Shown here: positions 1-64,000 of the stretch, one piece after another
How the letters are laid out: every line of letters starts with the position of its first letter
Numbering within the stretch: the stretch's first letter is position 1
Source: an uncultured Dokdonia sp.
Lineage (GTDB): Bacteria; Bacteroidota; Bacteroidia; Flavobacteriales; Flavobacteriaceae
Direction: 5' to 3'
Assembly (NCBI GenBank): GCA_947503305.1
Contig: CANNDF010000006.1
Coordinates: forward strand, 124,001 to 188,000
DNA: 64,000 nt
The notes under the pieces: generated by a model
Database searches by the model: none
Told to the model about the DNA's origin: nothing
The model's input: only the letters and a program-made list of their open reading frames with translations
Made by a program: the position numbers and the translations under genes

Positions 1-1817
1 TCATCAGTATTATCAAAAGTGTCTCCAAAATAAGAAGTAATCTCTCTTGTAAATCCTGATCCTAAACCTTCTGAAGATGTAGTACCATCAGAAAGAGATA
101 GTCTATTTACAAAGTTGTTACCATTTACATCATAACCAAATTGCTGGAAATCTCCTTGTATAGAGTTTGCAGTTGCAAAGTATTGTCTTCTCAATTGACC
201 AGCCATCTCATCAAGGTTATTCGTGTTGAATCCCCAACCTCCAGCATTAATACCTTCTCTTTCAAACTCTTGATAAGCGTAAGCACCAATGATATCTATT
301 TTTGATTTACCAAACTCTTTCTTGTAGTTTAAAGAAGCTTCAAGAAGTGAGTTGTCTTGATCAAAGGTGTTAAAAGAACCTTGTCCATTACCAGATACTC
401 TATTAATTCCAGTTACTAATGGAGCAAAAGATGTAATTGTTTCTGCTTCAGACTTATCATATCCTACAGTAACTTTGGCACTAAACTCATCAGTAATTTG
501 ATATTCAGCAGATAAGTTTGCTAAGAAACGATCTGTATTAGATCTACTCTGATAGTACTCTAATAAGTTAACTGGATTTAATAAGTTAGATCCAAAATCC
601 AAATCTGCATCGATAGGGAATGTTGGATTTGTTGTAATAGCAGCACCTATTAAATCTCCTGTAGATCCTGCAGATCCACTAATAGGAGCTGCTTCATCAT
701 TTACTCTTGAAATAGATCCCTGGAAATTTATTGTTAATTTATCATCAAAGAATTTATGTTGTGCATTTACACGACCTGTAATACGCTCTTGAGATGAACT
801 TTCAATTACACCAAATTGATTACTGTAAGCTAAAGAAGCACGTACATTACCGCCATTGTAGCTCTTAGAATAACTTAAATCAGTTCTTCTAGAGAATGCA
901 TTTCTCAAGATAACATCTTGAAAATCATTGTCAAATCCTTGGTCTGCCGCCACTGCATCATTTCCTGTGTCAGCGACAGCTTGTAAGAAATCATTACGTC
1001 CTAAAAGGTCATATTCATCAGCTGCAGAAGCAGAACTTACAGATGAATTTAATTCCCAAGTTCCTTTTGAGTTTCCTCTACCTCCTTTAGTTTGGATAAT
1101 GATAACACCATTTGCACCACGAGATCCATAGATCGCTGTTGCAGATGCATCTCTAAGGATGTTAATACTTTCTATATCATTAGGGTTTAAGAAACTTAAT
1201 GGGTTTCTTCCTGCACCACCACCAAAAGCAATATTTCCTGGTGCTGGAGTTCCTGCTGTAGTTAATGGAACACCATCAATTACAAATAATGGATTGTTTC
1301 CAGAACGAATAGAATTAGAACCTCTAATACGTACAGCGATACCTGCACCTGGTTCACCAGAAGACTCTGATATTTGAACCCCTGCAGTTTTACCTTGAAT
1401 TAATTGTTCTGGTGAAGCTATAACCCCTTGGTTAAAATCTTCAGCTTTTACGGCAGATACAGAACCAGTCGCATCCTTTATTGTAGTAGTACCATAACCT
1501 ATTACAACAACTTCGTCTAATGCGTTATCTAATGCAAGTGTTGCATTTACGGTACTTCTTCCTCCTACAGCTATTTCTTGGCTTGCATACCCTACATAAC
1601 TAAATACGAGTACTGCATCACTTGCTACATTATTAAGAGTATAATTACCGTCAAAGTCGGTAGTGGCACCATTCTGTGTACCTTTTACAATAACGTTTGC
1701 ACCTGGCAGCGGGCCACTTTCCTCAGTCACAGTACCAGTCACAGTCTGGGCATTAGCCATCCCTGTAAATAGAACCGCAACAAGCAATAGCATACTTTTA
1801 AGTAATACTTTCTTCAT
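1..1817 (-). CDS. SusC/RagA-family TonB-dependent outer-membrane receptor (C-terminus beyond window)
   Basis: Translating the minus strand from the ATG at 1817 gives an open frame of about 605 codons that runs off the left edge. Residues 1-25 form a Sec signal peptide ending MANAQ. A carboxypeptidase-regulatory-like beta domain (about 27-105) follows, with the family's GxYTL and FSYVGY motifs. The plug domain then carries VVVIGYGTT, GKTAGVQI, VRIRGSNS, PLFVIDGVPL and ASATAIYGSRGANGVI, typical of SusC/RagA proteins. The remainder is barrel sequence. These receptors import oligosaccharides or peptides through the outer membrane with a SusD lipoprotein, which would lie left of the window. A LacI-type operator sits 117 bp upstream of the start, and a matching one precedes the sugar operon at 54781, so a sugar substrate is likely. 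The substrate itself cannot be read from the sequence. Confidence 0.93.
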   Translation of the reverse strand, partial: MKKVLLKSMLLLVAVLFTGMANAQTVTGTVTEESGPLPGANVIVKGTQNGATTDFDGNYTLNNVASDAVLVFSYVGYASQEIAVGGRSTVNATLALDNALDEVVVIGYGTTTIKDATGSVSAVKAEDFNQGVIASPEQLIQGKTAGVQISESSGEPGAGIAVRIRGSNSIRSGNNPLFVIDGVPLTTAGTPAPGNIAFGGGAGRNPLSFLNPNDIESINILRDASATAIYGSRGANGVIIIQTKGGRGNSKGTWELNSSVSSASAADEYDLLGRNDFLQAVADTGNDAVAADQGFDNDFQDVILRNAFSRRTDLSYSKSYNGGNVRASLAYSNQFGVIESSSQERITGRVNAQHKFFDDKLTINFQGSISRVNDEAAPISGSAGSTGDLIGAAITTNPTFPIDADLDFGSNLLNPVNLLEYYQSRSNTDRFLANLSAEYQITDEFSAKVTVGYDKSEAETITSFAPLVTGINRVSGNGQGSFNTFDQDNSLLEASLNYKKEFGKSKIDIIGAYAYQEFEREGINAGGWGFNTNNLDEMAGQLRRQYFATANSIQGDFQQFGYDVNGNNFVNRLSLSDGTTSSEGLGSGFTREITSYFGDTFDNTD

Positions 1818-1934
1818 AAGATTCTTGTTTAAAATTAGTTTGCTTAGTTTTAAAAATTTAGCGTTTAGTCACTTTATAAGCGCCTAATTTATGTAAAATT
1901 TACGTTAACACAATGCAATTACTTCGTTAAAGTT

Positions 1935-1950
1935 ACGAAAACGTTTTCGT
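1935..1950. promoter_or_regulatory. LacI-type operator upstream of the SusC gene
   Basis: ACGAAAACGTTTTCGT is a perfect 16-bp palindrome with the central CG typical of LacI/GalR-family operators. It lies 117 bp upstream of the SusC start. A copy with one difference lies 113 bp upstream of the sugar operon at 54781. I infer control of both by the same LacI-family regulator, whose gene is not in this window. Confidence 0.65.
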
Positions 1951-2036
1951 GTTTATAACACGTTTTTACTAATATATTCTAAAATTGCAAGCTCATTTTT
2001 TGACAAGTATTTATATTTCTTTAGCACTAATTATTA

Positions 2037-2073
2037 AAACCATAATCATTATTAGAATAATTACGGTTTTTTT
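2037..2073. other. Imperfect hairpin with T-run in the divergent intergenic region 1818-2227
   Basis: Arms AACCATAATCATT and, after a short loop, AATAATTACGGTT pair imperfectly and are followed by seven T on the plus strand, like an intrinsic terminator. No plus-strand gene precedes it, because the SusC gene runs the other way. It could end a small RNA started near the operator, or be a relic. Apart from this hairpin, the operator at 1935 and the promoter at 2205, I see nothing else in this 410-base gap. Confidence 0.35.
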
Positions 2074-2204
2074 GCAAATCTTTTAGGCTCAACGTTTCAA
2101 ATGTAATTGTCGTATAGTATATGTGAGATTTTATGAAAATTTTAGCAATTGATTGAAATTTACTTCTTTTTGAATCCTTAGGAGAATTAAAAAGAGTGAA
2201 GAAG

Positions 2205-2212
2205 TATATTTG
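2205..2212 (+). promoter_or_regulatory. Bacteroidetes -7 promoter element (TATATTTG)
   Basis: TATATTTG matches TAnnTTTG exactly. It ends 15 bases before the ATG at 2228 and covers the in-frame TTG at 2210, so that TTG cannot be the start codon. I found no convincing -33 element. Confidence 0.6.
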
Positions 2213-2227
2213 TGTAAATTACATAGA

Positions 2228-3454
2228 ATGATAGAGGATACTATAACGAAAGATGTTATTATTATTGGTGGAGGGGCAGCAGGTTTTTTTACAGCCATTA
2301 ACATAGCTACCCAAAGACCAGATTTATCTATTGCAATTCTAGAAAGAGGAAAAGAAGTGCTTACAAAAGTTCGTATTTCAGGTGGTGGACGTTGTAATGT
2401 AACACATGCTGAATTTGATCCTAAGGAACTCTCAAAAAATTATCCTCGCGGAGAAAAAGAATTACTGGGCCCCTTTCATACATTTATGACGGGTGATACT
2501 ATAGCATGGTTTGAAGATCGTGGTGTAACACTAAAAATAGAGGAAGATGGTCGGATGTTTCCTGTCACAGATTCTTCAAAAACGATTATAGATTGTTTTT
2601 TGAATGAAGCAAGGCGATTAAAAATTGATGTGTTAAAAAATCATATCGTACAAGATATCGCTTTCGCGAAAGCGAAATACGAATTAAAAACTTCTCAATC
2701 TAAATATCTCACAAAACATCTTGTAGTAGCTACAGGGAGTAATCCTAAAATATGGAAGCTACTAGAAAAAAAAGGGCATACCATTACACCTGCAGTACCC
2801 TCATTATTTACTTTTAATAATAAAGACAAAAGAATCAAAAACTTAATGGGACTTGCTACCGAAGTAAGTGTAACTGTCCAAGGAGAAACTTTGACATCAG
2901 AGGGACCTTTGCTTATAACTCATTGGGGAATGAGTGGACCGGCTATTTTAAAGTTATCTGCATGGGGTGCTAGAAAGTTGAATGCTCGTAATTACGATTT
3001 TAAGATTAAAGTAAATTGGTTAGTGCATCTTACTGGAGAAGATACTTTAAAATTATTGATTGATCTTAAAAATTCATTTCCTAAACAATCTCCATATACA
3101 TACGCTCAGTTAGGATTGCCCAAACGGTTATGGCAAAATCTTTTGGTTGCCTCTTTAATTAATGAAAAAGAAAAGTGGGCAGATATTAATAAGAAGCAAT
3201 TACAAAAACTTAGTAATGAACTTACAGAAGGAGTTTTTCATATTAATGGGAAGAGTACTTTTAAAGAAGAGTTTGTAACAGCTGGAGGTGTAGATTTAAA
3301 AGAAATAAATTTTAAAACTTTTGAAAGTAAAGTATGTAAAGAATTATATCTCGCTGGAGAGGTGCTTAATATAGATGCAATTACTGGAGGGTTTAATTTT
3401 CAAAATGCATGGACAGGGGGATTCCTTATTGCACAAGCAATAGCAAATAAATAA
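2228..3454 (+). CDS. BaiN/HI0933-family NAD(P)/FAD-dependent oxidoreductase
   Basis: This 408-residue flavoprotein begins with the dinucleotide-binding motif DVIIIGGGAAGFFTA and an acidic strand end (ILERGKE). It then shows the family signature KVRISGGGRCNVTH. GPLLITHWGMSGPAIL in the middle and the C-terminal AGEVLNIDAITGGFNFQNAW segment, which closes the FAD site, are also typical of the YhiN/HI0933/BaiN family. The physiological substrate of most members is unknown, although BaiN is linked to bile-acid reduction, so only an oxidoreductase role is safe. I chose ATG 2228 over the in-frame TTG at 2210 because the promoter overlaps the latter. One copy of the 14-bp palindrome encodes the peptide AFAKA in a loop before LVVATGS. 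The gene is monocistronic and ends at a bidirectional terminator. Confidence 0.9.
   Translation: MIEDTITKDVIIIGGGAAGFFTAINIATQRPDLSIAILERGKEVLTKVRISGGGRCNVTHAEFDPKELSKNYPRGEKELLGPFHTFMTGDTIAWFEDRGVTLKIEEDGRMFPVTDSSKTIIDCFLNEARRLKIDVLKNHIVQDIAFAKAKYELKTSQSKYLTKHLVVATGSNPKIWKLLEKKGHTITPAVPSLFTFNNKDKRIKNLMGLATEVSVTVQGETLTSEGPLLITHWGMSGPAILKLSAWGARKLNARNYDFKIKVNWLVHLTGEDTLKLLIDLKNSFPKQSPYTYAQLGLPKRLWQNLLVASLINEKEKWADINKKQLQKLSNELTEGVFHINGKSTFKEEFVTAGGVDLKEINFKTFESKVCKELYLAGEVLNIDAITGGFNFQNAWTGGFLIAQAIANK
2660..2673. repeat. GCTTTCGCGAAAGC palindrome, copy 1 (intragenic)
   Basis: Exact 14-bp palindrome, extended to 16 bp by flanking C and G. It lies in the BaiN-family gene and is read as Ala-Phe-Ala-Lys-Ala. 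Confidence 0.95.
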
Positions 3455-3483
3455 TCTATTAGCTACAATACCCATTTAAAACT

Positions 3484-3521
3484 AACAACCCTTTTTTATA
3501 GATAATGAAAAAAGGGTTGTT
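3484..3521. terminator. Bidirectional intrinsic terminator
   Basis: A perfect 13-bp stem (ACAACCCTTTTTT at 3485-3497 with its complement at 3508-3520) surrounds a 10-base loop and carries T-rich ends on both strands. It lies between the convergent BaiN-family and S8 protease genes. Confidence 0.85.
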
Positions 3522-3536
3522 TCCTTAATAATTAGA

Positions 3537-5411
3537 TTACTTCTTTATCACTTTTAGAGTTGTAGATTTTCCTGAAGAACTATGTATAGTCACAAAATAA
3601 AGTCCAGGGTTTCCTTCAATCGATAAATTCATAGTAGTAGTGTCGTTTTTAAATTCATACGAAGAGATGACTTGTCCCATGACATTTATAATATTAACGG
3701 TAGGGTTAGAAAAAGCTGCTTTCGTTTTTATATTAAATTGACCTGATGATGGATTTGGATAAACACTTACAGTAGATGACGTTGTTTCTTGTAGTGTTAG
3801 TGTTTCTTGTGTTGCCTGGATAGCAGCAAGCGCATCTAACTTTCCATACCCCCATAAATCATTTGGAACGGTTCCAGTGAAGCTATCTTGACGACTGGTG
3901 TCTTGAAGGATCGTTCTTATTTGTTCTGGTGTAAGATCTGGATTGACTTCAAGCATTAATGCTATAACACCTGTAGATAGTGGAGCCGAAGCACTCACAG
4001 CATTTTGAATGCCATATATACCATTGCTATTTTCAAGAATATTAAATGAGAAGTTTGCATAGTAAGTATCTTCTACATAAGCGGCATGACATACTTCTCC
4101 TGGAGCTGCAAAATCTATTCCTAATCGATTATCTTGAGTAGGACCACTACTTGAACCTATCCATAGTTCTCCTGAGTCTCCTTGATTTACGATTTGCCTA
4201 GGAATCCCATCGATATCTATCCAGCTATTTTGCACAACATAATCACCTGGAGTAATCACAAGATTTGCACTAGCATAATCATTTATGCTAAATCCAGGTG
4301 TTATAAAATTACCAAATCGATTTTCATTAAAAAATGCAGCGGGATTTAAGGTTGCATTAAAGTTACCATTATCTATTTGTGTTCCTTCTAAGATTACTTT
4401 GTAAGTACCTTGAGTTCCAGAAAAATCAATTAAAAGTTCGCGACGGTTAGAAGTAGCTCCAAAAAACTCTGTATTAGCACCTCGGTGGCCTATAAAAATA
4501 TCTCCTAGATTTTGATCAGCGACCGCATTGGCATTTGTAGGAGGGTCAAAAGGGCCTTCTATAGTTCCATTAGGTCTTTCTATGCTTACAGTAAAACGAT
4601 CACTTTCGCTATACCATAAGTCAAACCGTAGATTACCTACTTCTGCTTTTATGACATCTATTTCAATAGTTTGATTTTGATTTATTACCCCTGATGCATG
4701 ATTGTCATCACCGCCATCATCACCCACACCACAAACAAAAGGATGTCCCGCTTCTACAAATGCATCTATACTTTGACATATTAAGCTTGTTCCATCTGTA
4801 GGACCTCCTATAGAGCCTAAGTTCATAAGTGTTACAGAAGGAAGTCCTAACTCTTCTATCTTATCTTTTGCAAATTGTATAGCAATTGGTAAAAAATTAG
4901 GGTCAAAAAAAGAATCTTGACCAGGTTGATCTCCAAATGCAGGAAAGGGATCATGAGTCACTTTTATACTAATGATTTTTGCTTTTGGGGCAACACCTTG
5001 AAATTCTAAGGAAGTAGTTCCACTTCCATCCCCAGCAATGATAGATGTAGTAGCAGTACCATGACCTCCACGATCTGTAGACAATGGTGGATCGTTGTTA
5101 AGTAGAGCCTCGTTGATTTGTGCTTCTGTAAATATAGTGCCTACTCCATAGGTGTTTTCTGGATCTGTAGCACCTGTTTGATCAATCATGTCATATATAT
5201 ACGCTATACGAGTATTTCCATTTTCATCAATGAAATCAGGATGACTGTAATCAATACCTCTATCTAACATGACGACTAAAGTGCCATCACCGCTTAAATC
5301 AAATTGCTCATATACTTGGGTAAGATTTACTTCTTCTCTGGCAGGAATTCCTTGTGCGTATAAATAGGATGTACTAAAAAGAATAGAAATGCTTAGTAAT
5401 ATTGTTTTCAT
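3537..5411 (-). CDS. Secreted S8 (subtilisin-like) peptidase with T9SS sorting domain
   Basis: This 624-residue exported serine protease has a signal peptide at 1-19 (ending YLYAQ). The Asp of the triad is in VMLDRGIDYSHPDF (D50), the His in GGHGTATTS (H117), and the Ser is probably S473 in AVSASAPLSTG, where the usual GTSMAxP has lost its Gly-Thr. The oxyanion-hole Asn expected in the AAGNxG motif appears as Asp in GVGDDGG (about D231). Residues 540-624 form a type A T9SS C-terminal domain (VYPNPSSGQFNI, then GLYFVTI and KVIKK), which directs outer-membrane export and surface attachment or release. An upstream in-frame start at 5483 exists, but only the ATG at 5411 places the signal peptide at the N-terminus. 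The triad is intact, so activity is likely, though the altered Ser and Asn motifs leave some doubt. Confidence 0.9.
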   Translation of the reverse strand: MKTILLSISILFSTSYLYAQGIPAREEVNLTQVYEQFDLSGDGTLVVMLDRGIDYSHPDFIDENGNTRIAYIYDMIDQTGATDPENTYGVGTIFTEAQINEALLNNDPPLSTDRGGHGTATTSIIAGDGSGTTSLEFQGVAPKAKIISIKVTHDPFPAFGDQPGQDSFFDPNFLPIAIQFAKDKIEELGLPSVTLMNLGSIGGPTDGTSLICQSIDAFVEAGHPFVCGVGDDGGDDNHASGVINQNQTIEIDVIKAEVGNLRFDLWYSESDRFTVSIERPNGTIEGPFDPPTNANAVADQNLGDIFIGHRGANTEFFGATSNRRELLIDFSGTQGTYKVILEGTQIDNGNFNATLNPAAFFNENRFGNFITPGFSINDYASANLVITPGDYVVQNSWIDIDGIPRQIVNQGDSGELWIGSSSGPTQDNRLGIDFAAPGEVCHAAYVEDTYYANFSFNILENSNGIYGIQNAVSASAPLSTGVIALMLEVNPDLTPEQIRTILQDTSRQDSFTGTVPNDLWGYGKLDALAAIQATQETLTLQETTSSTVSVYPNPSSGQFNIKTKAAFSNPTVNIINVMGQVISSYEFKNDTTTMNLSIEGNPGLYFVTIHSSSGKSTTLKVIKK

Positions 5412-5483
5412 GATACAGGTTTTTATAGTATGTATTATGTCAATACATCGAACTATAAAAAAAATGTCATCAAGGGATAGCAA

Positions 5484-5960
5484 TTAATTTAATCTCCATA
5501 TTTCAAAATTAAGTAAGGTAGCAAAGGCCACCCAACAAGCATAGGGGATTAGTAAGTAGGCAGCTCGTTTATCTACGACTTTAAACCATTTGATAGTGAG
5601 AAGAATAATTGTAAATAAAATTAAAATTTCAATAAGGGCCCATAATGGCTGTTGCATACCAAAAAATAAAATGCTCCATGCAGCATTTAAAATAAGCTGA
5701 AATCCAAAATGATACAGTGCCGTTTGCACCCATTTATGATAAAACCCTTTATGCCATACAAGACCTGCGGCAATACCCATAAGAATATATAATACTGTCC
5801 ATACAGGAGCAAATATCCAATTAGGCGGATTAAAACTAGGTTTGTTGATAGTTGTATACCATCCATCTACACTTGACTGTGTCGAAATAGCACCTATGGC
5901 TCCTACGGAAAGACAAAAAAGGATGGATATAAGTAACTTTACATATAACTTTTTAGACAT
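5484..5960 (-). CDS. tspO: TspO/MBR family tryptophan-rich sensory membrane protein
   Basis: The product has 158 residues with five predicted membrane helices, the usual TspO size. Diagnostic segments are the loop-1 motif WYTTINKPSFNPPNW, PVWTVLYILMG in helix 2, LNAAWSILFFG in helix 3 and WVAFATLLNFEIWRLN at the C-terminus. TspO proteins bind porphyrins and other hydrophobic ligands in the membrane and act in tetrapyrrole handling, light or stress signalling; the exact role varies between bacteria. It lies 72 bases upstream of the S8 protease start on the same strand, so the two may share a transcript, but no functional link is evident. Confidence 0.92.
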   Translation of the reverse strand: MSKKLYVKLLISILFCLSVGAIGAISTQSSVDGWYTTINKPSFNPPNWIFAPVWTVLYILMGIAAGLVWHKGFYHKWVQTALYHFGFQLILNAAWSILFFGMQQPLWALIEILILFTIILLTIKWFKVVDKRAAYLLIPYACWVAFATLLNFEIWRLN

Positions 5961-6026
5961 AGTTTAGGCTTGGGTATGGCAAGTTACTAAATTATGTAAA
6001 AGGAAGAGGATAATGATATATGTATA

Positions 6027-7193
6027 CTAATTTTCAATTTCAAAATATGTCCATTCTGTTTGGTTTATATTTTGATCTACTCTAGGGTCATATAAAGGAT
6101 TGTCTGTGCCAAAATATGTCCCCTCTGAGTTTACCCAATAATGATTACTTCCAGAGGTTACAGTATAATGCTCTCCTGTACTGTGATTTCCTATAATAGC
6201 TTTACCAGCGATTGCGTTTACAGACTTAGAATGCCCATGGTCTTTAATGTTATCTCTTTTTAGATATCCAGAATGATTAATGTCAAGAATATCACTATTT
6301 ATTTTTGCAATTGTACTAGATGAGTTGCCTCTTGATTGTATCGCATTCATTCTGGATTGATGTGCGGCAGCACTTGCTCTTGAAGCTTGCGCCCAAAAAG
6401 CATTATCTCGTTGTATGTTCCCAATTAATTGCTTGTTTTTGAACTGTTGCCATTGTGGATTAACGATTGTATTTTCTAGACCGTAGATATACGCTTTTTT
6501 TGCTGCCATAAAGTAGTTACTAGGGGCTTCCATTTCTGTAGTTTGGACATTCCATATGTACGCTCCTTGGTTTTCAGTAACTATTTGAAAAACGAGAATA
6601 AAAGAATATTCACCAGTAGTATTTTTCCATTCGGTTCCCATAGCATAAATGTATCTGTTTGATCCTGTTTGTGGCATTGCCATAGAAAAACGTTGCCAAA
6701 ATTGTTGTACTTTATGTAAAGCGTATGATTTTATTAAAGTGTATCCTTGACTATTTGCCATAGGAACTAATTGTTGTTGGACTATATTTTCTATAGAGAC
6801 AACAGGTGCGATCTCTTTCCCCATCATTTGAGCACTTTGTTGTTTAAAAGGATCTTGAGAATAGAAATATTCAACTTTATTAGTTTTGCCTACTTTGATT
6901 CCGTTAGGGGCTTTTATTTGTATAGGATCGTTTTCGTTAGTGCTGATTTTCCACCCTTGAGGTAATGGGACACTCATTTTAACCATTCCATTTGAAGAGT
7001 CGTATATATTTTGATACTGTTTTCCCTTCTCTTTAGAAGTGGATTGATTTTTACCATCCTTTGATACAACTTGTGACATCTCTTCATAATTCTGGTATTG
7101 ATATTCTTGATCATCTTTACTTGGTGTAAAAACACAAGACATACACATAAATAGAATTATAATCTGAAAGGGAATACAAAAAAATGACTTCAT
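6027..7193 (-). CDS. Predicted lipoprotein of unknown function
   Basis: I do not recognise this 388-residue protein. The N-terminus from the ATG at 7193 is a hydrophobic signal ending in a Cys-containing stretch (MCMSC), consistent with signal peptidase II processing. A polar, Gln/Ser/Lys-rich linker follows. Residues about 60-250 look like a globular domain (KMSVPLPQGWKIS, then a long alpha/beta region with WQRF and WNVQTTEMEAP), and an Ala/Ser/Gln-rich helix precedes a C-terminal SGEHYTV-like module (GEHYTVTSGSNHYWVNSEG). That last motif recurs at the ends of hypothetical Bacteroidetes proteins, as I recall. The in-frame Met at 7229 would bury the signal and is unlikely. The gene is divergent from mvaD. 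Confidence 0.75.
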   Translation of the reverse strand: MKSFFCIPFQIIILFMCMSCVFTPSKDDQEYQYQNYEEMSQVVSKDGKNQSTSKEKGKQYQNIYDSSNGMVKMSVPLPQGWKISTNENDPIQIKAPNGIKVGKTNKVEYFYSQDPFKQQSAQMMGKEIAPVVSIENIVQQQLVPMANSQGYTLIKSYALHKVQQFWQRFSMAMPQTGSNRYIYAMGTEWKNTTGEYSFILVFQIVTENQGAYIWNVQTTEMEAPSNYFMAAKKAYIYGLENTIVNPQWQQFKNKQLIGNIQRDNAFWAQASRASAAAHQSRMNAIQSRGNSSSTIAKINSDILDINHSGYLKRDNIKDHGHSKSVNAIAGKAIIGNHSTGEHYTVTSGSNHYWVNSEGTYFGTDNPLYDPRVDQNINQTEWTYFEIEN

Positions 7194-7309
7194 AATTAAG
7201 AATACTAGATTTATACTATATGATAACATCGTGTGCTATTTAGAATGTCATCATCTTTTTTAAAAAAGAGATAGGAAGTTTCATCATTCATAAAGCCTGT
7301 TGGTTTTTC

Positions 7310-7317
7310 TATCTTTG
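7310..7317 (+). promoter_or_regulatory. -7 promoter element (TATCTTTG) overlapping the mvaD start
   Basis: The motif matches TAnnTTTG exactly, and its last G is the first base of the GTG at 7317. Transcription would begin a few bases downstream, inside the first codons, so either the promoter lies elsewhere or translation starts later, for example at the TTG at 7338. Confidence 0.5.
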
Positions 7318-8417
7318 TGACTGAAAAATCAATTATCTTGGAAATACAATTTGCCTCAAAAGAATATTCAAAAACGATAAAAGATGGTAGTGTTACATAC
7401 CAGTCTCCTAGTAATATTGCACTAGTAAAATATTGGGGTAAATATGGAGAACAATTACCACAAAATCCTAGTATAAGTTTTACACTTAGTAATTGCCATA
7501 CCGTTACTACATTACATTATAAAAAAACCGATAATGCCAATGAAAATGTAACTTTTGAGGTATTTTTAGATCAAAAATTAGCTCCAGATTTTAAGCCAAA
7601 AATTAGCGCTTTTTTTAATCGAATCGAACCGTATGTTCCTTTTATAAAAGCATATGAATTTTGTATTGAGACATCCAATTCTTTTCCACATAGTTCTGGT
7701 ATTGCTTCTTCAGCATCGGGTATGAGTGCATTGTCATTGTGTATTATGGATATGGAACGTCAATTATATTCAGAGATGAGTGATGATTATTTTCGTCAAA
7801 AAGCATCATTTCTTTCTCGCTTAGGTTCAGGGAGTGCATGCAGAAGTATAGAAGGTCCACTTGTAGTATGGGGCAAACATGCTGAGATTGAGAATAGTGA
7901 TCTTCTTTTTGGCACACTATATCCTTATGAAATACATCCTAACTTTACGAGATATCAAGATACAATATTACTTGTGGATAAAGGTGAGAAACAGGTAAGT
8001 AGTACTGTGGGTCATGGATTAATGCATGGCCATGATTATGCAAAAACACGATTTTTACAGGCACAAAAAAATTTATCTACATTGATAGATGTTTTTAAGT
8101 CTGGCGATACAGATCAATTTATAAAAATTGTAGAAAGTGAAGCTTTGACATTACATGCAATGATGATGACAAGTCATCCTTATTTCATTTTGATGAAGCC
8201 TAATACCCTAGAAATTATAAATCGCATATGGGCGTATCGAGAAAATACAGGATCTCATGTATGTTTTACATTAGATGCAGGAGCAAATGTACACGTGCTT
8301 TATCCAGAGCATGAGAAAGAAGCTATACATGAATTTATTAACTCACAATTATCTAAATTCTGCCAGAATGGCCAATATATTGACGATCATGTGGGTTATG
8401 GAGCAAAAAAAGTGTAA
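7317..8417 (+). CDS. mvaD: Diphosphomevalonate decarboxylase
   Basis: The enzyme converts mevalonate diphosphate to isopentenyl diphosphate with ATP, the last step of the mevalonate route. The 366-residue protein has the GHMP-superfamily fold. It opens with TYQSPSNIALVKYWGKYG, which holds the substrate-binding Tyr/Lys-Trp motif specific to this enzyme. The phosphate-binding glycine/serine loop follows (SSGIASSASGMSAL), then LGSGSACRSIEGPLVVW and a C-terminal LDAGANVHVLYP motif. The frame opens at a GTG preceded directly by a -7 box, so the exact start is uncertain by about seven codons. It is followed after 26 bases by the kinase-like gene and then by a UbiA gene, forming an isoprenoid cluster as seen in other flavobacteria. 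Confidence 0.95.
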   Translation: MTEKSIILEIQFASKEYSKTIKDGSVTYQSPSNIALVKYWGKYGEQLPQNPSISFTLSNCHTVTTLHYKKTDNANENVTFEVFLDQKLAPDFKPKISAFFNRIEPYVPFIKAYEFCIETSNSFPHSSGIASSASGMSALSLCIMDMERQLYSEMSDDYFRQKASFLSRLGSGSACRSIEGPLVVWGKHAEIENSDLLFGTLYPYEIHPNFTRYQDTILLVDKGEKQVSSTVGHGLMHGHDYAKTRFLQAQKNLSTLIDVFKSGDTDQFIKIVESEALTLHAMMMTSHPYFILMKPNTLEIINRIWAYRENTGSHVCFTLDAGANVHVLYPEHEKEAIHEFINSQLSKFCQNGQYIDDHVGYGAKKV

Positions 8418-8443
8418 ATTTGCTATAATACTTATAATCTACT

Positions 8444-9382
8444 ATGAAAGGTCCCTTATTCTATTCTAAAATTCTCCTATTTGGAGAATATGGAATTATT
8501 AAAGATTCAAAAGGACTCTCTATTCCTTATAATTTTTACAATGGAGCACTTAAATGTGATGGGAATACGGACAATGAAGCACTGGATTCCAATAAAAAGT
8601 TAAGAGAGTTTGCAACCTACTTATCTCAATTGACAACCGAACAAAAAGGTCTGGTATCTTTTTATGAAAAAAGACTCATTACAGATCTGGATAAAGGGAT
8701 GTATTTTGACTCTAGTATTCCACAAGGATATGGAGTGGGGAGTAGTGGTGCTTTAGTTGCTGCTATTTATGATAAGTATGCAAAAGATAAAATTACAGTT
8801 CTTGAAAATCTTACTAGAGAAAAGCTTTTAAAACTTAAATCAATTTTTGGTGCCATGGAGTCATTTTTTCATGGTAAATCTTCTGGTTTAGATCCACTTA
8901 ATAGTTACTTAAGTTTACCTATTCTTATTAATAGTAAAGATAACATAGAACCTGCAGGAATTCCTTCTCAGGAACAAGAAGGTAAGGGTGCCGTGTTTTT
9001 GCTAGATAGTGGTATAGTAGGAGAAACAGCGCCTATGGTCAATATCTTTATGGAAAACATGAAACAGGAAGGTTTCCGTAATATGCTTAAAGACCAATTT
9101 GTAAAACATACAGATGCATGTGTAGATGACTTCTTGAAAGGTGATGTAAAATCCCTTTTTGGAAATGTAAAACAACTTTCTAAAGTAGTTTTTAATAATT
9201 TTAAACCTATGATTCCTAAAGCTTTCCATAACTTATGGAAGCAAGGTATAGAAACCAATGAGTATTATCTTAAACTCTGTGGATCTGGTGGTGGAGGCTA
9301 TATTTTAGGTTTTACAAAGGATATAGATAAAGCTCGTAAAGCTCTTAACGGGTACAAGCTTGAAGTTGTATATAATTTCTAA
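8444..9382 (+). CDS. GHMP-family kinase, probable mevalonate kinase
   Basis: This 312-residue GHMP kinase starts with YSKILLFGEYGIIKDSKGL, the N-terminal substrate strand and turn of mevalonate kinases. The ATP-binding loop is PQGYGVGSSGALVAAIYD (about 91-108), and motif 3 is LKLCGSGGGGYILGF near residue 280. FFHGKSSGLDPLNSYLS contains the Ser-Gly-Leu-Asp that supplies the catalytic Asp in mevalonate kinases. Mevalonate to 5-phosphomevalonate is the most likely reaction. Phosphomevalonate kinase is a related alternative, as Bacteroidetes members are diverged and the sequence alone does not settle it. Its place between mvaD and a UbiA prenyltransferase supports the pathway assignment. Confidence 0.85.
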   Translation: MKGPLFYSKILLFGEYGIIKDSKGLSIPYNFYNGALKCDGNTDNEALDSNKKLREFATYLSQLTTEQKGLVSFYEKRLITDLDKGMYFDSSIPQGYGVGSSGALVAAIYDKYAKDKITVLENLTREKLLKLKSIFGAMESFFHGKSSGLDPLNSYLSLPILINSKDNIEPAGIPSQEQEGKGAVFLLDSGIVGETAPMVNIFMENMKQEGFRNMLKDQFVKHTDACVDDFLKGDVKSLFGNVKQLSKVVFNNFKPMIPKAFHNLWKQGIETNEYYLKLCGSGGGGYILGFTKDIDKARKALNGYKLEVVYNF

Positions 9383-9407
9383 ATCAGCCTATTGATAGGG
9401 TAATTTT

Positions 9408-10310
9408 ATGCTTACGCGAAAAAACAAACGACGCTTACTAAAGATGTTCAGTTTGTTTTCTGTAGTACGAGGGTATAATATATTAGTCATCGTACTTGCT
9501 CAATATCTAGCTTCTATTTTTATATTATCATCAGGAAAGACATTAAGTGAGATTCTTTTTGATCTTAATCTATTTATGCTTGTCTTGGCTTCTGCGGCGG
9601 TTATTGCAGCGGGGTATATAATTAATAATTTTTATGATTCTGAAAAGGATTTGATTAATCGCCCTAGAAAAACAATGTTAGACCGATTGGTAAGTCAGAA
9701 TACAAAATTATCATTTTATTTTGTGCTTAATTTTCTTGGGATTATAGCGGCGAGTTATGTTTCCTTCAGAGCAGTTATCTTTTTTTCAATTTACATTTTT
9801 GGAATATGGCTCTATTCACACACCCTTAAAAAACGTACTTTTGTTGGGAATTTTGTTGCTGCTATTCTTGCCATTACACCATTTTTTGCCGTTTTCGTGT
9901 ATCATAAAAACTTTGACACAGTCATTTTTGTACATGCTACATTTTTATTTTTGGTAATTATGATGCGAGAATTGGTCAAAGATTTAGAAAATATAAAAGG
10001 GGATATTGCCCAAAATTATAGAACCATTCCAATAGTCTATGGAACAAAAACATCAAAGTGGTTGTTAACAGCGTTAGCAGGTCTTACAATTATTCCTATT
10101 TATTTTTTGGTAAATCACTTTTCTATCGGGCATATGTATTTTTATTTTTATGCCAGTGTAATTTTATTGATGATTTTTCTACTAGTATTGTGGCGATCAC
10201 AAGCAAAATTACATTACTTATTATTACATAATATTTTAAAATTGGTTATAGTGGCAGGTGTATTTTGTATTTTGCTTTTAGATATACATTTGGTTCTGGA
10301 TCGTATTTAA
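9408..10310 (+). CDS. UbiA-family prenyltransferase (geranylgeranylglycerol-phosphate geranylgeranyltransferase type)
   Basis: This 300-residue integral membrane protein has about eight or nine helices. The first Asp-rich motif is NNFYDSEKDLINRP (about 76-89), and the second is RELVKDLENIKGDIAQNYRTIPI; both bind Mg-diphosphate. The family transfers a prenyl chain from a prenyl diphosphate to an acceptor. In flavobacteria this subgroup is often annotated as geranylgeranylglycerol-phosphate geranylgeranyltransferase, but menaquinone-type or other acceptors cannot be excluded. The gene lies 25 bases after the mevalonate-kinase-like gene, which suggests that it uses isoprenoid made by the same operon. 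Confidence 0.85.
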   Translation: MLTRKNKRRLLKMFSLFSVVRGYNILVIVLAQYLASIFILSSGKTLSEILFDLNLFMLVLASAAVIAAGYIINNFYDSEKDLINRPRKTMLDRLVSQNTKLSFYFVLNFLGIIAASYVSFRAVIFFSIYIFGIWLYSHTLKKRTFVGNFVAAILAITPFFAVFVYHKNFDTVIFVHATFLFLVIMMRELVKDLENIKGDIAQNYRTIPIVYGTKTSKWLLTALAGLTIIPIYFLVNHFSIGHMYFYFYASVILLMIFLLVLWRSQAKLHYLLLHNILKLVIVAGVFCILLLDIHLVLDRI

Positions 10311-10320
10311 TCTTTATTTT

Positions 10321-11280
10321 ATGGCTACGACATCTAACAATCTTCTTAAAGTTGCATTAGCACAAATAGCCCCTGTATGGTTAAATAAGCAAGGCACACT
10401 TGATAAAATTAAAAAGGCTATAGTGACTGCCGCTCAAGAAGGAACTGAGCTTATTGTTTTTGGAGAAGGTCTTTTACCAGGATACCCTTTTTGGTTAGCA
10501 TTGACAGATGGTGCTGCTTGGAATAAAGATATCGTCAAAGAATTACATGCGCACTATGCCCATAATAGTGTAGATATAGATGCAGGAGATTTAAATGAAA
10601 TATGTGCGCTTTCTAAAAAGCATGCTATGGCAATATACTTAGGAATAATTGAGCGTCCTCAAGATAGAGGAGGCCATAGCCTCTATGCTTCTCTTGTATA
10701 TATTAATCAAAATGGAGAAATTCAATCTGTACATCGTAAGTTGCAACCTACCTATGATGAACGTTTGACATGGGCGCCAGGAGATGGCAACGGATTACAA
10801 GTACACCCCTTAAAACAATTTACTGTAGGAGGATTGAATTGTTGGGAAAACTGGATGCCATTACCTCGTGCAGCACTGTATGGTCAAGGAGAAAATTTAC
10901 ATATAGCGGTATGGCCAGGGAGTGATCATAATACAAAAGATATCACACGTTTTATAGCAAGAGAATCACGTTCTTTTGTAATATCAGTTTCTAGTCTTAT
11001 GAAAGTAACAGACTTTCCAAAAGACACCCCTCATTTAGATGCTATTTTAGCAAAAGCTCCAGATGTTCTTGCAAATGGAGGCTCTTGTATTGCGGGGCCA
11101 GATGGTGAGTTTATTATTCATCCTGATATGATAACAGAAGGCAATATCTATCACACTATAGATTTTAATCGTGTGTATGAAGAACGTCAAAATTTTGATC
11201 CAGTAGGACATTATTCTCGACCAGATATAACACAATTAAGTGTAAATAGAGAACGACAGAGTACTATTAAATTATCATAA
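10321..11280 (+). CDS. Nitrilase-superfamily carbon-nitrogen hydrolase
   Basis: This 319-residue cytosolic enzyme shows the Glu-Lys-Cys triad: E49 in VFGEGLLPGYPFW, K140 in HRKLQPTYDERLTW (with the second conserved Glu at 147) and C174 in GGLNCWENWMPLPR. The motif Cys-Trp-Glu-Asn and the preceding LPGYPFW are characteristic of true nitrilases (branch 1), which hydrolyse nitriles to carboxylic acids and ammonia, rather than of amidases. The natural nitrile is unknown. It starts 10 bases after the UbiA gene and may be co-transcribed, although no isoprenoid link is apparent. It ends shortly before a large imperfect hairpin shared with the convergent exbD gene. Confidence 0.9.
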   Translation: MATTSNNLLKVALAQIAPVWLNKQGTLDKIKKAIVTAAQEGTELIVFGEGLLPGYPFWLALTDGAAWNKDIVKELHAHYAHNSVDIDAGDLNEICALSKKHAMAIYLGIIERPQDRGGHSLYASLVYINQNGEIQSVHRKLQPTYDERLTWAPGDGNGLQVHPLKQFTVGGLNCWENWMPLPRAALYGQGENLHIAVWPGSDHNTKDITRFIARESRSFVISVSSLMKVTDFPKDTPHLDAILAKAPDVLANGGSCIAGPDGEFIIHPDMITEGNIYHTIDFNRVYEERQNFDPVGHYSRPDITQLSVNRERQSTIKLS

Positions 11281-11290
11281 CTATAAAAAA

Positions 11291-11353
11291 GCTATACCCA
11301 TTGACCTAGGTGATGGTTAGAAGATAGATCTACCTAGAATCAATAGATATAGC
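11291..11353. terminator. Long imperfect hairpin between convergent nitrilase and exbD genes
   Basis: The arm at 11291-11311 (GCTATA through CCTAGGT) pairs with 11332-11353 over about 21 bases with a few mismatches. A run of six A precedes the left arm, which gives a T-run after the hairpin on the minus strand, so it best suits exbD. There is no T-run on the plus side. Confidence 0.65.
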
Positions 11354-11369
11354 CATAGTAGATACAGAA

Positions 11370-11984
11370 TTATAAAGATCCCCTTTTCTTCATTTCTGCA
11401 TCTATGATTAGTATAGGATATTTGTCTTTTATTACTTTAAGTTCTGCTTTTACTTTTTTGAGATCCCCTTTAAAATGACCTTCTTTTACCTGTTTATTTA
11501 TATCAGTAAAAGCATAGCCGTATTGTTTCTGTGATTCGCGATTTCTCAATATAGTATATGCTTTGGTAAGTTCATTTTGAACAGTAATATAATCTCCATA
11601 AGGAGTAGTTCTTTGCGTAGAAATGGCAATAATTGCCTTTTGAGGAGTATCTGAAGAGTATCTATCACGTTTTCCCTCACAATAAGAACAATAAGTCTCT
11701 TGATCACTTGTAGCTCCCCCATTATCAATAAAGGCAAGTGCGATGTCTGTGATTTCAGATGCTTTTGTTAATTCATAATCTATAAGGATTTCCCCATTTC
11801 CATTGATGAGTATGGGCAGTACATTGCGCTCATGAAAAGGAACTGTATTTTCGTTATTGGGTATTTGTCTTATTAAACCTTTGTCTTTATCTATTGTGGT
11901 GGTAACTAGGAAAAAGATAAGTAGTAAAAATGCAATATCAGCCATAGACCCTGCATGTACCTCGGGTAATGTTCGTTTTGCCAT
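11370..11984 (-). CDS. exbD: ExbD/TolR-family biopolymer transport protein
   Basis: ExbD couples the proton gradient, with ExbB and TonB, to energise outer-membrane receptors. The 204-residue protein has one N-terminal membrane segment, GSMADIAFLLLIFFLVTTT, with the conserved proton-path Asp at residue 16. A periplasmic domain follows, longer than the roughly 140 residues of E. coli ExbD. An inserted region contains two closely spaced Cys (CSYC, about residues 98-101), a feature I recall in other flavobacterial ExbD paralogues. No exbB or tonB gene is adjacent, so it stands apart from its partners. The start is fixed by the conserved MAKRTLPEVHAGSM N-terminus. A perfect 12-bp inverted repeat lies just before the ATG. 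Confidence 0.9.
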   Translation of the reverse strand: MAKRTLPEVHAGSMADIAFLLLIFFLVTTTIDKDKGLIRQIPNNENTVPFHERNVLPILINGNGEILIDYELTKASEITDIALAFIDNGGATSDQETYCSYCEGKRDRYSSDTPQKAIIAISTQRTTPYGDYITVQNELTKAYTILRNRESQKQYGYAFTDINKQVKEGHFKGDLKKVKAELKVIKDKYPILIIDAEMKKRGSL

Positions 11985-11990
11985 GATGAT

Positions 11991-12017
11991 TAATTTACAA
12001 GTTAGACTTGTAAATTA
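11991..12017. promoter_or_regulatory. Perfect 12-bp inverted repeat directly upstream of exbD
   Basis: TAATTTACAAGT is followed by a 3-base spacer (TAG) and its exact complement. It ends six bases before the exbD start codon. It may be an operator or an mRNA hairpin that masks the start. It does not resemble the Fur box expected for iron-controlled exbD. Confidence 0.6.
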
Positions 12018-12069
12018 TCAAGTAGTGTGCCATAGAATGGAGAATTCTAATTTTATACAAAATGAGTTC

Positions 12070-12083
12070 GCTTTCGCGAAAGC
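12070..12083. repeat. GCTTTCGCGAAAGC palindrome, copy 2 (intergenic)
   Basis: Exact copy in the gap between exbD and the RsuA-type gene, about 70 bases upstream of the latter's -7 element. It is not next to a T-run, so it is not an intrinsic terminator. Confidence 0.95.
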
Positions 12084-12151
12084 ATAAAAAGAAACTACAG
12101 TAGTACACTGGTCTTTTAGATAGAGTAGGTACATACTTCAAACTTTAAAAC

Positions 12152-12159
12152 TATCTTTG
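12152..12159 (+). promoter_or_regulatory. -7 promoter element (TATCTTTG) for the RsuA-type gene
   Basis: Exact TAnnTTTG match ending 13 bases before the ATG at 12173, the short spacing typical of flavobacterial leaders. Confidence 0.6.
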
Positions 12160-12172
12160 CACTCAAATAGAA

Positions 12173-12988
12173 ATGAATATGAGCCAGAAAGGCGAGAGAA
12201 AAGGAAAATATAGGCCTAGTAAAAAAGCCGATTTTAAACAAAAGAAAACCCAATCTCAACCATCTCCTAAGAAGAAAGATGATGGTACAATCCGTTTAAA
12301 TAAATATGTTGCCAATGCAGGAATCTGTTCCAGACGAGAAGCAGATATGTATATTTCCATCGGAAATGTAACTGTTAATGGTAAAATAGTAAATGAAATG
12401 GGTTATAAAGTACAACCTGGAGATGACGTACGTTTTGATGGTAGACGTATTAACCCAGAGCCTAAAGCCTATGTATTATTAAATAAACCCAAAGGATTTG
12501 CAACAACCACAAGTAGTGAAAAAGGTAATACTGTAATGGACCTTATTGCAAAATCTACGACTGCACGAATAAAGCCCATAGGTAGACTAGGACGTAATGC
12601 AATGGGATTATTATTATTTACGAATGATGAAGAAGTACACCAACGCTTTACAAATTCTAAAATGGGAGTGGCAAAACTATACCATATAGAACTTTCTAAA
12701 AACCTTAAAGCCGCCGATCTTGACCGTATTAAAGAAGGACTTGTCATAGAAGGTAAAAAAGTATCTATAGAAGAAATAAGCTATGTAGATGGTTCTCCTA
12801 AGAAAGAAGTTGGTCTTAAAATAAAGCATACTGGAAATAGTGTAATACGTACTATTTTTGAACATTTAAATTATGAAGTGGTAAAAATAGATTGTGTAAC
12901 TATCGCAGGATTAACAAAAAAAGACTTACCCAGAGGTAACTGGCGCCACTTAACAAAACAGGAAGTAATTAATCTAAAAATGATTTAA
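12173..12988 (+). CDS. RsuA/RluB-type pseudouridine synthase homologue lacking the catalytic Asp
   Basis: The 271-residue protein has a basic N-terminal tail (1-38), an S4 RNA-binding domain (about 39-90: RLNKYVANAGICSRREAD, VTVNGKIV) and a catalytic-fold domain (about 98-240: YVLLNKPKGFATT, YHIEL, LKIKHTGNSVIRTIFEHL). Active RsuA-family enzymes share GRLDxxTxGLLL, where the Asp attacks uridine. Here the segment reads IGRLGRNAMGLLLFTND: the Asp is Gly140 (codon GGA) and the following Thr-Ser positions are Ala-Met. Catalysis therefore seems lost, while the RNA-binding parts are well kept. It may now be an rRNA- or ribosome-binding factor. An alternative nucleophile cannot be excluded. The start could also be Met3. 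Confidence 0.88.
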   Translation: MNMSQKGERKGKYRPSKKADFKQKKTQSQPSPKKKDDGTIRLNKYVANAGICSRREADMYISIGNVTVNGKIVNEMGYKVQPGDDVRFDGRRINPEPKAYVLLNKPKGFATTTSSEKGNTVMDLIAKSTTARIKPIGRLGRNAMGLLLFTNDEEVHQRFTNSKMGVAKLYHIELSKNLKAADLDRIKEGLVIEGKKVSIEEISYVDGSPKKEVGLKIKHTGNSVIRTIFEHLNYEVVKIDCVTIAGLTKKDLPRGNWRHLTKQEVINLKMI

Positions 12989-13027
12989 TAATATAGTAGT
13001 AACTTGCAGATATTCTAATAACCATAT

Positions 13028-13747
13028 ATGTCGTATCATCTTACCGTCGTGGTGCCTGTATATAATGAAGAAGACAATCTATTACGTGTAGAAGAAGAAT
13101 TCCTATCTTTTTTTAAAATAGCTTCAGCAAAGAGCAAAGTATTATTTGTAAATGACGGTTCTCAAGATAGAAGCCAAGAACTTATAGAAGAAATTTGTAT
13201 AAGAAATACAGATTTTGAATACATTTCTTTTGTTGAAAATTATGGATTAAGCGCTGCTATCAAGGCAGGGTTTGATCATACAGATACTACTCTAGTAGGG
13301 TATATAGATAGTGATTTACAAACATCGCCAGAGGACTTTAATATTCTTCTTGCACATATTGCAGGTTATGATCTTGTGACAGGAGTCCGAGCAGATCGTA
13401 AAGATAGTTTTGTAAAAAATATGTCTTCTAAAATTGCAAATGGTATTAGACGTTCATTTACTCATGATGGTATGGATGATACGGGATGCCCTCTTAAAAT
13501 TATAAAAACAGAATATGCACAACGTATCCCTATGTTTAGAGGGTTACATCGGTTTTTACCTGCAATGATTTTACTTCAAAAAGGAAAAGTACTTCAAGTG
13601 CCCGTACGGCATTTTCCTAGAATCGCTGGACAAGCCAAGTTTGGGTTATGGAATCGCTTGCTAGGACCTCTAATGGACTGTTTTGCATATCTATGGATGA
13701 AAAAAAAATACATCAATTATCGTATAGGAAAATCAAATCGTGGATAA
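13028..13747 (+). CDS. Family 2 glycosyltransferase, polyprenyl-phosphate sugar synthase-like (ArnC/DPM1 type)
   Basis: The 239-residue protein is a GT-A enzyme with VVVPVYNEEDNLLRVEEEF at the N-terminus, VNDGSQDRSQELI for nucleotide binding, the metal-binding DSDLQTSPED and a GMDDTGCPLKI motif. A C-terminal RIAGQAKFGLWNR segment matches enzymes that load sugars onto polyprenyl phosphate, such as ArnC. The lack of C-terminal transmembrane pairs brings it closer to DPM1. The product would be a membrane-carrier-linked sugar used by the membrane GT39 transferase two genes downstream. It overlaps the next gene by 8 bases, so these three genes are one translationally coupled operon. Confidence 0.88.
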   Translation: MSYHLTVVVPVYNEEDNLLRVEEEFLSFFKIASAKSKVLFVNDGSQDRSQELIEEICIRNTDFEYISFVENYGLSAAIKAGFDHTDTTLVGYIDSDLQTSPEDFNILLAHIAGYDLVTGVRADRKDSFVKNMSSKIANGIRRSFTHDGMDDTGCPLKIIKTEYAQRIPMFRGLHRFLPAMILLQKGKVLQVPVRHFPRIAGQAKFGLWNRLLGPLMDCFAYLWMKKKYINYRIGKSNRG

Positions 13748-14354
13748 GTTTTCAATACTTGCTGTGATTGCCCAACTTCTTTTTGGAGGTAGGATGCTTA
13801 CTCAATGGATCCTTTCTGAAAGACAAAAGCAGGTAGTGACACCTCTTACATTTTGGTGGTTAAGTTTATCAGGGTCTTTCTTGTTATTTATATATGGGTA
13901 TTTACGTGTAGATTTTCCATTGATGTTAGGTCAGGTACTTACCTATTTTATATATATACGGAATTTACAATTACAAGACCAATGGCGTATACTTCCCAAA
14001 TGGAGTCAGTTAGCTTTATTTGGAATCCCAATAGCTATAGTTATTTATGGATATAATAATGGAACCTATGATCTAAAAAACCTTTTTAACAACCCAGATA
14101 TTGCACAATGGTTGTTTATATTAGGAGTGGTAGCACAAGTGGTGTTTACACTTCGTTTTGTCTATCAATGGATGTATGCCGAAAAACGTAAAGAAGCAAC
14201 CTTACCTTTAGGCTTTTGGATTCTTAGTCTTATAGGAGGGGTAATGACCCTTACTTATTTTATCTTTAGGATGGATTTTGTTTTAATAGTTTCTAACGTG
14301 ATGGGAGCAATTATTTATAGCCGTAATATTATATTATATCACAGAAAACAATGA
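13740..14354 (+). CDS. Tandem LAB_N-domain membrane protein
   Basis: This 204-residue, helix-rich membrane protein contains two copies of the lipid-A-biosynthesis N-terminal domain (LAB_N, PF07578 as I recall). Copy 1 spans about 5-75 (FGGRMLTQWILSERQK, FWWLSLSG, YIRNLQLQD), and copy 2 about 125-200 (FTLRFVYQWMYAEKRKEA, FWILSLIGG, IYSRNIILYHRK). Elsewhere the domain is fused to LpxB or stands alone near glycosyltransferases. A role as a small membrane partner or flippase for carrier-linked sugars fits the neighbours, but this is inference. It starts with GTG overlapping the upstream stop and ends in a 4-base ATGA overlap with the GT39 gene. Confidence 0.82.
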   Translation: MDKFSILAVIAQLLFGGRMLTQWILSERQKQVVTPLTFWWLSLSGSFLLFIYGYLRVDFPLMLGQVLTYFIYIRNLQLQDQWRILPKWSQLALFGIPIAIVIYGYNNGTYDLKNLFNNPDIAQWLFILGVVAQVVFTLRFVYQWMYAEKRKEATLPLGFWILSLIGGVMTLTYFIFRMDFVLIVSNVMGAIIYSRNIILYHRKQ

Positions 14355-15958
14355 TAGCTCTTCTAGAAAAGCGACCTATTCTTACGATTGTTCTGTTGGT
14401 ATCAATCTTACTTTTACCTCATTTGGAAGTGCCTAAAATTACGATCATGGAATCTCGTAATTTTATTACTGCTCGAGAGATGGTAACCGATGGGAATTGG
14501 TTACTCCCTACAATGAACGGAGAACCTAGGTATCAAAAACCTCCATTACCTACGTGGATTACAGCAATTTTTGCAATGATATTTGGTATGAAATCAATTT
14601 GGGGTTTACGACTACCAAGTGTACTTATGCTTATGTTATTAGGAGTATTAGGGTATATGCTTTCGCGAAAGCTAAAACTCCCCAAAAATCAAAGCTTACA
14701 GAACGGACTTATTACGATTACCTCTCTTTATATTGTTGCAATTATTTTTGAAGCTCCTTGGGATATTTATGCCCATGGATTTATGCTATTAGGTATTTAC
14801 TTATTAGTCCAATTTTTTCAAAGTACAAGGATCAATTGGGGGATCGTTTTTTTTATTGCATTGTGTATGGGATGTTCTATGATGAGTAAAGGCCCCGTGT
14901 CTCTGTATGCACTTTTCTTACCATTTATTATTTCGTATGGGTGTATATTTAAAATTAATGAACTCAAAAAAAAAATAGTCCCATGTATAGTGATTATGAT
15001 TATAGCTTTTGGAATAGGAGTATGGTGGTATGCCTACACACGTTCTGTTGATCCAATCGCTTTTGAAGGAATTACGGTAAGAGAGACTCAAAAGTGGACG
15101 AGTTATAACGTACGTCCATTTTATTATTATTGGAGCTTTTTTATACAAAGTGGGGTATGGACAATTCCTGCGTTTATAGGATTATTATATCCTTATTTAA
15201 AAACTCGTGTTTCAAATTTAAAGGTATATAAGTTTACATTGCTATGGGCACTAGTAGCAGTTATATTGTTATCTATTATCCCAGAAAAGAAATCTCGATA
15301 TCTGATGCCAGTTTTGATCCCTTTGGCTTTAAATACAGGGTTTTATATAGAATATGTCATTAAGAAATTTAAAACCCTAAAAGATGTAAGAGAGACGATA
15401 CCTATATATTTTAATTTTGGGTTAATTGCACTCCTTTTTATTGGATTAGGGATTACACTTCTTTTTATAAATCAGTTTCAAAATAAGTTATTTTGGGTGG
15501 TAACAACACTGGTGTCTATGGTCTTCTCTGGAGTTTTAATGGTATTAAAACTTAGAAAGAAAAATGGGAAGGCGGTATTTTATATTTTGTTTTTAGGTTT
15601 TTGTGTAGGTACTTTGTTTGGCGCTCCACTTAAAAAAAACCTTATTACAGAAAACTATAATACTTTTTCAGAAGAGCACATGTCTTTACCTATCTATTCA
15701 CTAGAAGGTGTTTCTACAGAAGTTATATGGGCATACGGTAAAAAAATCCCTCAATATAAAAAGGAAAACCTTTCAGAAATATCAGAGGTTACATTTTTAT
15801 TATTAGGCCACCATAGTCTCTTACAAGAGATAGAAGAAAAATTCCCTAACTATACAATACTTGAGATGCCCTCTATAGATTTGAATCCAGTAACCCAGGA
15901 AGATGAGTGGTATCGCAAACGTCTCATGTCTACATTATATAAGCTACAAAGGAAATAA
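14351..15958 (+). CDS. GT39/ArnT-like membrane glycosyltransferase
   Basis: The 535-residue protein has about 11 or 12 hydrophobic helices and a soluble C-terminus, as in ArnT and the PMT family, which move a sugar from a polyprenyl phosphate to lipid A or protein on the periplasmic face. The first periplasmic loop shows ESRNFITAREMVTDGNWLLP followed by NGEPRYQKPPLPTW; the usual catalytic Asp-Glu pair of this loop reads Glu-Ser here. A second loop has SKGPVSLYALF, and PEKKSRYLMPVLIPL is the conserved late motif. The ArnC-like gene upstream would supply the donor. A palindrome copy encodes LSRK in a cytoplasmic loop. Confidence 0.88.
   Translation: MIALLEKRPILTIVLLVSILLLPHLEVPKITIMESRNFITAREMVTDGNWLLPTMNGEPRYQKPPLPTWITAIFAMIFGMKSIWGLRLPSVLMLMLLGVLGYMLSRKLKLPKNQSLQNGLITITSLYIVAIIFEAPWDIYAHGFMLLGIYLLVQFFQSTRINWGIVFFIALCMGCSMMSKGPVSLYALFLPFIISYGCIFKINELKKKIVPCIVIMIIAFGIGVWWYAYTRSVDPIAFEGITVRETQKWTSYNVRPFYYYWSFFIQSGVWTIPAFIGLLYPYLKTRVSNLKVYKFTLLWALVAVILLSIIPEKKSRYLMPVLIPLALNTGFYIEYVIKKFKTLKDVRETIPIYFNFGLIALLFIGLGITLLFINQFQNKLFWVVTTLVSMVFSGVLMVLKLRKKNGKAVFYILFLGFCVGTLFGAPLKKNLITENYNTFSEEHMSLPIYSLEGVSTEVIWAYGKKIPQYKKENLSEISEVTFLLLGHHSLLQEIEEKFPNYTILEMPSIDLNPVTQEDEWYRKRLMSTLYKLQRK
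14659..14672. repeat. GCTTTCGCGAAAGC palindrome, copy 3 (intragenic)
   Basis: Exact copy in the GT39-like gene, read in a phase that gives Leu-Ser-Arg-Lys between two membrane helices. Confidence 0.95.
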
Positions 15959-15961
15959 TGT

Positions 15962-17359
15962 TTATAAGGCTTTTAGAAATTTAGATTTTTTTGTAGAAAT
16001 TATTTCCCAGATCAGATAGCCTATGACTAAAAGATATTCTAGAGCAACAATCCATAAGTTTTCATTAAAACCAGATGCTGTATATGCAGCATAACTTAAA
16101 ATAATTGTAAAACTCCATACAATAGGGAATCTATATTTGGTAAATACACAAAGTAATAATGGTGTAGCTACATACCAAGGATGTACCGTAGTAGATAGTA
16201 AGAAGTAGAATGAGACACCAAGAAGAATAGCTGTAATAAGTTCTTTGAGTGTTCTATTCTTTCTCAAGAATGTAATGAGTAATAAGAATGCAATCACTAT
16301 TCTAGGCAGTATAGGACCTACATCTGCAATAATATTCCAGCCTATAGTCTGAAACCCATACCATCGTATGATGTAATAAATACTGGCATTAAATTCAAAA
16401 TTCTGAAACCAAAGCGCTATAGATGAACCAAAATTTTCGGCAAATTTTCCAGTTAAAAAAGGGGCAAATGTAAGAGCTATCGTTAGGATTACTACTAGGT
16501 AATATGCAGATAGTCTAGGTGCATTTTTTATGCTTTCGCGAAAGCGATACCATTGAATCTGCCCGTTTTGTGACATAAAATATTGAAAAAATAATGGTAA
16601 GAAAAGGAGGGGCAGTAGCTTTACCGAAACGGAAATTGCAAGCATAACTGCACTCCAAATCCATTTGCCTTTATGGAGTAAATACAATGACCAAAGAACA
16701 AAAAATAACATGACAGGTTCAAAATGTAAATTACCTGTCATTTCAATAATGATAAATGGATTAAGCGCATACCAGAAGATATGATATATGGGTAATCCCA
16801 TCTTTTGGAGTAGTTTTTTACCTACTACTATAATACCTATATCTGCTAAAATGATGAGTATTCTAAAAATAATAGCAGATCCTATAATGCTTTTTCCAGC
16901 AAATAATCCAGCAATGGCAAAGCATAATTGATTTATAGGAGGGTAGTTTGTAAAGTGACTCCCATTAAGTGATCCCATCCCGAGATATAACTCTTCTCCT
17001 TGAGAAATAATATCTATAGTACCTGTGTCGTAATAGTGCATCGGTGTTGTGAGATAGGGGTTCAATCCTTCCCATAACATTCGTCCATCCCAAATAAAAC
17101 GATAGAAATCTTGAGATAGATTTGGGATCGCTGGTAAAAATATAAGACGCAATAGAATTGCAATTCCTGTTAATAACCAGAAATCACTCTTGCCTGTTTG
17201 TATTATTTTATAGAAAAGAAAAAATAAGGCACTGTATAGCGATAGTAATTTTATGAAGTCATGACGCACAAGGTCATATGCAAAAACGCCATAAAAAAGG
17301 AAGGATGCTAAGGCAAAAAGTAAAGGATATTTATGATATTTCCAAAGTTGGGCAATCAC
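15962..17359 (-). CDS. Integral membrane mannosyltransferase-like protein (GT-C fold)
   Basis: The 465-residue protein has about 12 helices and no soluble catalytic domain, as expected for a GT-C transferase. The first large loop holds NLSQDFYRFIWDGRMLWEGLNPYLTTP, where the Asp and the Gly-x-NPY motif match bacterial and eukaryotic polyprenyl-phosphate-mannose users of the PIG-M/GT87 kind. Later motifs are NYPPINQL, GNLHFEP and ISVSVKLLPLLFLPLF. It lies last in the minus-strand set and overlaps the CesA-like gene by four bases. The acceptor is unknown. Its 3' end comes within three bases of the convergent GT39 gene, leaving no room for a terminator. Confidence 0.8.
   Translation of the reverse strand: MIAQLWKYHKYPLLFALASFLFYGVFAYDLVRHDFIKLLSLYSALFFLFYKIIQTGKSDFWLLTGIAILLRLIFLPAIPNLSQDFYRFIWDGRMLWEGLNPYLTTPMHYYDTGTIDIISQGEELYLGMGSLNGSHFTNYPPINQLCFAIAGLFAGKSIIGSAIIFRILIILADIGIIVVGKKLLQKMGLPIYHIFWYALNPFIIIEMTGNLHFEPVMLFFVLWSLYLLHKGKWIWSAVMLAISVSVKLLPLLFLPLFFQYFMSQNGQIQWYRFRESIKNAPRLSAYYLVVILTIALTFAPFLTGKFAENFGSSIALWFQNFEFNASIYYIIRWYGFQTIGWNIIADVGPILPRIVIAFLLLITFLRKNRTLKELITAILLGVSFYFLLSTTVHPWYVATPLLLCVFTKYRFPIVWSFTIILSYAAYTASGFNENLWIVALEYLLVIGYLIWEIISTKKSKFLKAL
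16532..16545. repeat. GCTTTCGCGAAAGC palindrome, copy 4 (intragenic)
   Basis: Exact copy in the membrane mannosyltransferase-like gene, read on the minus strand as Arg-Phe-Arg-Glu-Ser in a loop. Confidence 0.95.
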
Positions 17360-18846
17360 GCCTTTGAGGTTAAAGATTTAAAAAACACAAATCCAAATCC
17401 TATAAAAAGCATTAAATGAAAAGGGAAAAGACCAAAATCTCCGCCTTGATCCCCTACAATAAATGCACTGTACATTCCAAATCCAAAATAAAGCATTAAC
17501 AAGCCCTCAAAAATTACATTTATTGAAATATTTTTTTTAAGGTATTTGTTGCCTTTCCAGCTGTCTTTAAGGGTATTAATATTAAACTTAGGAGTTCGTA
17601 TAAAATCACTTCGCTTTCCAATATGACCTTCTAGTACGGCTATTGAATTATGTAACGAGAATCCCATCGCAATGCTGAAAAAGGTAAAAAACATTCCTAT
17701 ATAACGTACAAATTGTTTTAACCCTCCACCGTATATATTTTTGAACATATACCAATAGCATATAAAAAAGATAATGGTACTTGCTACAAAAAAACTCATT
17801 ACATAAAAATAAGGTTTAAGATGTGCATATTCATTTTTTATGTAGAGCATAGGAATACTTAGTAATGCAACGATTAATACATTTAAAAACATAGTGCTGT
17901 TTAAAAGATGTAATATACCGTGCATTTTATTTTTTGGAGACATGGTTTTGCTTTTCACAACCTTACCAGCCATTTTCTGAAAATTTTCTGCCCCACCTTT
18001 ATTCCATCTGAATTGTTGTGAACGTGCAGCACTTATTACTACGGGGAGTTCTGCTGGGGTTTCTACGTCTTCTAAGTATTTGAATTTCCAATTTTTAAGC
18101 TGTGCTCTATAGCTTAGATCAAGATCTTCTGTTAAGGTATCTCCTTCCCAGTTACCGGCGTCTAGAATACATTGTTTTCTCCATATTCCAGCAGTACCAT
18201 TAAAATTTATAAAATGGCCTTTGCTATTACGCCCTACTTGTTCTAATGTAAAATGCGCATCTAGGGCAAAAGCTTGTACTTTAGTTAATAATGAGTAATC
18301 CCTGTTTATATGCCCCCATCGGGTTTGAACAACGCCTATATTACGGTCCATAAAATAGGGAACAGTGCGTTTAAGCCAGTTGGGTTCTGGAAGGAAATCT
18401 GCATCAAAAATTGCAATAAATTCTCCCTTTGCATCTACCAACCCTTCTTTTAAAGCCCCTGCTTTAAAACCAGAGCGATCTGTACGGGTTACATGCTTGA
18501 TATCTAACCCGTTTTTACTTAATCGCAAGATATGTTCTTTGGTAGATTGTAATGATTCATCGGTACTATCATCTAGCACTTGAATCTCAAGTTTATCACT
18601 AGGGTATTCTAAAAGGGCAATATTATCAAGGAGTCGCTCCATAACATATAACTCATTATATACAGGTAATTGTATCGTCACAAAAGGTATTTGCTCGGGA
18701 TCTGAAAGATCAAATTTTGGAGCATTGTCTTTTTTCCGTTGTGCACGTAAATAATTAAAAAGCAAATTAAGCTGTGACAGACTGTATGCAAAAATGATAA
18801 GTAATGCAATGGTATAAATTGTAATAATGATGGTTTCTAAAAGCAT
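17356..18846 (-). CDS. Cellulose-synthase-like processive family 2 glycosyltransferase
   Basis: The 496-residue protein has an N-terminal helix (1-27), a cytosolic GT-A domain and four C-terminal helices. It carries the full processive motif set: TIQLPVYNE, LDDSTDES, the metal-binding FDADFLPEP, GTLTEDLDLSYRAQ (general-base Asp in TEDLD) and QQFRWNKGG, the QxxRW acceptor-channel motif. Related enzymes make beta-mannans, glucans or single hexose transfers, so the polymer is unknown. It sits between a DPM-like transferase and a GT-C transferase with one-base and four-base overlaps, which implies a coordinated surface-glycan or glycolipid pathway. Confidence 0.88.
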   Translation of the reverse strand: MLLETIIITIYTIALLIIFAYSLSQLNLLFNYLRAQRKKDNAPKFDLSDPEQIPFVTIQLPVYNELYVMERLLDNIALLEYPSDKLEIQVLDDSTDESLQSTKEHILRLSKNGLDIKHVTRTDRSGFKAGALKEGLVDAKGEFIAIFDADFLPEPNWLKRTVPYFMDRNIGVVQTRWGHINRDYSLLTKVQAFALDAHFTLEQVGRNSKGHFINFNGTAGIWRKQCILDAGNWEGDTLTEDLDLSYRAQLKNWKFKYLEDVETPAELPVVISAARSQQFRWNKGGAENFQKMAGKVVKSKTMSPKNKMHGILHLLNSTMFLNVLIVALLSIPMLYIKNEYAHLKPYFYVMSFFVASTIIFFICYWYMFKNIYGGGLKQFVRYIGMFFTFFSIAMGFSLHNSIAVLEGHIGKRSDFIRTPKFNINTLKDSWKGNKYLKKNISINVIFEGLLMLYFGFGMYSAFIVGDQGGDFGLFPFHLMLFIGFGFVFFKSLTSKA

Positions 18847-19538
18847 TATTTAAAACTATATTTAAATATCCAACTTAAAATTTTAACGCCGGCAAAGATA
18901 GCACCTTTTACCGTCCCCGAAACTTTGGAAACTCCTATTCTATTGCGGTATTTTACAGGAACTTCGATATATTTCATTTTTCTTTTTATGACCTTGAGCT
19001 GCATTTCTACCGTCCATCCATAGGTCTTATCTTCCATTTCTAAAGCTAATAGACTCTTGTATTTTATAGCTCTAAATGGACCTAAATCAGTAAATTGGGC
19101 ACCAAAAAAAAGCTTCATTAATGTGGTAGCTAGCCAATTTCCAAATATTTGAGGGGTTGTCATTGAACCGCTTTCGCGAAAGCGTTTATCTCTAGCCCCT
19201 ATTACCATATCATAATCATTTTCTATAATAGGCCCGATAATTTCTGTTAACTGTTCTGGATAATCACTGTAATCTCCGTCTAAGAAAACTACGATATCTG
19301 TAGAGTCTTTGGATGAAGCTATATAATCCATCCCCTTTAAACAAGCGTACCCATATCCTTTTCTTTCTTCTTTTAAAACAGTAGCGCCTCCTTCAAAAGC
19401 AATCTCTTCTGTACGATCTGTAGACCCGTTACTTACTACAATAACTTCTTTTACTAGTTTTGGAATATCTTTAAGAACGTGACCTATAGAATCTTGCTCA
19501 TTATAAGCTGGAATGATCACTTTTATGATGGGATTCAT
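18846..19538 (-). CDS. Family 2 glycosyltransferase (DPM1/dolichol-phosphate mannosyltransferase-like)
   Basis: The 230-residue soluble GT-A protein contains VIIPAYNEQDSIGHVLKDIP, VVSNGSTDRTEEIA, the metal motif FLDGDYSDYPEQL and a late GPFRAIKYKSLLALEMEDKTYGW segment followed by the basic RNRIGVSKVSGT loop. These match bacterial enzymes that load a sugar onto polyprenyl phosphate. It would feed the GT-C mannosyltransferase at the end of the same operon. The stop overlaps the following CesA-like gene by one base. Copy 5 of the palindrome encodes RFRES in the variable loop after VIGARDK. Confidence 0.88.
   Translation of the reverse strand: MNPIIKVIIPAYNEQDSIGHVLKDIPKLVKEVIVVSNGSTDRTEEIAFEGGATVLKEERKGYGYACLKGMDYIASSKDSTDIVVFLDGDYSDYPEQLTEIIGPIIENDYDMVIGARDKRFRESGSMTTPQIFGNWLATTLMKLFFGAQFTDLGPFRAIKYKSLLALEMEDKTYGWTVEMQLKVIKRKMKYIEVPVKYRNRIGVSKVSGTVKGAIFAGVKILSWIFKYSFK
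19170..19183. repeat. GCTTTCGCGAAAGC palindrome, copy 5 (intragenic)
   Basis: Exact copy, 16 bp with flanking C and G, in the DPM1-like gene. It is read as Arg-Phe-Arg-Glu-Ser. Confidence 0.95.
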
Positions 19539-19553
19539 AGATAGAAATAGGGT

Positions 19554-20042
19554 CTAGCGTAATTTTACATCTGGATTGTCACGTCTAAAACTACTAAGAT
19601 CTTTCCACTCGCCTTTATGTTCATCGGCAATATATTTTTCGACCTTAATAAGCTTACGTCCTTTGTATACTAAACAAAACCCGTTTTTTTGATTTTTTTG
19701 GTATTGAATTTTACGTTTATCTTTGGTTGCAAGATCGTAAAAAATCCACCAATTTTCTGCAATTCCTTGATTATAATGCCCTTCCTTTTCTAAAGCCCCA
19801 TCTTCATTGTAATAGTACCAATATTCAGATTTCTTATTTTTTTTATAATGTCCTTTTGAAGCAATTTTCCCATTCGTATGGTAGTAATACCAATAACTAG
19901 TTTTCTGGCCTTCTATAACCCATCCTTCTGCTTTAAGATTACCATTGCTATGGTATTCTTTATTATACATTTTCATATTTCCCTCTGAAAAAGGAAATGA
20001 AATCCATATGCATATGGCCATTAGTTGTGATAGCATGTACAT
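19554..20042 (-). CDS. MORN-like (YwqK family) repeat protein, probably exported
   Basis: The 162-residue protein has a short hydrophobic N-terminus, then at least three repeats of the form EYHSNGNLKAEGWVIEGQKTSYW, in which a tyrosine-rich strand and a YYxxxGxxxxxGxY pattern recur every 22-24 residues. These are MORN-variant repeats, often filed under a YwqK antitoxin label. There is no toxin partner here, so that label should not be read as a function. It is the first gene of the minus-strand glycosyltransferase set, 15 bases from the DPM-like gene, and may be a cell-envelope accessory protein. Start choice between Met1 and Met3 is open. Confidence 0.75.
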   Translation of the reverse strand: MYMLSQLMAICIWISFPFSEGNMKMYNKEYHSNGNLKAEGWVIEGQKTSYWYYYHTNGKIASKGHYKKNKKSEYWYYYNEDGALEKEGHYNQGIAENWWIFYDLATKDKRKIQYQKNQKNGFCLVYKGRKLIKVEKYIADEHKGEWKDLSSFRRDNPDVKLR

Positions 20043-20162
20043 ATAGACGTAAATAGTTTACAACACTAACAAATAAATTTAAAATATTTCCCTCCCTATA
20101 GGAATCCTTACTATTATGATCTTCAAAATGGAGACTGATGCTTACATTTACAAAAAGATTTT

Positions 20163-21278
20163 ATGCAATTAAGCTATTGGGAATATACATCGTGGTTGTC
20201 TGATATAGATTACACTATAGTAGGAAGTGGAATTGTAGGCTTAAGTAGTGCGTTGCATCTACGTAAACGATTTCCAGATGCAAATATTCTTGTTTTGGAA
20301 CAAGGGATGTTGCCTCAAGGCGCAAGTACCAAAAATGCAGGGTTTGCTTGTTTTGGAAGTATTTCTGAAATTTTAGAAGATCTAACATCTCATTCAGAAG
20401 ACGAAGTAGTTGCACTTGTTAGGCAACGCATCTCCGGTCTTCAACGATTAAGACAGAATATAGGAGATACTCAATTACAGTATCAAGAACATGGAGGATA
20501 CGAGCTTTTTACAAAAAGAGACGATATTTTGTATGATGAATGCGTATCAAAAATAGATATGATCAATGCGATGCTCTATCCTATATTTAATGCCCCTGTG
20601 TATAGTATTAAAGCAAATACATTTGGTTTTAATCAGATACAAGAAAATTACATTTATAATGCTTTTGAAGGCCAGATACATACAGGAATGATGATGAGAT
20701 GTATGCTAGATAAGGCTATACTTAACAAGATAAAAATCTTAAATAATGTAACAGTAAAAGGATTTTATGAAAAAGAGAATTCTGTACAATTGGAAACTGA
20801 TATGTTTTCTGTATCTACAAAAAAATTAGTACTCGCTACCAATGGTTTTGCCTCTCAGCTAGATATAAAACAGGTAAAGCCTGCTAGAGCACAAGTACTT
20901 ATTACAAAGCCTATTAAAAATCTTTCTATTAAAGGAACTTTTCATTTGGATAAGGGGTATTACTATTTCAGAAATATTGACAATCGTATTCTTTTTGGGG
21001 GAGGGCGTAATTTAGATTTTAGCACCGAAAAAACTACAATTTTAGGACAGACAACACTGGTGCAAAATGAACTAGAACGATTACTTAGAGAGGTCATTTT
21101 ACCTAATACCCCTTTTGAAATAGCTCAAAGATGGAGTGGTATAATGGGAGTAGGAAGCCAGAAAAAACCCATCGTAAAACAACTCTCTGAAAATGTGTAT
21201 TGTGGTGTTCGCCTAGGAGGAATGGGAGTAGCTATAGGAAGTCAGGTAGGTGTTGACTTAGCAAATCTTGTCAATTAA
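20163..21278 (+). CDS. FAD-dependent amine/amino-acid oxidase-like oxidoreductase (DAO fold)
   Basis: The 371-residue protein has an N-terminal FAD site, YTIVGSGIVGLSSALHLRKRFP, with the acidic ribose-binding residue in LVLEQG. ASTKNAGFACFGS follows, the flavin-contact region of the DAO family. Further motifs are LVLATNGFAS, YYYFRNIDNRILFGGGRN and a C-terminal GVRLGGMGVAIGSQVG closing segment. Family members oxidise amino acids, glycine, sarcosine or glycerol-3-phosphate; no residue here fixes the substrate. The GreA-like gene follows after 22 bases and may share its transcript. Confidence 0.87.
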   Translation: MQLSYWEYTSWLSDIDYTIVGSGIVGLSSALHLRKRFPDANILVLEQGMLPQGASTKNAGFACFGSISEILEDLTSHSEDEVVALVRQRISGLQRLRQNIGDTQLQYQEHGGYELFTKRDDILYDECVSKIDMINAMLYPIFNAPVYSIKANTFGFNQIQENYIYNAFEGQIHTGMMMRCMLDKAILNKIKILNNVTVKGFYEKENSVQLETDMFSVSTKKLVLATNGFASQLDIKQVKPARAQVLITKPIKNLSIKGTFHLDKGYYYFRNIDNRILFGGGRNLDFSTEKTTILGQTTLVQNELERLLREVILPNTPFEIAQRWSGIMGVGSQKKPIVKQLSENVYCGVRLGGMGVAIGSQVGVDLANLVN

Positions 21279-21300
21279 AATAGTTCTATAAAATAGTTAG

Positions 21301-21759
21301 ATGGAACAAATAGATATTAAAAAGCACTTGCTAACTCATTGTAAAGACAAATTAGCTCTTAGACGTGCTGGGGTTCAAAAAAATTTAGATTCGGTTATTA
21401 TTTCATTACGAGAAGAGACAAAAAGCTCTGCTGGAGATAAGCACGAGACGGGTAGAGCTATGCTTCAATTAGAAAGAGAGAATGCGGGTAAACAACTTGC
21501 AGAAATTGAAAAATTAGAAGCTATTCTTGAGCGTATATCTTTTGCTGTTACTCCAGGTCCCGTACATTTAGGAAGTGTTGTAAAAACAAGCAAAGCTAAC
21601 TACTTTATGAGTATCCCTGTAGGAGAAGTATATATAGAAAATGAAGCCTACTATGCCATCGGTATAGGATCTCCTATCGGTCAAGTGCTACTTGGGAAAA
21701 GCGAAGGGGATGAGATACGCTTTCGCGAAAGCATATTCAAAATACGTACCGTCTATTAG
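21301..21759 (+). CDS. GreA/GreB-like protein
   Basis: The 152-residue protein has an N-terminal coiled-coil (1-80), including SSAGDKHETGRAMLQLERENAGKQL, and a C-terminal FKBP-like beta domain (about 85-150) with LGSVVKTSKANYFMSIP, IGIGSPIGQVLLGKSEGDEI. This matches a flavobacterial family related to transcript-cleavage factors GreA/GreB. It is often mislabelled 3-oxoacyl-ACP synthase in databases; no thiolase fold is present. It may bind RNA polymerase through the secondary channel, but acidic residues at the coiled-coil tip are not obvious, so cleavage activity is uncertain. A palindrome copy near the end encodes RFRES. Confidence 0.78.
   Translation: MEQIDIKKHLLTHCKDKLALRRAGVQKNLDSVIISLREETKSSAGDKHETGRAMLQLERENAGKQLAEIEKLEAILERISFAVTPGPVHLGSVVKTSKANYFMSIPVGEVYIENEAYYAIGIGSPIGQVLLGKSEGDEIRFRESIFKIRTVY
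21719..21732. repeat. GCTTTCGCGAAAGC palindrome, copy 6 (intragenic)
   Basis: Exact copy close to the 3' end of the GreA-like gene, read as Arg-Phe-Arg-Glu-Ser within the terminal beta strands. Confidence 0.95.
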
Positions 21760-21950
21760 TAGGATGTCATAGTAAAAAGGATAGACCCGCATAAAGTTCC
21801 CCTATAAATTACACGAGCCTTCCAAATAAATATCCTTGTAATTCTTATCAAATATATTTTGATGAAAGGGATTGTAAAATAATAGATGAGGGAAATGCTA
21901 CTTTGAATGAGGGAATTCACTTTTTAGATTTTATTTTAAGTAATCAATAA

Positions 21951-21989
21951 AAAAACAAGTTCGAAAACTTGATGATCGAACTTGTTTTT
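21951..21989. terminator. Bidirectional terminator, 14-bp stem
   Basis: AAAAACAAGTTCGA at 21951-21964 pairs perfectly with 21976-21989 around an 11-base loop, with A/T runs on both sides. It lies between the GreA-like (+) and propeller (-) genes. The rest of the 262-base gap holds nothing I recognise. Confidence 0.85.
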
Positions 21990-22021
21990 AAAAGAATATG
22001 TGAAAATTATAGATAAAGCTT

Positions 22022-23233
22022 TTATTCTTTAATAACCTTAACCATCTGAGTATTTTGATTTTTATCGGTAATCTGAACAAGATATAATCCAGAAGTAAGA
22101 GAAGATATATTGATTCTCTTAAGATTTTCTTCTACGAGGACACGTTCTCCAAGTATGGAATATATTTCGATAGTAGATACATTTGAGGCATTTGGAGTTT
22201 CGATGTTAATATAGTCTTTCGTTGGATTAGGAGAAATAGAAAAGGTAGGTTTGTCTACTTGATCTGTCGAGAGGGATCCTGCATTGAGTACACTAATACC
22301 CTCTAGTGTTCCGAACCATATATTTCCTGCTTGATCTGGTCTAATGCCACGTACTAAATTACTTAGTAAACCGTCACTTTCAGTCAAAACATTCCATGTT
22401 GTCCCATTAAAAAAAGTAACCCCAGTACCTGAAAACCAAATAGTACCATTATTGTCTTCAGCAATGTCTCTAAAGTTATTTGAAGATAATCCATCTGCCG
22501 TAGTAAAAATGGTAAATGTTGTTCCATCAAAACTGGTTAAACCTGTATTACTAAAACCAGAGGAAAACCAGAAAACACCATTAGTATCCTGAAAAACTCT
22601 AGAAAGTTCATTAGAAGCAAGGCCATCTTCAGTAGTGTAATTTGTAAAGGTAGTACCGTCAAATTTGCTAACACCATTGTTTGCCGTAGCGAACCAAAAA
22701 TCTCCATTACTATCTTGAATAACAGAAGTTAAAGAATTTGAAGGGAGTCCATCTTCTATCGTATAATTTATAAATTCATCTCCATTATACATAGATGCTC
22801 CCCCTCCTGTGGCAAACCAAATATTACCCTCTGTATCTTCCATAATGTCTTCAACATTTGCTCCAGCTAGACCATCGACAGTAGAAAATTGAGTCCAGGT
22901 AGTTCCATCAAATCTACTTACCCCATTATCTCCGGAAATGGGAATACTTCCAAACCAATAGTTTCCATTACTATCTTGCAATGCAGAGAGCATAGAGTCA
23001 CTATGCGCCCCATCTGCAATACCATATTGGGTCCAAGCCGTTCCGTTAAATTGTGCAATGCCTGGATTTTCAGGTTCTGTCCAACTTACACACCAAATAT
23101 CTCCATTGGTGTCTTCTATTATATCATAGATCACTCCTGGGATAAGTCCGTCGTCTACAGTATAGTTTGTAAATGTCTGAGCTGCAGATGTTAATGTAAT
23201 CATTACTGCAATTAAAAATAGTTGTTTTTTCAT
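22022..23233 (-). CDS. Secreted beta-propeller (Reg_prop repeat) protein with T9SS sorting tail
   Basis: From the ATG at 23233 this is a 403-residue exported protein with a signal peptide ending TSAAQ. Seven or so repeats of about 42 residues follow, each with a core like DxNGxxWFATxxxGVSxFDGTTF and GLxSNxL. These are two-component-regulator propeller blades, here without any kinase or DNA-binding domain. Residues about 325-403 form a type A sorting domain (SISPNPTKDYINI, GLYLVQI, KVIKE). It is therefore a surface or secreted propeller, perhaps for binding glycans or proteins. The upstream in-frame Met at 23263 would precede the signal peptide by ten residues and is unlikely. Confidence 0.87.
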   Translation of the reverse strand: MKKQLFLIAVMITLTSAAQTFTNYTVDDGLIPGVIYDIIEDTNGDIWCVSWTEPENPGIAQFNGTAWTQYGIADGAHSDSMLSALQDSNGNYWFGSIPISGDNGVSRFDGTTWTQFSTVDGLAGANVEDIMEDTEGNIWFATGGGASMYNGDEFINYTIEDGLPSNSLTSVIQDSNGDFWFATANNGVSKFDGTTFTNYTTEDGLASNELSRVFQDTNGVFWFSSGFSNTGLTSFDGTTFTIFTTADGLSSNNFRDIAEDNNGTIWFSGTGVTFFNGTTWNVLTESDGLLSNLVRGIRPDQAGNIWFGTLEGISVLNAGSLSTDQVDKPTFSISPNPTKDYINIETPNASNVSTIEIYSILGERVLVEENLKRINISSLTSGLYLVQITDKNQNTQMVKVIKE

Positions 23234-23515
23234 TTTAGGTTTTTTTGAAAAGTTACTATTCAAAAGTCTCTAATAAGAATTACAGTACAGTTTCTTTTTG
23301 TAAAGATTTACCTTGTCCCGATAATCGTTTTTGTAAGTTCCGATAGGGGTTTTCCGTGGTGTTAAAAGATTACTATACAGTGATTTAACTGGGTTTGCCT
23401 TTCTGAAGTTATATGTGCCTCCTGAAAATAGTACTTACGGCCTAGTTACCTGAAGGTCAAGCATTTAAAATATTATAATTAAGTGATTGATAATTAGTTA
23501 CTTAGAAATAATGCT

Positions 23516-24463
23516 CTATTTATTCATTTGAAGATTAATTTTTGTGTCAGCTGGATAAGGGACTTCCGAGAGAAAGAAAAACCTATGATTATTATATAAG
23601 CATGTTATTAAATAATGACTCCCTTTAAAATAAGATTCTTTTACAATTACTTCAATACCAGTACTTGAGACTTTTAGTTCGTATGGGTACAGTAATACCA
23701 TTTTATTCTTATCAGTACTATTTTTATTGAACCAATGTAAAGGGATTTCATTTACTTCCCCAAAAAGAGAAGCTATATAATGACACTCTGGATTCTGATA
23801 CACATTTTTTGTAGTATTATTTGCAATGATTTTACCTTCTCTCATGACAATGGTAGTATCCATATATGAAAGCACATCTGTGCTGTCATGAGTTGCAATC
23901 AAACAGGTAATATTCTGTTGTTTCAGATACTTAAAGAGGTTGCGTCTTAATTTGTTTTTTCGGAAGTTATCTATATGAGAAAAAGGCTCATCTAAAAGTA
24001 AGACTTCTGGTTCCTTGGCAAGTGCTTGTGCTAGTGCAACTCGCTGTTTCTGACCCCCAGAGAGTGTTTTTACGTGCACGTTTGCAAAAGCGGTCATCTC
24101 TACGACTTCTAGTAATTCCTTCGTGCGTTGTGTACTTTCTTTAGGGTAAAAGCGAGATAAGAATTTTTTTATATTTTCTTCTACAGAAATAAAAGGCATT
24201 AAATCAAAATCCTGAGATAAGTGCTTCATAAAAGGCATTCCTGGAACAAGATTATCTTTAGGGCCTGTGACTTGAATATGATTCCAATATATTGACCCTG
24301 TATCTATATCATAAAGGCCATATATAAGTTTAAGTAAAGTTGTCTTACCACAGCCACTTTCTCCTATAATAGCAACATGCTCTCCTCGATGGATATTGAA
24401 CTCAATATCCTTAAGAGAGAACCGATCAGATATTGTATATGATACGTTGGAAACCTTTAACAT
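23516..24463 (-). CDS. ABC transporter ATP-binding protein (orphan)
   Basis: The 315-residue protein has a complete nucleotide-binding domain: Walker A GESGCGKTT (about 34-42), a Q-loop at HLSQDF, signature LSGGQKQR (about 135), Walker B VLLLDEPFSHID and switch His in ATHDSTD. Residues about 225-315 form an extra C-terminal domain like the TOBE domain of PotA, FbpC or MalK importers, which suggests an importer ATPase. No permease or binding protein lies beside it; neighbours are a propeller protein and a divergent phosphoesterase. It must act with subunits encoded elsewhere, or have another role. Confidence 0.88.
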   Translation of the reverse strand: MLKVSNVSYTISDRFSLKDIEFNIHRGEHVAIIGESGCGKTTLLKLIYGLYDIDTGSIYWNHIQVTGPKDNLVPGMPFMKHLSQDFDLMPFISVEENIKKFLSRFYPKESTQRTKELLEVVEMTAFANVHVKTLSGGQKQRVALAQALAKEPEVLLLDEPFSHIDNFRKNKLRRNLFKYLKQQNITCLIATHDSTDVLSYMDTTIVMREGKIIANNTTKNVYQNPECHYIASLFGEVNEIPLHWFNKNSTDKNKMVLLYPYELKVSSTGIEVIVKESYFKGSHYLITCLYNNHRFFFLSEVPYPADTKINLQMNK

Positions 24464-24575
24464 AGCAATTACAAATGTACTCCTTGTGTAACAAAAAGTA
24501 GTTCTACTAGTCTAAGAATCGATACTATTTTGGTTAAATAAACGTGAAAAGATAGTATGCCCTTACATTGCTACT

Positions 24576-24583
24576 TATTTTTG
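24576..24583 (+). promoter_or_regulatory. -7 promoter element (TATTTTTG)
   Basis: Exact TAnnTTTG match 19 bases before the phosphoesterase ATG at 24603. No clear -33 element. Confidence 0.5.
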
Positions 24584-24602
24584 TTAAAATTTTTACAATC
24601 TT

Positions 24603-25826
24603 ATGCGCGTTATTTTATTTCTTGCAATTCTATTCACCTTTGATCTATATGCATTTCAAGCATTTCGGTTTTTAATAAAAGGAAGATGGGGGATATTTTT
24701 ATATTTTCTAGTAACGGCATTGATTCTATTTGGATTATACTGGCAAGTTTCAAATGGAGATAGACGTAGTTGGTCGGTAACGACGCAGGTCTTTATTGTA
24801 GCTTTTGTCGCAATGATAGTTTGTAAGATAATCTTGATTATTGCAATGTTTGGAGAAGATATCTTTAGATCCTTAGAAGGGCTATACTATAAGCTATCTG
24901 GTAAAACAACCTCCTATAGTTTGCCATCTAGACGTAAGTTTGTTAGTCAAATAGCCTTAGGAATAGCTGCTATTCCTTTTGTTTCTATACTTTATGGTGT
25001 TTTTAAAGGCCGTTATAATTTTAAAGTACTTACATATACTTTACATTTTGAAGATTTGCCAGAGGCTTTTGATGGCTATCGTATTACGCAAATAAGCGAT
25101 ATCCATAGCGGGAGTTTCGATAATAAAGAAAAGGTCGAATATGCCATAGATCTTATCAATGAACAACAGAGTGATGCTATATTATTTACTGGAGATATGG
25201 TAAATAATGAAGCGGTAGAGATGGAGCCATGGATAGATTCTTTTTCTAAACTGAAGGCAAAAGATGGGAAATTCTCTGTTTTAGGAAATCATGATTACGG
25301 GGATTATGTACAATGGGAGTCACCAGAGGTTAAAGAAGAAAACCTCAATAGACTCAAAGAAATACAAAAAGAAATAGGATTTGATTTAATCTTAAATGAT
25401 AGTCGTTTTTTAGAAAAAAATGGAGAACGCATTGCATTAGTAGGTGTCGAAAATTGGGGAGCGGGAGGATTTAAAAAAGCAGGAGATCTTAACAAAGCAA
25501 TCACCAATGTTGCTTCCGAAGATTTTAAAATATTATTAAGTCATGATCCTTCACATTGGGAGAATGAAGTAATTTCACATAAAGATCACTTTCATTTAAC
25601 ATTAAGCGGTCATACCCATGGAATGCAGTTTGGGATTGAGATTCCTGGGTGGATTAAATGGAGTCCTGTTAAATGGCGTTACAAGTATTGGGCAGGTGTT
25701 TATGAAGAGATGGGTCAGTTTATTAATGTCAATCGTGGATTTGGATATTTAGCATTCCCAGGACGTGTAGGGATATGGCCAGAAATTACAGTGTTAGAGC
25801 TTAAAAAAGGCGCTAAGCCCGTATAA
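24603..25826 (+). CDS. Membrane-anchored calcineurin-like metallophosphoesterase
   Basis: The 407-residue protein has four N-terminal hydrophobic helices (about 1-20, 27-45, 58-80 and 113-132) and then a catalytic domain with all five family blocks: ITQISDIHSGS, FTGDMVNNE, LGNHDYGDY, LLSHDPSHW and TLSGHTHGMQFG. It resembles YaeI/YkuE-type proteins, some of which cleave UDP-diacylglucosamine in lipid A synthesis, but the large membrane N-terminus is typical of Bacteroidetes homologues of unknown substrate. The active site probably faces the periplasm, judging by helix number; this is inference. It is divergent from the ABC ATPase gene. Confidence 0.9.
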   Translation: MRVILFLAILFTFDLYAFQAFRFLIKGRWGIFLYFLVTALILFGLYWQVSNGDRRSWSVTTQVFIVAFVAMIVCKIILIIAMFGEDIFRSLEGLYYKLSGKTTSYSLPSRRKFVSQIALGIAAIPFVSILYGVFKGRYNFKVLTYTLHFEDLPEAFDGYRITQISDIHSGSFDNKEKVEYAIDLINEQQSDAILFTGDMVNNEAVEMEPWIDSFSKLKAKDGKFSVLGNHDYGDYVQWESPEVKEENLNRLKEIQKEIGFDLILNDSRFLEKNGERIALVGVENWGAGGFKKAGDLNKAITNVASEDFKILLSHDPSHWENEVISHKDHFHLTLSGHTHGMQFGIEIPGWIKWSPVKWRYKYWAGVYEEMGQFINVNRGFGYLAFPGRVGIWPEITVLELKKGAKPV

Positions 25827-25862
25827 TGACTACTCGTAATATGCAAATTGGCTTTAAAATGT

Positions 25863-25870
25863 TATATTTG
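25863..25870 (+). promoter_or_regulatory. -7 promoter element (TATATTTG)
   Basis: Exact TAnnTTTG match 42 bases before the thioredoxin-fold gene at 25913. Confidence 0.5.
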
Positions 25871-25912
25871 AGGGAAATGTATATCGTTTACTAACGATAA
25901 AATCATAATATA

Positions 25913-26212
25913 ATGTCAAAATTTGGCGAATTAATCGATTTAAATGTTCCTGTCTTATTAGACTTTTATACAGACTGGAATGAAGATTCTCTATCGATGC
26001 ATCCAGTACTAAGAGATGTTGCAGCTGCCGTAGGGGATAAAGGAAAAGTTATAAAAATTGACGTTGATAAGAACAATGAACTTGCTAATGCACTTCGTAT
26101 TAAATCATTGCCTACACTTATTATATATAAGAATGGGGAAATGAAATGGCGTCAAAGTGGTGAACAGGATGCAAATACCTTGATAGGTATTATGCAAGAA
26201 TATGCTGTGTAG
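25913..26212 (+). CDS. Thioredoxin-fold protein without the CxxC active site
   Basis: The 99-residue protein aligns along its length with thioredoxins: PVLLDFYTDW leads into the active-site helix, KVIKIDVDKNNELA is strand 4, and RIKSLPTLIIYKNGE contains the cis-Pro loop. However, the Trp-Cys-Gly-Pro-Cys motif reads Trp-Asn-Glu-Asp-Ser (22-26), and the protein has no cysteine at all. It therefore cannot catalyse disulfide exchange. Preservation of the fold and cis-Pro suggests a binding or chaperone-like role. I recall similar proteins in other flavobacteria, so this is probably a conserved variant rather than decay. Confidence 0.85.
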   Translation: MSKFGELIDLNVPVLLDFYTDWNEDSLSMHPVLRDVAAAVGDKGKVIKIDVDKNNELANALRIKSLPTLIIYKNGEMKWRQSGEQDANTLIGIMQEYAV

Positions 26213-26218
26213 CCTTTT

Positions 26219-26905
26219 TTATAGATGTTTAAAGGTATATCCTTTTTTTATATAATAATCAATCATTTTTGGTAAGGCATACTCAAGATTTTTAAATGCT
26301 TTTATACTATCATGAAAAACGATCAAATCTCCAGATTTCGCCTTTTTTGTACTATTCTCTAAACACTTTTGAGGCGTTATTTTTTTCTCCCAATCATAAG
26401 CTAATGTTCGGTACATAATAATTCTATACCCTTTATTACGTAACTCATTAGCTTGAGATCTTTTAATTTTTCCGTAAGGAGGCCTGAATAATGGGAATCT
26501 AGGATGTGTTGAGGTATGTACTTCTTTATGAGAATAAGGAGACTCTATATTATTTTCCATTGTAGAAGATGCTAGATCAACATTTTCTATATATACAGTA
26601 TCATCGGTAACCCACCCTTTAAGATGATGTTGTGTGTGATTTCCCACGGCATGTCCCTCAGAAAGAATGCGATTAAAAATCTGAGGATGTTTTAAGACGT
26701 TATCACCTATGCAAAAAAAAGTAGCAGGCACTTTTTTTTTTGATAATAGATCCAGTACCCAAGGAGTAACCTCAGGAATAGGTCCATCATCAAAGGTGAG
26801 ATATATTGTTTTTTCTTTAGAAGTAATATCCCATATATACCAAGATGGGTACACCCATTTTATGATGGAAGGTACACGTATAGGAAGTGGGATAAAAAGC
26901 CCCAT
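26219..26905 (-). CDS. Polysaccharide deacetylase (NodB domain)
   Basis: The 228-residue protein carries the NodB/CE4 motifs in order: TIYLTFDDGPIPE with the catalytic base Asp and metal Asp, VGNHTQHHLKGW supplying the metal His residues, FRPPYGKIKRSQ and a late DLIVFHDSIKA motif. Such enzymes remove N-acetyl groups from peptidoglycan or other amino-sugar polymers. No signal peptide is evident; the hydrophobic N-terminus is short, so it may be membrane-associated or use intracellular substrate. It follows the DUF2723 gene by four bases on the same strand and is probably co-transcribed, placing it with envelope-glycan functions. Confidence 0.9.
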   Translation of the reverse strand: MGLFIPLPIRVPSIIKWVYPSWYIWDITSKEKTIYLTFDDGPIPEVTPWVLDLLSKKKVPATFFCIGDNVLKHPQIFNRILSEGHAVGNHTQHHLKGWVTDDTVYIENVDLASSTMENNIESPYSHKEVHTSTHPRFPLFRPPYGKIKRSQANELRNKGYRIIMYRTLAYDWEKKITPQKCLENSTKKAKSGDLIVFHDSIKAFKNLEYALPKMIDYYIKKGYTFKHL

Positions 26906-26909
26906 AAAT

Positions 26910-29900
26910 TTATTCTATAGTATCTGTAGCGTCTGCTGGAATAGGAATAGACTCTTCAATATCATTTTCTAAAGGTTCTGTCTCAAGAGTGTCCTCATCA
27001 CCATAAAAGAATGAGAATAAACGTAAATAATTATTAAACTCTTGGGCTTTCTCTTTTATGAGTTCTTCATCTTGATTTCCAACCAAAAGATCTACAAGCC
27101 CTCTATATTTTTCGATGTTTGTAATAATTTCTTCTGCATAATCATACTGTCTTTCTTCTGAGAGATTACTAAAGAAAATAAGTTGCTCTTGGTACTTCTT
27201 AGCAAGTTGTGACCATAAATCTCGTGCTTTTTGAGTTTCACCGACCTGATAATAGCCGCTTATATAAGGTTCTAACAATGTGTAGAATTCAAAGATATTA
27301 ACAGGCATTTTTTCCATAGCAATATCCATTACTTCTTTTGCTTTGTCAGGCTTACCTTCTATAATCAACTGCTCTACAACACGAGCCATATTACCACGGT
27401 ATGTGATGGCATTAGTACGTGTCTCTCTATCATGATAAATCGAAGGATCGCCACTATTACCCCAATACCATTTTTTTATAATATCATAGGACTTGTCGGC
27501 ATCTATGCGTCCCATATCATAAGGACTTCTAGGATCTACTGGGGTATTAATAGGAATTAATTTAAAACAAACACCATCAAGTTGTAAATAATCTTTCATC
27601 CATAAGTAGTCATCATCGCCAAAACTTCCTCCTGTAAAATAAATAGGGCGCTCCCAGTTGTTTGTAGCAACAATGTCTAGCATTAACAGCCTGTTCTTGT
27701 AAAGAATATCACCCGTCAAATTAATATCTATATATGGAACTACTTGATCTGCATCTTCGGCAGGGATAATTTTATTCTGTAAAGCTGCATTTTTATCTAC
27801 AGGGATTCTGATTTTCTTACTAGGGAAAGTATTGACCATTTGTCCATTACGAAGCTCTTCTTTTGTTCTAGGATCGTCACTGGCAATCCAATTAAGCCAT
27901 TGACTTATAGGCATGGCCTCATCTTCCTCAGTCTTAATAGGAATATGGAAGATAGCATCACGTGTACCATAACGATACTTCTCATGTGTAAGTTGGCTAG
28001 GGACAGGATCGCTATCATAAGCTTTCCGTTTCATTTGATCCATATACCAATCTGTATTGATAAGACTGGTGTTTACAACACGAACGTCCGTACGATACCC
28101 TTCAATTTCCTGGACATACCAAAGGGCAAAAGTATCATTATCACCTATGGTAAATAAGATGGCATTTTCATCTACCGAGTCGAGATATTTACGAGCCATA
28201 GATAGCGCTGTTTTACGACCAGAACGATCATGATCATCCCAATTTTCCTTAGCTAGTAATACAGGGGAAGCAAAAAGACAAATAACCATAGCTACAGGAA
28301 GGGCGAGCTTAGGTTTTACAAAGTCTTTAATCAAGTCAAATAATGCATATGCACCAAAACCTATCCAAATTGCAAATACATAAAAGGAACCTACTAATGC
28401 ATAATCACGTTCCCTAGGTTCAAACGGCCGTTCATTAAGGTATACTTTGAGTGCTAAACCTGTAAATAAGAAGAAGACAAGGAGTACAATAAAGTTTTTC
28501 CAATCTTTACTAGCATGAAATAGTAACCCTAATAATCCTAATAAAAGAGGTAAAAAGTAATACGTATTCCGGGCTTTATTCTCCAAAACATCTGTCGGTA
28601 AATTTTCCTGTGGGCCTATATTCCATTGATCAATAAAATTTATGCCACTTAGCCAGTTTCCATTAAAATCATCACCTTGTCCCTGAATATCATTTTGACG
28701 TCCTGCAAAATTCCACATAAAATAACGCCAATACATATACCCAAATTGATAGCTGAACATAAAGAACATATTATCTGCAAATGATGGTTTTTCAACGTCG
28801 AGAGCTTGCCCGATTTCACTTTTTAAGAACGAATGATATCCATTCATATCTACCTTACCTTGCGCATAATCAAGCTTAAATTGTGTGACAATCTCTTGTA
28901 ACTCAGGATTGCCAGCATATTCTGCTTTTATCCCAAATTTAAGAGGCCCTGTATACTGCATATAGTTTGCATTATTTTCAGGGCTCCACATACGAGGTAA
29001 GATAGCATTATGTGCATCATCTAGGTTTTGTCCGGTACCACGCCATTCATTTACAACTACATATTTTCCTAGCTTCTCGTCTTTTTCATATTTCTTTTTA
29101 TCGTCTTTGTATGGATTATCAGGATCTAAGCCTGCATAATCAGAGGTAAACTGTGGTCCGTAAAACAATTTTGTTTCAGGATATTGCTCACGGTTATAGT
29201 AAGCAAGTAATTCACGAGCATTATTTGGATTATTTTCATTAATTGTAGTTCCAGCATTTGCCCGTATAGGAAGCATCATCCAACTGGAAAACCCTATAAA
29301 AATAAATAAAACGCATAAGAGAATCGTATTAAGAGTAGGGAGGTTACGCTTTCGCGAAAGCGTAAACCCATAATAAAATAATCCAATCAATAGTAACCCT
29401 GCGATAATAGTTCCGCTATTAAAAGGGAGTCCTATAGTGTTGACAAAGAATACTTCAAGATGACCAAAAATGGCAAGGGTATAGGGTAATAGTAATTTGA
29501 AAATAAACATAAGAATTGCGACTACTATAATTAACGCAATTGCAAAGTTTTTTGGAGTGACTTCTTTTGTGTTTTTAAAATAATAAAGTAACCCTATTGC
29601 AGGTATGGTTAAGAGTCCCATAAAATGGATGCCGAAAGATTGTCCTACGATAAACGCTATAAGAATGAGCCATCTATTACCACGAGGTTTATGCATGTCC
29701 CGTTCCCATAGCAAGCCTAAATAAAATAAAAGGGACATTATAAAAGCGGCTGGGGCATATACCTCGGCCTCTACAGCATTAAACCAGAAACTATCTGTAA
29801 AACTAAACGTCAAAGCTCCTATAGCAGCACTTCCCAAAATTGCATATTGCTTGGTCGGGGTGATTACTTCTGTATTAATATGCAAAAGCTTACGCATTAA

Positions 29901-30203
29901 TAGCGTAAGGGACCAGAACATAAATAGTATGGTAAATGCACTTGTAAGGCATGAAAGATAATTTACAGCCAGGGCAATATATGTACTATCTGGAGCAAAA
30001 ATAGAGACAAAAGCCCCTAAGATTTGATAAAGGGGTGCTCCAGGTGGGTGCCCTATTTCTAGCTTAGACGATGTCGAAATATATTCTCCCGCATCCCAAA
30101 AACTAGCTGTAGGTTCTACGGTAAGAGAATAGGTGAGTAATGCAATAGCAAATACACCCCACCCTAGTATTTTGTTCCACTTCTCAAAGTTGAAGTTTGT
30201 CAT
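26910..30203 (-). CDS. DUF2723 multi-spanning membrane protein, O-mannosyltransferase-like
   Basis: The 1097-residue protein starts with about 13 membrane helices. The first loop, TVEPTASFWDAGEYISTSSKLEIGHPPGAPLY, is the DUF2723 hallmark and resembles the Asp-containing loop of GT-C protein mannosyltransferases. A second conserved stretch is NERPFEPRERDYALVGSFY, and NAILFTIGDNDTFALWYVQ begins a large periplasmic region. The C-terminal 250 residues are helical and TPR-like, ending in an acidic Glu/Asp-rich tail. The family is near universal in Bacteroidetes and is thought to act in surface glycosylation. Function here rests on family context only. It overlaps palindrome copy 7, which encodes LSRK between helices. 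Confidence 0.85.
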   Translation of the reverse strand: MTNFNFEKWNKILGWGVFAIALLTYSLTVEPTASFWDAGEYISTSSKLEIGHPPGAPLYQILGAFVSIFAPDSTYIALAVNYLSCLTSAFTILFMFWSLTLLMRKLLHINTEVITPTKQYAILGSAAIGALTFSFTDSFWFNAVEAEVYAPAAFIMSLLFYLGLLWERDMHKPRGNRWLILIAFIVGQSFGIHFMGLLTIPAIGLLYYFKNTKEVTPKNFAIALIIVVAILMFIFKLLLPYTLAIFGHLEVFFVNTIGLPFNSGTIIAGLLLIGLFYYGFTLSRKRNLPTLNTILLCVLFIFIGFSSWMMLPIRANAGTTINENNPNNARELLAYYNREQYPETKLFYGPQFTSDYAGLDPDNPYKDDKKKYEKDEKLGKYVVVNEWRGTGQNLDDAHNAILPRMWSPENNANYMQYTGPLKFGIKAEYAGNPELQEIVTQFKLDYAQGKVDMNGYHSFLKSEIGQALDVEKPSFADNMFFMFSYQFGYMYWRYFMWNFAGRQNDIQGQGDDFNGNWLSGINFIDQWNIGPQENLPTDVLENKARNTYYFLPLLLGLLGLLFHASKDWKNFIVLLVFFLFTGLALKVYLNERPFEPRERDYALVGSFYVFAIWIGFGAYALFDLIKDFVKPKLALPVAMVICLFASPVLLAKENWDDHDRSGRKTALSMARKYLDSVDENAILFTIGDNDTFALWYVQEIEGYRTDVRVVNTSLINTDWYMDQMKRKAYDSDPVPSQLTHEKYRYGTRDAIFHIPIKTEEDEAMPISQWLNWIASDDPRTKEELRNGQMVNTFPSKKIRIPVDKNAALQNKIIPAEDADQVVPYIDINLTGDILYKNRLLMLDIVATNNWERPIYFTGGSFGDDDYLWMKDYLQLDGVCFKLIPINTPVDPRSPYDMGRIDADKSYDIIKKWYWGNSGDPSIYHDRETRTNAITYRGNMARVVEQLIIEGKPDKAKEVMDIAMEKMPVNIFEFYTLLEPYISGYYQVGETQKARDLWSQLAKKYQEQLIFFSNLSEERQYDYAEEIITNIEKYRGLVDLLVGNQDEELIKEKAQEFNNYLRLFSFFYGDEDTLETEPLENDIEESIPIPADATDTIE
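29348..29361. repeat. GCTTTCGCGAAAGC palindrome, copy 7 (intragenic, 22-bp extended form)
   Basis: Exact core inside the DUF2723 gene, read on the minus strand as Leu-Ser-Arg-Lys. Dyad symmetry extends with TTAC and GTAA on the two sides to a perfect 22 bp (29344-29365), identical to copy 10. Confidence 0.95.
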
Positions 30204-30267
30204 ATTCTATTTTTTTGCAATGTCGCGAAGTTACGCATAACCCACCATTTACGCCATAGTTTTTCTG

Positions 30268-30275
30268 CAAACGTA
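30268..30275 (-). promoter_or_regulatory. -7 promoter element (TACGTTTG) for the DUF2723 gene
   Basis: On the minus strand TACGTTTG matches TAnnTTTG, 64 bases upstream of the start at 30203. No -33 partner is clear. Confidence 0.45.
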
Positions 30276-30304
30276 AAGAGTTATCTTAATATTTCTTAAA
30301 ATAA

Positions 30305-30336
30305 GTTTGCATAGCAAAAAGTTTGGTTTAAATTTG
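30305..30336 (+). promoter_or_regulatory. Promoter of tRNA-Gln (TTTG, 20-base spacer, TAAATTTG)
   Basis: The -33 element TTTG (30305-30308) and the -7 element TAAATTTG (30329-30336) match the Bacteroidetes consensus with a 20-base spacer. The -7 element ends 18 bases before the mature tRNA. This is the clearest two-part promoter in the window. Confidence 0.75.
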
Positions 30337-30354
30337 CATCCGCTATTACGATAG

Positions 30355-30427
30355 TGGCCCATGGTGTAACTGGCAACACGTCTGGTTTTGGTCCAGAAGA
30401 GTCTAGGTTCGAGCCCTAGTGGGCCAA
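30355..30427 (+). tRNA. tRNA-Gln (anticodon TTG)
   Basis: A complete cloverleaf can be folded by hand. The 7-bp acceptor stem pairs TGGCCCA with TGGGCCA (30355-30361 with 30420-30426). The anticodon stem TCTGG/CCAGA encloses the loop TTTTGGT with TTG at 30388-30390. The T arm carries GGTTCGAGCC. CCA is not encoded and would be added after transcription. It stands alone, with its own promoter and terminator, and no integrase or duplicated tRNA end is nearby. Confidence 0.95.
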
Positions 30428-30434
30428 CTCTTCA

Positions 30435-30465
30435 AACCCTCAAGCATTTGCTTGAGGGTTTTTTT
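30435..30465 (+). terminator. Intrinsic terminator of tRNA-Gln
   Basis: AACCCTCAAGC pairs with its complement around a tiny loop, followed by TTTTTTT. It begins eight bases after the tRNA. The following gap to 30720 holds only a promoter-like element. Confidence 0.9.
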
Positions 30466-30614
30466 ATGCTTGTTAGTACATTATATCAAGAAGTTCTTTA
30501 ATCTTTATTCTAGAATTGCTTTTTCATTCTTATTAAAAGGAGATTAGATAAGTAAAGATTTGGAAAGAGATAATAGGTATATATAAAAATCTTTATGATA
30601 TAGTATAAATAGGG

Positions 30615-30642
30615 TTTGCAACCTTTGCTTAGTCTATTTTTG
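30615..30642 (+). promoter_or_regulatory. Probable promoter (TTTG, 16-base spacer, TATTTTTG)
   Basis: TTTG at 30615-30618 and TATTTTTG at 30635-30642 lie 78 bases upstream of the Gfo/Idh/MocA-type gene. The spacer is slightly short for the consensus. Confidence 0.5.
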
Positions 30643-30720
30643 CAGAGGAAACTTTGTATCTTCACAAGGTATAAAATAACTAAGGGTATAGACTTAGAAC
30701 TAATGTAATTCAAAATAAAT

Positions 30721-31827
30721 ATGATATCAAGGTTGTATTGTGTAGTACTGATGTTTTTATTTGCTACATCTATTATGCTTGGCCAAAAAGAACCTTTGAA
30801 AATTGGCGTAGTAGGATTAACACATACCCATGTGCATTGGATTTTTAATAGTGATTCATATCACGAATTTGAAATCGTAGGTATTGTAGAGCCTAATAAA
30901 GAGCTAGCACGTAGGTATGCAGATCAATATAAATTTTCAATGGATATTGTGTATGATTCTTTGGAAGCGTTGATTGAGGCAAAAAAACCTCAAGCAGTCA
31001 CGGCGTTTAGCTCTATATATGATCATTTGAGTATTGTTAAGGTATGTGCGCCTCTTGGAATTCATGTAATGGTAGAAAAACCCTTAGCTGTAAGCCTTGA
31101 TCATGCTAAAGAAATGAAAAAACTTGCAAAAAAACATAATATCCATCTGTTAACCAATTATGAGACGACATGGTATCCTACAAATCATAAGGCTTATGAA
31201 TTACTCAAAAAAGATTCTATCGGAGCTCTTAGAAAAGTCATCGTACGTGATGGACATAGAGGGCCTAAGAATATAGGAGTAGATAAAGAATTTTTAGAGT
31301 GGCTGACCGATCCAGAACTTAATGGAGGAGGTGCTGTAATTGATTTTGGATGTTATGGGGCTAATTTACTTACGTGGATCATGGAAGGGAAAAAACCTAA
31401 TAACGTCACTGCCATCACACAACAACAACAGCCAGAAAACAACCCTAAAGTAGAAGATGAGGCCATTATACTTTTGGAATATGATACCACGGTAGTTATT
31501 ATTCAGGCATCTTGGAATTGGCCAATAGGAAGAAAAGATATGGAGTTGTATGGTTTAACAGGAGCTATTTATGCCGATAATCGCAATGATCTGAGAATAC
31601 GCATTGCAGAGGGGTATGATGGATATGATGAGGTTCAACTAAAACTAGAAGAAAGACAAGCTCCATATAACGATCCTTTTTTGTTTTTTACGGCGGTCAT
31701 ACACGATGAGATTAAGGTAGCTCCCTATGATTTATCTTCTTTGGAAAACAATATGATCGTAATGGAAATACTGGATGCTGCTATAAAAAGCGCCAAAAAA
31801 AGTAAGACAGTTCGATTAAAAAAATAA
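30721..31827 (+). CDS. Exported Gfo/Idh/MocA-family oxidoreductase
   Basis: The 368-residue protein begins with a Sec-type signal peptide (MISRLYCVVLMFLFATSIMLG) directly followed by a Rossmann strand, LKIGVVGLTHTHVHWIF, in which the third Gly of GxGxxG is missing. VMVEKPLAVSLDHAKEM is the conserved Glu-Lys-Pro catalytic motif, and GGGAVIDFGCYGANLLTWI is the C-terminal domain signature. Family members oxidise sugars with tightly bound NAD, and some exported ones (GH109) act as glycosidases through transient oxidation. An exported dinucleotide enzyme is notable, since free NAD is absent from the periplasm. It pairs with the GH26-like gene 12 bases downstream. Confidence 0.85.
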   Translation: MISRLYCVVLMFLFATSIMLGQKEPLKIGVVGLTHTHVHWIFNSDSYHEFEIVGIVEPNKELARRYADQYKFSMDIVYDSLEALIEAKKPQAVTAFSSIYDHLSIVKVCAPLGIHVMVEKPLAVSLDHAKEMKKLAKKHNIHLLTNYETTWYPTNHKAYELLKKDSIGALRKVIVRDGHRGPKNIGVDKEFLEWLTDPELNGGGAVIDFGCYGANLLTWIMEGKKPNNVTAITQQQQPENNPKVEDEAIILLEYDTTVVIIQASWNWPIGRKDMELYGLTGAIYADNRNDLRIRIAEGYDGYDEVQLKLEERQAPYNDPFLFFTAVIHDEIKVAPYDLSSLENNMIVMEILDAAIKSAKKSKTVRLKK

Positions 31828-31838
31828 ATAATTGTAAA

Positions 31839-32942
31839 GTGAAGCTTTTAAATATAGGTATTGTACTTCCTTTTCTTTTGCTGTTTTATAATGGATATGC
31901 TCAAGTTACGGATGGGTTACAAAAGAAAACGGTAGCAAAATTTGAACCTGCAGATGGAGAATGTCTCTTTTTTATAGGTCAAGATATGGGAGCAACCGGA
32001 GGACTTGATATGTATTCAAATGGCTATTGCGATTTTTTTGAAACACCTTCTGGAGTTACAGTGTATACCAATATCTCTCCTGGAGTTGAATCTTTTGGAT
32101 ATTATAATAAAGGGTTGGATGGGTTAAAAACAATATCTAATTGGGGAGCTGGGGATTCTTGTGCACAATGCTATATTGATGACTCTACATATAAAAATAG
32201 CCTACTTTCTATAGGATTGTCCATTGTAAATCACGAAAAAAAAATTGCCAAAGGGCAACATGATACATTTGTAAAAGATTTAGGAGCGTGGATAAAAGGG
32301 ATAAAAAGGCCAGTTTTTTTACGAATCGGTTATGAGTTTGATGGCCATGATTGGAATCATTACAATAGAAAGCATTATCTAAAAGCTTGGGAACGTATTC
32401 ATACAATCTTTACAAGTATGAAAATTGATAATGTAGCATTTGTATGGCAATCTAAAGGGACTGGGTCAGATCAAGAAGCTCTGGAAAAATGGTATCCTGG
32501 TGATGATCTGGTAGATTGGTGTGCATATTCTTACTTTGGAAATCCAGATACAGAAATGTTAACCTTTGCCAGAAAGCATAATAAACCTGTTTTTATTGCA
32601 GAAGCGAGTCCTGTTATGCAAACAGACAATTTGTTTTTTGATACAGATTTAAAAAAAGAAATTATTGCGCAAAGGGCTTGGCATAAATGGTTTGTGCCAT
32701 TTATTAAAACCTTACATGATAATAAGGACGTCATTAAAGCCTTTAGTTATATAAATACAAATTGGTCGGTAGAACCTATGTGGATTATAAATCCCACATT
32801 TCAACAAGTAGATTCTAGAATTCAAGTAAATGCGTTTATTTCTCAAAAATGGAAAGAAGAAATGTACAAGCCTAGATACTTAAAGCCTACTTCAAATTTA
32901 TGGGATTATCTTTGGTATAACGACAAAAATAAACGCAAATAA
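31839..32942 (+). CDS. Secreted GH26-like glycoside hydrolase
   Basis: The 367-residue protein has a signal peptide (1-22, ending NGYAQ) and a TIM-barrel domain. FLRIGYEFDGHDWN supplies the acid/base Glu (E166), and KPVFIAEASP supplies the nucleophile Glu (E255), spaced as in clan A GH26 enzymes. VAFVWQSKG and LVDWCAYSYFG are further family motifs. Characterised GH26 enzymes cleave beta-mannan or mixed beta-glucan and xylan; the substrate here is unknown. Four cysteines (C42, C64, C108 and C111) may form disulfides in the periplasm. It starts with GTG, 12 bases after the oxidoreductase, so the two exported proteins probably work on the same glycan. Confidence 0.82.
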   Translation: MKLLNIGIVLPFLLLFYNGYAQVTDGLQKKTVAKFEPADGECLFFIGQDMGATGGLDMYSNGYCDFFETPSGVTVYTNISPGVESFGYYNKGLDGLKTISNWGAGDSCAQCYIDDSTYKNSLLSIGLSIVNHEKKIAKGQHDTFVKDLGAWIKGIKRPVFLRIGYEFDGHDWNHYNRKHYLKAWERIHTIFTSMKIDNVAFVWQSKGTGSDQEALEKWYPGDDLVDWCAYSYFGNPDTEMLTFARKHNKPVFIAEASPVMQTDNLFFDTDLKKEIIAQRAWHKWFVPFIKTLHDNKDVIKAFSYINTNWSVEPMWIINPTFQQVDSRIQVNAFISQKWKEEMYKPRYLKPTSNLWDYLWYNDKNKRK

Positions 32943-32979
32943 TACTCGAAAAACGAGTTCAACAGATGTATATGTTTAT

Positions 32980-33047
32980 AAAACCCACAATACTAATGCA
33001 ATCTTCTGTTCCCCCAAACAAATGCTTGCAAGACTATTATGGGTTTT
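32980..33047. terminator. Large imperfect hairpin between convergent GH26-like and universal stress genes
   Basis: AAAACCCA at 32980-32987 pairs with TGGGTTTT at 33040-33047, and the interior arms also partly pair. T-rich sequence follows on the plus strand. A small hairpin (ACTCG/CGAGT) at 32944-32958 lies just after the GH26-like gene. Confidence 0.6.
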
Positions 33048-33049
33048 AT

Positions 33050-33880
33050 TTATATTTTAAATGTGATTACGGGTCGCTTAGCATGATTAACCAACCCTTC
33101 ACTCAATGAACCATTAAAAATATGTGCAATTCCACTTCTGCCATGAGTGGAAATACCGATGAGATCTGCATTTATAGATTTGGCAAAATTTAAAATACCT
33201 TGCTCTACTTTTGAATCATTGTAAATATGAAACTTATAATTTGTAATAGTTTCATTTTTCATAAATGTATGAAACCGTTTTTCTATTTCTTGAGTTGTTC
33301 TAAATTTATTAGGAGTATTTACATATAAAAAATGAATATCTTCATTATCAGCAGTAAGTCGAATAGCTTGCTGAAATGCACGTCTATTTTCCTCTTTAAA
33401 ATCACAGGCATATACAAATGTTTTGATATTGAAATCTGTATGTTTATTTTTAATAACTAGAACAGGTACTTCAGAATTACGAACTACTTTTTCAGTGTTA
33501 GATCCCACAAAAAATTCTTGCAAACCACTACTTCCATGGGATCCCATGACAATAAGATCGGCTTCATATTTTTTTGCATAATCCATAATACCATCAAATG
33601 CTCCGTCAAATTCGGCAGTTTCATACACGTTGATTCCTTCAAGAAAAGGGGCGCTCATCATTTTTTCAAATTTTTGATGTGCCAGTTTCATAAAAAAGAT
33701 TGCTTCCGGCAGGTCACTTTTGGTGCCTCCTGTAGCGCCATCTACAAGAGCCATAGGAAGCTCTAGCATATGTAAGAGATTGATTTCGCTTCCATATTTT
33801 TTAGCAAGATCTGCAGCAACACGTAACGCATTTTCTGCTTGCTCAGAAAAATCTGTAGGGACAAGTATTTTTTTAATCAT
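33050..33880 (-). CDS. Tandem-domain universal stress protein (UspA family)
   Basis: The 276-residue cytosolic protein contains two Usp domains. Domain 1 (1-146) starts KKILVPTDFSEQAENALR and ends with the ATP-binding motif GSHGSSGLQEFFVGSNTEKVVRNSEVPVLV. Domain 2 (about 152-276) begins FVYACDFKEENRRAF and ends STHGRSGIAHIFNGSLSEGLVNHAKRPV. In domain 2 the ATP loop keeps Gly-Arg-Ser-Gly, so both halves could bind nucleotide. Such proteins are induced by growth arrest and stress. The gene is divergent from rimP and its promoter was not identified. Confidence 0.93.
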   Translation of the reverse strand: MIKKILVPTDFSEQAENALRVAADLAKKYGSEINLLHMLELPMALVDGATGGTKSDLPEAIFFMKLAHQKFEKMMSAPFLEGINVYETAEFDGAFDGIMDYAKKYEADLIVMGSHGSSGLQEFFVGSNTEKVVRNSEVPVLVIKNKHTDFNIKTFVYACDFKEENRRAFQQAIRLTADNEDIHFLYVNTPNKFRTTQEIEKRFHTFMKNETITNYKFHIYNDSKVEQGILNFAKSINADLIGISTHGRSGIAHIFNGSLSEGLVNHAKRPVITFKI

Positions 33881-33984
33881 ATTCTTAGGGGTTTGTGGAG
33901 AGTTATATTTTTCTATAGTTACCTGTCTTAAATTTACAAAATAATATGCGGTTTAAAGGGTTTTTATAAATGGATTATTTATTA

Positions 33985-33992
33985 TACATTTG
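33985..33992 (+). promoter_or_regulatory. -7 promoter element (TACATTTG) for the rimP operon
   Basis: Exact TAnnTTTG match 59 bases before rimP. A short hairpin (GAGGGGACGATTGTCCCCTC, 34016-34035) follows in the leader; it is followed by four T and may act as an attenuator. Confidence 0.55.
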
Positions 33993-34015
33993 CACCGTTG
34001 AAAGAATAGAGTTAC

Positions 34016-34039
34016 AGAGGGGACGATTGTCCCCTCTTT
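34016..34039 (+). terminator. Leader hairpin before rimP (possible attenuator)
   Basis: GAGGGGAC and GTCCCCTC form a strong 8-bp stem around a 4-base loop, followed by TTTT, only 16 bases before the rimP ATG and downstream of the promoter. This looks like a terminator placed in the leader, as is known for autoregulated rimP-nusA-infB operons where NusA acts on leader termination. The functional claim is inference. Confidence 0.55.
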
Positions 34040-34051
34040 TTATAGGCAAAG

Positions 34052-34516
34052 ATGTTCAGAAATAAAGTTACCCAACTCCTTCAAGAAGCAATGGATGAAA
34101 ATCCATCCTTATTTTTGATAAGTTTAGACATTCAAGGCAATAACGAAATTAAAGTCACTATAGATGGTGACCATGGTGTAACTGTTCAAGATTGTATCGC
34201 TGTAAGTAGAAAAGTAGAGCACAATCTAGATAGAGAAGAAGAGGATTTTGCCCTGGAAGTAATGTCTGTAGGAGCTACAACTCCCTTACAACAAGTACGT
34301 CAGTATAAAAAAAATATAGGGCGTACACTTGAAGTAAAAACAGAAGCTGGAGCTAAAATAGAAGGTATTTTAGAAGCAGCTACAGATACTGAGGTTACTC
34401 TAACCTGGAAGGCTAGAGAACCAAAACCAGTAGGAAAAGGAAAAGTGACTGTTCAAAAAACAGAAACTATTTCTTATGAAAATATAGTACAAGCAAAAGT
34501 GATCATTAAATTTTAA
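34052..34516 (+). CDS. rimP: Ribosome maturation factor RimP
   Basis: RimP assists late 30S subunit assembly. The 154-residue product has the usual size, an N-terminal alpha/beta domain with VTIDGDHGVTVQDCIAVSRKVEHNLD and LEVMSVGATTPLQQVRQYKKNIG, where the usual VSSPG reads MSVGA, and a C-terminal Sm-like barrel (about 95-154). It is the first gene of the conserved rimP-nusA-infB operon, and nusA starts 12 bases later. Confidence 0.95.
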   Translation: MFRNKVTQLLQEAMDENPSLFLISLDIQGNNEIKVTIDGDHGVTVQDCIAVSRKVEHNLDREEEDFALEVMSVGATTPLQQVRQYKKNIGRTLEVKTEAGAKIEGILEAATDTEVTLTWKAREPKPVGKGKVTVQKTETISYENIVQAKVIIKF

Positions 34517-34528
34517 TAATATGTTGGT

Positions 34529-35761
34529 ATGGAAAATTTAGCGTTAATCGATTCTTTTTCAGAATTTAAGGACGATAAATTAATAGATCGTGTAACCTTA
34601 ATGGCTATCTTAGAGGATGTTTTTAGAAGCACATTAAAAAGACGTTTTGGAAGCGACGATAATTTTGATATTATTATAAACCCAGATAAAGGAGATCTTG
34701 AGATCTGGCGTAATAGAATAGTAGTAGCAGATGGAGAAGTAGAAGATGACAATGCAGAGATCTCTCTTACCAACGCTAGAAAAATAGAAGAAGATTTTGA
34801 AGTAGGAGAAGATGTGTCAGAAGAAGTGAAGCTTATTGATTTAGGACGTAGATCTATTTTGGCATTACGTCAGAACCTTATCAGTAAGATTCATGAACAC
34901 GATAATACAAACATATATAAGCAATTTAAAGAACTCGAAGGAGAATTATATACGGCAGAAGTACACCATATTCGACATAGAGCTATTATATTGCTAGATG
35001 ATGAAGGAAATGAAATTATCCTTCCTAAAGATCGTCAGATTCCTTCGGATTTCTTTAGAAAAGGAGAGAATGTGAGAGGAGTTATAGAAAGTGTAGAGCT
35101 TAAAGGAAATAAACCAGCGATTATTATGTCGCGTACGGCGCCTATATTTTTAGAAAAATTATTCGAATCTGAAATACCAGAAGTGTTTGACGGTTTGATT
35201 ACAATTAAAAAAGTAGTACGAATTCCAGGAGAAAAAGCAAAAGTAGCCGTAGATTCGTATGACGATCGTATAGATCCTGTAGGAGCATGTGTAGGAATGA
35301 AAGGATCTCGTATTCACGGTATTGTACGTGAATTAGGAAATGAGAATATAGATGTTATCAATTATACTAATAACTTAAACTTATTTATCAGTCGTGCATT
35401 AAGCCCTGCTCGTATAACAAGTTTGAAGTTAGATGAAGAAAATAAAACAGCTCAGGTGTATTTAAAACCTGAAGAAGTGAGTAAAGCAATTGGTCGTGGA
35501 GGACATAATATTCGTCTTGCAGGTCAATTGACAGGATACGAGATAGATGTATATCGTGAAGGAGTAGAAGAGGATGTAGAGCTTACAGAATTTTCTGATG
35601 AGATCGAAGGATGGATTATTGAAGCATTTGCAAAAATTGGATTTGATACGGCAAGAAGTATCTTAGAACAAGATGTAGATGATCTAGTAAGACGTACCGA
35701 TCTTGAAGAAGAAACTGTGCTTGATGTTATGCGAATCCTCAAGGAAGAGTTTGAAGAATAA
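34529..35761 (+). CDS. nusA: Transcription termination/antitermination factor NusA
   Basis: The 410-residue protein has the NusA domain order: an RNA-polymerase-binding N-terminal domain (1-125), an S1 domain (about 130-200), KH1 (YDDRIDPVGACVGMKGSRIHGI) and KH2 (VSKAIGRGGHNIRLA), then a short acidic C-terminus with one helix-hairpin-helix repeat (FDTARSILEQDVDDLVRRT). The second acidic repeat of E. coli NusA is absent, as in many bacteria. It binds nascent RNA and RNA polymerase to control pausing and termination, and may act on the leader hairpin before rimP. Confidence 0.96.
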   Translation: MENLALIDSFSEFKDDKLIDRVTLMAILEDVFRSTLKRRFGSDDNFDIIINPDKGDLEIWRNRIVVADGEVEDDNAEISLTNARKIEEDFEVGEDVSEEVKLIDLGRRSILALRQNLISKIHEHDNTNIYKQFKELEGELYTAEVHHIRHRAIILLDDEGNEIILPKDRQIPSDFFRKGENVRGVIESVELKGNKPAIIMSRTAPIFLEKLFESEIPEVFDGLITIKKVVRIPGEKAKVAVDSYDDRIDPVGACVGMKGSRIHGIVRELGNENIDVINYTNNLNLFISRALSPARITSLKLDEENKTAQVYLKPEEVSKAIGRGGHNIRLAGQLTGYEIDVYREGVEEDVELTEFSDEIEGWIIEAFAKIGFDTARSILEQDVDDLVRRTDLEEETVLDVMRILKEEFEE

Positions 35762-35813
35762 ATATGACCTACCTTAAAATAAAGGCGTAGGTAAGAATAA
35801 ATTAAAGCAGTTT

Positions 35814-38573
35814 ATGGCAGCAGCAACAATGCGATTAAACAAGGTGTTAAGAGAACTCAATATTTCTCTAGATCGTGCCGTGGAGTATTTAGACTCTAAA
35901 GGTATTGAGATAGAGGCACGCCCGACTACAAAAATCTCTCAAGAGATTTATAACGTACTCTCGGATGAGTTTCAGACAGACGCTAGTAAAAGAGTAGCTT
36001 CTAAGGAAGTTGCTGTAGAAAAGCTCAAGGAGAAAGAAGCACTCCGTGTTGCGCGCGAGGTGGAGATTGAAGCAAAACAAGAAACAAAAAAGCCAGAGAT
36101 TGTTAAAGCAAAAGCGCAACTTAGCGGGCCTAAACAAGTCGGTAAAATAGAGCTCAATAAACCAAAAGAAACAGCTCCAGAGAAAAAAGTAGAAGCAGCT
36201 CCTAAGGAAGTAAAAGAGGTTAAGCCAAAAGAAGCAGAAGTGCCTGTTGTTGAAGAGAAGAAGGAAGCCCCTAAAACTGAGAAAAAAGAAACGGCTAAAA
36301 TTGTTGAAAAGAAAAAACCAGCTTCTGCAAAAACAGAAACCGTAAAAGCAGATACGCCTAAGGAGAAAGAGCTAGAAGAAGAGGCGCCAGTAGTAGGTCC
36401 TGGGGATGAAGTTTTAAAAACAGATTATAAAAAGCTAGATGGTCCTAATTTTACAGGACAGAAAATAGACCTTACACAATTTAAGAAGCCAGAAAAGAAG
36501 AAAAAAGAAAGTGCCGAAGACGCAAAGAAAAAACGCCGTAAACGCATTAGTAAACCAGGAGGATCTCCTGGGAATAATTCAGGTGGACCTAGACAAGGCG
36601 GAGGTCAGAGAGGACAACGTGGTGGTCAAGGAGGCAATAAGCGCAGACCTGCGGTAGTTAAAGCAGAACCTACAGAAGAAGAAGTACAAAAACAAATCCG
36701 TGAGACTCTTGAGAAACTTCAAGGAAAGTCTAATAAAGGAAAAGGGGCTAAGTATCGTAGAGATAAAAGAGATCAACACCGTCAAAAATCTGAAGAAGAA
36801 CTAGCTGCACAAGAATTAGAAAGCAAAGTGCTTAAAGTAACAGAATTTGTTACTGTAAGTGAGGTTGCTACGATGATGGAGGTTCCAGTTACAGGAATTA
36901 TCTCAGCATGTATGTCCTTAGGAATGATGGTGACAATGAACCAGCGCCTAGATGCAGAAACGCTATCTATAGTTGCTGAAGAATTTGGATACACCGTAGA
37001 GTTTGTTACTGCAGATATAGAAGAATCTATTGTTGAAGTAGAAGATGCTCCAGAAGATCTTGAAGAACGTGCGCCTATTGTTACGGTAATGGGTCATGTA
37101 GATCATGGTAAAACATCGTTGCTAGATTATGTGCGTAGTGAAAATGTAATCGCAGGAGAAAGTGGAGGAATCACCCAGCATATAGGTGCCTATGGGGTGA
37201 CACTAGATAGTGGTCAAAAAATTGCATTCCTGGATACACCAGGTCACGAAGCCTTTACTGCAATGCGTGCACGTGGAGCACAGGTAACGGATATTGCAGT
37301 TATTGTAGTAGCTGCAGATGATGATATCATGCCTCAAACAAAAGAAGCAATATCACACGCGCAAGCAGCAGATGTGCCTATTGTATTTGCAATCAATAAA
37401 GTAGACTTGCCAACAGCAAATCCAGAAAAAATAAAAGAAGGACTTGCAGGAATGAACCTTCTAGTAGAAGATTGGGGAGGTAAAATACAATCGCAAGAAA
37501 TATCGGCTAAAACCGGACAAGGAGTGCCTGAGTTGTTAGAAAAAGTGTTGCTTGAAGCAGAACTTTTAGAACTTAAGGCAAATCCAAACAGGAATGCAAC
37601 GGGAACTGTAGTAGAAGCTTTTCTTGATAAAGGAAGAGGATATGTCTCTACAATACTAGTACAGAGTGGAACCCTTAAAGTAGGAGATTACCTATTGGCA
37701 GGAACCTGTTCTGGAAAAGTAAAAGCAATGCATGATGAGCGCGGTAAAAAAATTAAGACCGCAGGACCAGCAACGCCTGTATCTGTACTAGGTCTTGATG
37801 GAGCGCCACAAGCAGGAGATAAGTTTAATGTGATGGATGATGAGCGTGAAGCAAAAGATATAGCTTCTAAGCGTACCCAGTTACAAAGGGAGCAAAGTGT
37901 TCGTACACAACGACATATTACATTAGATGAGATAGGACGTCGTATTGCTTTAGGAGACTTTAAAGAATTAAATATAATCCTTAAAGGAGATGTGGACGGA
38001 TCTGTAGAAGCACTTACAGATAGTTTCCAAAAATTATCTACAGAAGAAATTGCAGTAAATATTATCCATAAAGGAGTAGGAGCCATTACAGAAAGTGATG
38101 TATTGTTAGCTTCTGCATCAGATGCGATTATTATTGGATTTAATGTGCGACCAGCAGGTAATGCACGCCAAGTAGCAGATAAGGAAGAAATCGATATCCG
38201 TACATATTCTATCATCTACGATGCAATCAATGATCTTAAAGATGCAATGGAAGGAATGCTATCTCCAGAAATGAGAGAAGAAATTACAGGTACTGCAGAA
38301 ATCCGTGAAACCTTTAAGATATCCAAAGTAGGAACCATTGCAGGATGTATGGTAACCAGTGGAAAAGTATTTAGAAACTCAAGTGTACGAATTATACGTG
38401 ATGGAGTTGTTGTGTATACAGGCGAACTTTCTACTTTAAAACGATTTAAGGATGATGTAAAAGAAGTTTCCAAAGGGTATGATTGTGGTATGCAAATCAA
38501 AAACTATAACGACATCAAAATAGATGATGTTATCGAGGCATACCAAGAAGTAGCAGTTAAGAAAAAGCTTTAA
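35814..38573 (+). CDS. infB: Translation initiation factor IF-2
   Basis: IF-2 places initiator tRNA on the ribosome with GTP. In this 919-residue protein an N-terminal IF2-N domain (1-55) is followed by a long Lys/Glu/Pro/Ala-rich linker (about 60-335) containing a Gly/Arg/Gln-rich patch (about 248-285). The G domain (about 420-590) has [17 protein letters not shown] and NKVD. Domain II and the C-terminal fMet-tRNA-binding domain complete it. The longest ORFs on the opposite strand here are overlaps of this gene, not genes. A terminator follows after about 30 bases. Confidence 0.97.
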
Positions 38574-38604
38574 AAACTATAGAAACCATTCTAATATTAA
38601 GATG

Positions 38605-38634
38605 ACTACCTTAGGAGACTGGGGTAGTTTTTTT
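38605..38634 (+). terminator. Terminator after infB
   Basis: ACTACC pairs with GGTAGT around a 12-base loop, followed by seven T. Confidence 0.7.
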
Positions 38635-38686
38635 ATATGTGGGCTATACGTGTAAAAAATAAATCTTGTAGAGAGCCTATGGTATT

Positions 38687-39073
38687 TTAACGCTCGGGCT
38701 TAAATATAAAAGCACTGTAAAATTCCTTTTTAATAGCGATAAGCGCACGGTCAGCTTCTAGTCTATTGCGATAATTTCCTACCCAGACCTTATAATTAGG
38801 CGTTTCATATTCTATAGAAGAGGTCCATGTGCCTATTTTATTTCGATACTTCTTTAAGATGGTATTGGCTTGATTTAAATTACCAGAATACAATTGTATT
38901 TTATAGCGATCTGCAAGCTCGTTATCTTTGGTCAATTCTGTTTTAAGGGCTAGAAGTTCTTCTATTTTAGGGTCTTGAGAGATTGTGACTTGAGGAGTTT
39001 GCGCTTTCGCGAAAGCAAAAAAGCCTACAATAACAACGATAGTAACTAGCTTAGTATGAAGGGGTATTCTCAT
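38687..39073 (-). CDS. Exported SPOR-domain protein
   Basis: The 128-residue protein from the ATG at 39073 has a signal peptide with hydrophobic core LVTIVVIVGFFAF and a predicted signal peptidase I site Ala-Lys-Ala before Gln-Thr-Pro. A short helix (LLALKTELTKD) follows, then a SPOR domain (about 52-128: RYKIQLYSGNLNQANTILKKY, YKVWVGNYRNRLEADRALIAIKKEF). SPOR domains bind denuded glycan strands of peptidoglycan at division sites. The last residues of the signal peptide are encoded by a copy of the genome's palindrome. The Met at 39121 would add 16 residues before the signal and is unlikely. Confidence 0.88.
   Translation of the reverse strand: MRIPLHTKLVTIVVIVGFFAFAKAQTPQVTISQDPKIEELLALKTELTKDNELADRYKIQLYSGNLNQANTILKKYRNKIGTWTSSIEYETPNYKVWVGNYRNRLEADRALIAIKKEFYSAFIFKPER
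39003..39016. repeat. GCTTTCGCGAAAGC palindrome, copy 8 (intragenic, at the signal cleavage site)
   Basis: Exact copy read on the minus strand as Ala-Phe-Ala-Lys-Ala. It supplies the Ala-x-Ala motif of the SPOR protein's predicted signal peptidase site. Confidence 0.95.
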
Positions 39074-39198
39074 TATTAACACTGAATTTAGGGCAAAGGT
39101 AAATGAATAAAACTGAAACAAAATAAAATTATTATTTAGAACTATTATAAATTAGAAACTAGCGCTTTTAGCATCACTCAAAAATGAGTTCTAAGTAT

Positions 39199-39206
39199 TA
39201 TTTTTG
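39199..39206 (+). promoter_or_regulatory. -7 promoter element (TATTTTTG) for the act-cox operon
   Basis: Exact TAnnTTTG match 92 bases before the actA start codon, giving a leader of roughly 85-90 bases. It lies in the gap between the divergent SPOR gene and actA. Confidence 0.5.
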
Positions 39207-39298
39207 CATACAATTTGAAGTGCGCGATTAACACTTTGTTAACAGCAGTTATATAATAATAATCGTGCCAGATTTTTGAAGCTAATTCAATACCAATT

Positions 39299-40600
39299 AT
39301 GATACAGGTGAATCGCCGTAATTCATTTTCGAGAATTATCACACTATGTGCAGCATTTCTGCTCACACTCTCAACTTCTCTTTTTTCTCAAATAGATGCC
39401 TCTACAGGGGACGCTGAAGCAGGGAAATCTCTTTTTAATACGAACTGCGCAGCTTGCCATAAGCTGTACAAGAATATGACGGGGCCTTCACTATTTGGAG
39501 TTGTCCAGAAATATGAAGAAGATTATGAGTGGCTAGGAAAGTGGATACGTAACTCGACTGCATTGATCGCTACTGGAGATGCGCGTGCAAATGCTATTTT
39601 TGAAGAATACAACCAGACAGCTATGAATACCTTTGAAGGGTTGTCTGATGCAGACATAAGCAATATTCTTGCTTATACTAATGAGGAACCTCCAGTTATA
39701 ATAGATGAAGGGCCCGGTGATGACTCAACTGTTGAGCCTGGAGTATCAAATAACATCATCCTTGCTATTTTAGGATTGGTGTTGTTACTTTTAGTAGCAG
39801 TACTGTTCTTAGTAAATAATACGCTTAAGAAATTTGCACAAGCACAAGGCATAGAGATAGCAGAAGAGGAAACAGGTAAATCAATTTGGAAAGCCTTTGT
39901 AGAAAATCAGTTTTTAGTATTGGTAAGTGTGATTTTCTTATTACTGGGAAGTGCATACTTCGCATATGGATGGATGTCTCAAGTAGGTGTTGATCAGGGA
40001 TATGCTCCAGTACAACCTATTCATTATTCGCATAGAATTCACGCTGGAGATAATCAGATAGAGTGTAAATATTGTCATTCGTCGGCACGTGTAAGTAAAA
40101 CATCAGGTATTCCTTCCCTTAATATATGTATGAACTGTCATAAGTCTATTAGTGAAGTAGCAGGTAGAGAAGCTGGAGATAATTCAAGTGTGAATGAAGA
40201 TTACAGTAAAGAGTTTTACGATAAAGAAATCCAAAAATTATACAAAGCTGTAGGTTGGGATGAAGCGACACAATCCTATACAGGAGAAACTCAAGCGGTA
40301 GAATGGGTACGTATTCATAACTTACCAGACTTTGCTTATTTCAACCACTCGCAACACGTAAGTGTAGCAGGTATAGAATGTCAGAAATGTCATGGCCCTG
40401 TAGAAGAGATGGAAATTATGGAGCAGTTTGCACCGCTTACTATGGGATGGTGTATTAACTGCCACCGTGAGACAAATGTAAACTTAGAAGGAAACGAGTA
40501 TTATGAAAAAATACACGAACAGCTTTCTAAGAAATACGGTGTTGAAAAATTAACGGCTGCCCAAATGGGAGGTCTTGAGTGTGGTAAGTGCCACTATTAA
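39299..40600 (+). CDS. actA: Alternative complex III cytochrome c subunit ActA (six CxxCH motifs)
   Basis: ActA is the multiheme subunit of alternative complex III, which oxidises menaquinol and reduces cytochrome c or the oxidase. The 433-residue protein has a signal peptide (1-30), an N-terminal monoheme cytochrome c domain (CAACH at 50-54), two membrane helices (about 152-172 and 204-223), then a five-heme domain with CKYCH (256-260), CMNCH (277-281), CQKCH (361-365), CINCH (385-389) and CGKCH (428-432). The five C-terminal hemes match the pentaheme ActA of Rhodothermus marinus; the extra N-terminal heme domain appears to be a fusion. It begins the act-cox block on the plus strand. Confidence 0.94.
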   Translation: MIQVNRRNSFSRIITLCAAFLLTLSTSLFSQIDASTGDAEAGKSLFNTNCAACHKLYKNMTGPSLFGVVQKYEEDYEWLGKWIRNSTALIATGDARANAIFEEYNQTAMNTFEGLSDADISNILAYTNEEPPVIIDEGPGDDSTVEPGVSNNIILAILGLVLLLLVAVLFLVNNTLKKFAQAQGIEIAEEETGKSIWKAFVENQFLVLVSVIFLLLGSAYFAYGWMSQVGVDQGYAPVQPIHYSHRIHAGDNQIECKYCHSSARVSKTSGIPSLNICMNCHKSISEVAGREAGDNSSVNEDYSKEFYDKEIQKLYKAVGWDEATQSYTGETQAVEWVRIHNLPDFAYFNHSQHVSVAGIECQKCHGPVEEMEIMEQFAPLTMGWCINCHRETNVNLEGNEYYEKIHEQLSKKYGVEKLTAAQMGGLECGKCHY

Positions 40601-40638
40601 GAAGAATGTAACAGGCTTTTTAGAAGTCTATAATATAA

Positions 40639-40661
40639 GGTCACTGCGCATAGTCGAAGTG
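40639..40661. repeat. REP-like imperfect palindrome between actA and actB
   Basis: The sequence opens GGTCACTGCGC and closes TCGAAGTG, with CACT and AGTG as paired ends. I recall near-identical intergenic elements (CACTTCGACTGCGCTCAGTG and variants) scattered through many Bacteroidetes genomes. It fills most of the 83-base gap between two genes that must be co-expressed, so it is not a strong terminator; there is no T-run. Confidence 0.55.
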
Positions 40662-40683
40662 CAAAAAGTATAAAATCAATTAT

Positions 40684-43600
40684 ATGTCATCAAACAAGAA
40701 ATACTGGAAAAGTGTCGATGAGCTTAACGGAAGCCCATTGGTAGAAACACTGAGACAGAATGAGTTTGTAGAAGAAATCCCGACCGATGAGTTTTTAGGT
40801 GATAAAGAAACATTAGAATCTACACAAACCACTCGTCGTGACTTCTTGAAATATGTAGGTTTTTCTACAGCTGCAGCATCGCTTGCAGCCTGTGAAGGTC
40901 CGGTAAAAAAATCAATCCCATATGTAGTGCAACCAGAACAAATTGTTCCTGGAGTTGCAGATTACTATGCATCTACGATTGCAGATGGATTTGATTTTGC
41001 AAGTGTACTCGTAAAGACACGCGAAGGTCGACCTATAAAAATTGAAAATAATAAACTTGCTAAAGCCGGGTATGGAGCAAATGCTCGTGTACATGCATCG
41101 GTATTATCTATGTACGATCAAAATCGTGCACAAGGTCCAAGTAAAGGCGAAGAAGCTGTTTCTTGGAGTGATATAGATAACGAGGTGATGAGCAAATTGA
41201 ATAGTGGAAAACAGGCCGTTCTGTTAACACAAACTTTTGCAAGCCCATCTACAGAAAAACTAATCGCAGCATTTATAGAAAAGTATCCTAATGCCTCTCA
41301 TATAGCATATGATGCTGTAGGAGAAGATTTTGCTCTAGGTGCTTTCGAAGCAAAATATGGAGTACGAGCATTGCCAGATTATGATTTTTCAAAGGCAACT
41401 GTTATTGTCTCTGTAGGAGCAGATTTCTTAGGCGATTGGAATGGTGGTGGTTATGATGCAGGATATGCAAAAGGGCGTATTCCTAAAAATGGTAAGATGT
41501 CGCGTCATATTCAGTTTGAGGCAAATATGTCACTTTCTGGAGCAAATGCAGATGTGCGTATCCCAGCGACACCTTCGCAACAAAAAGCAATTCTAGATGC
41601 ACTTGCAGGAGGATCTACATCAGGACTTCCTGAGAATATTAAAGCAGCGGTAACGACTGCAAAAAACGAATTAAGAGCGGCAGGAGCTTCAGGGATTGTA
41701 GTAACAGGAATACAAAATGTATCATCACAGACCAAAGCTTTAGAGCTTAATGCAAATAGTGATGTAATAGATGTAACTGCTCCTAGACTTACACGTTCTG
41801 GAGACTCAAGTAAGGTGACACAGCTTGTCAATGATATGAAAGCAGGTCGTGTAGGGTTATTGATTATGGCAGGTGTAAATCCAGCATATACCCTTCCAAA
41901 TGCTGCCGATTTTGAAGAAGGACTTAACAATGTAGTTTCTGTAGCATGTTCAATGCGAGCAGATGAGACAGCAAGCAAAGCAACCTATATAGCTCCAACC
42001 CCTCATTATTTAGAGGCATGGGGTGACGTACAGATCAAACAAGGAGAGGTAAGTTTAATACAACCTACAATTCGCCCTTTATTTGATACGAGACAATTCC
42101 AGCAGAGTTTGTTAACATGGATGGAAAGTGATCAATCCTATTATGATTACTTAAAAACGATGATGGCCGAGGCTGGAGTTACTTCTTTTAATAAAGCAGT
42201 GCAGGATGGAGTTGTGATGACAGATGCTTTCGCTAAAGCGGTATCAACTACAGAATCATCAATTACAGCAGATGCAGGTCTTGCTATAGAGGACCTACAA
42301 GGAGATGGTGGTTTTGAATTGACTTTATATACAAAGACATCTATGGGGGATGGTAATCAAGCAAATAACCCTTGGTTACAAGAAATGCCAGACCCTATTA
42401 CAAGAGCAACATGGGATAACTATCTCACTATGTCTGAAGCAGATGCTAAAGATTTAGGGCTATGGTTAGATCGCAGTACATTTTTTACAGAAGCTCGTAA
42501 TGATGCAAATGGAGGATTAAATGGGCGTCTTGCAAATGTTACTGTAAATGGTGTGACATTAGAAAATGTACCAGTAATGGTACAGCCAGGTCAGGCAAAA
42601 AGATCTGTAGGACTTGCACTGGGATATGGAAGAACAACCTCCATTCAGGAAGACATGCAAACAGGGGTGAATGCATACCCGTTAATGCAAAACTTCCAGA
42701 CAACACAAAAGGTTACTATTGAAAAAGCAAGTAATGATATCCATGAATTTGCAGTAATACAATTGCATAATACCTTAATGGGACGTGGTGATATTGTAAA
42801 GGAAACTACGCTTGAAATTTTCAATACAAAAGATAAGCACTATTGGAATGCAGTTCCAGAAGTAACAAAAGCACATATAGAATATGAAGTGACATCTCCA
42901 GAAGTAGATCTTTGGGATTCCTTTGATCGTTCTATAGGACATCACTTTAATCTAGCAATAGACCTTAATGCATGTACAGGATGTGGTGCATGTGTAATTG
43001 CATGTCATGCAGAAAACAATGTGCCTGTTGTAGGAAAATCTGAAGTACGTCGTAGCCGTGATATGCACTGGTTACGTATAGATAGATATTATTCTTCTCA
43101 AGAAACATTTGAAGGCGATAATACTAAAAAAGATAATATATCAGGAATAGGTAGTTCTATGAGTGAGTTTGGAGAGATGGAAGATCCAGCTGCAAACCCA
43201 CAAGTAGCGTTCCAACCAGTAATGTGTCAGCACTGTAATCATGCTCCTTGTGAGACTGTGTGCCCAGTAGCAGCAACATCACACGGACGTCAAGGGCAAA
43301 ATCATATGGCCTATAACCGTTGTGTAGGTACACGTTATTGCGCAAATAACTGTCCTTATAAAGTACGTCGTTTCAACTGGTTCTTATATAATGGTAATGA
43401 TGAGTTTGATTACTATATGAATAATGACCTAGGACGAATGGTTATCAATCCTGATGTAACAGTACGTTCTCGTGGAGTAATGGAAAAATGTTCTATGTGT
43501 ATTCAAATGACACAAAAGACAATTCTTGATGCAAAACGCGAAGGACGTCCAGTTAAAGATGGAGAATTTGCTACAGCATGTTCGAATGCATGTACTTCGG

Positions 43601-43749
43601 GTGCTTTGGCATTTGGAGATGTAAATGATCATTCAAGTGATGTATATAAACAATCACAAGATGATAGAATGTATCACTTATTAGAAAGTGTTGGGACAAA
43701 ACCTAATGTATTCTATCAGACAAAAGTGAGAAATACAAAAGAAGCTTAA
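40684..43749 (+). CDS. actB: Alternative complex III iron-sulfur/molybdopterin-like subunit ActB
   Basis: The 1021-residue protein fuses an inactive molybdopterin-oxidoreductase-like region (about 75-740) to a ferredoxin domain (about 760-990). A twin-arginine motif RRDFLK (51-56) precedes a hydrophobic stretch ending SLAAC with Cys70, consistent with Tat export and lipid anchoring. The N-terminal YWKSVDELNGSP motif is typical of flavobacterial ActB. Cys groups for iron-sulfur clusters are CTGCGACVIAC, CQHCNHAPCETVCPV, CVGTRYCANNCPY and CSMC with CSNAC. The subunit relays electrons between the quinol site and the hemes. An almost perfect palindrome copy (one base changed) encodes DAFAKA at about residue 515. 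Confidence 0.95.
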   Translation: MSSNKKYWKSVDELNGSPLVETLRQNEFVEEIPTDEFLGDKETLESTQTTRRDFLKYVGFSTAAASLAACEGPVKKSIPYVVQPEQIVPGVADYYASTIADGFDFASVLVKTREGRPIKIENNKLAKAGYGANARVHASVLSMYDQNRAQGPSKGEEAVSWSDIDNEVMSKLNSGKQAVLLTQTFASPSTEKLIAAFIEKYPNASHIAYDAVGEDFALGAFEAKYGVRALPDYDFSKATVIVSVGADFLGDWNGGGYDAGYAKGRIPKNGKMSRHIQFEANMSLSGANADVRIPATPSQQKAILDALAGGSTSGLPENIKAAVTTAKNELRAAGASGIVVTGIQNVSSQTKALELNANSDVIDVTAPRLTRSGDSSKVTQLVNDMKAGRVGLLIMAGVNPAYTLPNAADFEEGLNNVVSVACSMRADETASKATYIAPTPHYLEAWGDVQIKQGEVSLIQPTIRPLFDTRQFQQSLLTWMESDQSYYDYLKTMMAEAGVTSFNKAVQDGVVMTDAFAKAVSTTESSITADAGLAIEDLQGDGGFELTLYTKTSMGDGNQANNPWLQEMPDPITRATWDNYLTMSEADAKDLGLWLDRSTFFTEARNDANGGLNGRLANVTVNGVTLENVPVMVQPGQAKRSVGLALGYGRTTSIQEDMQTGVNAYPLMQNFQTTQKVTIEKASNDIHEFAVIQLHNTLMGRGDIVKETTLEIFNTKDKHYWNAVPEVTKAHIEYEVTSPEVDLWDSFDRSIGHHFNLAIDLNACTGCGACVIACHAENNVPVVGKSEVRRSRDMHWLRIDRYYSSQETFEGDNTKKDNISGIGSSMSEFGEMEDPAANPQVAFQPVMCQHCNHAPCETVCPVAATSHGRQGQNHMAYNRCVGTRYCANNCPYKVRRFNWFLYNGNDEFDYYMNNDLGRMVINPDVTVRSRGVMEKCSMCIQMTQKTILDAKREGRPVKDGEFATACSNACTSGALAFGDVNDHSSDVYKQSQDDRMYHLLESVGTKPNVFYQTKVRNTKEA
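42226..42239. repeat. One-base variant GCTTTCGCTAAAGC of the palindrome (intragenic)
   Basis: Identical to the 14-bp palindrome except G to T at position 9, a synonymous Ala codon change. It is read as AFAKA within actB. Confidence 0.8.
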
Positions 43750-43784
43750 AAACAACTAATCAAAAGAACTAATTATATAGGATT

Positions 43785-45536
43785 ATGGCGCATTACGAAG
43801 CACCTATACGAAGACCACTAGTTACCGGAGATAAGACTTATCACGATGTGACGCTAGACGTTGCAGCTCCTGTTGAAGGACGTGCTAATAAATCCTGGTG
43901 GATTGTGTTTTCTATTGCACTTGCTGCATTTCTATGGGGAATAGGCTGTATTATCTATACCATATCAAATGGTATCGGTAGTTGGGGTCTTAATAAAACC
44001 GTAGGATGGGCATGGGATATTACCAACTTTGTATGGTGGGTAGGTATCGGGCATGCAGGAACCTTGATTTCGGCGGTACTATTGCTGTTCCGTCAGAAGT
44101 GGCGTATGGCAATTAACCGATCTGCAGAAGCAATGACAATCTTCTCTGTAGTACAGGCGGGATTATTTCCAATTATCCACATGGGTCGCCCTTGGTTGGC
44201 TTATTGGGTATTGCCTATTCCTAACCAGTTTGGTTCTTTATGGGTAAACTTTAATTCACCATTACTTTGGGATGTATTTGCAATCTCAACATATCTATCG
44301 GTTTCATTAGTATTCTGGTGGACAGGATTGCTTCCTGATTTTGCAATGATCCGTGATCGTGCAGTAAAACCTTTTCAAAAGAAAATATATAACTTATTAT
44401 CTTTTGGATGGAGTGGGCGCGCAAAAGATTGGCAACGATTTGAAGAAGTATCATTAGTCCTTGCGGGTCTTGCAACACCACTTGTACTTTCTGTACATAC
44501 GATTGTATCTTTTGACTTTGCAACTTCAGTCATTCCAGGATGGCATACCACGATCTTCCCTCCATATTTTGTTGCGGGAGCGGTATTCTCAGGATTTGCA
44601 ATGGTAAATACATTACTTATTGTAATGCGTAAAGTATCAAACTTAGAGAATTATATTACACTACAACATATAGAATTAATGAACATAGTCATTATGATTA
44701 CAGGTTCTATTGTAGGGGTAGCTTATATTACTGAGCTATTTATGTCATGGTATTCAGGAGTAGAATATGAGCAATATGCATTCTTGAATCGTGCAACAGG
44801 ACCATACGCGTGGGCGTACTGGGCTATGATGACATGTAATGTATTCTCTCCACAGTTTATGTGGTTCCCTAAGTTGAGAAGAAGCATTATGTTCTCATTT
44901 GTAATATCTATTGTAGTAAATATAGGTATGTGGTTTGAGCGTTTTGTTATTATTGTTACATCATTACACCGTGATTACCTTCCATCTTCTTGGACAATGT
45001 TCTCTCCTACATTTGTAGATATAGGAATCTTTATAGGAACCATAGGATTTTTCTTTGTATTGTTCTTGCTATATGCTCGTACATTCCCAGTGATTGCTCA
45101 AGCAGAAGTAAAAACAATTATGAAGTCATCAGGTGAGCGATATAAAAACCTAAGAGAAGCAGGAAAATCATTAGTAGGTACAGGAGCAGATTCTCGTACA
45201 TCAGGAGGTCCTGTTAAGATCAATCTTGGAGAAGGGACTGTTACAGCAGAAGCACCAACGGTAAAAGCACCAGAAGGAGGGGCAGATGATTTAATGAACG
45301 CTTTAGGAACTTTTGATGCAGCAACACAAACGGCAGATGACCTTAAGAAAGTAAGTGGTATCGGTCCTAAAATGGAAGAGAAGCTTAATGAGCTTGGTAT
45401 ATTTACGTTTGCTCAAGTAGCAAAAATGACACAAAGAGAATACGATCTTTTAGATAGCATAACAGGTTCATTCCCTGGTCGTGCAGAGCGCGATGACTGG
45501 GCAGGACAGGCAGCAAAACTTAATAATAACAACTAG
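43785..45536 (+). CDS. actC: Alternative complex III membrane subunit ActC (NrfD-like) with C-terminal helix-hairpin-helix domain
   Basis: ActC is one of the two quinone-binding membrane subunits. The 583-residue protein has an N-terminal RRPLVTGDKTYHDVT motif and about ten NrfD-type helices (45-450), with conserved WVGIGHAGTLISAVLLLFRQKWR, HTIVSFDFATSVIPGWHTTIFPPYFVAGA and LEEYIT-like (LENYITLQHIELMN) segments. After a Gly/Ala/Thr-rich linker, residues 518-583 form an extra module: DDLKKVSGIGPKMEEKLNELGIFTFAQVAKM, a helix-hairpin-helix fold normally found in DNA- or ribosome-binding proteins. The fusion is unusual for a respiratory subunit. The gene follows actB by 35 bases. Confidence 0.94.
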   Translation: MAHYEAPIRRPLVTGDKTYHDVTLDVAAPVEGRANKSWWIVFSIALAAFLWGIGCIIYTISNGIGSWGLNKTVGWAWDITNFVWWVGIGHAGTLISAVLLLFRQKWRMAINRSAEAMTIFSVVQAGLFPIIHMGRPWLAYWVLPIPNQFGSLWVNFNSPLLWDVFAISTYLSVSLVFWWTGLLPDFAMIRDRAVKPFQKKIYNLLSFGWSGRAKDWQRFEEVSLVLAGLATPLVLSVHTIVSFDFATSVIPGWHTTIFPPYFVAGAVFSGFAMVNTLLIVMRKVSNLENYITLQHIELMNIVIMITGSIVGVAYITELFMSWYSGVEYEQYAFLNRATGPYAWAYWAMMTCNVFSPQFMWFPKLRRSIMFSFVISIVVNIGMWFERFVIIVTSLHRDYLPSSWTMFSPTFVDIGIFIGTIGFFFVLFLLYARTFPVIAQAEVKTIMKSSGERYKNLREAGKSLVGTGADSRTSGGPVKINLGEGTVTAEAPTVKAPEGGADDLMNALGTFDAATQTADDLKKVSGIGPKMEEKLNELGIFTFAQVAKMTQREYDLLDSITGSFPGRAERDDWAGQAAKLNNNN

Positions 45537-45539
45537 AGT

Positions 45540-46070
45540 ATGGCATCACACGTTATACATGCACTTTATACAGATGACGACGTTCTAATGAACGCCGTTA
45601 AAGAGGCAAAGAAAAAACACTTACATATCAATGAAGTGTACACTCCTTTTCCTGTGCACGGACTAGACAAAGCAATGGGTCTTGAACCTACACGTATTGC
45701 AATCACATCATTTATGTATGGTTGTGTAGGTCTTACAGTAGCTATTTTAATGATGAATTTCATTATGATAGAAGATTGGCCACAAGATATCGGAGGAAAG
45801 CCTAGCTTTAGTTATATAGAAAACATGCCAGCATTTGTGCCGATTATGTTTGAGCTTACGGTATTTTTTGCAGCGCATTTAATGGTAATTACGTTTTATA
45901 TGCGTAGTAAGCTATGGCCGTTTAAAAAAGCCGAAAACCCAGATGTACGAACAACAGATGATCATTTCCTTATGGAGATAGATGCCACTGGACAAGATGC
46001 TCAAGAGCTTGCAGATTTTTTAGTAAGTACAGGAGCCACAGAAATTAATTTAGTAGCAAACGAAGAATAA
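45540..46070 (+). CDS. actD: Alternative complex III subunit ActD (DUF3341)
   Basis: The 176-residue protein has the DUF3341 pattern: a soluble N-terminal part (HVIHALYTDDDVLMNAVKEAKKK, EVYTPFPVHGLDKAMG) followed by two membrane helices (about 60-82 and 102-122) and a cytosolic C-terminus with DDHFLMEIDA. ActD packs beside ActC in the complex and carries no cofactor. It starts three bases after actC and overlaps no feature; actE follows after six bases, so translational coupling is likely. Confidence 0.95.
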   Translation: MASHVIHALYTDDDVLMNAVKEAKKKHLHINEVYTPFPVHGLDKAMGLEPTRIAITSFMYGCVGLTVAILMMNFIMIEDWPQDIGGKPSFSYIENMPAFVPIMFELTVFFAAHLMVITFYMRSKLWPFKKAENPDVRTTDDHFLMEIDATGQDAQELADFLVSTGATEINLVANEE

Positions 46071-46076
46071 TATCAG

Positions 46077-46772
46077 ATGAAGAATATATTCAAAATAGCT
46101 ATTGTAAGTATTGCGATTGTAAGTTTAATATCTTGTCAAGAAGATACTAAGCCTAACTATCAGTATATGCCTAATATGTATGAATCTGTAGGTTATGAGA
46201 CGTATGGGCAGTATGAAATATTTGACAACGTTACAGGAGGTTCTGAAGCCATGTTACCTGCAGAAGGATCTGTAGCAAGAGGTTGGATGCCTTATGAAAT
46301 AGAGAATAATAATGATGGGTATGCTTTCGCGAAAGCAAACTTAGTAAACCCACTACCTTATTCTGAAGAGTCTGTTGCCGAAGGGAAAGAACTGTATGAA
46401 ATTTATTGCGGTATTTGTCATGGTACAAAGGGAGATGGTCAAGGAACACTGGCTAAGCGTGAAAAAATCCTTGGTATTCCAGCATATAATGATGCAGGAA
46501 GAGCCATTACAGAAGGAAGTATATACCATGTGATGTATTATGGTATTAACTCTATGGGATCCTACGCTTCACAAATGACAGAAGATGAGTTATGGATGGT
46601 AGACCATTATGTAATGTCTTTAAAAGACAAGCTCGATGGAAAAGAAGCACGTGCGTTTGATGTCGTAGAAGCTGTAGTTGAAGCAGAGTTACATACAGAA
46701 GAAGAACATCACGATGCTGGCGGACATGGAGTTGAAGGAGATGCAGGAGAAAATCACGGCGCAGAGCACTAA
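46077..46772 (+). CDS. actE: Alternative complex III monoheme cytochrome c subunit ActE
   Basis: The 231-residue lipoprotein has a lipobox SLISC (Cys20) and a cytochrome c domain with CGICH (about 114-118) followed by GTKGDGQG. The distal Met ligand is probably one of those in NSMGSYASQM (about residues 160-169). It passes electrons from ActA to the oxidase. The C-terminus (about 200-231) is rich in His and Glu (EEEHHDAGGHG). A palindrome copy encodes YAFAKAN just before the heme domain. Confidence 0.93.
   Translation: MKNIFKIAIVSIAIVSLISCQEDTKPNYQYMPNMYESVGYETYGQYEIFDNVTGGSEAMLPAEGSVARGWMPYEIENNNDGYAFAKANLVNPLPYSEESVAEGKELYEIYCGICHGTKGDGQGTLAKREKILGIPAYNDAGRAITEGSIYHVMYYGINSMGSYASQMTEDELWMVDHYVMSLKDKLDGKEARAFDVVEAVVEAELHTEEEHHDAGGHGVEGDAGENHGAEH
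46323..46336. repeat. GCTTTCGCGAAAGC palindrome, copy 9 (intragenic)
   Basis: Exact copy in actE, read as Ala-Phe-Ala-Lys-Ala in the linker before the heme domain. Confidence 0.95.
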
Positions 46773-46804
46773 ACAAACTAACCGAAAAGCGATAATTAAA
46801 GGAC

Positions 46805-48193
46805 ATGGATTATAAATTATCTAAAAACTTAAAACTCACAGCTTTTATTTTTATGGCAGTAGGTGCCATATTATTTGCGGTGGATTATGTGAACTTGCCT
46901 AAGACCACACAAGAAGTTGCAGCATTAGAAGCAGCTCACGGTGGTGGTCATGGAGGAGGTCATGAACAAACTTCTCATGATACGACTACAGAAGGTCATG
47001 GAGGAGATGCTCATGAAGTAGCTTCTGCACATGGAGAAGGTCATGCAGAAGGAGGACATACGATGTCTAAAGAAGAACACCTTGAGCATACATTAGGAGA
47101 ATATCAGAATAAACCTTGGTCTGCAATTTATGTAGCAGCATTCTTTTTCTTTATGATAGCATTGGCTTGTTTAGCGTTTTATGCTATACAGTATGCATCA
47201 CAAGCAGGATGGTCACCACTTGTATTACGAGTTATGGAAGGTATAACAGCATATCTATTACCAGGGAGTTTGATTATGTTTGGATTACTTTTATTATCAG
47301 GACTTCATGTAAACCATATGTTCCACTGGATGGATCCAGCTTTAGTAGAAGAAGGTAATGAACACTATGATAAGCTCATTGCAGGAAAGTCGGGATACTT
47401 AAATGTACCTTTCTTTTTAATCCGTGCGGCAATCTTTATTGCAGGATGGAATTTATATAGATACCTGGCATTAAAATTTAGTAAGAATCAAGATGAGGCC
47501 TCTGACAATAGATGGCATAAAAAATCATTTAAAGCGGCAGCAGCATTTCTTGTATTCTTTATTTATACAGAATCTATAATGTCATGGGACTGGATCATGT
47601 CATTAGACCCACACTGGTTTAGTACATTATTTGGATGGTATGTATTTGCAGGAATGATGGTATGTGCAATTACTACGATAGCACTTGTGACAATGATATT
47701 AAAATCGCAAGGGTATTTAGAAAAAGTAAATGATAGTCATATTCATGATTTGGCTAAGTTTATGTTTGCGTTTAGTATATTTTGGACCTACTTATGGTTT
47801 TCACAATTTATGTTGATATGGTATTCAAATATTCCTGAAGAGGTAACCTATTATATACAACGTATAGAAGATTATAACTTGCCGTTCTTTGCAATGTTAG
47901 GAATGAATTTTATATTCCCATTATTGATATTAATGAATAGTGACTTCAAACGTGTAAATTGGTTTGTAGTTATGGCAGGTATAATAATATTATTAGGTCA
48001 TTATGTCGATATTTTCAATATGGTAATGCCAGGGACAGTCGGAAAATCATGGTCCTTTGGTTTTGTAGAAATAGGATCGTTATTGTTCTTCCTTGGACTG
48101 TTTATTTATGTCGTTTTTAATTCATTGACAAAACGTCCATTAGAACCTAAGAATAACCCACTTATTGAAGAGAGTAAACATTTTCACTATTAG
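46805..48193 (+). CDS. actF: Alternative complex III membrane subunit ActF
   Basis: ActF is a ten-helix membrane subunit related to ActC. This 462-residue copy has an N-terminal helix (about 10-28), then a 50-residue periplasmic or cytosolic insert very rich in His and Gly (about 45-96), then nine more helices with SIYVAAFF-like (SAIYVAAFFFFMIALACLAFY), GLHVNHMFHWMDP, TESIMSWDWIMSLDPHWFSTLFGWY and FWTYLWFSQFMLIWYSNIPEE, all typical of the family. These residues line the putative proton path. coxB follows after 27 bases. Confidence 0.94.
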   Translation: MDYKLSKNLKLTAFIFMAVGAILFAVDYVNLPKTTQEVAALEAAHGGGHGGGHEQTSHDTTTEGHGGDAHEVASAHGEGHAEGGHTMSKEEHLEHTLGEYQNKPWSAIYVAAFFFFMIALACLAFYAIQYASQAGWSPLVLRVMEGITAYLLPGSLIMFGLLLLSGLHVNHMFHWMDPALVEEGNEHYDKLIAGKSGYLNVPFFLIRAAIFIAGWNLYRYLALKFSKNQDEASDNRWHKKSFKAAAAFLVFFIYTESIMSWDWIMSLDPHWFSTLFGWYVFAGMMVCAITTIALVTMILKSQGYLEKVNDSHIHDLAKFMFAFSIFWTYLWFSQFMLIWYSNIPEEVTYYIQRIEDYNLPFFAMLGMNFIFPLLILMNSDFKRVNWFVVMAGIIILLGHYVDIFNMVMPGTVGKSWSFGFVEIGSLLFFLGLFIYVVFNSLTKRPLEPKNNPLIEESKHFHY

Positions 48194-48220
48194 AATATAG
48201 ATTAAAGAAGTTAGAAAGCA

Positions 48221-49294
48221 ATGACAGGTTTATTAGCACTCATCGTAGTAATTCTATTTGTAGTCACGCTTTGGCAAATGTCAAAGATATTTAAGCTATC
48301 ACAACTTAAAGGTAATAGTGAAAACTCACAAATAGCCAATGACAAAGACAATCGCATCAATGGAAAATTGATGATGATGTTTATCGTATTCCTCTATGGA
48401 ATCACTTTTTATTGTTTTTGGAAGTATAGCAAATTTTATTTGCCAGAAGCATCTTCAGAACATGGGCCTGGATATGACACATTAATGTTTATATCATTAG
48501 CCTTGATCATGGTAGTGCAAGTAATCACACAAGCACTATTACATTACTTCGCATATAAATATCAAGGTAAAAAAGGGAATCGTGCATTATTTTATGCAGA
48601 TAATGATAAGTTAGAGTTTATCTGGACGATCATTCCTGTAATTGTACTAGCTGGGTTGATCATATACGGATTATTCACTTGGTCAGATATTATGAACTTT
48701 GAAGAAGAAGAGGATGCTATTGTGATAGAACTCTATGCAAAACGATTTGCTTGGGAAGCACGTTATGCAGGGGAAGATAATATCTTAGGAAATGCCAATG
48801 TGCGATTTATAGAAGGAGCAAATACGGTAGGAGTAGATATGAGTGATGCAGACGCTTTGGATGATGTAATTACATCAGAACTGCATTTACCTGTGGGACG
48901 TCAGGTAGTTTTTAAATTGAGATCTCAGGACGTATTACACTCTGCATATATGCCACATTTCCGTGCACAAATGAATGTAGTACCCGGAATGATTACTCAA
49001 TTTGCCTTTACACCTTCTAAGACTACTGCCGAAATTCGTGAAACAGAATACATGAAGGATAAAATGGCACTGATCAAAGAGATCAGAAAGGAGAAGAACA
49101 AAAAATCTATTGCTGCTGGAGACGGACCAATAGATGAATATGATGAGTTTGATTATTACTTATTATGTAATAAAATATGTGGAGCATCTCATTATAATAT
49201 GCAGATGAAGATCATAGTAGAAACTCAAGAAGAGTACGATGCATGGATGGCTACTCAAGAGACATTTGGCAAGAAATTTATCGCACAGAATTAA
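48221..49294 (+). CDS. coxB: Cytochrome c oxidase subunit II
   Basis: Subunit II accepts electrons through the CuA centre and delivers them to heme a. The 357-residue protein has a hydrophobic N-terminus, two membrane helices (about 47-68 and 88-110, plus one near 130-152) and a cupredoxin domain. CuA ligands are visible: the His of DVLHSAYMPHF and the CNKICGASHYNM motif. The residue between the two Cys that is Glu in most oxidases (a Mg ligand in the mitochondrial enzyme) is Lys here. It follows actF in the same block and precedes coxA by 33 bases. No fused cytochrome c is present, so ActE or ActA must donate electrons. Confidence 0.95.
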   Translation: MTGLLALIVVILFVVTLWQMSKIFKLSQLKGNSENSQIANDKDNRINGKLMMMFIVFLYGITFYCFWKYSKFYLPEASSEHGPGYDTLMFISLALIMVVQVITQALLHYFAYKYQGKKGNRALFYADNDKLEFIWTIIPVIVLAGLIIYGLFTWSDIMNFEEEEDAIVIELYAKRFAWEARYAGEDNILGNANVRFIEGANTVGVDMSDADALDDVITSELHLPVGRQVVFKLRSQDVLHSAYMPHFRAQMNVVPGMITQFAFTPSKTTAEIRETEYMKDKMALIKEIRKEKNKKSIAAGDGPIDEYDEFDYYLLCNKICGASHYNMQMKIIVETQEEYDAWMATQETFGKKFIAQN

Positions 49295-49327
49295 GAAAAA
49301 GAAATTAAACTAAAGTAATATAAGATT

Positions 49328-51148
49328 ATGTCAGCACACGCAGCAACAGATCACGAACACGACGATCACGGACATCATCATAAAGAGACATTTATAACAA
49401 AATATATCTTTAGTCAGGATCATAAAATGATCTCTAAACAGTACCTAATTACAGGTCTGATTATGGGAATCATAGGGATCGCAATGTCTTTGCTTTTCCG
49501 TTTACAACTAGCTTGGCCTGATCATGAGTTTACAGCCTATGAAATATTCTTAGGAGATTGGGGTAAAGATGGAGTAATGGATCCTAATATTTATTTAGCA
49601 TTGATTACAATACATGGTACTATTATGGTATTCTTTGTATTAACAGCAGGATTAAGTGGAACCTTTAGTAACTTATTGATTCCATTACAGATCGGAGCAC
49701 GTGATATGGCCTCTGGATTCTTAAATATGGTATCTTATTGGTTGTTCTTTGTGTCGTCTGTTATTATGGTACTCTCTCTGTTTGTAGAATCAGGACCAGC
49801 TGCAGCAGGATGGACTATATATCCTCCATTAAGTGCTTTGCCTAATAGTATCCCTGCATCAGGGATGGGAATGTCACTATGGTTAGTATCTATGGCAATC
49901 TTCATTGCATCTTCTTTATTGGGTTCTCTTAATTATATAGTAACAGTACTAAATTTACGTACAAAAGGGATGACAATGACGCGTCTTCCTCTTACAGTAT
50001 GGGCATTTTTTGTAACAGCAATTATAGGGGTAGTTTCTTTCCCAGTATTATTATCTGCTGCATTAATGCTTATAATGGATAGGAGTTTTGGCACCTCATT
50101 TTTCTTATCAGATATATACATAGGAGGGGAAGTATTACATAATTCAGGAGGATCTCCTGTATTATTTGAACACCTATTTTGGTTCTTAGGTCATCCAGAA
50201 GTATATATTGTATTACTCCCAGCATTAGGAATAACTTCAGAAGTAATTGCAACCAACTCGCGAAAACCTATCTTTGGTTATCGAGCGATGGTAGCATCTA
50301 TCCTTGCGATTGCATTTCTTTCAACTATCGTATGGGGACACCATATGTTTATTTCAGGAATGAATCCATTCCTAGGATCCGTATTTACATTTACAACATT
50401 ATTAATTGCTATACCGTCTGCGGTAAAAGCATTTAACTATATCACAACTCTATGGAAGGGTAATCTTCAGTTTAACCCTGGGATGCTATTTTCTATAGGA
50501 CTCGTATCTACCTTTATTTCAGGTGGATTGACGGGGATTATACTGGGTGATAGTACACTAGATATTAATGTACACGATACGTATTTTGTAGTAGCTCACT
50601 TCCACTTGGTGATGGGTATCTCTGCATTGTACGGTTTATTTGCAGGCGTATATCATTGGTTCCCTAAGATGTTTGAAGGAAAAATGATGAATAAAAATCT
50701 AGGGTATGTGCATTTCTGGGTAACAGTAATAGGTGCTTATGGTATCTTCTTCCCTATGCACTTTATTGGTATGGCAGGACTTCCTAGACGTTATTATACG
50801 AATACAGCATTCCCATATTTTGATGATCTTACAGATGTAAATGTAGCAATTACCATTTTTGCGTTTATTACAGCAGCAGCACAACTGGTGTTCTTATATA
50901 ACTTTATACATTCTATGTTCTATGGTAAGAAAGGACCTCAAAACCCATGGGACTCTAATACATTAGAATGGACTGCAGAGATGAAGCATATCCATGGTAA
51001 CTGGGATGGTCCTATTCCTCATGTACACCGTTGGGCATATGATTATAGTAAGTTAAATAAAGATGAGTCGGACTACGTAATACCTGGCCAGGACTATGTA
51101 CCTCAGCATATCCCATTACAGGATAATGAAGAAGAGATGCATCATTAA
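49328..51148 (+). CDS. coxA: Cytochrome c oxidase subunit I
   Basis: This 606-residue, 12-helix heme-copper oxidase catalytic subunit is of the aa3 type. The CuB/Tyr motif is FLGHPEVYIVLLPALG, the two adjacent His are in VWGHHMFISGMNP, and the heme ligands are in HDTYFVVAHFHLVMG. The N-terminal heme a His lies in the ITIHGTIMVFF helix. The first 20 residues are His- and Asp-rich (DHEHDDHGHHHKE) and precede FSQDHKMISKQYL. It ends the operon, and coxC and assembly genes (ctaG, cox11) are not in the window. An intrinsic terminator follows. Confidence 0.96.
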   Translation: MSAHAATDHEHDDHGHHHKETFITKYIFSQDHKMISKQYLITGLIMGIIGIAMSLLFRLQLAWPDHEFTAYEIFLGDWGKDGVMDPNIYLALITIHGTIMVFFVLTAGLSGTFSNLLIPLQIGARDMASGFLNMVSYWLFFVSSVIMVLSLFVESGPAAAGWTIYPPLSALPNSIPASGMGMSLWLVSMAIFIASSLLGSLNYIVTVLNLRTKGMTMTRLPLTVWAFFVTAIIGVVSFPVLLSAALMLIMDRSFGTSFFLSDIYIGGEVLHNSGGSPVLFEHLFWFLGHPEVYIVLLPALGITSEVIATNSRKPIFGYRAMVASILAIAFLSTIVWGHHMFISGMNPFLGSVFTFTTLLIAIPSAVKAFNYITTLWKGNLQFNPGMLFSIGLVSTFISGGLTGIILGDSTLDINVHDTYFVVAHFHLVMGISALYGLFAGVYHWFPKMFEGKMMNKNLGYVHFWVTVIGAYGIFFPMHFIGMAGLPRRYYTNTAFPYFDDLTDVNVAITIFAFITAAAQLVFLYNFIHSMFYGKKGPQNPWDSNTLEWTAEMKHIHGNWDGPIPHVHRWAYDYSKLNKDESDYVIPGQDYVPQHIPLQDNEEEMHH

Positions 51149-51168
51149 GATATAATATAAATATATAG

Positions 51169-51200
51169 AAAACCCATTCTTTTACGAATGGGTTTTTGTT
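51169..51200 (+). terminator. Terminator of the act-cox block
   Basis: AACCCATTC pairs with GAATGGGTT around a 6-base loop, followed by TTTGTTTTTT. Confidence 0.85.
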
Positions 51201-51207
51201 TTTTTAC

Positions 51208-51221
51208 GCTTTCGCGAAAGC
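51208..51221. repeat. GCTTTCGCGAAAGC palindrome, copy 10 (intergenic, 22-bp extended form)
   Basis: Exact core in the gap between the act-cox terminator and the ruvB promoter. Symmetry extends with TTAC and GTAA to a perfect 22 bp (51204-51225), identical to the form inside the DUF2723 gene. Confidence 0.95.
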
Positions 51222-51237
51222 GTAATCACACAATCCT

Positions 51238-51245
51238 TATATTTG
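51238..51245 (+). promoter_or_regulatory. -7 promoter element (TATATTTG) for ruvB
   Basis: Exact TAnnTTTG match 26 bases before the ATG at 51272. It shows that an in-frame ATG at 51188, upstream of the promoter, is not the start. Confidence 0.65.
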
Positions 51246-51271
51246 TGTATCACCGATACGAAGTATGTTTG

Positions 51272-52294
51272 ATGAATGAAAATCTAGACCCTACAAATCA
51301 AAGTTATTCCAATGAAGAAATGGATCTGGAACGCGCATTGCGTCCACTATCCTTTGAAGACTTTACAGGTCAAGATCAAGTTCTGGAAAATCTAAAAGTA
51401 TTTGTACAGGCTGCAAACCTTCGTAATGAGGCATTAGATCATACCTTATTTCATGGTCCTCCAGGTTTAGGAAAAACAACCCTTGCAAATATTTTGGCAA
51501 ATGAACTTGATGTGAATATAAAAATCACATCAGGGCCCGTACTAGATAAGCCAGGGGATCTTGCAGGATTATTGACAAACTTAGAAGAGCGTGATGTACT
51601 TTTTATAGACGAGATTCACCGTTTAAGTCCAATAGTAGAAGAATACTTATACTCTGCTATGGAAGACTATCGTATAGATATTATGATAGAGACAGGGCCT
51701 AATGCAAGAACTGTTCAAATAGATTTAAGTCCGTTTACCCTTGTAGGAGCGACTACTCGTTCTGGGTTACTTACTGCACCTATGCGTGCACGTTTTGGAA
51801 TTTCTTCTCGATTACAATACTATAGTACAGAGTTGTTAACTTCTATTGTGCAACGTAGTGCCCATATATTAAGAGTACCTATTACTATGGAAGCCGCTAT
51901 AGAAATTGCAGGGCGTAGTCGTGGGACACCCCGTATTGCAAATGCATTATTGCGAAGAGTACGTGATTTTGCCCAGATCAAAGGCAATGGAAAAATAGAT
52001 ATTGCTATTGCAAAATATAGCTTAGAAGCTCTTCATGTAGATGCACATGGACTCGATGAAATGGATAATAAAATCCTAACGACTATTATTGACAAGTTTA
52101 AAGGAGGACCTGTAGGGATTACAACACTGGCAACTGCGGTTTCAGAAAGCGCCGAAACCATAGAAGAAGTATACGAACCTTTCTTAATACAACAAGGGTT
52201 TATTATGCGTACTCCGAGAGGTCGGGAAGTTACAGAAGATGCATACAGACATTTAGGAAGAACTAAAGGGCCAGTACAAGGAGGCTTGTTTTAA
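51272..52294 (+). CDS. ruvB: Holliday junction branch migration helicase subunit RuvB
   Basis: RuvB is the hexameric AAA+ motor that drives branch migration with RuvA. From the ATG at 51272 the product has 340 residues, the normal length. Motifs in order: [14 protein letters not shown], Walker [13 protein letters not shown], Walker [11 protein letters not shown], sensor 1 GATTRSGLL, sensor 2 [15 protein letters not shown], and the winged-helix end [19 protein letters not shown]. The earlier in-frame ATG at 51188 would add 28 residues and run through the palindrome and promoter, so it is rejected. ruvA begins at 63961, 11.7 kb downstream. Confidence 0.96.
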
Positions 52295-52344
52295 ACGCGA
52301 TGCACATTTGTGCAGAAAAGAGGTACAAACTATATATTTTATAA

Positions 52345-53688
52345 GTGAAAGATCAAAAGATAGATTCTGAGCATATCCCTACGGTATCTGTATTTCGATT
52401 TCTCGCCAATGCAAGTAAAATTGTTAAGAATCCACTACCTTTTCATCACACAAATTTTAAAACAAAAGGAGATACTTTCAGATTGCAATTAGGTTTTGCA
52501 AATACTGTGATCTTCTCAAGGGATCCTAATTTTGCTAGATATGCTTTACAAAAGAATCAACGCAATTATACGAAGTCAAAAATTCAAACAGAAGATTTAC
52601 GTAAATATGTAGGAAAAGGGCTTTTAACTTCAGAGGGAGAACTATGGAAAACGCAACGACGTTTAATACAACCTGCTTTTCATAAAAAACAATTAGAACT
52701 GCTTCTAGATACTGTTTTGATAGCTATACAAACAGAGCTCACAAATATTATTTCAAATCGGCCGATAGATATTTTTCCTATTTTTAATGATCTGGCTTTT
52801 CAAACCGTAGCAAAAGCATTGTTTAAATCTGAGATAGACGATACTGTGATAAGAAGGTTACAGTATATTACTGAAGAAGCTCAAAATATGTTGGTTAAAG
52901 AGTTGCGACAACCCTTTAAATCTTGGTATTTTAAATATGGCGGACTTATCAAAAAGCATGTAGCCCTTACTCAGGAAGCAAGAGGAATCCTAAAATTATT
53001 GGTAAAAGAAAGGATTGATAGCAGGCAACGACAAGATGATTTACTAGATATGTTGCTAGATGCGCGCTATGAAGATGGTACTGCTATGGAAGAAGAACAG
53101 CTTATCGATGAGATTCTCATTCTTTTTGTAGCTGGTCATGAGACCACATCAAATGCGCTTACATTTACATTAGAGCTTTTGGCAAGACATCCCGAAGTTC
53201 AAGAAAAGGTATATGAAGAATACGCTTTCGCGAAAGCGAACACGGACAACATCATAGGTTTTATAAAAGGATGTGAATATACCAAGCAAGTGATGGAAGA
53301 GGCAATGCGATTATATCCACCAGCTTATTTTATAGATCGTGTAAACTATGAAGATGATGAGTTTGAGGGGAAGTCTTATAAAAAAGGATCAAACTTACTT
53401 TTTTCAATTATAGAGATACACAAACATCCAGATTTTTGGAAAGATCCAGAACGGTTTAATCCAGAACGTTTTGCAGATAATGCAGGTATGAAACACAAAG
53501 CCTATTTCCCTTTTGGAGCGGGGCCAAGAATGTGTATTGGAAATAATTTTGCCATGTATGAAATGATCCTTGCAATTACTGAAGTGATCAAAACATATAG
53601 GATTTTACCCAAGGATTCACCGATAGAAATTAAGCCTTTGATTACGTTAAAACCTAAAAATGCTATCTTAGAATTTGAACTTCGCTAG
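52345..53688 (+). CDS. Cytochrome P450
   Basis: The 447-residue soluble heme monooxygenase has an I-helix oxygen-activation motif AGHETTSNA (about 263-271), an ExxR motif in MEEAMRL, the PERF motif in FNPERF and the heme-binding loop FPFGAGPRMCIGNN with the thiolate Cys at about 396. It lacks a membrane anchor. It resembles the CYP102-like heme domains and bacterial fatty-acid or terpene hydroxylases, but no reductase or ferredoxin gene is nearby. The substrate is unknown. It starts with GTG, and queG starts only three bases after its stop. A palindrome copy encodes YAFAKAN in the J-K loop region. Confidence 0.92.
   Translation: MKDQKIDSEHIPTVSVFRFLANASKIVKNPLPFHHTNFKTKGDTFRLQLGFANTVIFSRDPNFARYALQKNQRNYTKSKIQTEDLRKYVGKGLLTSEGELWKTQRRLIQPAFHKKQLELLLDTVLIAIQTELTNIISNRPIDIFPIFNDLAFQTVAKALFKSEIDDTVIRRLQYITEEAQNMLVKELRQPFKSWYFKYGGLIKKHVALTQEARGILKLLVKERIDSRQRQDDLLDMLLDARYEDGTAMEEEQLIDEILILFVAGHETTSNALTFTLELLARHPEVQEKVYEEYAFAKANTDNIIGFIKGCEYTKQVMEEAMRLYPPAYFIDRVNYEDDEFEGKSYKKGSNLLFSIIEIHKHPDFWKDPERFNPERFADNAGMKHKAYFPFGAGPRMCIGNNFAMYEMILAITEVIKTYRILPKDSPIEIKPLITLKPKNAILEFELR
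53224..53237. repeat. GCTTTCGCGAAAGC palindrome, copy 11 (intragenic)
   Basis: Exact copy in the cytochrome P450 gene, flanked by TAC on the left. It is read as Ala-Phe-Ala-Lys-Ala in a variable loop. Confidence 0.95.
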
Positions 53689-53691
53689 ATT

Positions 53692-54618
53692 GTGATCGAG
53701 AACAAAAGCAAACATACCGCCTTTATCAAGGCAGAAGCAAAACGTCTGGGCTTTATGTCTTGTGGTATTTCTAAGGCGGGTTTCTTAGAAGAAGAAGCAC
53801 CACGTTTAGAACAATGGCTTAATGAGAATAGGCATGGTGAGATGCATTATATGGAGAATTATTTTGATAAACGCCTCGATCCCACAAAACTAGTAGAAGG
53901 ATCTAAAAGTGTGATTTCGCTATTGCTTAATTACTATCCAAAAGAAACCCAGCGTGAAGATTCCTATAAGATTTCAAAATATGCTTATGGAAGGGATTAC
54001 CATTTTGTTATAAAGGATAAATTAAAAGAGTTATTATATAGTATCCAGTCTGAAATTGGAGCAGTACACGGTCGTGCTTTTGTAGACAGTGCTCCGGTTT
54101 TGGATAAGGCATGGGCAGTAAAAAGTGGATTAGGATGGATGGGAAAACACAGTAATGTTCTTTCTAAAAAGGCAGGATCTTTCTATTTTATTGCAGAACT
54201 TATTGTAGATCTAGCATTAGATTACGATACTCCAGTTACAGATCATTGCGGGAGTTGTACGGCTTGTATAGATGCATGCCCTACACAAGCTATTGTAGCA
54301 CCTTATAAGGTTGATGGTAGTAAATGTATAAGTTATTTTACCATAGAACTCAAAGAAGCCATACCTACTTCGGTAAAAGGGCAATTTGATGACTGGATGT
54401 TTGGATGTGATGTATGTCAGGATGTATGTCCATGGAACCGATTTAGTACCTCTCATAACGAACCCTTGTTTGACCCACATCCAGCTTTATTAGAATCCTC
54501 CATGAAAGATTGGGAGGAGATGACTCAGGAAGTCTTTTCGGAAGTGTTTCAGAAATCTGCAGTAAAACGCACAAAGTATACTGGACTCATGCGTAACATC
54601 CAGTTTTTGAAGCAATAA
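53692..54618 (+). CDS. queG: Epoxyqueuosine reductase QueG
   Basis: QueG reduces epoxyqueuosine to queuosine in the wobble position of tRNA, using cobalamin and two [4Fe-4S] clusters. The 308-residue protein has [16 protein letters not shown] and the catalytic region [27 protein letters not shown], then cluster motifs [16 protein letters not shown] and [11 protein letters not shown]. It starts with GTG, three bases after the P450 stop, so the two are probably co-transcribed. The C-terminal HEAT repeat of some QueG proteins is absent, as in many short bacterial versions. Confidence 0.95.
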
Positions 54619-54651
54619 CCCTCTTTTTAGAGATAGATTTACATAAAAATC

Positions 54652-54667
54652 ACGAAATCGTTTTCGT
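54652..54667. promoter_or_regulatory. LacI-type operator of the sugar operon
   Basis: ACGAAATCGTTTTCGT differs from the perfect palindrome at 1935-1950 by one base. It lies 113 bp upstream of the MFS gene at 54781 and abuts a possible -33 element (TTG at 54667-54669). Confidence 0.7.
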
Positions 54668-54698
54668 TGGTTAATTCTCAATATTAGTATTAAATTTC
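54667..54698 (+). promoter_or_regulatory. Possible promoter of the sugar operon (TTG, 21-base spacer, TAAATTTC)
   Basis: TTG at 54667-54669 and TAAATTTC at 54691-54698 match the flavobacterial consensus with one change at the last base. The operator overlaps its left end, which suits an activator or a repressor that blocks sigma binding. Confidence 0.4.
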
Positions 54699-54780
54699 AG
54701 AAAAAATGCTGATATTACTACGATGAAAATACAGGATTTGTAATAAATCTACTTTTCTTTCTTTCGTAAATACAAGCAGT

Positions 54781-56247
54781 ATGTTTAAAAAGATTAAAAA
54801 ACCAAACCTTTCTTTCTGGCAAATTTGGAATATGAATGTTGGATTCTTTGGAATTCAATTTAGTTTTGGTTTACAGCAAACAGCTGTAAATCCTATCTTT
54901 TCATTTTTAGGTGCAGATCATGCAGAATTGCCATTACTTAACTTAGCAGGACCTGTTACAGGCTTATTAATTCAACCTATTATAGGGGCTATAAGTGATA
55001 AAACGTGGTTGCCAAAATGGGGAGGTAGACGAAAACCTTTCTTTTTAATTGGAGCAATATTAGGAAGCTTGTGTTTATTGGCATTTCCTTTTAGTCCAGG
55101 CTTATGGTTTGCTGTAGGGTTATTATGGGTATTAGATGCGGCTAACAATACTGCCATGGAGCCTTATCGCGCTTTTGTAGGTGATAAGTTAAATGATGAC
55201 CAACTTACATTTGGATATCAAATGCAAAGTTTATTTGTAGGGGCAGGGATTACGATTGCAAACTTTTCTTTGTTTTTATTCCAAGACTGGTTTAGTGTTC
55301 CTCCTACAGAAGCAGCAAGCTTATGTAGTACAGCTACAGAAACAGTATCTGCAATCCCAAAATGGGTGTATTACTCTTTCTTTTTAGGGGCGTTTGCATC
55401 TGTAGCAACCATAGCATGGTCTGTATGGAAAACTCCCGAAATACCTCCTAGTGATGAAGAGCTAGCGGCACTAAAGAAAGAAAAAGAAGAGCATTCATTT
55501 ACATATAGATTATTTGAACCTATAAGAGAAATTATTGGGGCTATAGGTAGTATGCCTAAAATGATGTGGAAACTAGCAGGGGTGTATTTTTTTCAATGGT
55601 ATGCATTGTTTGTATACTGGCAGTTTATCACTCCTATGATCCGTACCAGTTTATTAGGTATTTCAAATGAAGACACAGAAAAACTTGATAGTATCATGGA
55701 AGCATGTAAAGCTGGAGAAACAATAAGTGCAGCAGACACGTCTTTTGCTCAAAATATTCAATTACTTTCAGAGCAAGCTCTTGCGCAAACAGGACTAATG
55801 AATGGTACTTATAATTTTGTAACGATGATCGTAGCTCTGGCACTAGTCCCTTTTGCAAAGAAATATGGTTCTAGAAATGTGTATGTCGTTAGTTTGGTGT
55901 TTGCAGGTATTGCTATGTTGAGTATGCCTCATATCAATGATAAATACTTATTACTTGCCCCTATGATACTCTTTGGTATAGGTTGGGCAGCAATGATGGG
56001 AATTCCCTATGCAATGGTATCAAAAGTGATTCCGGAAGAACGCAGAGGTGTTTATATGGGAATTGTAAATATGATGATTGTAATTCCTATGCTTATCCAG
56101 ACGGTAACCTTTGGGCCTATTATAAAAAACGTATTAGGCAATGATGCTGTAAATGCTATCTTGTTTGGAGGAGTATTTTTTATAATAGCCGCATTACTGG
56201 CATTACGACTTAAGCGATCAATATCAGCAGCAGTAACGGGAGAATAG
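54781..56247 (+). CDS. MFS sugar transporter, SLC45/GPH-like symporter
   Basis: The 488-residue protein has 12 predicted helices. Residues 10-60 (FWQIWNMNVGFFGIQFSFGLQQT) and the loop-2 motif SDKTWLPKWGGRRKPFFLIGAI match the SLC45/sucrose-type proton symporters, as do LDAANNTAMEPYRAFVGD and a late PEERRGVYMGIVNM motif. A large cytosolic loop between helices 6 and 7 is acidic and Lys-rich. The family carries sucrose, maltose and other disaccharides with protons. It is the first gene of the sugar operon behind the LacI-type operator, and the second MFS gene follows after 20 bases. Confidence 0.9.
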   Translation: MFKKIKKPNLSFWQIWNMNVGFFGIQFSFGLQQTAVNPIFSFLGADHAELPLLNLAGPVTGLLIQPIIGAISDKTWLPKWGGRRKPFFLIGAILGSLCLLAFPFSPGLWFAVGLLWVLDAANNTAMEPYRAFVGDKLNDDQLTFGYQMQSLFVGAGITIANFSLFLFQDWFSVPPTEAASLCSTATETVSAIPKWVYYSFFLGAFASVATIAWSVWKTPEIPPSDEELAALKKEKEEHSFTYRLFEPIREIIGAIGSMPKMMWKLAGVYFFQWYALFVYWQFITPMIRTSLLGISNEDTEKLDSIMEACKAGETISAADTSFAQNIQLLSEQALAQTGLMNGTYNFVTMIVALALVPFAKKYGSRNVYVVSLVFAGIAMLSMPHINDKYLLLAPMILFGIGWAAMMGIPYAMVSKVIPEERRGVYMGIVNMMIVIPMLIQTVTFGPIIKNVLGNDAVNAILFGGVFFIIAALLALRLKRSISAAVTGE

Positions 56248-56267
56248 TAAAATAAGATTATAAATAT

Positions 56268-57494
56268 ATGAAGCATTTAGGTGTAAAATTATCTCTGTAT
56301 CTTAACTATTTTGTATTTGCTATTTTATTGAATAGTGTAGGGATTGTTATATTAAAATCCTTAAATAACTATGGAGTTGATGAGGGTACAGCAAGTATTC
56401 TAGAAGCTTTCAAAGATCTTCCCATTGCTATTGTCTCCTTTGCTATAGCGTCTTTTCTTCCTAGAATTGGCTATAAAAAAGCAATGCTCATAGGGCTTGG
56501 TATGGTTACTATAGCATGTATTGGAATGTATTTTGGAAATTCTTTTGATACAGCAAAAATACTATTTGCTACCGTAGGAGCTGCTTTTGCACTTATAAAG
56601 GTATCAGTATATTCTGTGATAGGATTAGTGACAGATTCTACCAAAGGGCATAATGCTTTAATGAGTTCTATAGAGGGTGTGTTTATGATCGGAATAGCAT
56701 TAGCCTATTTTTTATTCCCAGCATTTAATACAGAAGGCAAGCCAGATGCATGGCTTAACGTTTACTGGTTACTTGCTATATTGTCTTTTACATCTTTTAT
56801 TATATTATTATTTACAAAATTTGAGAAAACACCAGAAGTTCCAGGTTCAGATCTTTCTCAAGATTTTGCAGCCATGTTCAAGTTACTTGCAAAATTATTG
56901 ATTATTGTTTTTGTAATAAGCGCTTTCTTATTTGTAATGATAGAGCAAGGAATTATGTCTTGGCTACCTACTTTTAACGATAAAGTGCTTGGTTTGCCTG
57001 AGAATATAAGTATCATGATGGCTAGTATTCTTGCTATAGCTCTTGCTATAGGTAGGTTACTGGCAGGGGTTTTAACTAGGAGAATCTCTTGGATTTATGT
57101 CTTGACTGCATGCACTATACTTGCAATGTTATTAGTCATATTTGTATTGCCAAAAACTGTAAATGCAAGTGTTTCTGAAATTACATCATTTAGTGATGTT
57201 CCTGCGATTGCATTTGCGTTTCCATTAGTAGGATTATTTATAGCTCCTATATACCCACTATTAAACTCTGTAGTTTTAAGTGCATTACCTAAAAAGTTAC
57301 ATAGTCCTATGACAGGACTTATTGTTATTTTTTCTGCACTAGGGGGTACTATAGGTAGTAGAATTATAGGGCACCTTTTTGAAAGTAAGGGACCTGAAAA
57401 TGCATTTTATTATACACTTATTCCAATGACAATGTTATTGGTGTTTTATTTTATTCTAAAACGTCTTACAGGGAAAAATGCAGTTCAAGGGTAA
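56268..57494 (+). CDS. Second MFS transporter, monosaccharide-type carrier
   Basis: The 408-residue protein has 12 helices of the MFS fold, with NYFVFAILLNSVGIVIL at the N-terminus and GRLLAGVLTRR as the second-half loop motif. It resembles FucP/GlcP-like proton symporters more than SLC45. Substrate is unknown. Its position after a disaccharide symporter suggests uptake or export of the monosaccharide products. It overlaps the trehalase start by 17 bases, so the pair is translationally coupled. Confidence 0.82.
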   Translation: MKHLGVKLSLYLNYFVFAILLNSVGIVILKSLNNYGVDEGTASILEAFKDLPIAIVSFAIASFLPRIGYKKAMLIGLGMVTIACIGMYFGNSFDTAKILFATVGAAFALIKVSVYSVIGLVTDSTKGHNALMSSIEGVFMIGIALAYFLFPAFNTEGKPDAWLNVYWLLAILSFTSFIILLFTKFEKTPEVPGSDLSQDFAAMFKLLAKLLIIVFVISAFLFVMIEQGIMSWLPTFNDKVLGLPENISIMMASILAIALAIGRLLAGVLTRRISWIYVLTACTILAMLLVIFVLPKTVNASVSEITSFSDVPAIAFAFPLVGLFIAPIYPLLNSVVLSALPKKLHSPMTGLIVIFSALGGTIGSRIIGHLFESKGPENAFYYTLIPMTMLLVFYFILKRLTGKNAVQG

Positions 57495-59352
57495 TATAGA
57501 TCGTACACTGCAGCGATTGCTCGCGCAGGAAGATACCGATGGAGATAAAAAAATCACAGTAGAAGATACAGGGCCTAAAGCTTTTGAAATCCTACTGGAT
57601 AACGGAGATATGTATAATATTGAAGGGACATACCATCTTTCAAATTTTCTTCAGGAATTAGCTTTAGAAAAAGCGTTAGGAAAAACTGAGGCCTCCATAC
57701 CATTATCAAATATACAAGAACCCCCTACGGCTCGTGTTTCTAGAATGATCAAAGATTATTTCTGGGATGACTTAACGCGTACGCTCGATAAAGAAGGACT
57801 GGAAAAAAGTGTGGGTGATGATAAAACAGAAGATCAGGTACACAGACTTTATATCCCTTTTTCAGACCATGAAGGACAATCGTATTATAAACAAATAGCC
57901 GCTCAATTTCCAACACTTAATATTGAGATACTACCCGAAAAAATTACACCCTCCTATGTAAAATCTATTAATGATGCTCCTGGAATTTTAGCACTTGCTA
58001 TAGAAAACGGGAAGGGAGTCCCTTTTGTAGTTCCAGGGGGGCGTTTTAATGAAATGTACGGATGGGATAGTTATTTTGAAGGCGTAGGTCTATTATTAGA
58101 TGGACGTATAGACCTTGCAAAAGCTATGGTAAATAATTTTTGTTATCAGATTACTCACTATGGTAAAATCCTCAATGCAAACCGTTCGTATTATTTGACA
58201 CGTACGCAACCTCCTTTTTTAAGCTCTTTTATACGAGAAGTTTATGAAGCAGGCCCTTCTGTAGGAAAAGATTGGTTGGCAGAAGTATTAAAAATTGCCA
58301 TTCAAGAGTATAAAACTGTATGGATGGAAGAAGGACAGCGTTTAACCTCCAATGGGCTTAATCGTTATTATGCACAAGGTATTGGAATTCCCCCAGAAAC
58401 CGAAGAAGGGCATTTTGATGATGTCTTATCCGCTTTCGCGAAAGCGCACTCAGAACCCCTAGAAGATTTTATAATTAAGTATCAGACAGGAGTGATAAAA
58501 GAACCCAAACTAGATATGTATTTTACCCATGATCGAAGTTTGCGGGAAAGTGGGCACGATACCTCATGGCGACTAGATGATATTTGCGCAGATCTTAATA
58601 CTGTAGATATCAATAGCCTTCTGTATAAATACGAAATTGATTTTGCGTACCTTATAGATCACTATTTTGAAGGATCATTTGAAAACATGACTGGTGATGA
58701 CTGGTTACAAAAAGCCAATCATCGAAAAGAATTAATGAATATCTATTTGTGGAATGAAAAAGAAGGTCAGTTTTTTGACTATATCATTACAGAAAAAAAG
58801 CAAACCTATTTTGAGTCGGCATCAAACTATATACCTCTATGGGCAGGTTTATGTGATAAGAAACAAGCAGATAGTATGGTAGAAAGCTTAATGGAATCTC
58901 TCAAAGAAAAAGGAGGGATTGCAGGGACTTCCAGAAAAATGCATGCCAATGTTCCTGAAAATGCGGTGCAACGTCAATGGGATTACCCCAATGGATGGGC
59001 ACCTCATCAAATGATGATATGGCGCGGCCTTAAACACTATGGGTTTACTGAAGAACTTCAAGAACTTATCTATAGATGGTTATGGATGATTACAAAAAAT
59101 GCAGTAGATTACAATGGGACTATTCCTGAAAAGTATGATGTCGTAGCATGTTCTCATAAGGTATATGCAGAGTATGGTAATGTAGGTACCGAGTTTGATT
59201 ATATTACTACAAGTGGGTTTGGATGGATGAATGCATCTTATCAATACGGATTATCCTTGCTTACTACACGTTTGCGTAGTAATTTAGATCTATTAATAGA
59301 TCCAGATGAATTGTTTCATACCCCTATTGTGTCATCTGGAAATAATGTTTAA
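57478..59352 (+). CDS. GH37 trehalase with fungal neutral-trehalase-like N-terminal domain
   Basis: Trehalase hydrolyses trehalose to two glucose. The 624-residue protein lacks a signal peptide, so it is cytosolic. Trehalase signature 1, PGGRFNEMYGWDSY (186-199), and signature 2, QWDYPNGWAP (about 500-509), are both present, as are the catalytic Asp region ESGHDTSWR (about 357-365) and the late NVGTEFDYITTSGFGW region. Residues 11-34 read LQRLLAQEDTDGDKKITVED, an EF-hand-like calcium site with the spacing of fungal neutral trehalases, and the following TYHLSNFLQELALEKALG also resembles them. The PKA/14-3-3 tail of the fungal enzymes is missing. It overlaps the second MFS gene. Confidence 0.92.
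   Translation: MQFKGNIDRTLQRLLAQEDTDGDKKITVEDTGPKAFEILLDNGDMYNIEGTYHLSNFLQELALEKALGKTEASIPLSNIQEPPTARVSRMIKDYFWDDLTRTLDKEGLEKSVGDDKTEDQVHRLYIPFSDHEGQSYYKQIAAQFPTLNIEILPEKITPSYVKSINDAPGILALAIENGKGVPFVVPGGRFNEMYGWDSYFEGVGLLLDGRIDLAKAMVNNFCYQITHYGKILNANRSYYLTRTQPPFLSSFIREVYEAGPSVGKDWLAEVLKIAIQEYKTVWMEEGQRLTSNGLNRYYAQGIGIPPETEEGHFDDVLSAFAKAHSEPLEDFIIKYQTGVIKEPKLDMYFTHDRSLRESGHDTSWRLDDICADLNTVDINSLLYKYEIDFAYLIDHYFEGSFENMTGDDWLQKANHRKELMNIYLWNEKEGQFFDYIITEKKQTYFESASNYIPLWAGLCDKKQADSMVESLMESLKEKGGIAGTSRKMHANVPENAVQRQWDYPNGWAPHQMMIWRGLKHYGFTEELQELIYRWLWMITKNAVDYNGTIPEKYDVVACSHKVYAEYGNVGTEFDYITTSGFGWMNASYQYGLSLLTTRLRSNLDLLIDPDELFHTPIVSSGNNV
58432..58445. repeat. GCTTTCGCGAAAGC palindrome, copy 12 (intragenic)
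   Basis: Exact copy, 16 bp with flanking C and G, in the trehalase gene. It is read as Ala-Phe-Ala-Lys-Ala. Confidence 0.95.
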
Positions 59353-59370
59353 TCATAGGATGGTATAATT

Positions 59371-60540
59371 ATGACTTCATACCAAAACTCCATAGAACTG
59401 CTTAAAAAGGTTGCTACAGAGCGAGGCTTTCTGGCTAGTGCAAATGATATTACAAATTATAGGCGAGTATGGGCAAGAGATGGTGTAATATGTGGTCTTG
59501 CAGCCTTATTAGATGGAGATAAAATCCTTATAGAAGCATTTAAACAAACTTTAATAACGTTAGGAAATCACCAGCACGAACGAGGGATGATCCCTTCCAA
59601 TGTACATTTTGATGGAGATACTCCTTCTATAAGTTTTGGAGGATTAGCAGGACGTGTTGATACTGTAGCTTGGTTTATAATAGGTGTCTGTCAGTATGCA
59701 TATAAAACTGGTGATCATCATTTTTTTAATTCCTATAAACCACATATTAAAAAAGGACTTGCATTACAGCATAGTTGGGAATATAACGATGGTGATTTAA
59801 TGTATGTGCCTCGTAGCGGTAATTGGGCAGATGAGTATCCTACACAAGGATTTATACTATATGATCAATTGCTTCGTGTGTGGGCATTACGATGTTATTT
59901 ACATTTTGAGAAGGACGAAGGGCTTCAAAAAAAAGAACAAGCAATAACAAAAAAAATCATAGATAATTACAAAAAAAATAGCCAAGTTAAAAACCCTTAC
60001 CATCCTAAAGCAATCCAAACATTAGAACCTACAGCTTATTGGGTTGCATCACTAGAACCAGCTGGATATCAAACACAATTTGATGCCTTTGCAAATAGCC
60101 TGGCATTGTTACTTAAGATAGGTTCAAAAGAAGATCAAGAGCAACTTATTAGGTATAGCGATGCACTATGTGCTAAATTACCCTTAGGCTTATTACCTGC
60201 TTTTTGGCCAGTGATTAACAAAGAAGACAGTGACTGGAAATGGCTAGTCAATAACTGTAAATATGAATTCCGTAATTACCCATATGAGTTTCATAATGGA
60301 GGGACATGGCAAATGGTTAATGGATTTTATGGGATAGGACTTCTTGCAAATAATGCTTTCGCTAAAGCAGAAAATATCCTTCATCAGATTAATGTATTAA
60401 ATGAAAAAGAGGAGGGGAGTTTTTATGAAAATTTTAATTCAAAAACTGGCGATCCTAATGGAGTGCCTTTCTGCGCTTGGAGTGCAGCGGGGAGTGTGCT
60501 TTTAGAACAATCATTACAAAATAATAAACTGCTTACATAG
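59371..60540 (+). CDS. (alpha/alpha)6-barrel glycosidase of uncertain family (GH100-like or debranching-type)
   Basis: The 389-residue cytosolic protein shows RRVWARDGVICGLAALL (about 27-43), GLAGRVDTVAWFIIGVCQY and MYVPRSGNWADEYPTQGF. This Asp-containing pattern resembles both GH100 neutral invertases (RDFV, GRVTPVDS) and amylo-alpha-1,6-glucosidase-like domains. The catalytic Asp is probably in WARD, with a second acid in NWADEYP. Because a PfkB kinase follows and an SLC45 symporter leads the operon, sucrose cleavage to glucose and fructose is my preferred reading, though maltooligosaccharide hydrolysis remains possible. The variant palindrome near residue 330 encodes NAFAKAE. Confidence 0.65.
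   Translation: MTSYQNSIELLKKVATERGFLASANDITNYRRVWARDGVICGLAALLDGDKILIEAFKQTLITLGNHQHERGMIPSNVHFDGDTPSISFGGLAGRVDTVAWFIIGVCQYAYKTGDHHFFNSYKPHIKKGLALQHSWEYNDGDLMYVPRSGNWADEYPTQGFILYDQLLRVWALRCYLHFEKDEGLQKKEQAITKKIIDNYKKNSQVKNPYHPKAIQTLEPTAYWVASLEPAGYQTQFDAFANSLALLLKIGSKEDQEQLIRYSDALCAKLPLGLLPAFWPVINKEDSDWKWLVNNCKYEFRNYPYEFHNGGTWQMVNGFYGIGLLANNAFAKAENILHQINVLNEKEEGSFYENFNSKTGDPNGVPFCAWSAAGSVLLEQSLQNNKLLT
60355..60368. repeat. One-base variant GCTTTCGCTAAAGC of the palindrome (intragenic)
   Basis: Same G to T change as at 42226, again synonymous and again read as AFAKA. It lies in the (alpha/alpha)6 glycosidase gene. Confidence 0.8.
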
Positions 60541-60543
60541 TAT

Positions 60544-61491
60544 ATGGATCATATAAAAACAATTGATATTCTGTGTGTTGGAGAAACACTAATTGATTTT
60601 ATAGGACATCAAGTAGATATGCGCATAGAAAATACAAAAGATTACCATCGGTATTTAGGAGGATCTCCTACCAATGTCGCTATGAATATGTCTCGATTAG
60701 GAATGAATGTAAGGTTAGCCAGTACAATAGGGCAAGATGGATTTGGAGTGTACATTATGGATAAGCTTAGAGAAAATAGGGTCTCATCAGAGCTAGTACG
60801 ACTTGATGCTATACAACCTACAAGTGTCATCTTTGTATCTAAAACTGCAGATACACCAGATTTTGTTGCTTATCGGAAGGCAGATATGATGATCACTGAA
60901 AATCAAATCCCTTCTGAGGTATTAGAAAAAACCAAAATCTTTCATACTACAGCATTTGCATTAAGTAAAAACCCAGCACGCAATACTATTCTTTCTAAAG
61001 CAAAAGAAGCGTCAGAGTTAGGGTGTAAATTGAGTATTGATTTAAATTACTCATCTCGTATCTGGCCGGATCCTTTAAAAGCAATGGAAACAATAAAAAT
61101 GTATTGTCAATATGATCCACTTATAAAAATAAGTGAAGATGATATGGAACGTCTTTTTGAAGAACGTCTTACACACGAAGATATATTTGCATTTTTTCAT
61201 GAGCATCTCAAAGTGAGTATCGTTTGCCTGACTCTAGGCAGTAGAGGCGTGATTCTATCTCAAAAAGATAAAGAAAGTATCCAGTTGCCAGCTCAAAAAG
61301 TAGATAAGATTATGGATGCTACAGGAGCAGGAGACGCGTTTTGGAGCGGGTTTTTATTTGCATACAGTAAAGAATTTCCTATGAAACGATGTCTTAAAAT
61401 TGCATTATCACTAGCCGCCATTAAGCTTCAAAATGTAGGGAGACTACCTCAAAATGTAGACCTCCTTACACAACTTTTAAGTATTACTTAA
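60544..61491 (+). CDS. PfkB-family carbohydrate kinase, probable fructokinase
   Basis: The 315-residue ribokinase-fold protein has the N-terminal GETLIDFIG strand, GGSPTNVAMNMSRLG (PfkB signature 1), an LTLGSRGV motif and the catalytic DATGAGDAFWSGFLFA (signature 2), in which the second Asp is the base. The NVAMNMSRLG variant and length suit fructokinases and 2-keto-3-deoxygluconate kinases. Since the operon cleaves disaccharides, phosphorylating fructose is the most likely role. It is the last gene of the sugar operon, four bases after the glycosidase. Confidence 0.88.
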   Translation: MDHIKTIDILCVGETLIDFIGHQVDMRIENTKDYHRYLGGSPTNVAMNMSRLGMNVRLASTIGQDGFGVYIMDKLRENRVSSELVRLDAIQPTSVIFVSKTADTPDFVAYRKADMMITENQIPSEVLEKTKIFHTTAFALSKNPARNTILSKAKEASELGCKLSIDLNYSSRIWPDPLKAMETIKMYCQYDPLIKISEDDMERLFEERLTHEDIFAFFHEHLKVSIVCLTLGSRGVILSQKDKESIQLPAQKVDKIMDATGAGDAFWSGFLFAYSKEFPMKRCLKIALSLAAIKLQNVGRLPQNVDLLTQLLSIT

Positions 61492-61536
61492 CCTTCATTT
61501 TATTATTATCACGCAGAAGTAGCAATAAGAATACCT

Positions 61537-61544
61537 TATTTTTG
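61537..61544 (+). promoter_or_regulatory. -7 promoter element (TATTTTTG) for the malic enzyme gene
   Basis: Exact TAnnTTTG match 19 bases before the ATG at 61564. Confidence 0.55.
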
Positions 61545-61563
61545 CAAGTCAACTATACAATCT

Positions 61564-63843
61564 ATGAAAAAAGACAGTAAACGTCGAGAAGCACTTATAT
61601 ATCATGCAAAACCTAAGCCTGGTAAAATAGAAGTCATCCCAACAAAGAAATATGCCTCCCAACGAGATCTTGCCCTTGCGTATTCCCCTGGAGTTGCAGA
61701 ACCGTGTTTGGAGATAGAAAGAGACATAAAAAATGTCTATAAATATACCGCAAAAGGAAATCTAGTAGCTGTAATTTCTAATGGAACAGCAGTATTAGGG
61801 CTAGGAGATATCGGACCAGAAGCCTCCAAGCCTGTTATGGAAGGCAAAGGATTGCTTTTTAAAATCTTTGCAGGAATAGATGTATTTGATATTGAAGTAG
61901 GAACTAAAGATGTAGATGCTTTTATCGAAACTGTCAAGAATATCGCTCCTACTTTCGGAGGTATTAATCTGGAAGATATAAAAGCTCCTGAGGCCTTTGA
62001 GATAGAGCGTAGACTTAAAGAAGAGCTCAATATTCCTGTAATGCATGATGATCAACATGGTACTGCTATTATCTCTGCAGCAGCATTGCTCAATGCATTA
62101 GAACTAGCAGATAAAAAAATAGAAGATGTTCGTATCGTGGTAAGTGGAGCAGGCGCAGCAGCAGTGTCGTGTACACGACTATACAAAGCCTTTGGAGCAC
62201 GTGGAGAAAATATTGTCATGCTAGATAGTAAAGGTGTAATTAGGAAAGACAGAGAAAATCTTTCAAAGGAAAAAGGAGAGTTTGCTTCTGCTAGAAAAAT
62301 AGACACTCTAGAAGAGGCTATGGTAGATGCCGATGTGTTTGTAGGCCTTTCTATTGCAAATATTGTTTCACCAGCGATGGTAGAAAGCATGGCCAAAGAT
62401 CCAATTGTTTTTGCAATGGCAAACCCTGATCCAGAAATCGCCTATGATCTTGCGTGCAGTGTACGTAAAGATATTATTATGGCAACGGGTCGCTCTGATC
62501 ATCCTAATCAAGTAAATAATGTACTAGGATTTCCATTTATTTTCAGAGGAGCTTTGGATGTACGCGCAACAGGAATTAATGAAGCAATGAAAATGGCAGC
62601 GGTAAAAGCGCTTGCACAATTGACAAAAGAGCCTGTACCAGAACAAGTAAATATAGCCTATGGAGAAACTCGTTTTACATTTGGTAAAGATTATATTATT
62701 CCTAAACCATTTGACCCTAGGTTAATTACTACTGTTCCTCCCGCTGTAGCAAAAGCGGCTATGGATAGTGGGATAGCACAAGAGCCAATCCAGGATTGGG
62801 ATAAATATAATGATGAGTTACTTGAACGTCTGGGAGATGATAATAAAATTGTACGATTACTATTAGATCGAGCACGCACTGATCCAAAACGTATTGTATT
62901 TGCAGAGTCAGATCAGCTTGATGTATTAAAGGCAGCTCAGATAGTGTATGAAGAAGGGATTGCAATTCCTGTATTATTAGGGAATAGAGATGTAATTTTA
63001 GAACTTAAAGAAGAGATTGATTTTGATGCAGATGTAGAAATAATAGATCCAAAATCTAAAGAAGAAATAGATCATGTAAATAAATATGCAGATATCTATT
63101 GGAAATCACGTAAGCGCAAGGGAATTACCCAGTTTGAAGCAAGAAAGTTATTACGTCAGCGTGATTATTTTGCAGCAATGATGGTTAGTGAAGGAGATGC
63201 CGATGGGATGTTGTCAGGGCATAGCAGGAGCTATCCTTCTGTTGTAAAACCATTGTTGGAAGTAATAGGACCTGCAAAAGGAGTACAGAAAGTCGCTGCT
63301 ACCAATATAATGATTACTTCAAGAGGGCCATTATTTCTTTCGGATACATCTATAAATATAGAACCTACAGCCAAGGAACTTGCAAAAATTGCACAAATGA
63401 CGGCCACTACTGTTAAAATGTTTGGATTAGAACCTGTCATCGCAATGACATCGTATTCTAACTTTGGTTCTTCTACAAATGATAAAGCAACTCGAGTGAG
63501 AGAGGCCGTAGCATATTTGCATCGTTATTATCCAGAACTTATTGTAGATGGAGAGTTACAAGCAGACTTTGCTTTGAATCCAGAAATGCTTAAAAGTAAG
63601 TTTCCATTCTCCAAATTAGCAGGTAAAAAAGTAAACACTTTAGTTTTTTCAAATATAGATAGTGCAAATATTACCTATAAGATGGTCAAAGAACTTGAGA
63701 AAGCCGATAATATTGGACCTATTATGCTAGGAATGCGTAAACCTGTGCATGTATTACAGTTAGGGGCTAGTGTAGACGAGATGGTACATATGGCTGCTAT
63801 TGCGGTTATAGACGCCCAGAAGAAAGAAAAACATGGAATGTAA
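61564..63843 (+). CDS. maeB: NADP-dependent malic enzyme fused to a phosphotransacetylase domain
   Basis: The 759-residue MaeB-type protein decarboxylates malate to pyruvate with NADP. The malic domain (1-430) has LALAYSPGVAEPCLEIE, TAVLGLGDIGPEASKPVMEGKG, KAPEAFEIERRL and the nucleotide site VVSGAGAAAVSCTRL. The C-terminal phosphotransacetylase-like domain (about 435-759) has DGMLSGHSRSYP and IMITSRGPLFLSDTSI; in MaeB proteins it usually regulates the enzyme through acetyl-CoA rather than catalysing transfer. The gene is monocistronic, with its own promoter, and is followed by ruvA, an order common in flavobacteria. Confidence 0.95.
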   Translation: MKKDSKRREALIYHAKPKPGKIEVIPTKKYASQRDLALAYSPGVAEPCLEIERDIKNVYKYTAKGNLVAVISNGTAVLGLGDIGPEASKPVMEGKGLLFKIFAGIDVFDIEVGTKDVDAFIETVKNIAPTFGGINLEDIKAPEAFEIERRLKEELNIPVMHDDQHGTAIISAAALLNALELADKKIEDVRIVVSGAGAAAVSCTRLYKAFGARGENIVMLDSKGVIRKDRENLSKEKGEFASARKIDTLEEAMVDADVFVGLSIANIVSPAMVESMAKDPIVFAMANPDPEIAYDLACSVRKDIIMATGRSDHPNQVNNVLGFPFIFRGALDVRATGINEAMKMAAVKALAQLTKEPVPEQVNIAYGETRFTFGKDYIIPKPFDPRLITTVPPAVAKAAMDSGIAQEPIQDWDKYNDELLERLGDDNKIVRLLLDRARTDPKRIVFAESDQLDVLKAAQIVYEEGIAIPVLLGNRDVILELKEEIDFDADVEIIDPKSKEEIDHVNKYADIYWKSRKRKGITQFEARKLLRQRDYFAAMMVSEGDADGMLSGHSRSYPSVVKPLLEVIGPAKGVQKVAATNIMITSRGPLFLSDTSINIEPTAKELAKIAQMTATTVKMFGLEPVIAMTSYSNFGSSTNDKATRVREAVAYLHRYYPELIVDGELQADFALNPEMLKSKFPFSKLAGKKVNTLVFSNIDSANITYKMVKELEKADNIGPIMLGMRKPVHVLQLGASVDEMVHMAAIAVIDAQKKEKHGM

Positions 63844-63863
63844 TCGGGATTTTTTTTAAGTAC

Positions 63864-63877
63864 GCTTTCGCGAAAGC
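63864..63877. repeat. GCTTTCGCGAAAGC palindrome, copy 13 (intergenic)
   Basis: Exact copy between maeB and ruvA. Flanks TAC and ATA give partial symmetry. No T-run follows. Confidence 0.95.
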
Positions 63878-63960
63878 ATACTCATAGTAATCTCTATAAA
63901 TCTTAACTCCTATATGTAGAATATTTTCTTACATTTACGGGCTTAACATTAGATTAACAA

Positions 63961-64000
63961 ATGATTACTCATTTAAGGGGGAGACTAGTTGAAAAAAATC
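63961..64000 (+). CDS. ruvA: RuvA, first 13 codons (continues beyond window)
   Basis: The last 40 bases open with ATG and read MITHLRGRLVEKN, which matches the conserved RuvA N-terminus (MIxxLxGxLxEK). RuvA is the Holliday-junction-binding partner of RuvB. A near-consensus -7 element, TACATTTA at 63930-63937, lies 23 bases upstream. The gene order maeB then ruvA supports the call, but only 13 codons are visible. Confidence 0.8.
   Translation, partial: MITHLRGRLVEKN

Follow-up and report, generated by a model that had tools for sequence, protein, structure and literature searches.

The window, as we call the whole stretch of DNA analysed here, comprises 64 kb of an uncultured Dokdonia genome in which a 14-bp perfect palindrome recurs within genes and between them. 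A first-pass annotation had located 13 exact copies by eye and judged their number far above chance; all 13 were confirmed at their start positions, and none of 100 dinucleotide-preserving shuffles gave 13 matches. Chance is disfavoured as the source of the palindrome. A mismatch scan of the window allowing up to two mismatches added just two sites, at 42226 and 60355. The features are listed below, with the state of each site in relatives, among them the genera Nonlabens and g191 and the g145 lineage.

2660 to 2673, no strand: exact copy within the ORF at 2210-3454 (+)
12070 to 12083, no strand: exact copy, intergenic, the previous ORF ending at 11984 and the next starting at 12173
14659 to 14672, no strand: exact copy in the ORF at 14351-15958 (+); exact in G397, the sole aligned relative, in a weak alignment
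16532 to 16545, no strand: exact copy in the ORF at 15962-17359 (-); a two-mismatch form, gap-free in the motif itself, in G397, the sole aligned relative
19170 to 19183, no strand: exact copy in the ORF at 18846-19538 (-); all 4 aligned relatives are exact
21719 to 21732, no strand: exact copy near the end of the ORF at 21301-21759 (+); matched exactly by all 4 aligned relatives, though the flanks have diverged
29330 to 29379, no strand: example of the full symmetric site of about 50 bp, the 14-bp core with an 18-bp arm on the 5′ side of each strand
29348 to 29361, no strand: exact copy in the ORF at 26910-30203 (-); all 6 aligned Dokdonia are exact, as are all 3 Nonlabens at the identical codon; inexact in g191 and g145
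39003 to 39016, no strand: exact copy, as in all 7 relatives
42226 to 42239, plus strand: one-mismatch form GCTTTCGCTAAAGC in the ORF at 40684-43749 (+), a synonymous change from GCG to GCT
46323 to 46336, no strand: exact copy in the cytochrome c gene at 46077-46772 (+); exact in 2 of 7 relatives
51208 to 51221, no strand: exact copy lying upstream of the next gene's conserved start; all 5 aligned relatives are exact
53224 to 53237, no strand: exact copy in the ORF at 52345-53688 (+); exact in 5 of 7 relatives
58432 to 58445, no strand: exact copy in a variable, gapped stretch of the ORF at 57478-59352 (+); exact in 0 of 5 aligned relatives
60355 to 60368, plus strand: one-mismatch form GCTTTCGCTAAAGC in the ORF at 59371-60540 (+); not found in the 3 relatives aligned there
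63864 to 63877, no strand: exact copy downstream of the ORF at 61564-63843 (+); all 3 aligned relatives are exact

The variant at 42226 probably reflects a loss in the window strain, since 7 of 7 relatives are exact there. At 46323, g191, Dokdonia G397 and G402 and all three Nonlabens carry GCTTCCGCGAAAGC at the identical codon. The interval holding 51208 contains a copy in Nonlabens G242 and g191 and none in g145; a mechanical ORF call (51188-52294) would take in this copy, which by eye lies at the T-tract of a terminator-like hairpin. Copies in g191 also occur close to 58432, in the same gene, and at a place similar to 63864, where g145 and Nonlabens G242 have none. The avoidance of rimP-nusA-infB and coxBA noted earlier is of no significance, because the 9.7-kb gap between 29348 and 39003 is of ordinary size in a genome whose gaps reach 15.1 kb, one gap of 63.5 kb apart.

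Confinement to the window and a genome-wide count near background had been named at first pass as grounds for dismissing the palindrome, and neither was found. The window's Dokdonia genome carries 570 exact copies in 4.26 Mb, with a reversed-pattern control at 0, together with 98 one-mismatch forms (668 sites in total); in 464 kb of this genome we counted 66 exact copies, where Markov models of order 3 or 4 predict 0.0002-0.0003 on both strands. All 18 Dokdonia genomes searched carry 369-905 copies, and among 397 genomes of the family comparable counts occur only in Nonlabens and the genus g191, the remainder holding 0-19. The density is approximately one copy per 3.6-7.8 kb. No comparably frequent dispersed palindrome was seen in 32 full 20-kb stretches from outside these genera, a length that would miss sparse motifs; the sample held 40 stretches, 35 of them full 20 kb (3 from motif genera) and 5 short contigs. 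A candidate with six copies in L272 proved to be a tandem repeat inside one stretch, and TTTCGCGAAA, found three times in L304, belongs to the stretch C1:61.7-111.9 kb of G102, which contains every copy listed for that genome, several of them decayed. Two 14-mers occur twice apiece, in L260 and L275. A literature search, with most subscription journals outside its coverage, found nothing pointing to this 14-bp palindrome.

The copies are spaced far more evenly than expected by chance. Over the first 100 sites listed per genome, with gaps above 20 kb set aside, the coefficient of variation of spacing is 0.46 in G000 (null, 0.985) and 0.74 in G397, and gaps below 1 kb number 2 against 12.7 expected and 4 against 22.8 expected, respectively. 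In the sample from the window's own genome, a single gap of 64 lies below about 1.3 kb. The 63.5-kb gap holds zero copies, and the 40 kb of it that were examined have an ICE-like appearance.

Sites outside ORFs account for 111 of 276, although non-ORF DNA makes up about 9.5% of bases. The palindrome could be a side effect of codon or peptide usage (AFAKA, LSRK, FRES), and 109 of 217 clearly coding sites do lie in the AFAKA frame; all three frames occur, however, and 97 sites are strictly non-coding, which contradicts this explanation and leaves it scarcely credible.

Comparison across genomes points to long retention of individual sites. At orthologous positions the palindrome is exact in 40 of 53 aligned pairings, against 4.8% for background 14-mers; positions are partly common to Dokdonia, Nonlabens and g191, and conservation spans all 14 bp and the arms. 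If perfect copies are assumed, the core holds about 29.7 bits of information, where 12.9 (G000) and 11.8 (G397) are needed to locate the sites. Folded on the palindrome, 39 one-off variants fall 5 times on the outermost base, 13 on the second, once each on the third and fourth, 6 times on the fifth, 13 on the sixth and never on the central GC. The palindrome behaves like an ancient site maintained by cellular machinery, and it appears older than the two genera.

A tiny mobile palindrome that inserts itself, as had been proposed at first pass, would account for hundreds of identical copies, and 12 of 36 non-exact pairings, including the coding site 58432, are gapped. The other 24 are gap-free (7 of them from the single locus 42226), and the non-exact alleles at 16532, 42226, 46323 and 53224 differ by substitutions with no gaps within the motif. 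This proposal is disfavoured because motif-less alleles align gap-free and differ by substitution, where a REP- or MITE-like element would leave a gap in the empty allele; even spacing and exact copies at an identical codon in two genera also count against it, and we regard it as very improbable.

The site exceeds the palindrome. In measurements on 108 coding and 87 non-coding sites, on Nonlabens and on 97 strictly non-coding sites, an 18-bp arm extends on each side, C-poor from -18 to -3, for a total of about 50 bp. The arm consensus adjoining the core is T-A-C, the 5′ flanks are GT-rich and C-poor on both strands, and C-poor arms are common to Dokdonia and Nonlabens. Triplet periodicity of T in the arms was set aside, as it may stem from codon structure; at the 97 strictly non-coding sites it is not significant (position-permutation p 0.31 for T, 0.06 for A). 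The 14-mer folds no better than its shuffles (z -0.2) and the 20-mer better (z -2.3), as expected since the sequence is a palindrome. Outside the palindrome, the half-site GCGAAAGC occurs 5 times in G000 against 3.5 expected and 14 times in G397 against 4.6; the near-expectation count in G000 suggests that the full dimer site is the unit.

The inner hexamer TCGCGA bears on another proposal, namely that an orphan DNA methyltransferase and biased mismatch repair made and keep the palindrome, as an iterated sequence of the HIP1 kind. The palindrome is indeed perfect and over-represented, at even density and changing by substitution, and in the cyanobacterial case alternate HIPs accompany matching methyltransferases in the accessible part of PMC4390886. 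Outside the palindrome TCGCGA is raised in G397 (70 against 43.1 expected) and near expectation in G000 (36 against 31.7), so that a plain TCGCGA methylation site is contradicted in the latter genome and not in the former. Moreover, 14 bp with arms is long for a methyltransferase, and the one-off variants lack a HIP1-like bias to the first and last bases (5 of 39 outermost); we consider this origin improbable.

Within the clade that carries the motif groups g145, which has merely 23-29 copies, mostly one-off. In trees built on two proteins, whose deep branches are weak, a constraint uniting Dokdonia, Nonlabens and g191 without g145 was rejected (AU p 0.008), and neither the clade with g145 (p 0.147) nor Dokdonia with g191 alone (p 0.268) was. 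Together with the shared positions, the trees best support inheritance of the palindrome from an ancestor that Dokdonia, Nonlabens, g191 and g145 have in common, and decay in g145 after that lineage ceased maintaining the site is likewise the best supported account, the relic status of its copies resting on their counts, on their scatter in G329 and on the locus at 51208. Six exact g145 loci were compared with Dokdonia sequence: one has an ortholog, which is motif-free, and the other five have none in the sequence compared. In g145 the flank consensus is largely missing, with C at -1 in 4 of 12 and T at -3 in 4 of 12. Contig C15 of G144 holds at least three copies (33637, 36083 and 37016); these are not relics, and their spacings of 2446 and 933 bp match those of the imported block of G076 and G078.

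Matches also occur in a viral collection. Of 132 viral sites examined among the matches listed, 10 carry C at the two -1 positions together with T at the two -3 positions, and arm C content per 30 nt among those matches is 6.8, against 2.1 in 53 host sites. By flank consensus and arm C content, most viral copies among the matches listed are probably chance and a few real; one 38-kb viral-collection contig has three distinct copies among the matches listed.

In Dokdonia and Nonlabens the palindrome keeps its exact sequence at hundreds of regularly spaced locations, as the almost unvarying centre of a symmetric site some 50 bp long. Judged from sequence, the site is maintained for a factor that reads DNA and is probably dimeric. 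Exact sequences iterated so often are uncommon and typically betray a whole-genome process, such as uptake, recombination, methylation or chromosome packing. As the best single mechanism we tentatively advance a tag that marks self DNA in the manner of an uptake sequence. The entire palindrome would be read by a protein particular to the clade, most likely a symmetric dimer; tagged DNA would be preferentially taken up or recombined during natural transformation, and mutations towards the optimum would for that reason spread through the population by copying, until each fragment of a few kb carried one tag. The all-or-nothing exactness of the sites (570 of 668 perfect) fits such a drive towards a receptor's optimum. 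We counted for the tag the excess information, even spacing, lack of regional trend and empty ICE-like gap, and also the non-ORF enrichment, substitution changes, C-poor arms and low g145 counts. The great genome-wide excess of a short exact sequence is that of an uptake sequence; to our knowledge, however, known uptake sequences have a non-palindromic, directional core, and they occur about once per 1-1.5 kb. Palindromic form and sparser density were hence counted against the tag, as were the full sites that phage contigs can carry (among the matches listed) and the identical positions kept across genera, deeper than tag turnover requires.

ComEC is present in 20 of 20 genomes tested, so its presence does not track the motif, and the type IV pilus/T2S ATPase family PF00437 exceeds its cut-off in 2 of the 7 motif genomes tested and in 3 of the 13 other genomes, a patchiness in carriers and non-carriers alike by which the pilus does not track it either. 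In the same family, Riemerella columbina shows a preference for its own DNA in the accessible part of PMC7965970, and the available text of PMC8459023 describes R. anatipestifer transposon mutants in ComEC, DprA and a helix-hairpin-helix protein as having lost transformation, and a mutant in a SusC-type outer-membrane protein as having it lowered. Our literature search found no paper on competence in Nonlabens or Dokdonia.

Close behind the uptake tag ranks a chromosome-organising site, a possibility in which a dimeric nucleoid protein would anchor or bend DNA every 4-7 kb, with the arms in its footprint. The lack of polarity in a palindrome, the scarcity of gaps under about 1.3 kb, the retention of certain positions between genera, the symmetric 50-bp footprint, the dimer site as apparent unit in G000 and the phage contigs that may carry the site (among the matches listed) all argue for it. 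Sites of matS, Noc and SlmA have a regional distribution relative to ori and ter, and known nucleoid-protein sites are far less exact in sequence than this palindrome. Twenty samples of 20 kb from G397 gave no regional trend (3-9 copies per sample, index of dispersion 0.30), contrary to the expectation for such sites. Motif-free stretches of 63 kb and 76 kb are tolerated, and g145 survives with almost no copies. ParB_N occurs once in each of 11 motif genomes tested, so no Noc-like paralogue is evident; among the genomes tested none of PF00437, PF03772 and PF02195 tracks the motif, and no reader gene was found. Of the four candidates named at first pass, chromosome organisation and the uptake tag survive, and the mobile palindrome and TCGCGA methylation are disfavoured.

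The palindrome might instead mark DNA as self and so protect it from a nuclease or from an enzyme of recombination, through a Chi-like or anti-invader exemption. Its density resembles that of Chi, its GT-rich, C-poor 5′ flanks on both strands are of a RecA-favouring kind, and the ICE-like gap is empty, yet the 38-kb viral-collection contig has its three copies (among the matches listed). Single half-sites near expectation in G000, though raised in G397, speak against this mark, which we deem unlikely.

Taken together, we think it rather probable that these genomes reveal a new Bacteroidota system, in which one dimeric reader, restricted to Dokdonia, Nonlabens and g191 and lost by g145, would use a 50-bp symmetric site, present every 4-7 kb, to organise the chromosome or tag it as self. 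If so, the reader either structures the whole chromosome irrespective of ori and ter or serves the first palindromic, pilus-independent self-tag. A palindrome exact while its surroundings change and nearly gone in g145 offers a comparative design for finding the reader gene. Both Dokdonia and Nonlabens are marine bacteria with proteorhodopsin that are already under study, so a tag for uptake or an anchor for the chromosome could be tested in them directly and would be of use for genetics.

Among known systems, the DNA uptake sequences of Neisseria (DUS) and Haemophilus (USS) resemble the palindrome in having exact copies by the hundred, evenly spread and enriched between genes, in changing by substitution, in occurring in related genera and in their extended flanks; the present site differs in being palindromic and sparser, with 5 of 7 carriers tested lacking PF00437 over its cut-off. 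The binding sites matS, Noc and SlmA are palindromes of similar length for which a protein dimer is likewise expected, but the site described here is far more numerous and much less degenerate, with no regional bias seen and no known reader. Chi resembles it in density and GT-rich 5′ flank; Chi is short, directional and read from one side, whereas in the present site the unit appears to be the palindrome as a whole. HIP1 (GCGATCGC) and the alternate HIPs are likewise exact, genome-wide and clade-specific, with few or none in some members, in the accessible part of PMC4390886. The parallel with HIP1 drawn at first pass is apt as phenomenology, but the present unit is longer (14 bp and 18-bp arms, against 8 bp), its inner hexamer is near background in G000, and it is sparser, at one per 3.6-7.8 kb against about one per kb in the same part of PMC4390886.

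In the 64-kb window, a 14-bp perfect palindrome had been described as iterated 13 times, and all 13 exact copies are present, at start positions 2660, 12070, 14659, 16532, 19170, 21719, 29348, 39003, 46323, 51208, 53224, 58432 and 63864. Shuffling the window 100 times never yields as many as 13 matches, and the window's only near copies are two GCTTTCGCTAAAGC sites. The genome-wide count proposed in the first-pass annotation extends the observation well beyond the window, with 570 exact copies in the source genome (G000; 4,264,867 bp in 57 contigs, the window being C6:124001-188000), 668 sites at one mismatch or fewer and no instance of the reversed pattern. The proposed search of relatives gave 369-905 copies in all 18 Dokdonia genomes searched, five of which fall below the quality mark.

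The data show that the motif is a maintained site, with the whole palindrome as the unit. Much of the window has syntenic counterparts in seven Dokdonia relatives; the 13 sites make 91 possible pairings with them, 53 of them alignable. Bearing in mind that exactness and identity figures are somewhat generous because alignment favours matches, 40 of these 53 are exact, as are 40 of the 63 exact relative sites that align to the window in the reverse direction, and column identity is 0.78-0.99 within the motif and roughly 0.5-0.8 outside it, with raised values of 0.86 two bases before and 0.91 three bases after. Background 14-mers in the same alignments were exact in 1,792 of 37,229 sampled cases (4.8%). 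Seven of the 23 reverse-direction failures come from one locus, 42226, where a synonymous change sets the source strain apart from all seven relatives, each of which carries an exact site. Non-exact pairings are mostly gap-free inside the motif (24/36, with 1-7 substitutions); the 12 gapped ones come from a few loci, of which coding site 58432 is one.

The central GC is untouched in all 39 one-mismatch variants. Both flanks of the core favour T, A and C at positions -3, -2 and -1, respectively, numbered outward from the core along the 5' flank of each strand. In the same flanks C is scarce between about -18 and -3 (about 0.05-0.07 versus 0.17), in coding and non-coding sites and in both Dokdonia and Nonlabens. 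At the window sites (2660-63877) both motif strands end in GCGAAAGC, a sequence known as an unusually stable single-strand DNA mini-hairpin. Outside the motif, this half-site and TCGCGA occur near expectation in G000; in G397, a Dokdonia genome with a single-contig chromosome, they number 14 versus 4.6 expected and 70 versus 43.1 expected, respectively, and the surplus may represent decayed sites. Of the 276 sites in 1.244 Mb from Dokdonia, 111 fall outside ORFs, which cover 90.5% of bases as predicted by a crude caller that misses genes cut at stretch ends. Stricter rules assign 217 sites to coding sequence, in all three frames, and 97 to non-coding sequence, leaving 64 ambiguous or at edges.

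Copies are also evenly spaced. Once six gaps above 20 kb are set aside, the 100 sites listed first for G000 give a coefficient of variation of 0.46, compared with a null mean of 0.985 (minimum over 20,000 simulations, 0.695), and two gaps fall below 1 kb versus 12.7 expected. The 100 listed first for G397 give 0.74 (p 0.0008), with 4 short gaps versus 22.8 expected. Twenty 20-kb samples from around its chromosome contain between 3 and 9 sites, for a total of 129 over 400 kb; the index of dispersion is 0.30 (Poisson p 0.001), and no regional trend is visible among them. A 63.5-kb block of G000 without the motif (C1:326-390 kb) is probably an integrated, ICE-like mobile element, given several tyrosine-recombinase-like ORFs, recognized by eye, and a conjugative T4SS coupling protein in the 40 kb examined. 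The sole T2SSE/PilB-type ATPase match over cut-off in G000 lies at C1:622010-623128 and may have been acquired, since no motif occurs over the surrounding 27.7 kb (602550-630280).

At least one copy occurs in 80 of 397 family genomes, and more than 19 in only six: G000 (570), the Dokdonia genome G206 (857), three Nonlabens (578, 664 and 609) and one genome of a further genus, g191 (408). Copies cluster in several low-count genomes and look like blocks imported from motif carriers. All 16 exact copies of G076 fall within C3:32-110 kb, and a pair 933 bp apart is common to G076, G078, G087, G101 and G215. At an Aquimarina locus (L070:115-5022) the same pair lies inside an efflux-protein gene adjoining a multicopper oxidase; a block of this kind at G144:C15:33637-37029 holds at least three of that genome's copies. 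The 933-bp spacing thus recurs in other genera, and motif carriers look like the source from which the block spread. Matches listed for named genomes and viral contigs are samples of the full sets. A stretch with integrase and tape-measure matches (L172) has copies at 2735 and 6842, the latter with the full flank consensus. It shares sequence with L176, one of three stretches (with L159 and L181) from IMGVR_UViG_3300039191_000362, which among the viral matches listed carries three distinct copies in 38 kb. Separately, a stretch from a non-carrier genus has GTTCCACGTGGAAC twice (L260:5692 and 7609), a sequence that resembles parS.

Some sites keep their position in more than one genus. All three Nonlabens carry an exact copy at the codon of site 29348, which is absent from g191; 46323 has an identical 13-of-14 form in all three Nonlabens, g191 and two Dokdonia; and 51208 has a site in the same interval of Dokdonia, Nonlabens G242 and g191, with a terminator-like T-tract adjoining in two of them. 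In genus g145 this interval keeps a terminator-like hairpin and lacks the site. The G242 interval corresponding to 63864 has no site, and 39003, 42226 and 53224 are not alignable to Nonlabens. A NusA-InfB tree sets Dokdonia, g191 and g145 apart with full support, Nonlabens forming a long, poorly placed branch. AU tests do not reject a clade of all four genera (p 0.147) or Dokdonia with g191 alone (p 0.268), and reject a motif clade without g145 (p 0.008). Two origins without loss would not account for the shared positions; tree and positions together make a single origin followed by loss in g145 the simplest reading of the sequences. Both g145 genomes have scattered near copies, most commonly GCTTCCGCGAAAGC (G329, 6 exact and 17 one-off; G144, 9 and 20). 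Other non-carriers have 0-2 copies in all (four genomes) or 24-28 (G076, G287 and G051, of which those of G076 were located, in one block). Six exact g145 copies largely lack the flank consensus (C at -1 in 4 of 12 flanks) and none was matched to a Dokdonia site; no changed motif dialect was seen in 48.6 kb.

Our literature search found no paper on the motif sequence or on highly iterated palindromes in Flavobacteria, and its listings on palindromes, natural transformation or competence in Dokdonia and Nonlabens held nothing pointing to the motif. A word search of the main text of the HIP paper (PMC4390886) returned neither Bacteroidetes nor Flavobacteria.

The motif holds 29.7 bits of information versus the 12-13 bits needed for site finding, and this excess, with the rarity of near copies, suggests that it has been driven to an optimum as uptake sequences are. 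We tentatively favour a self-DNA tag, against which stand the palindromic form, the low density and a type IV pilus ATPase that is not over cut-off in five of seven motif genomes tested. Binding by a chromosome-organising protein, which we hold to be only slightly less likely, would account for symmetry and positional depth equally well. For the tag, the ATPase result is not decisive in light of Riemerella: in the flavobacterium R. anatipestifer, a screen of 3,000 transposon mutants found transformation lost in ComEC, DprA and helix-hairpin-helix protein mutants and lowered in a SusC-type protein mutant (PMC8459023), and Riemerella columbina is reported to prefer its own DNA (PMC7965970).
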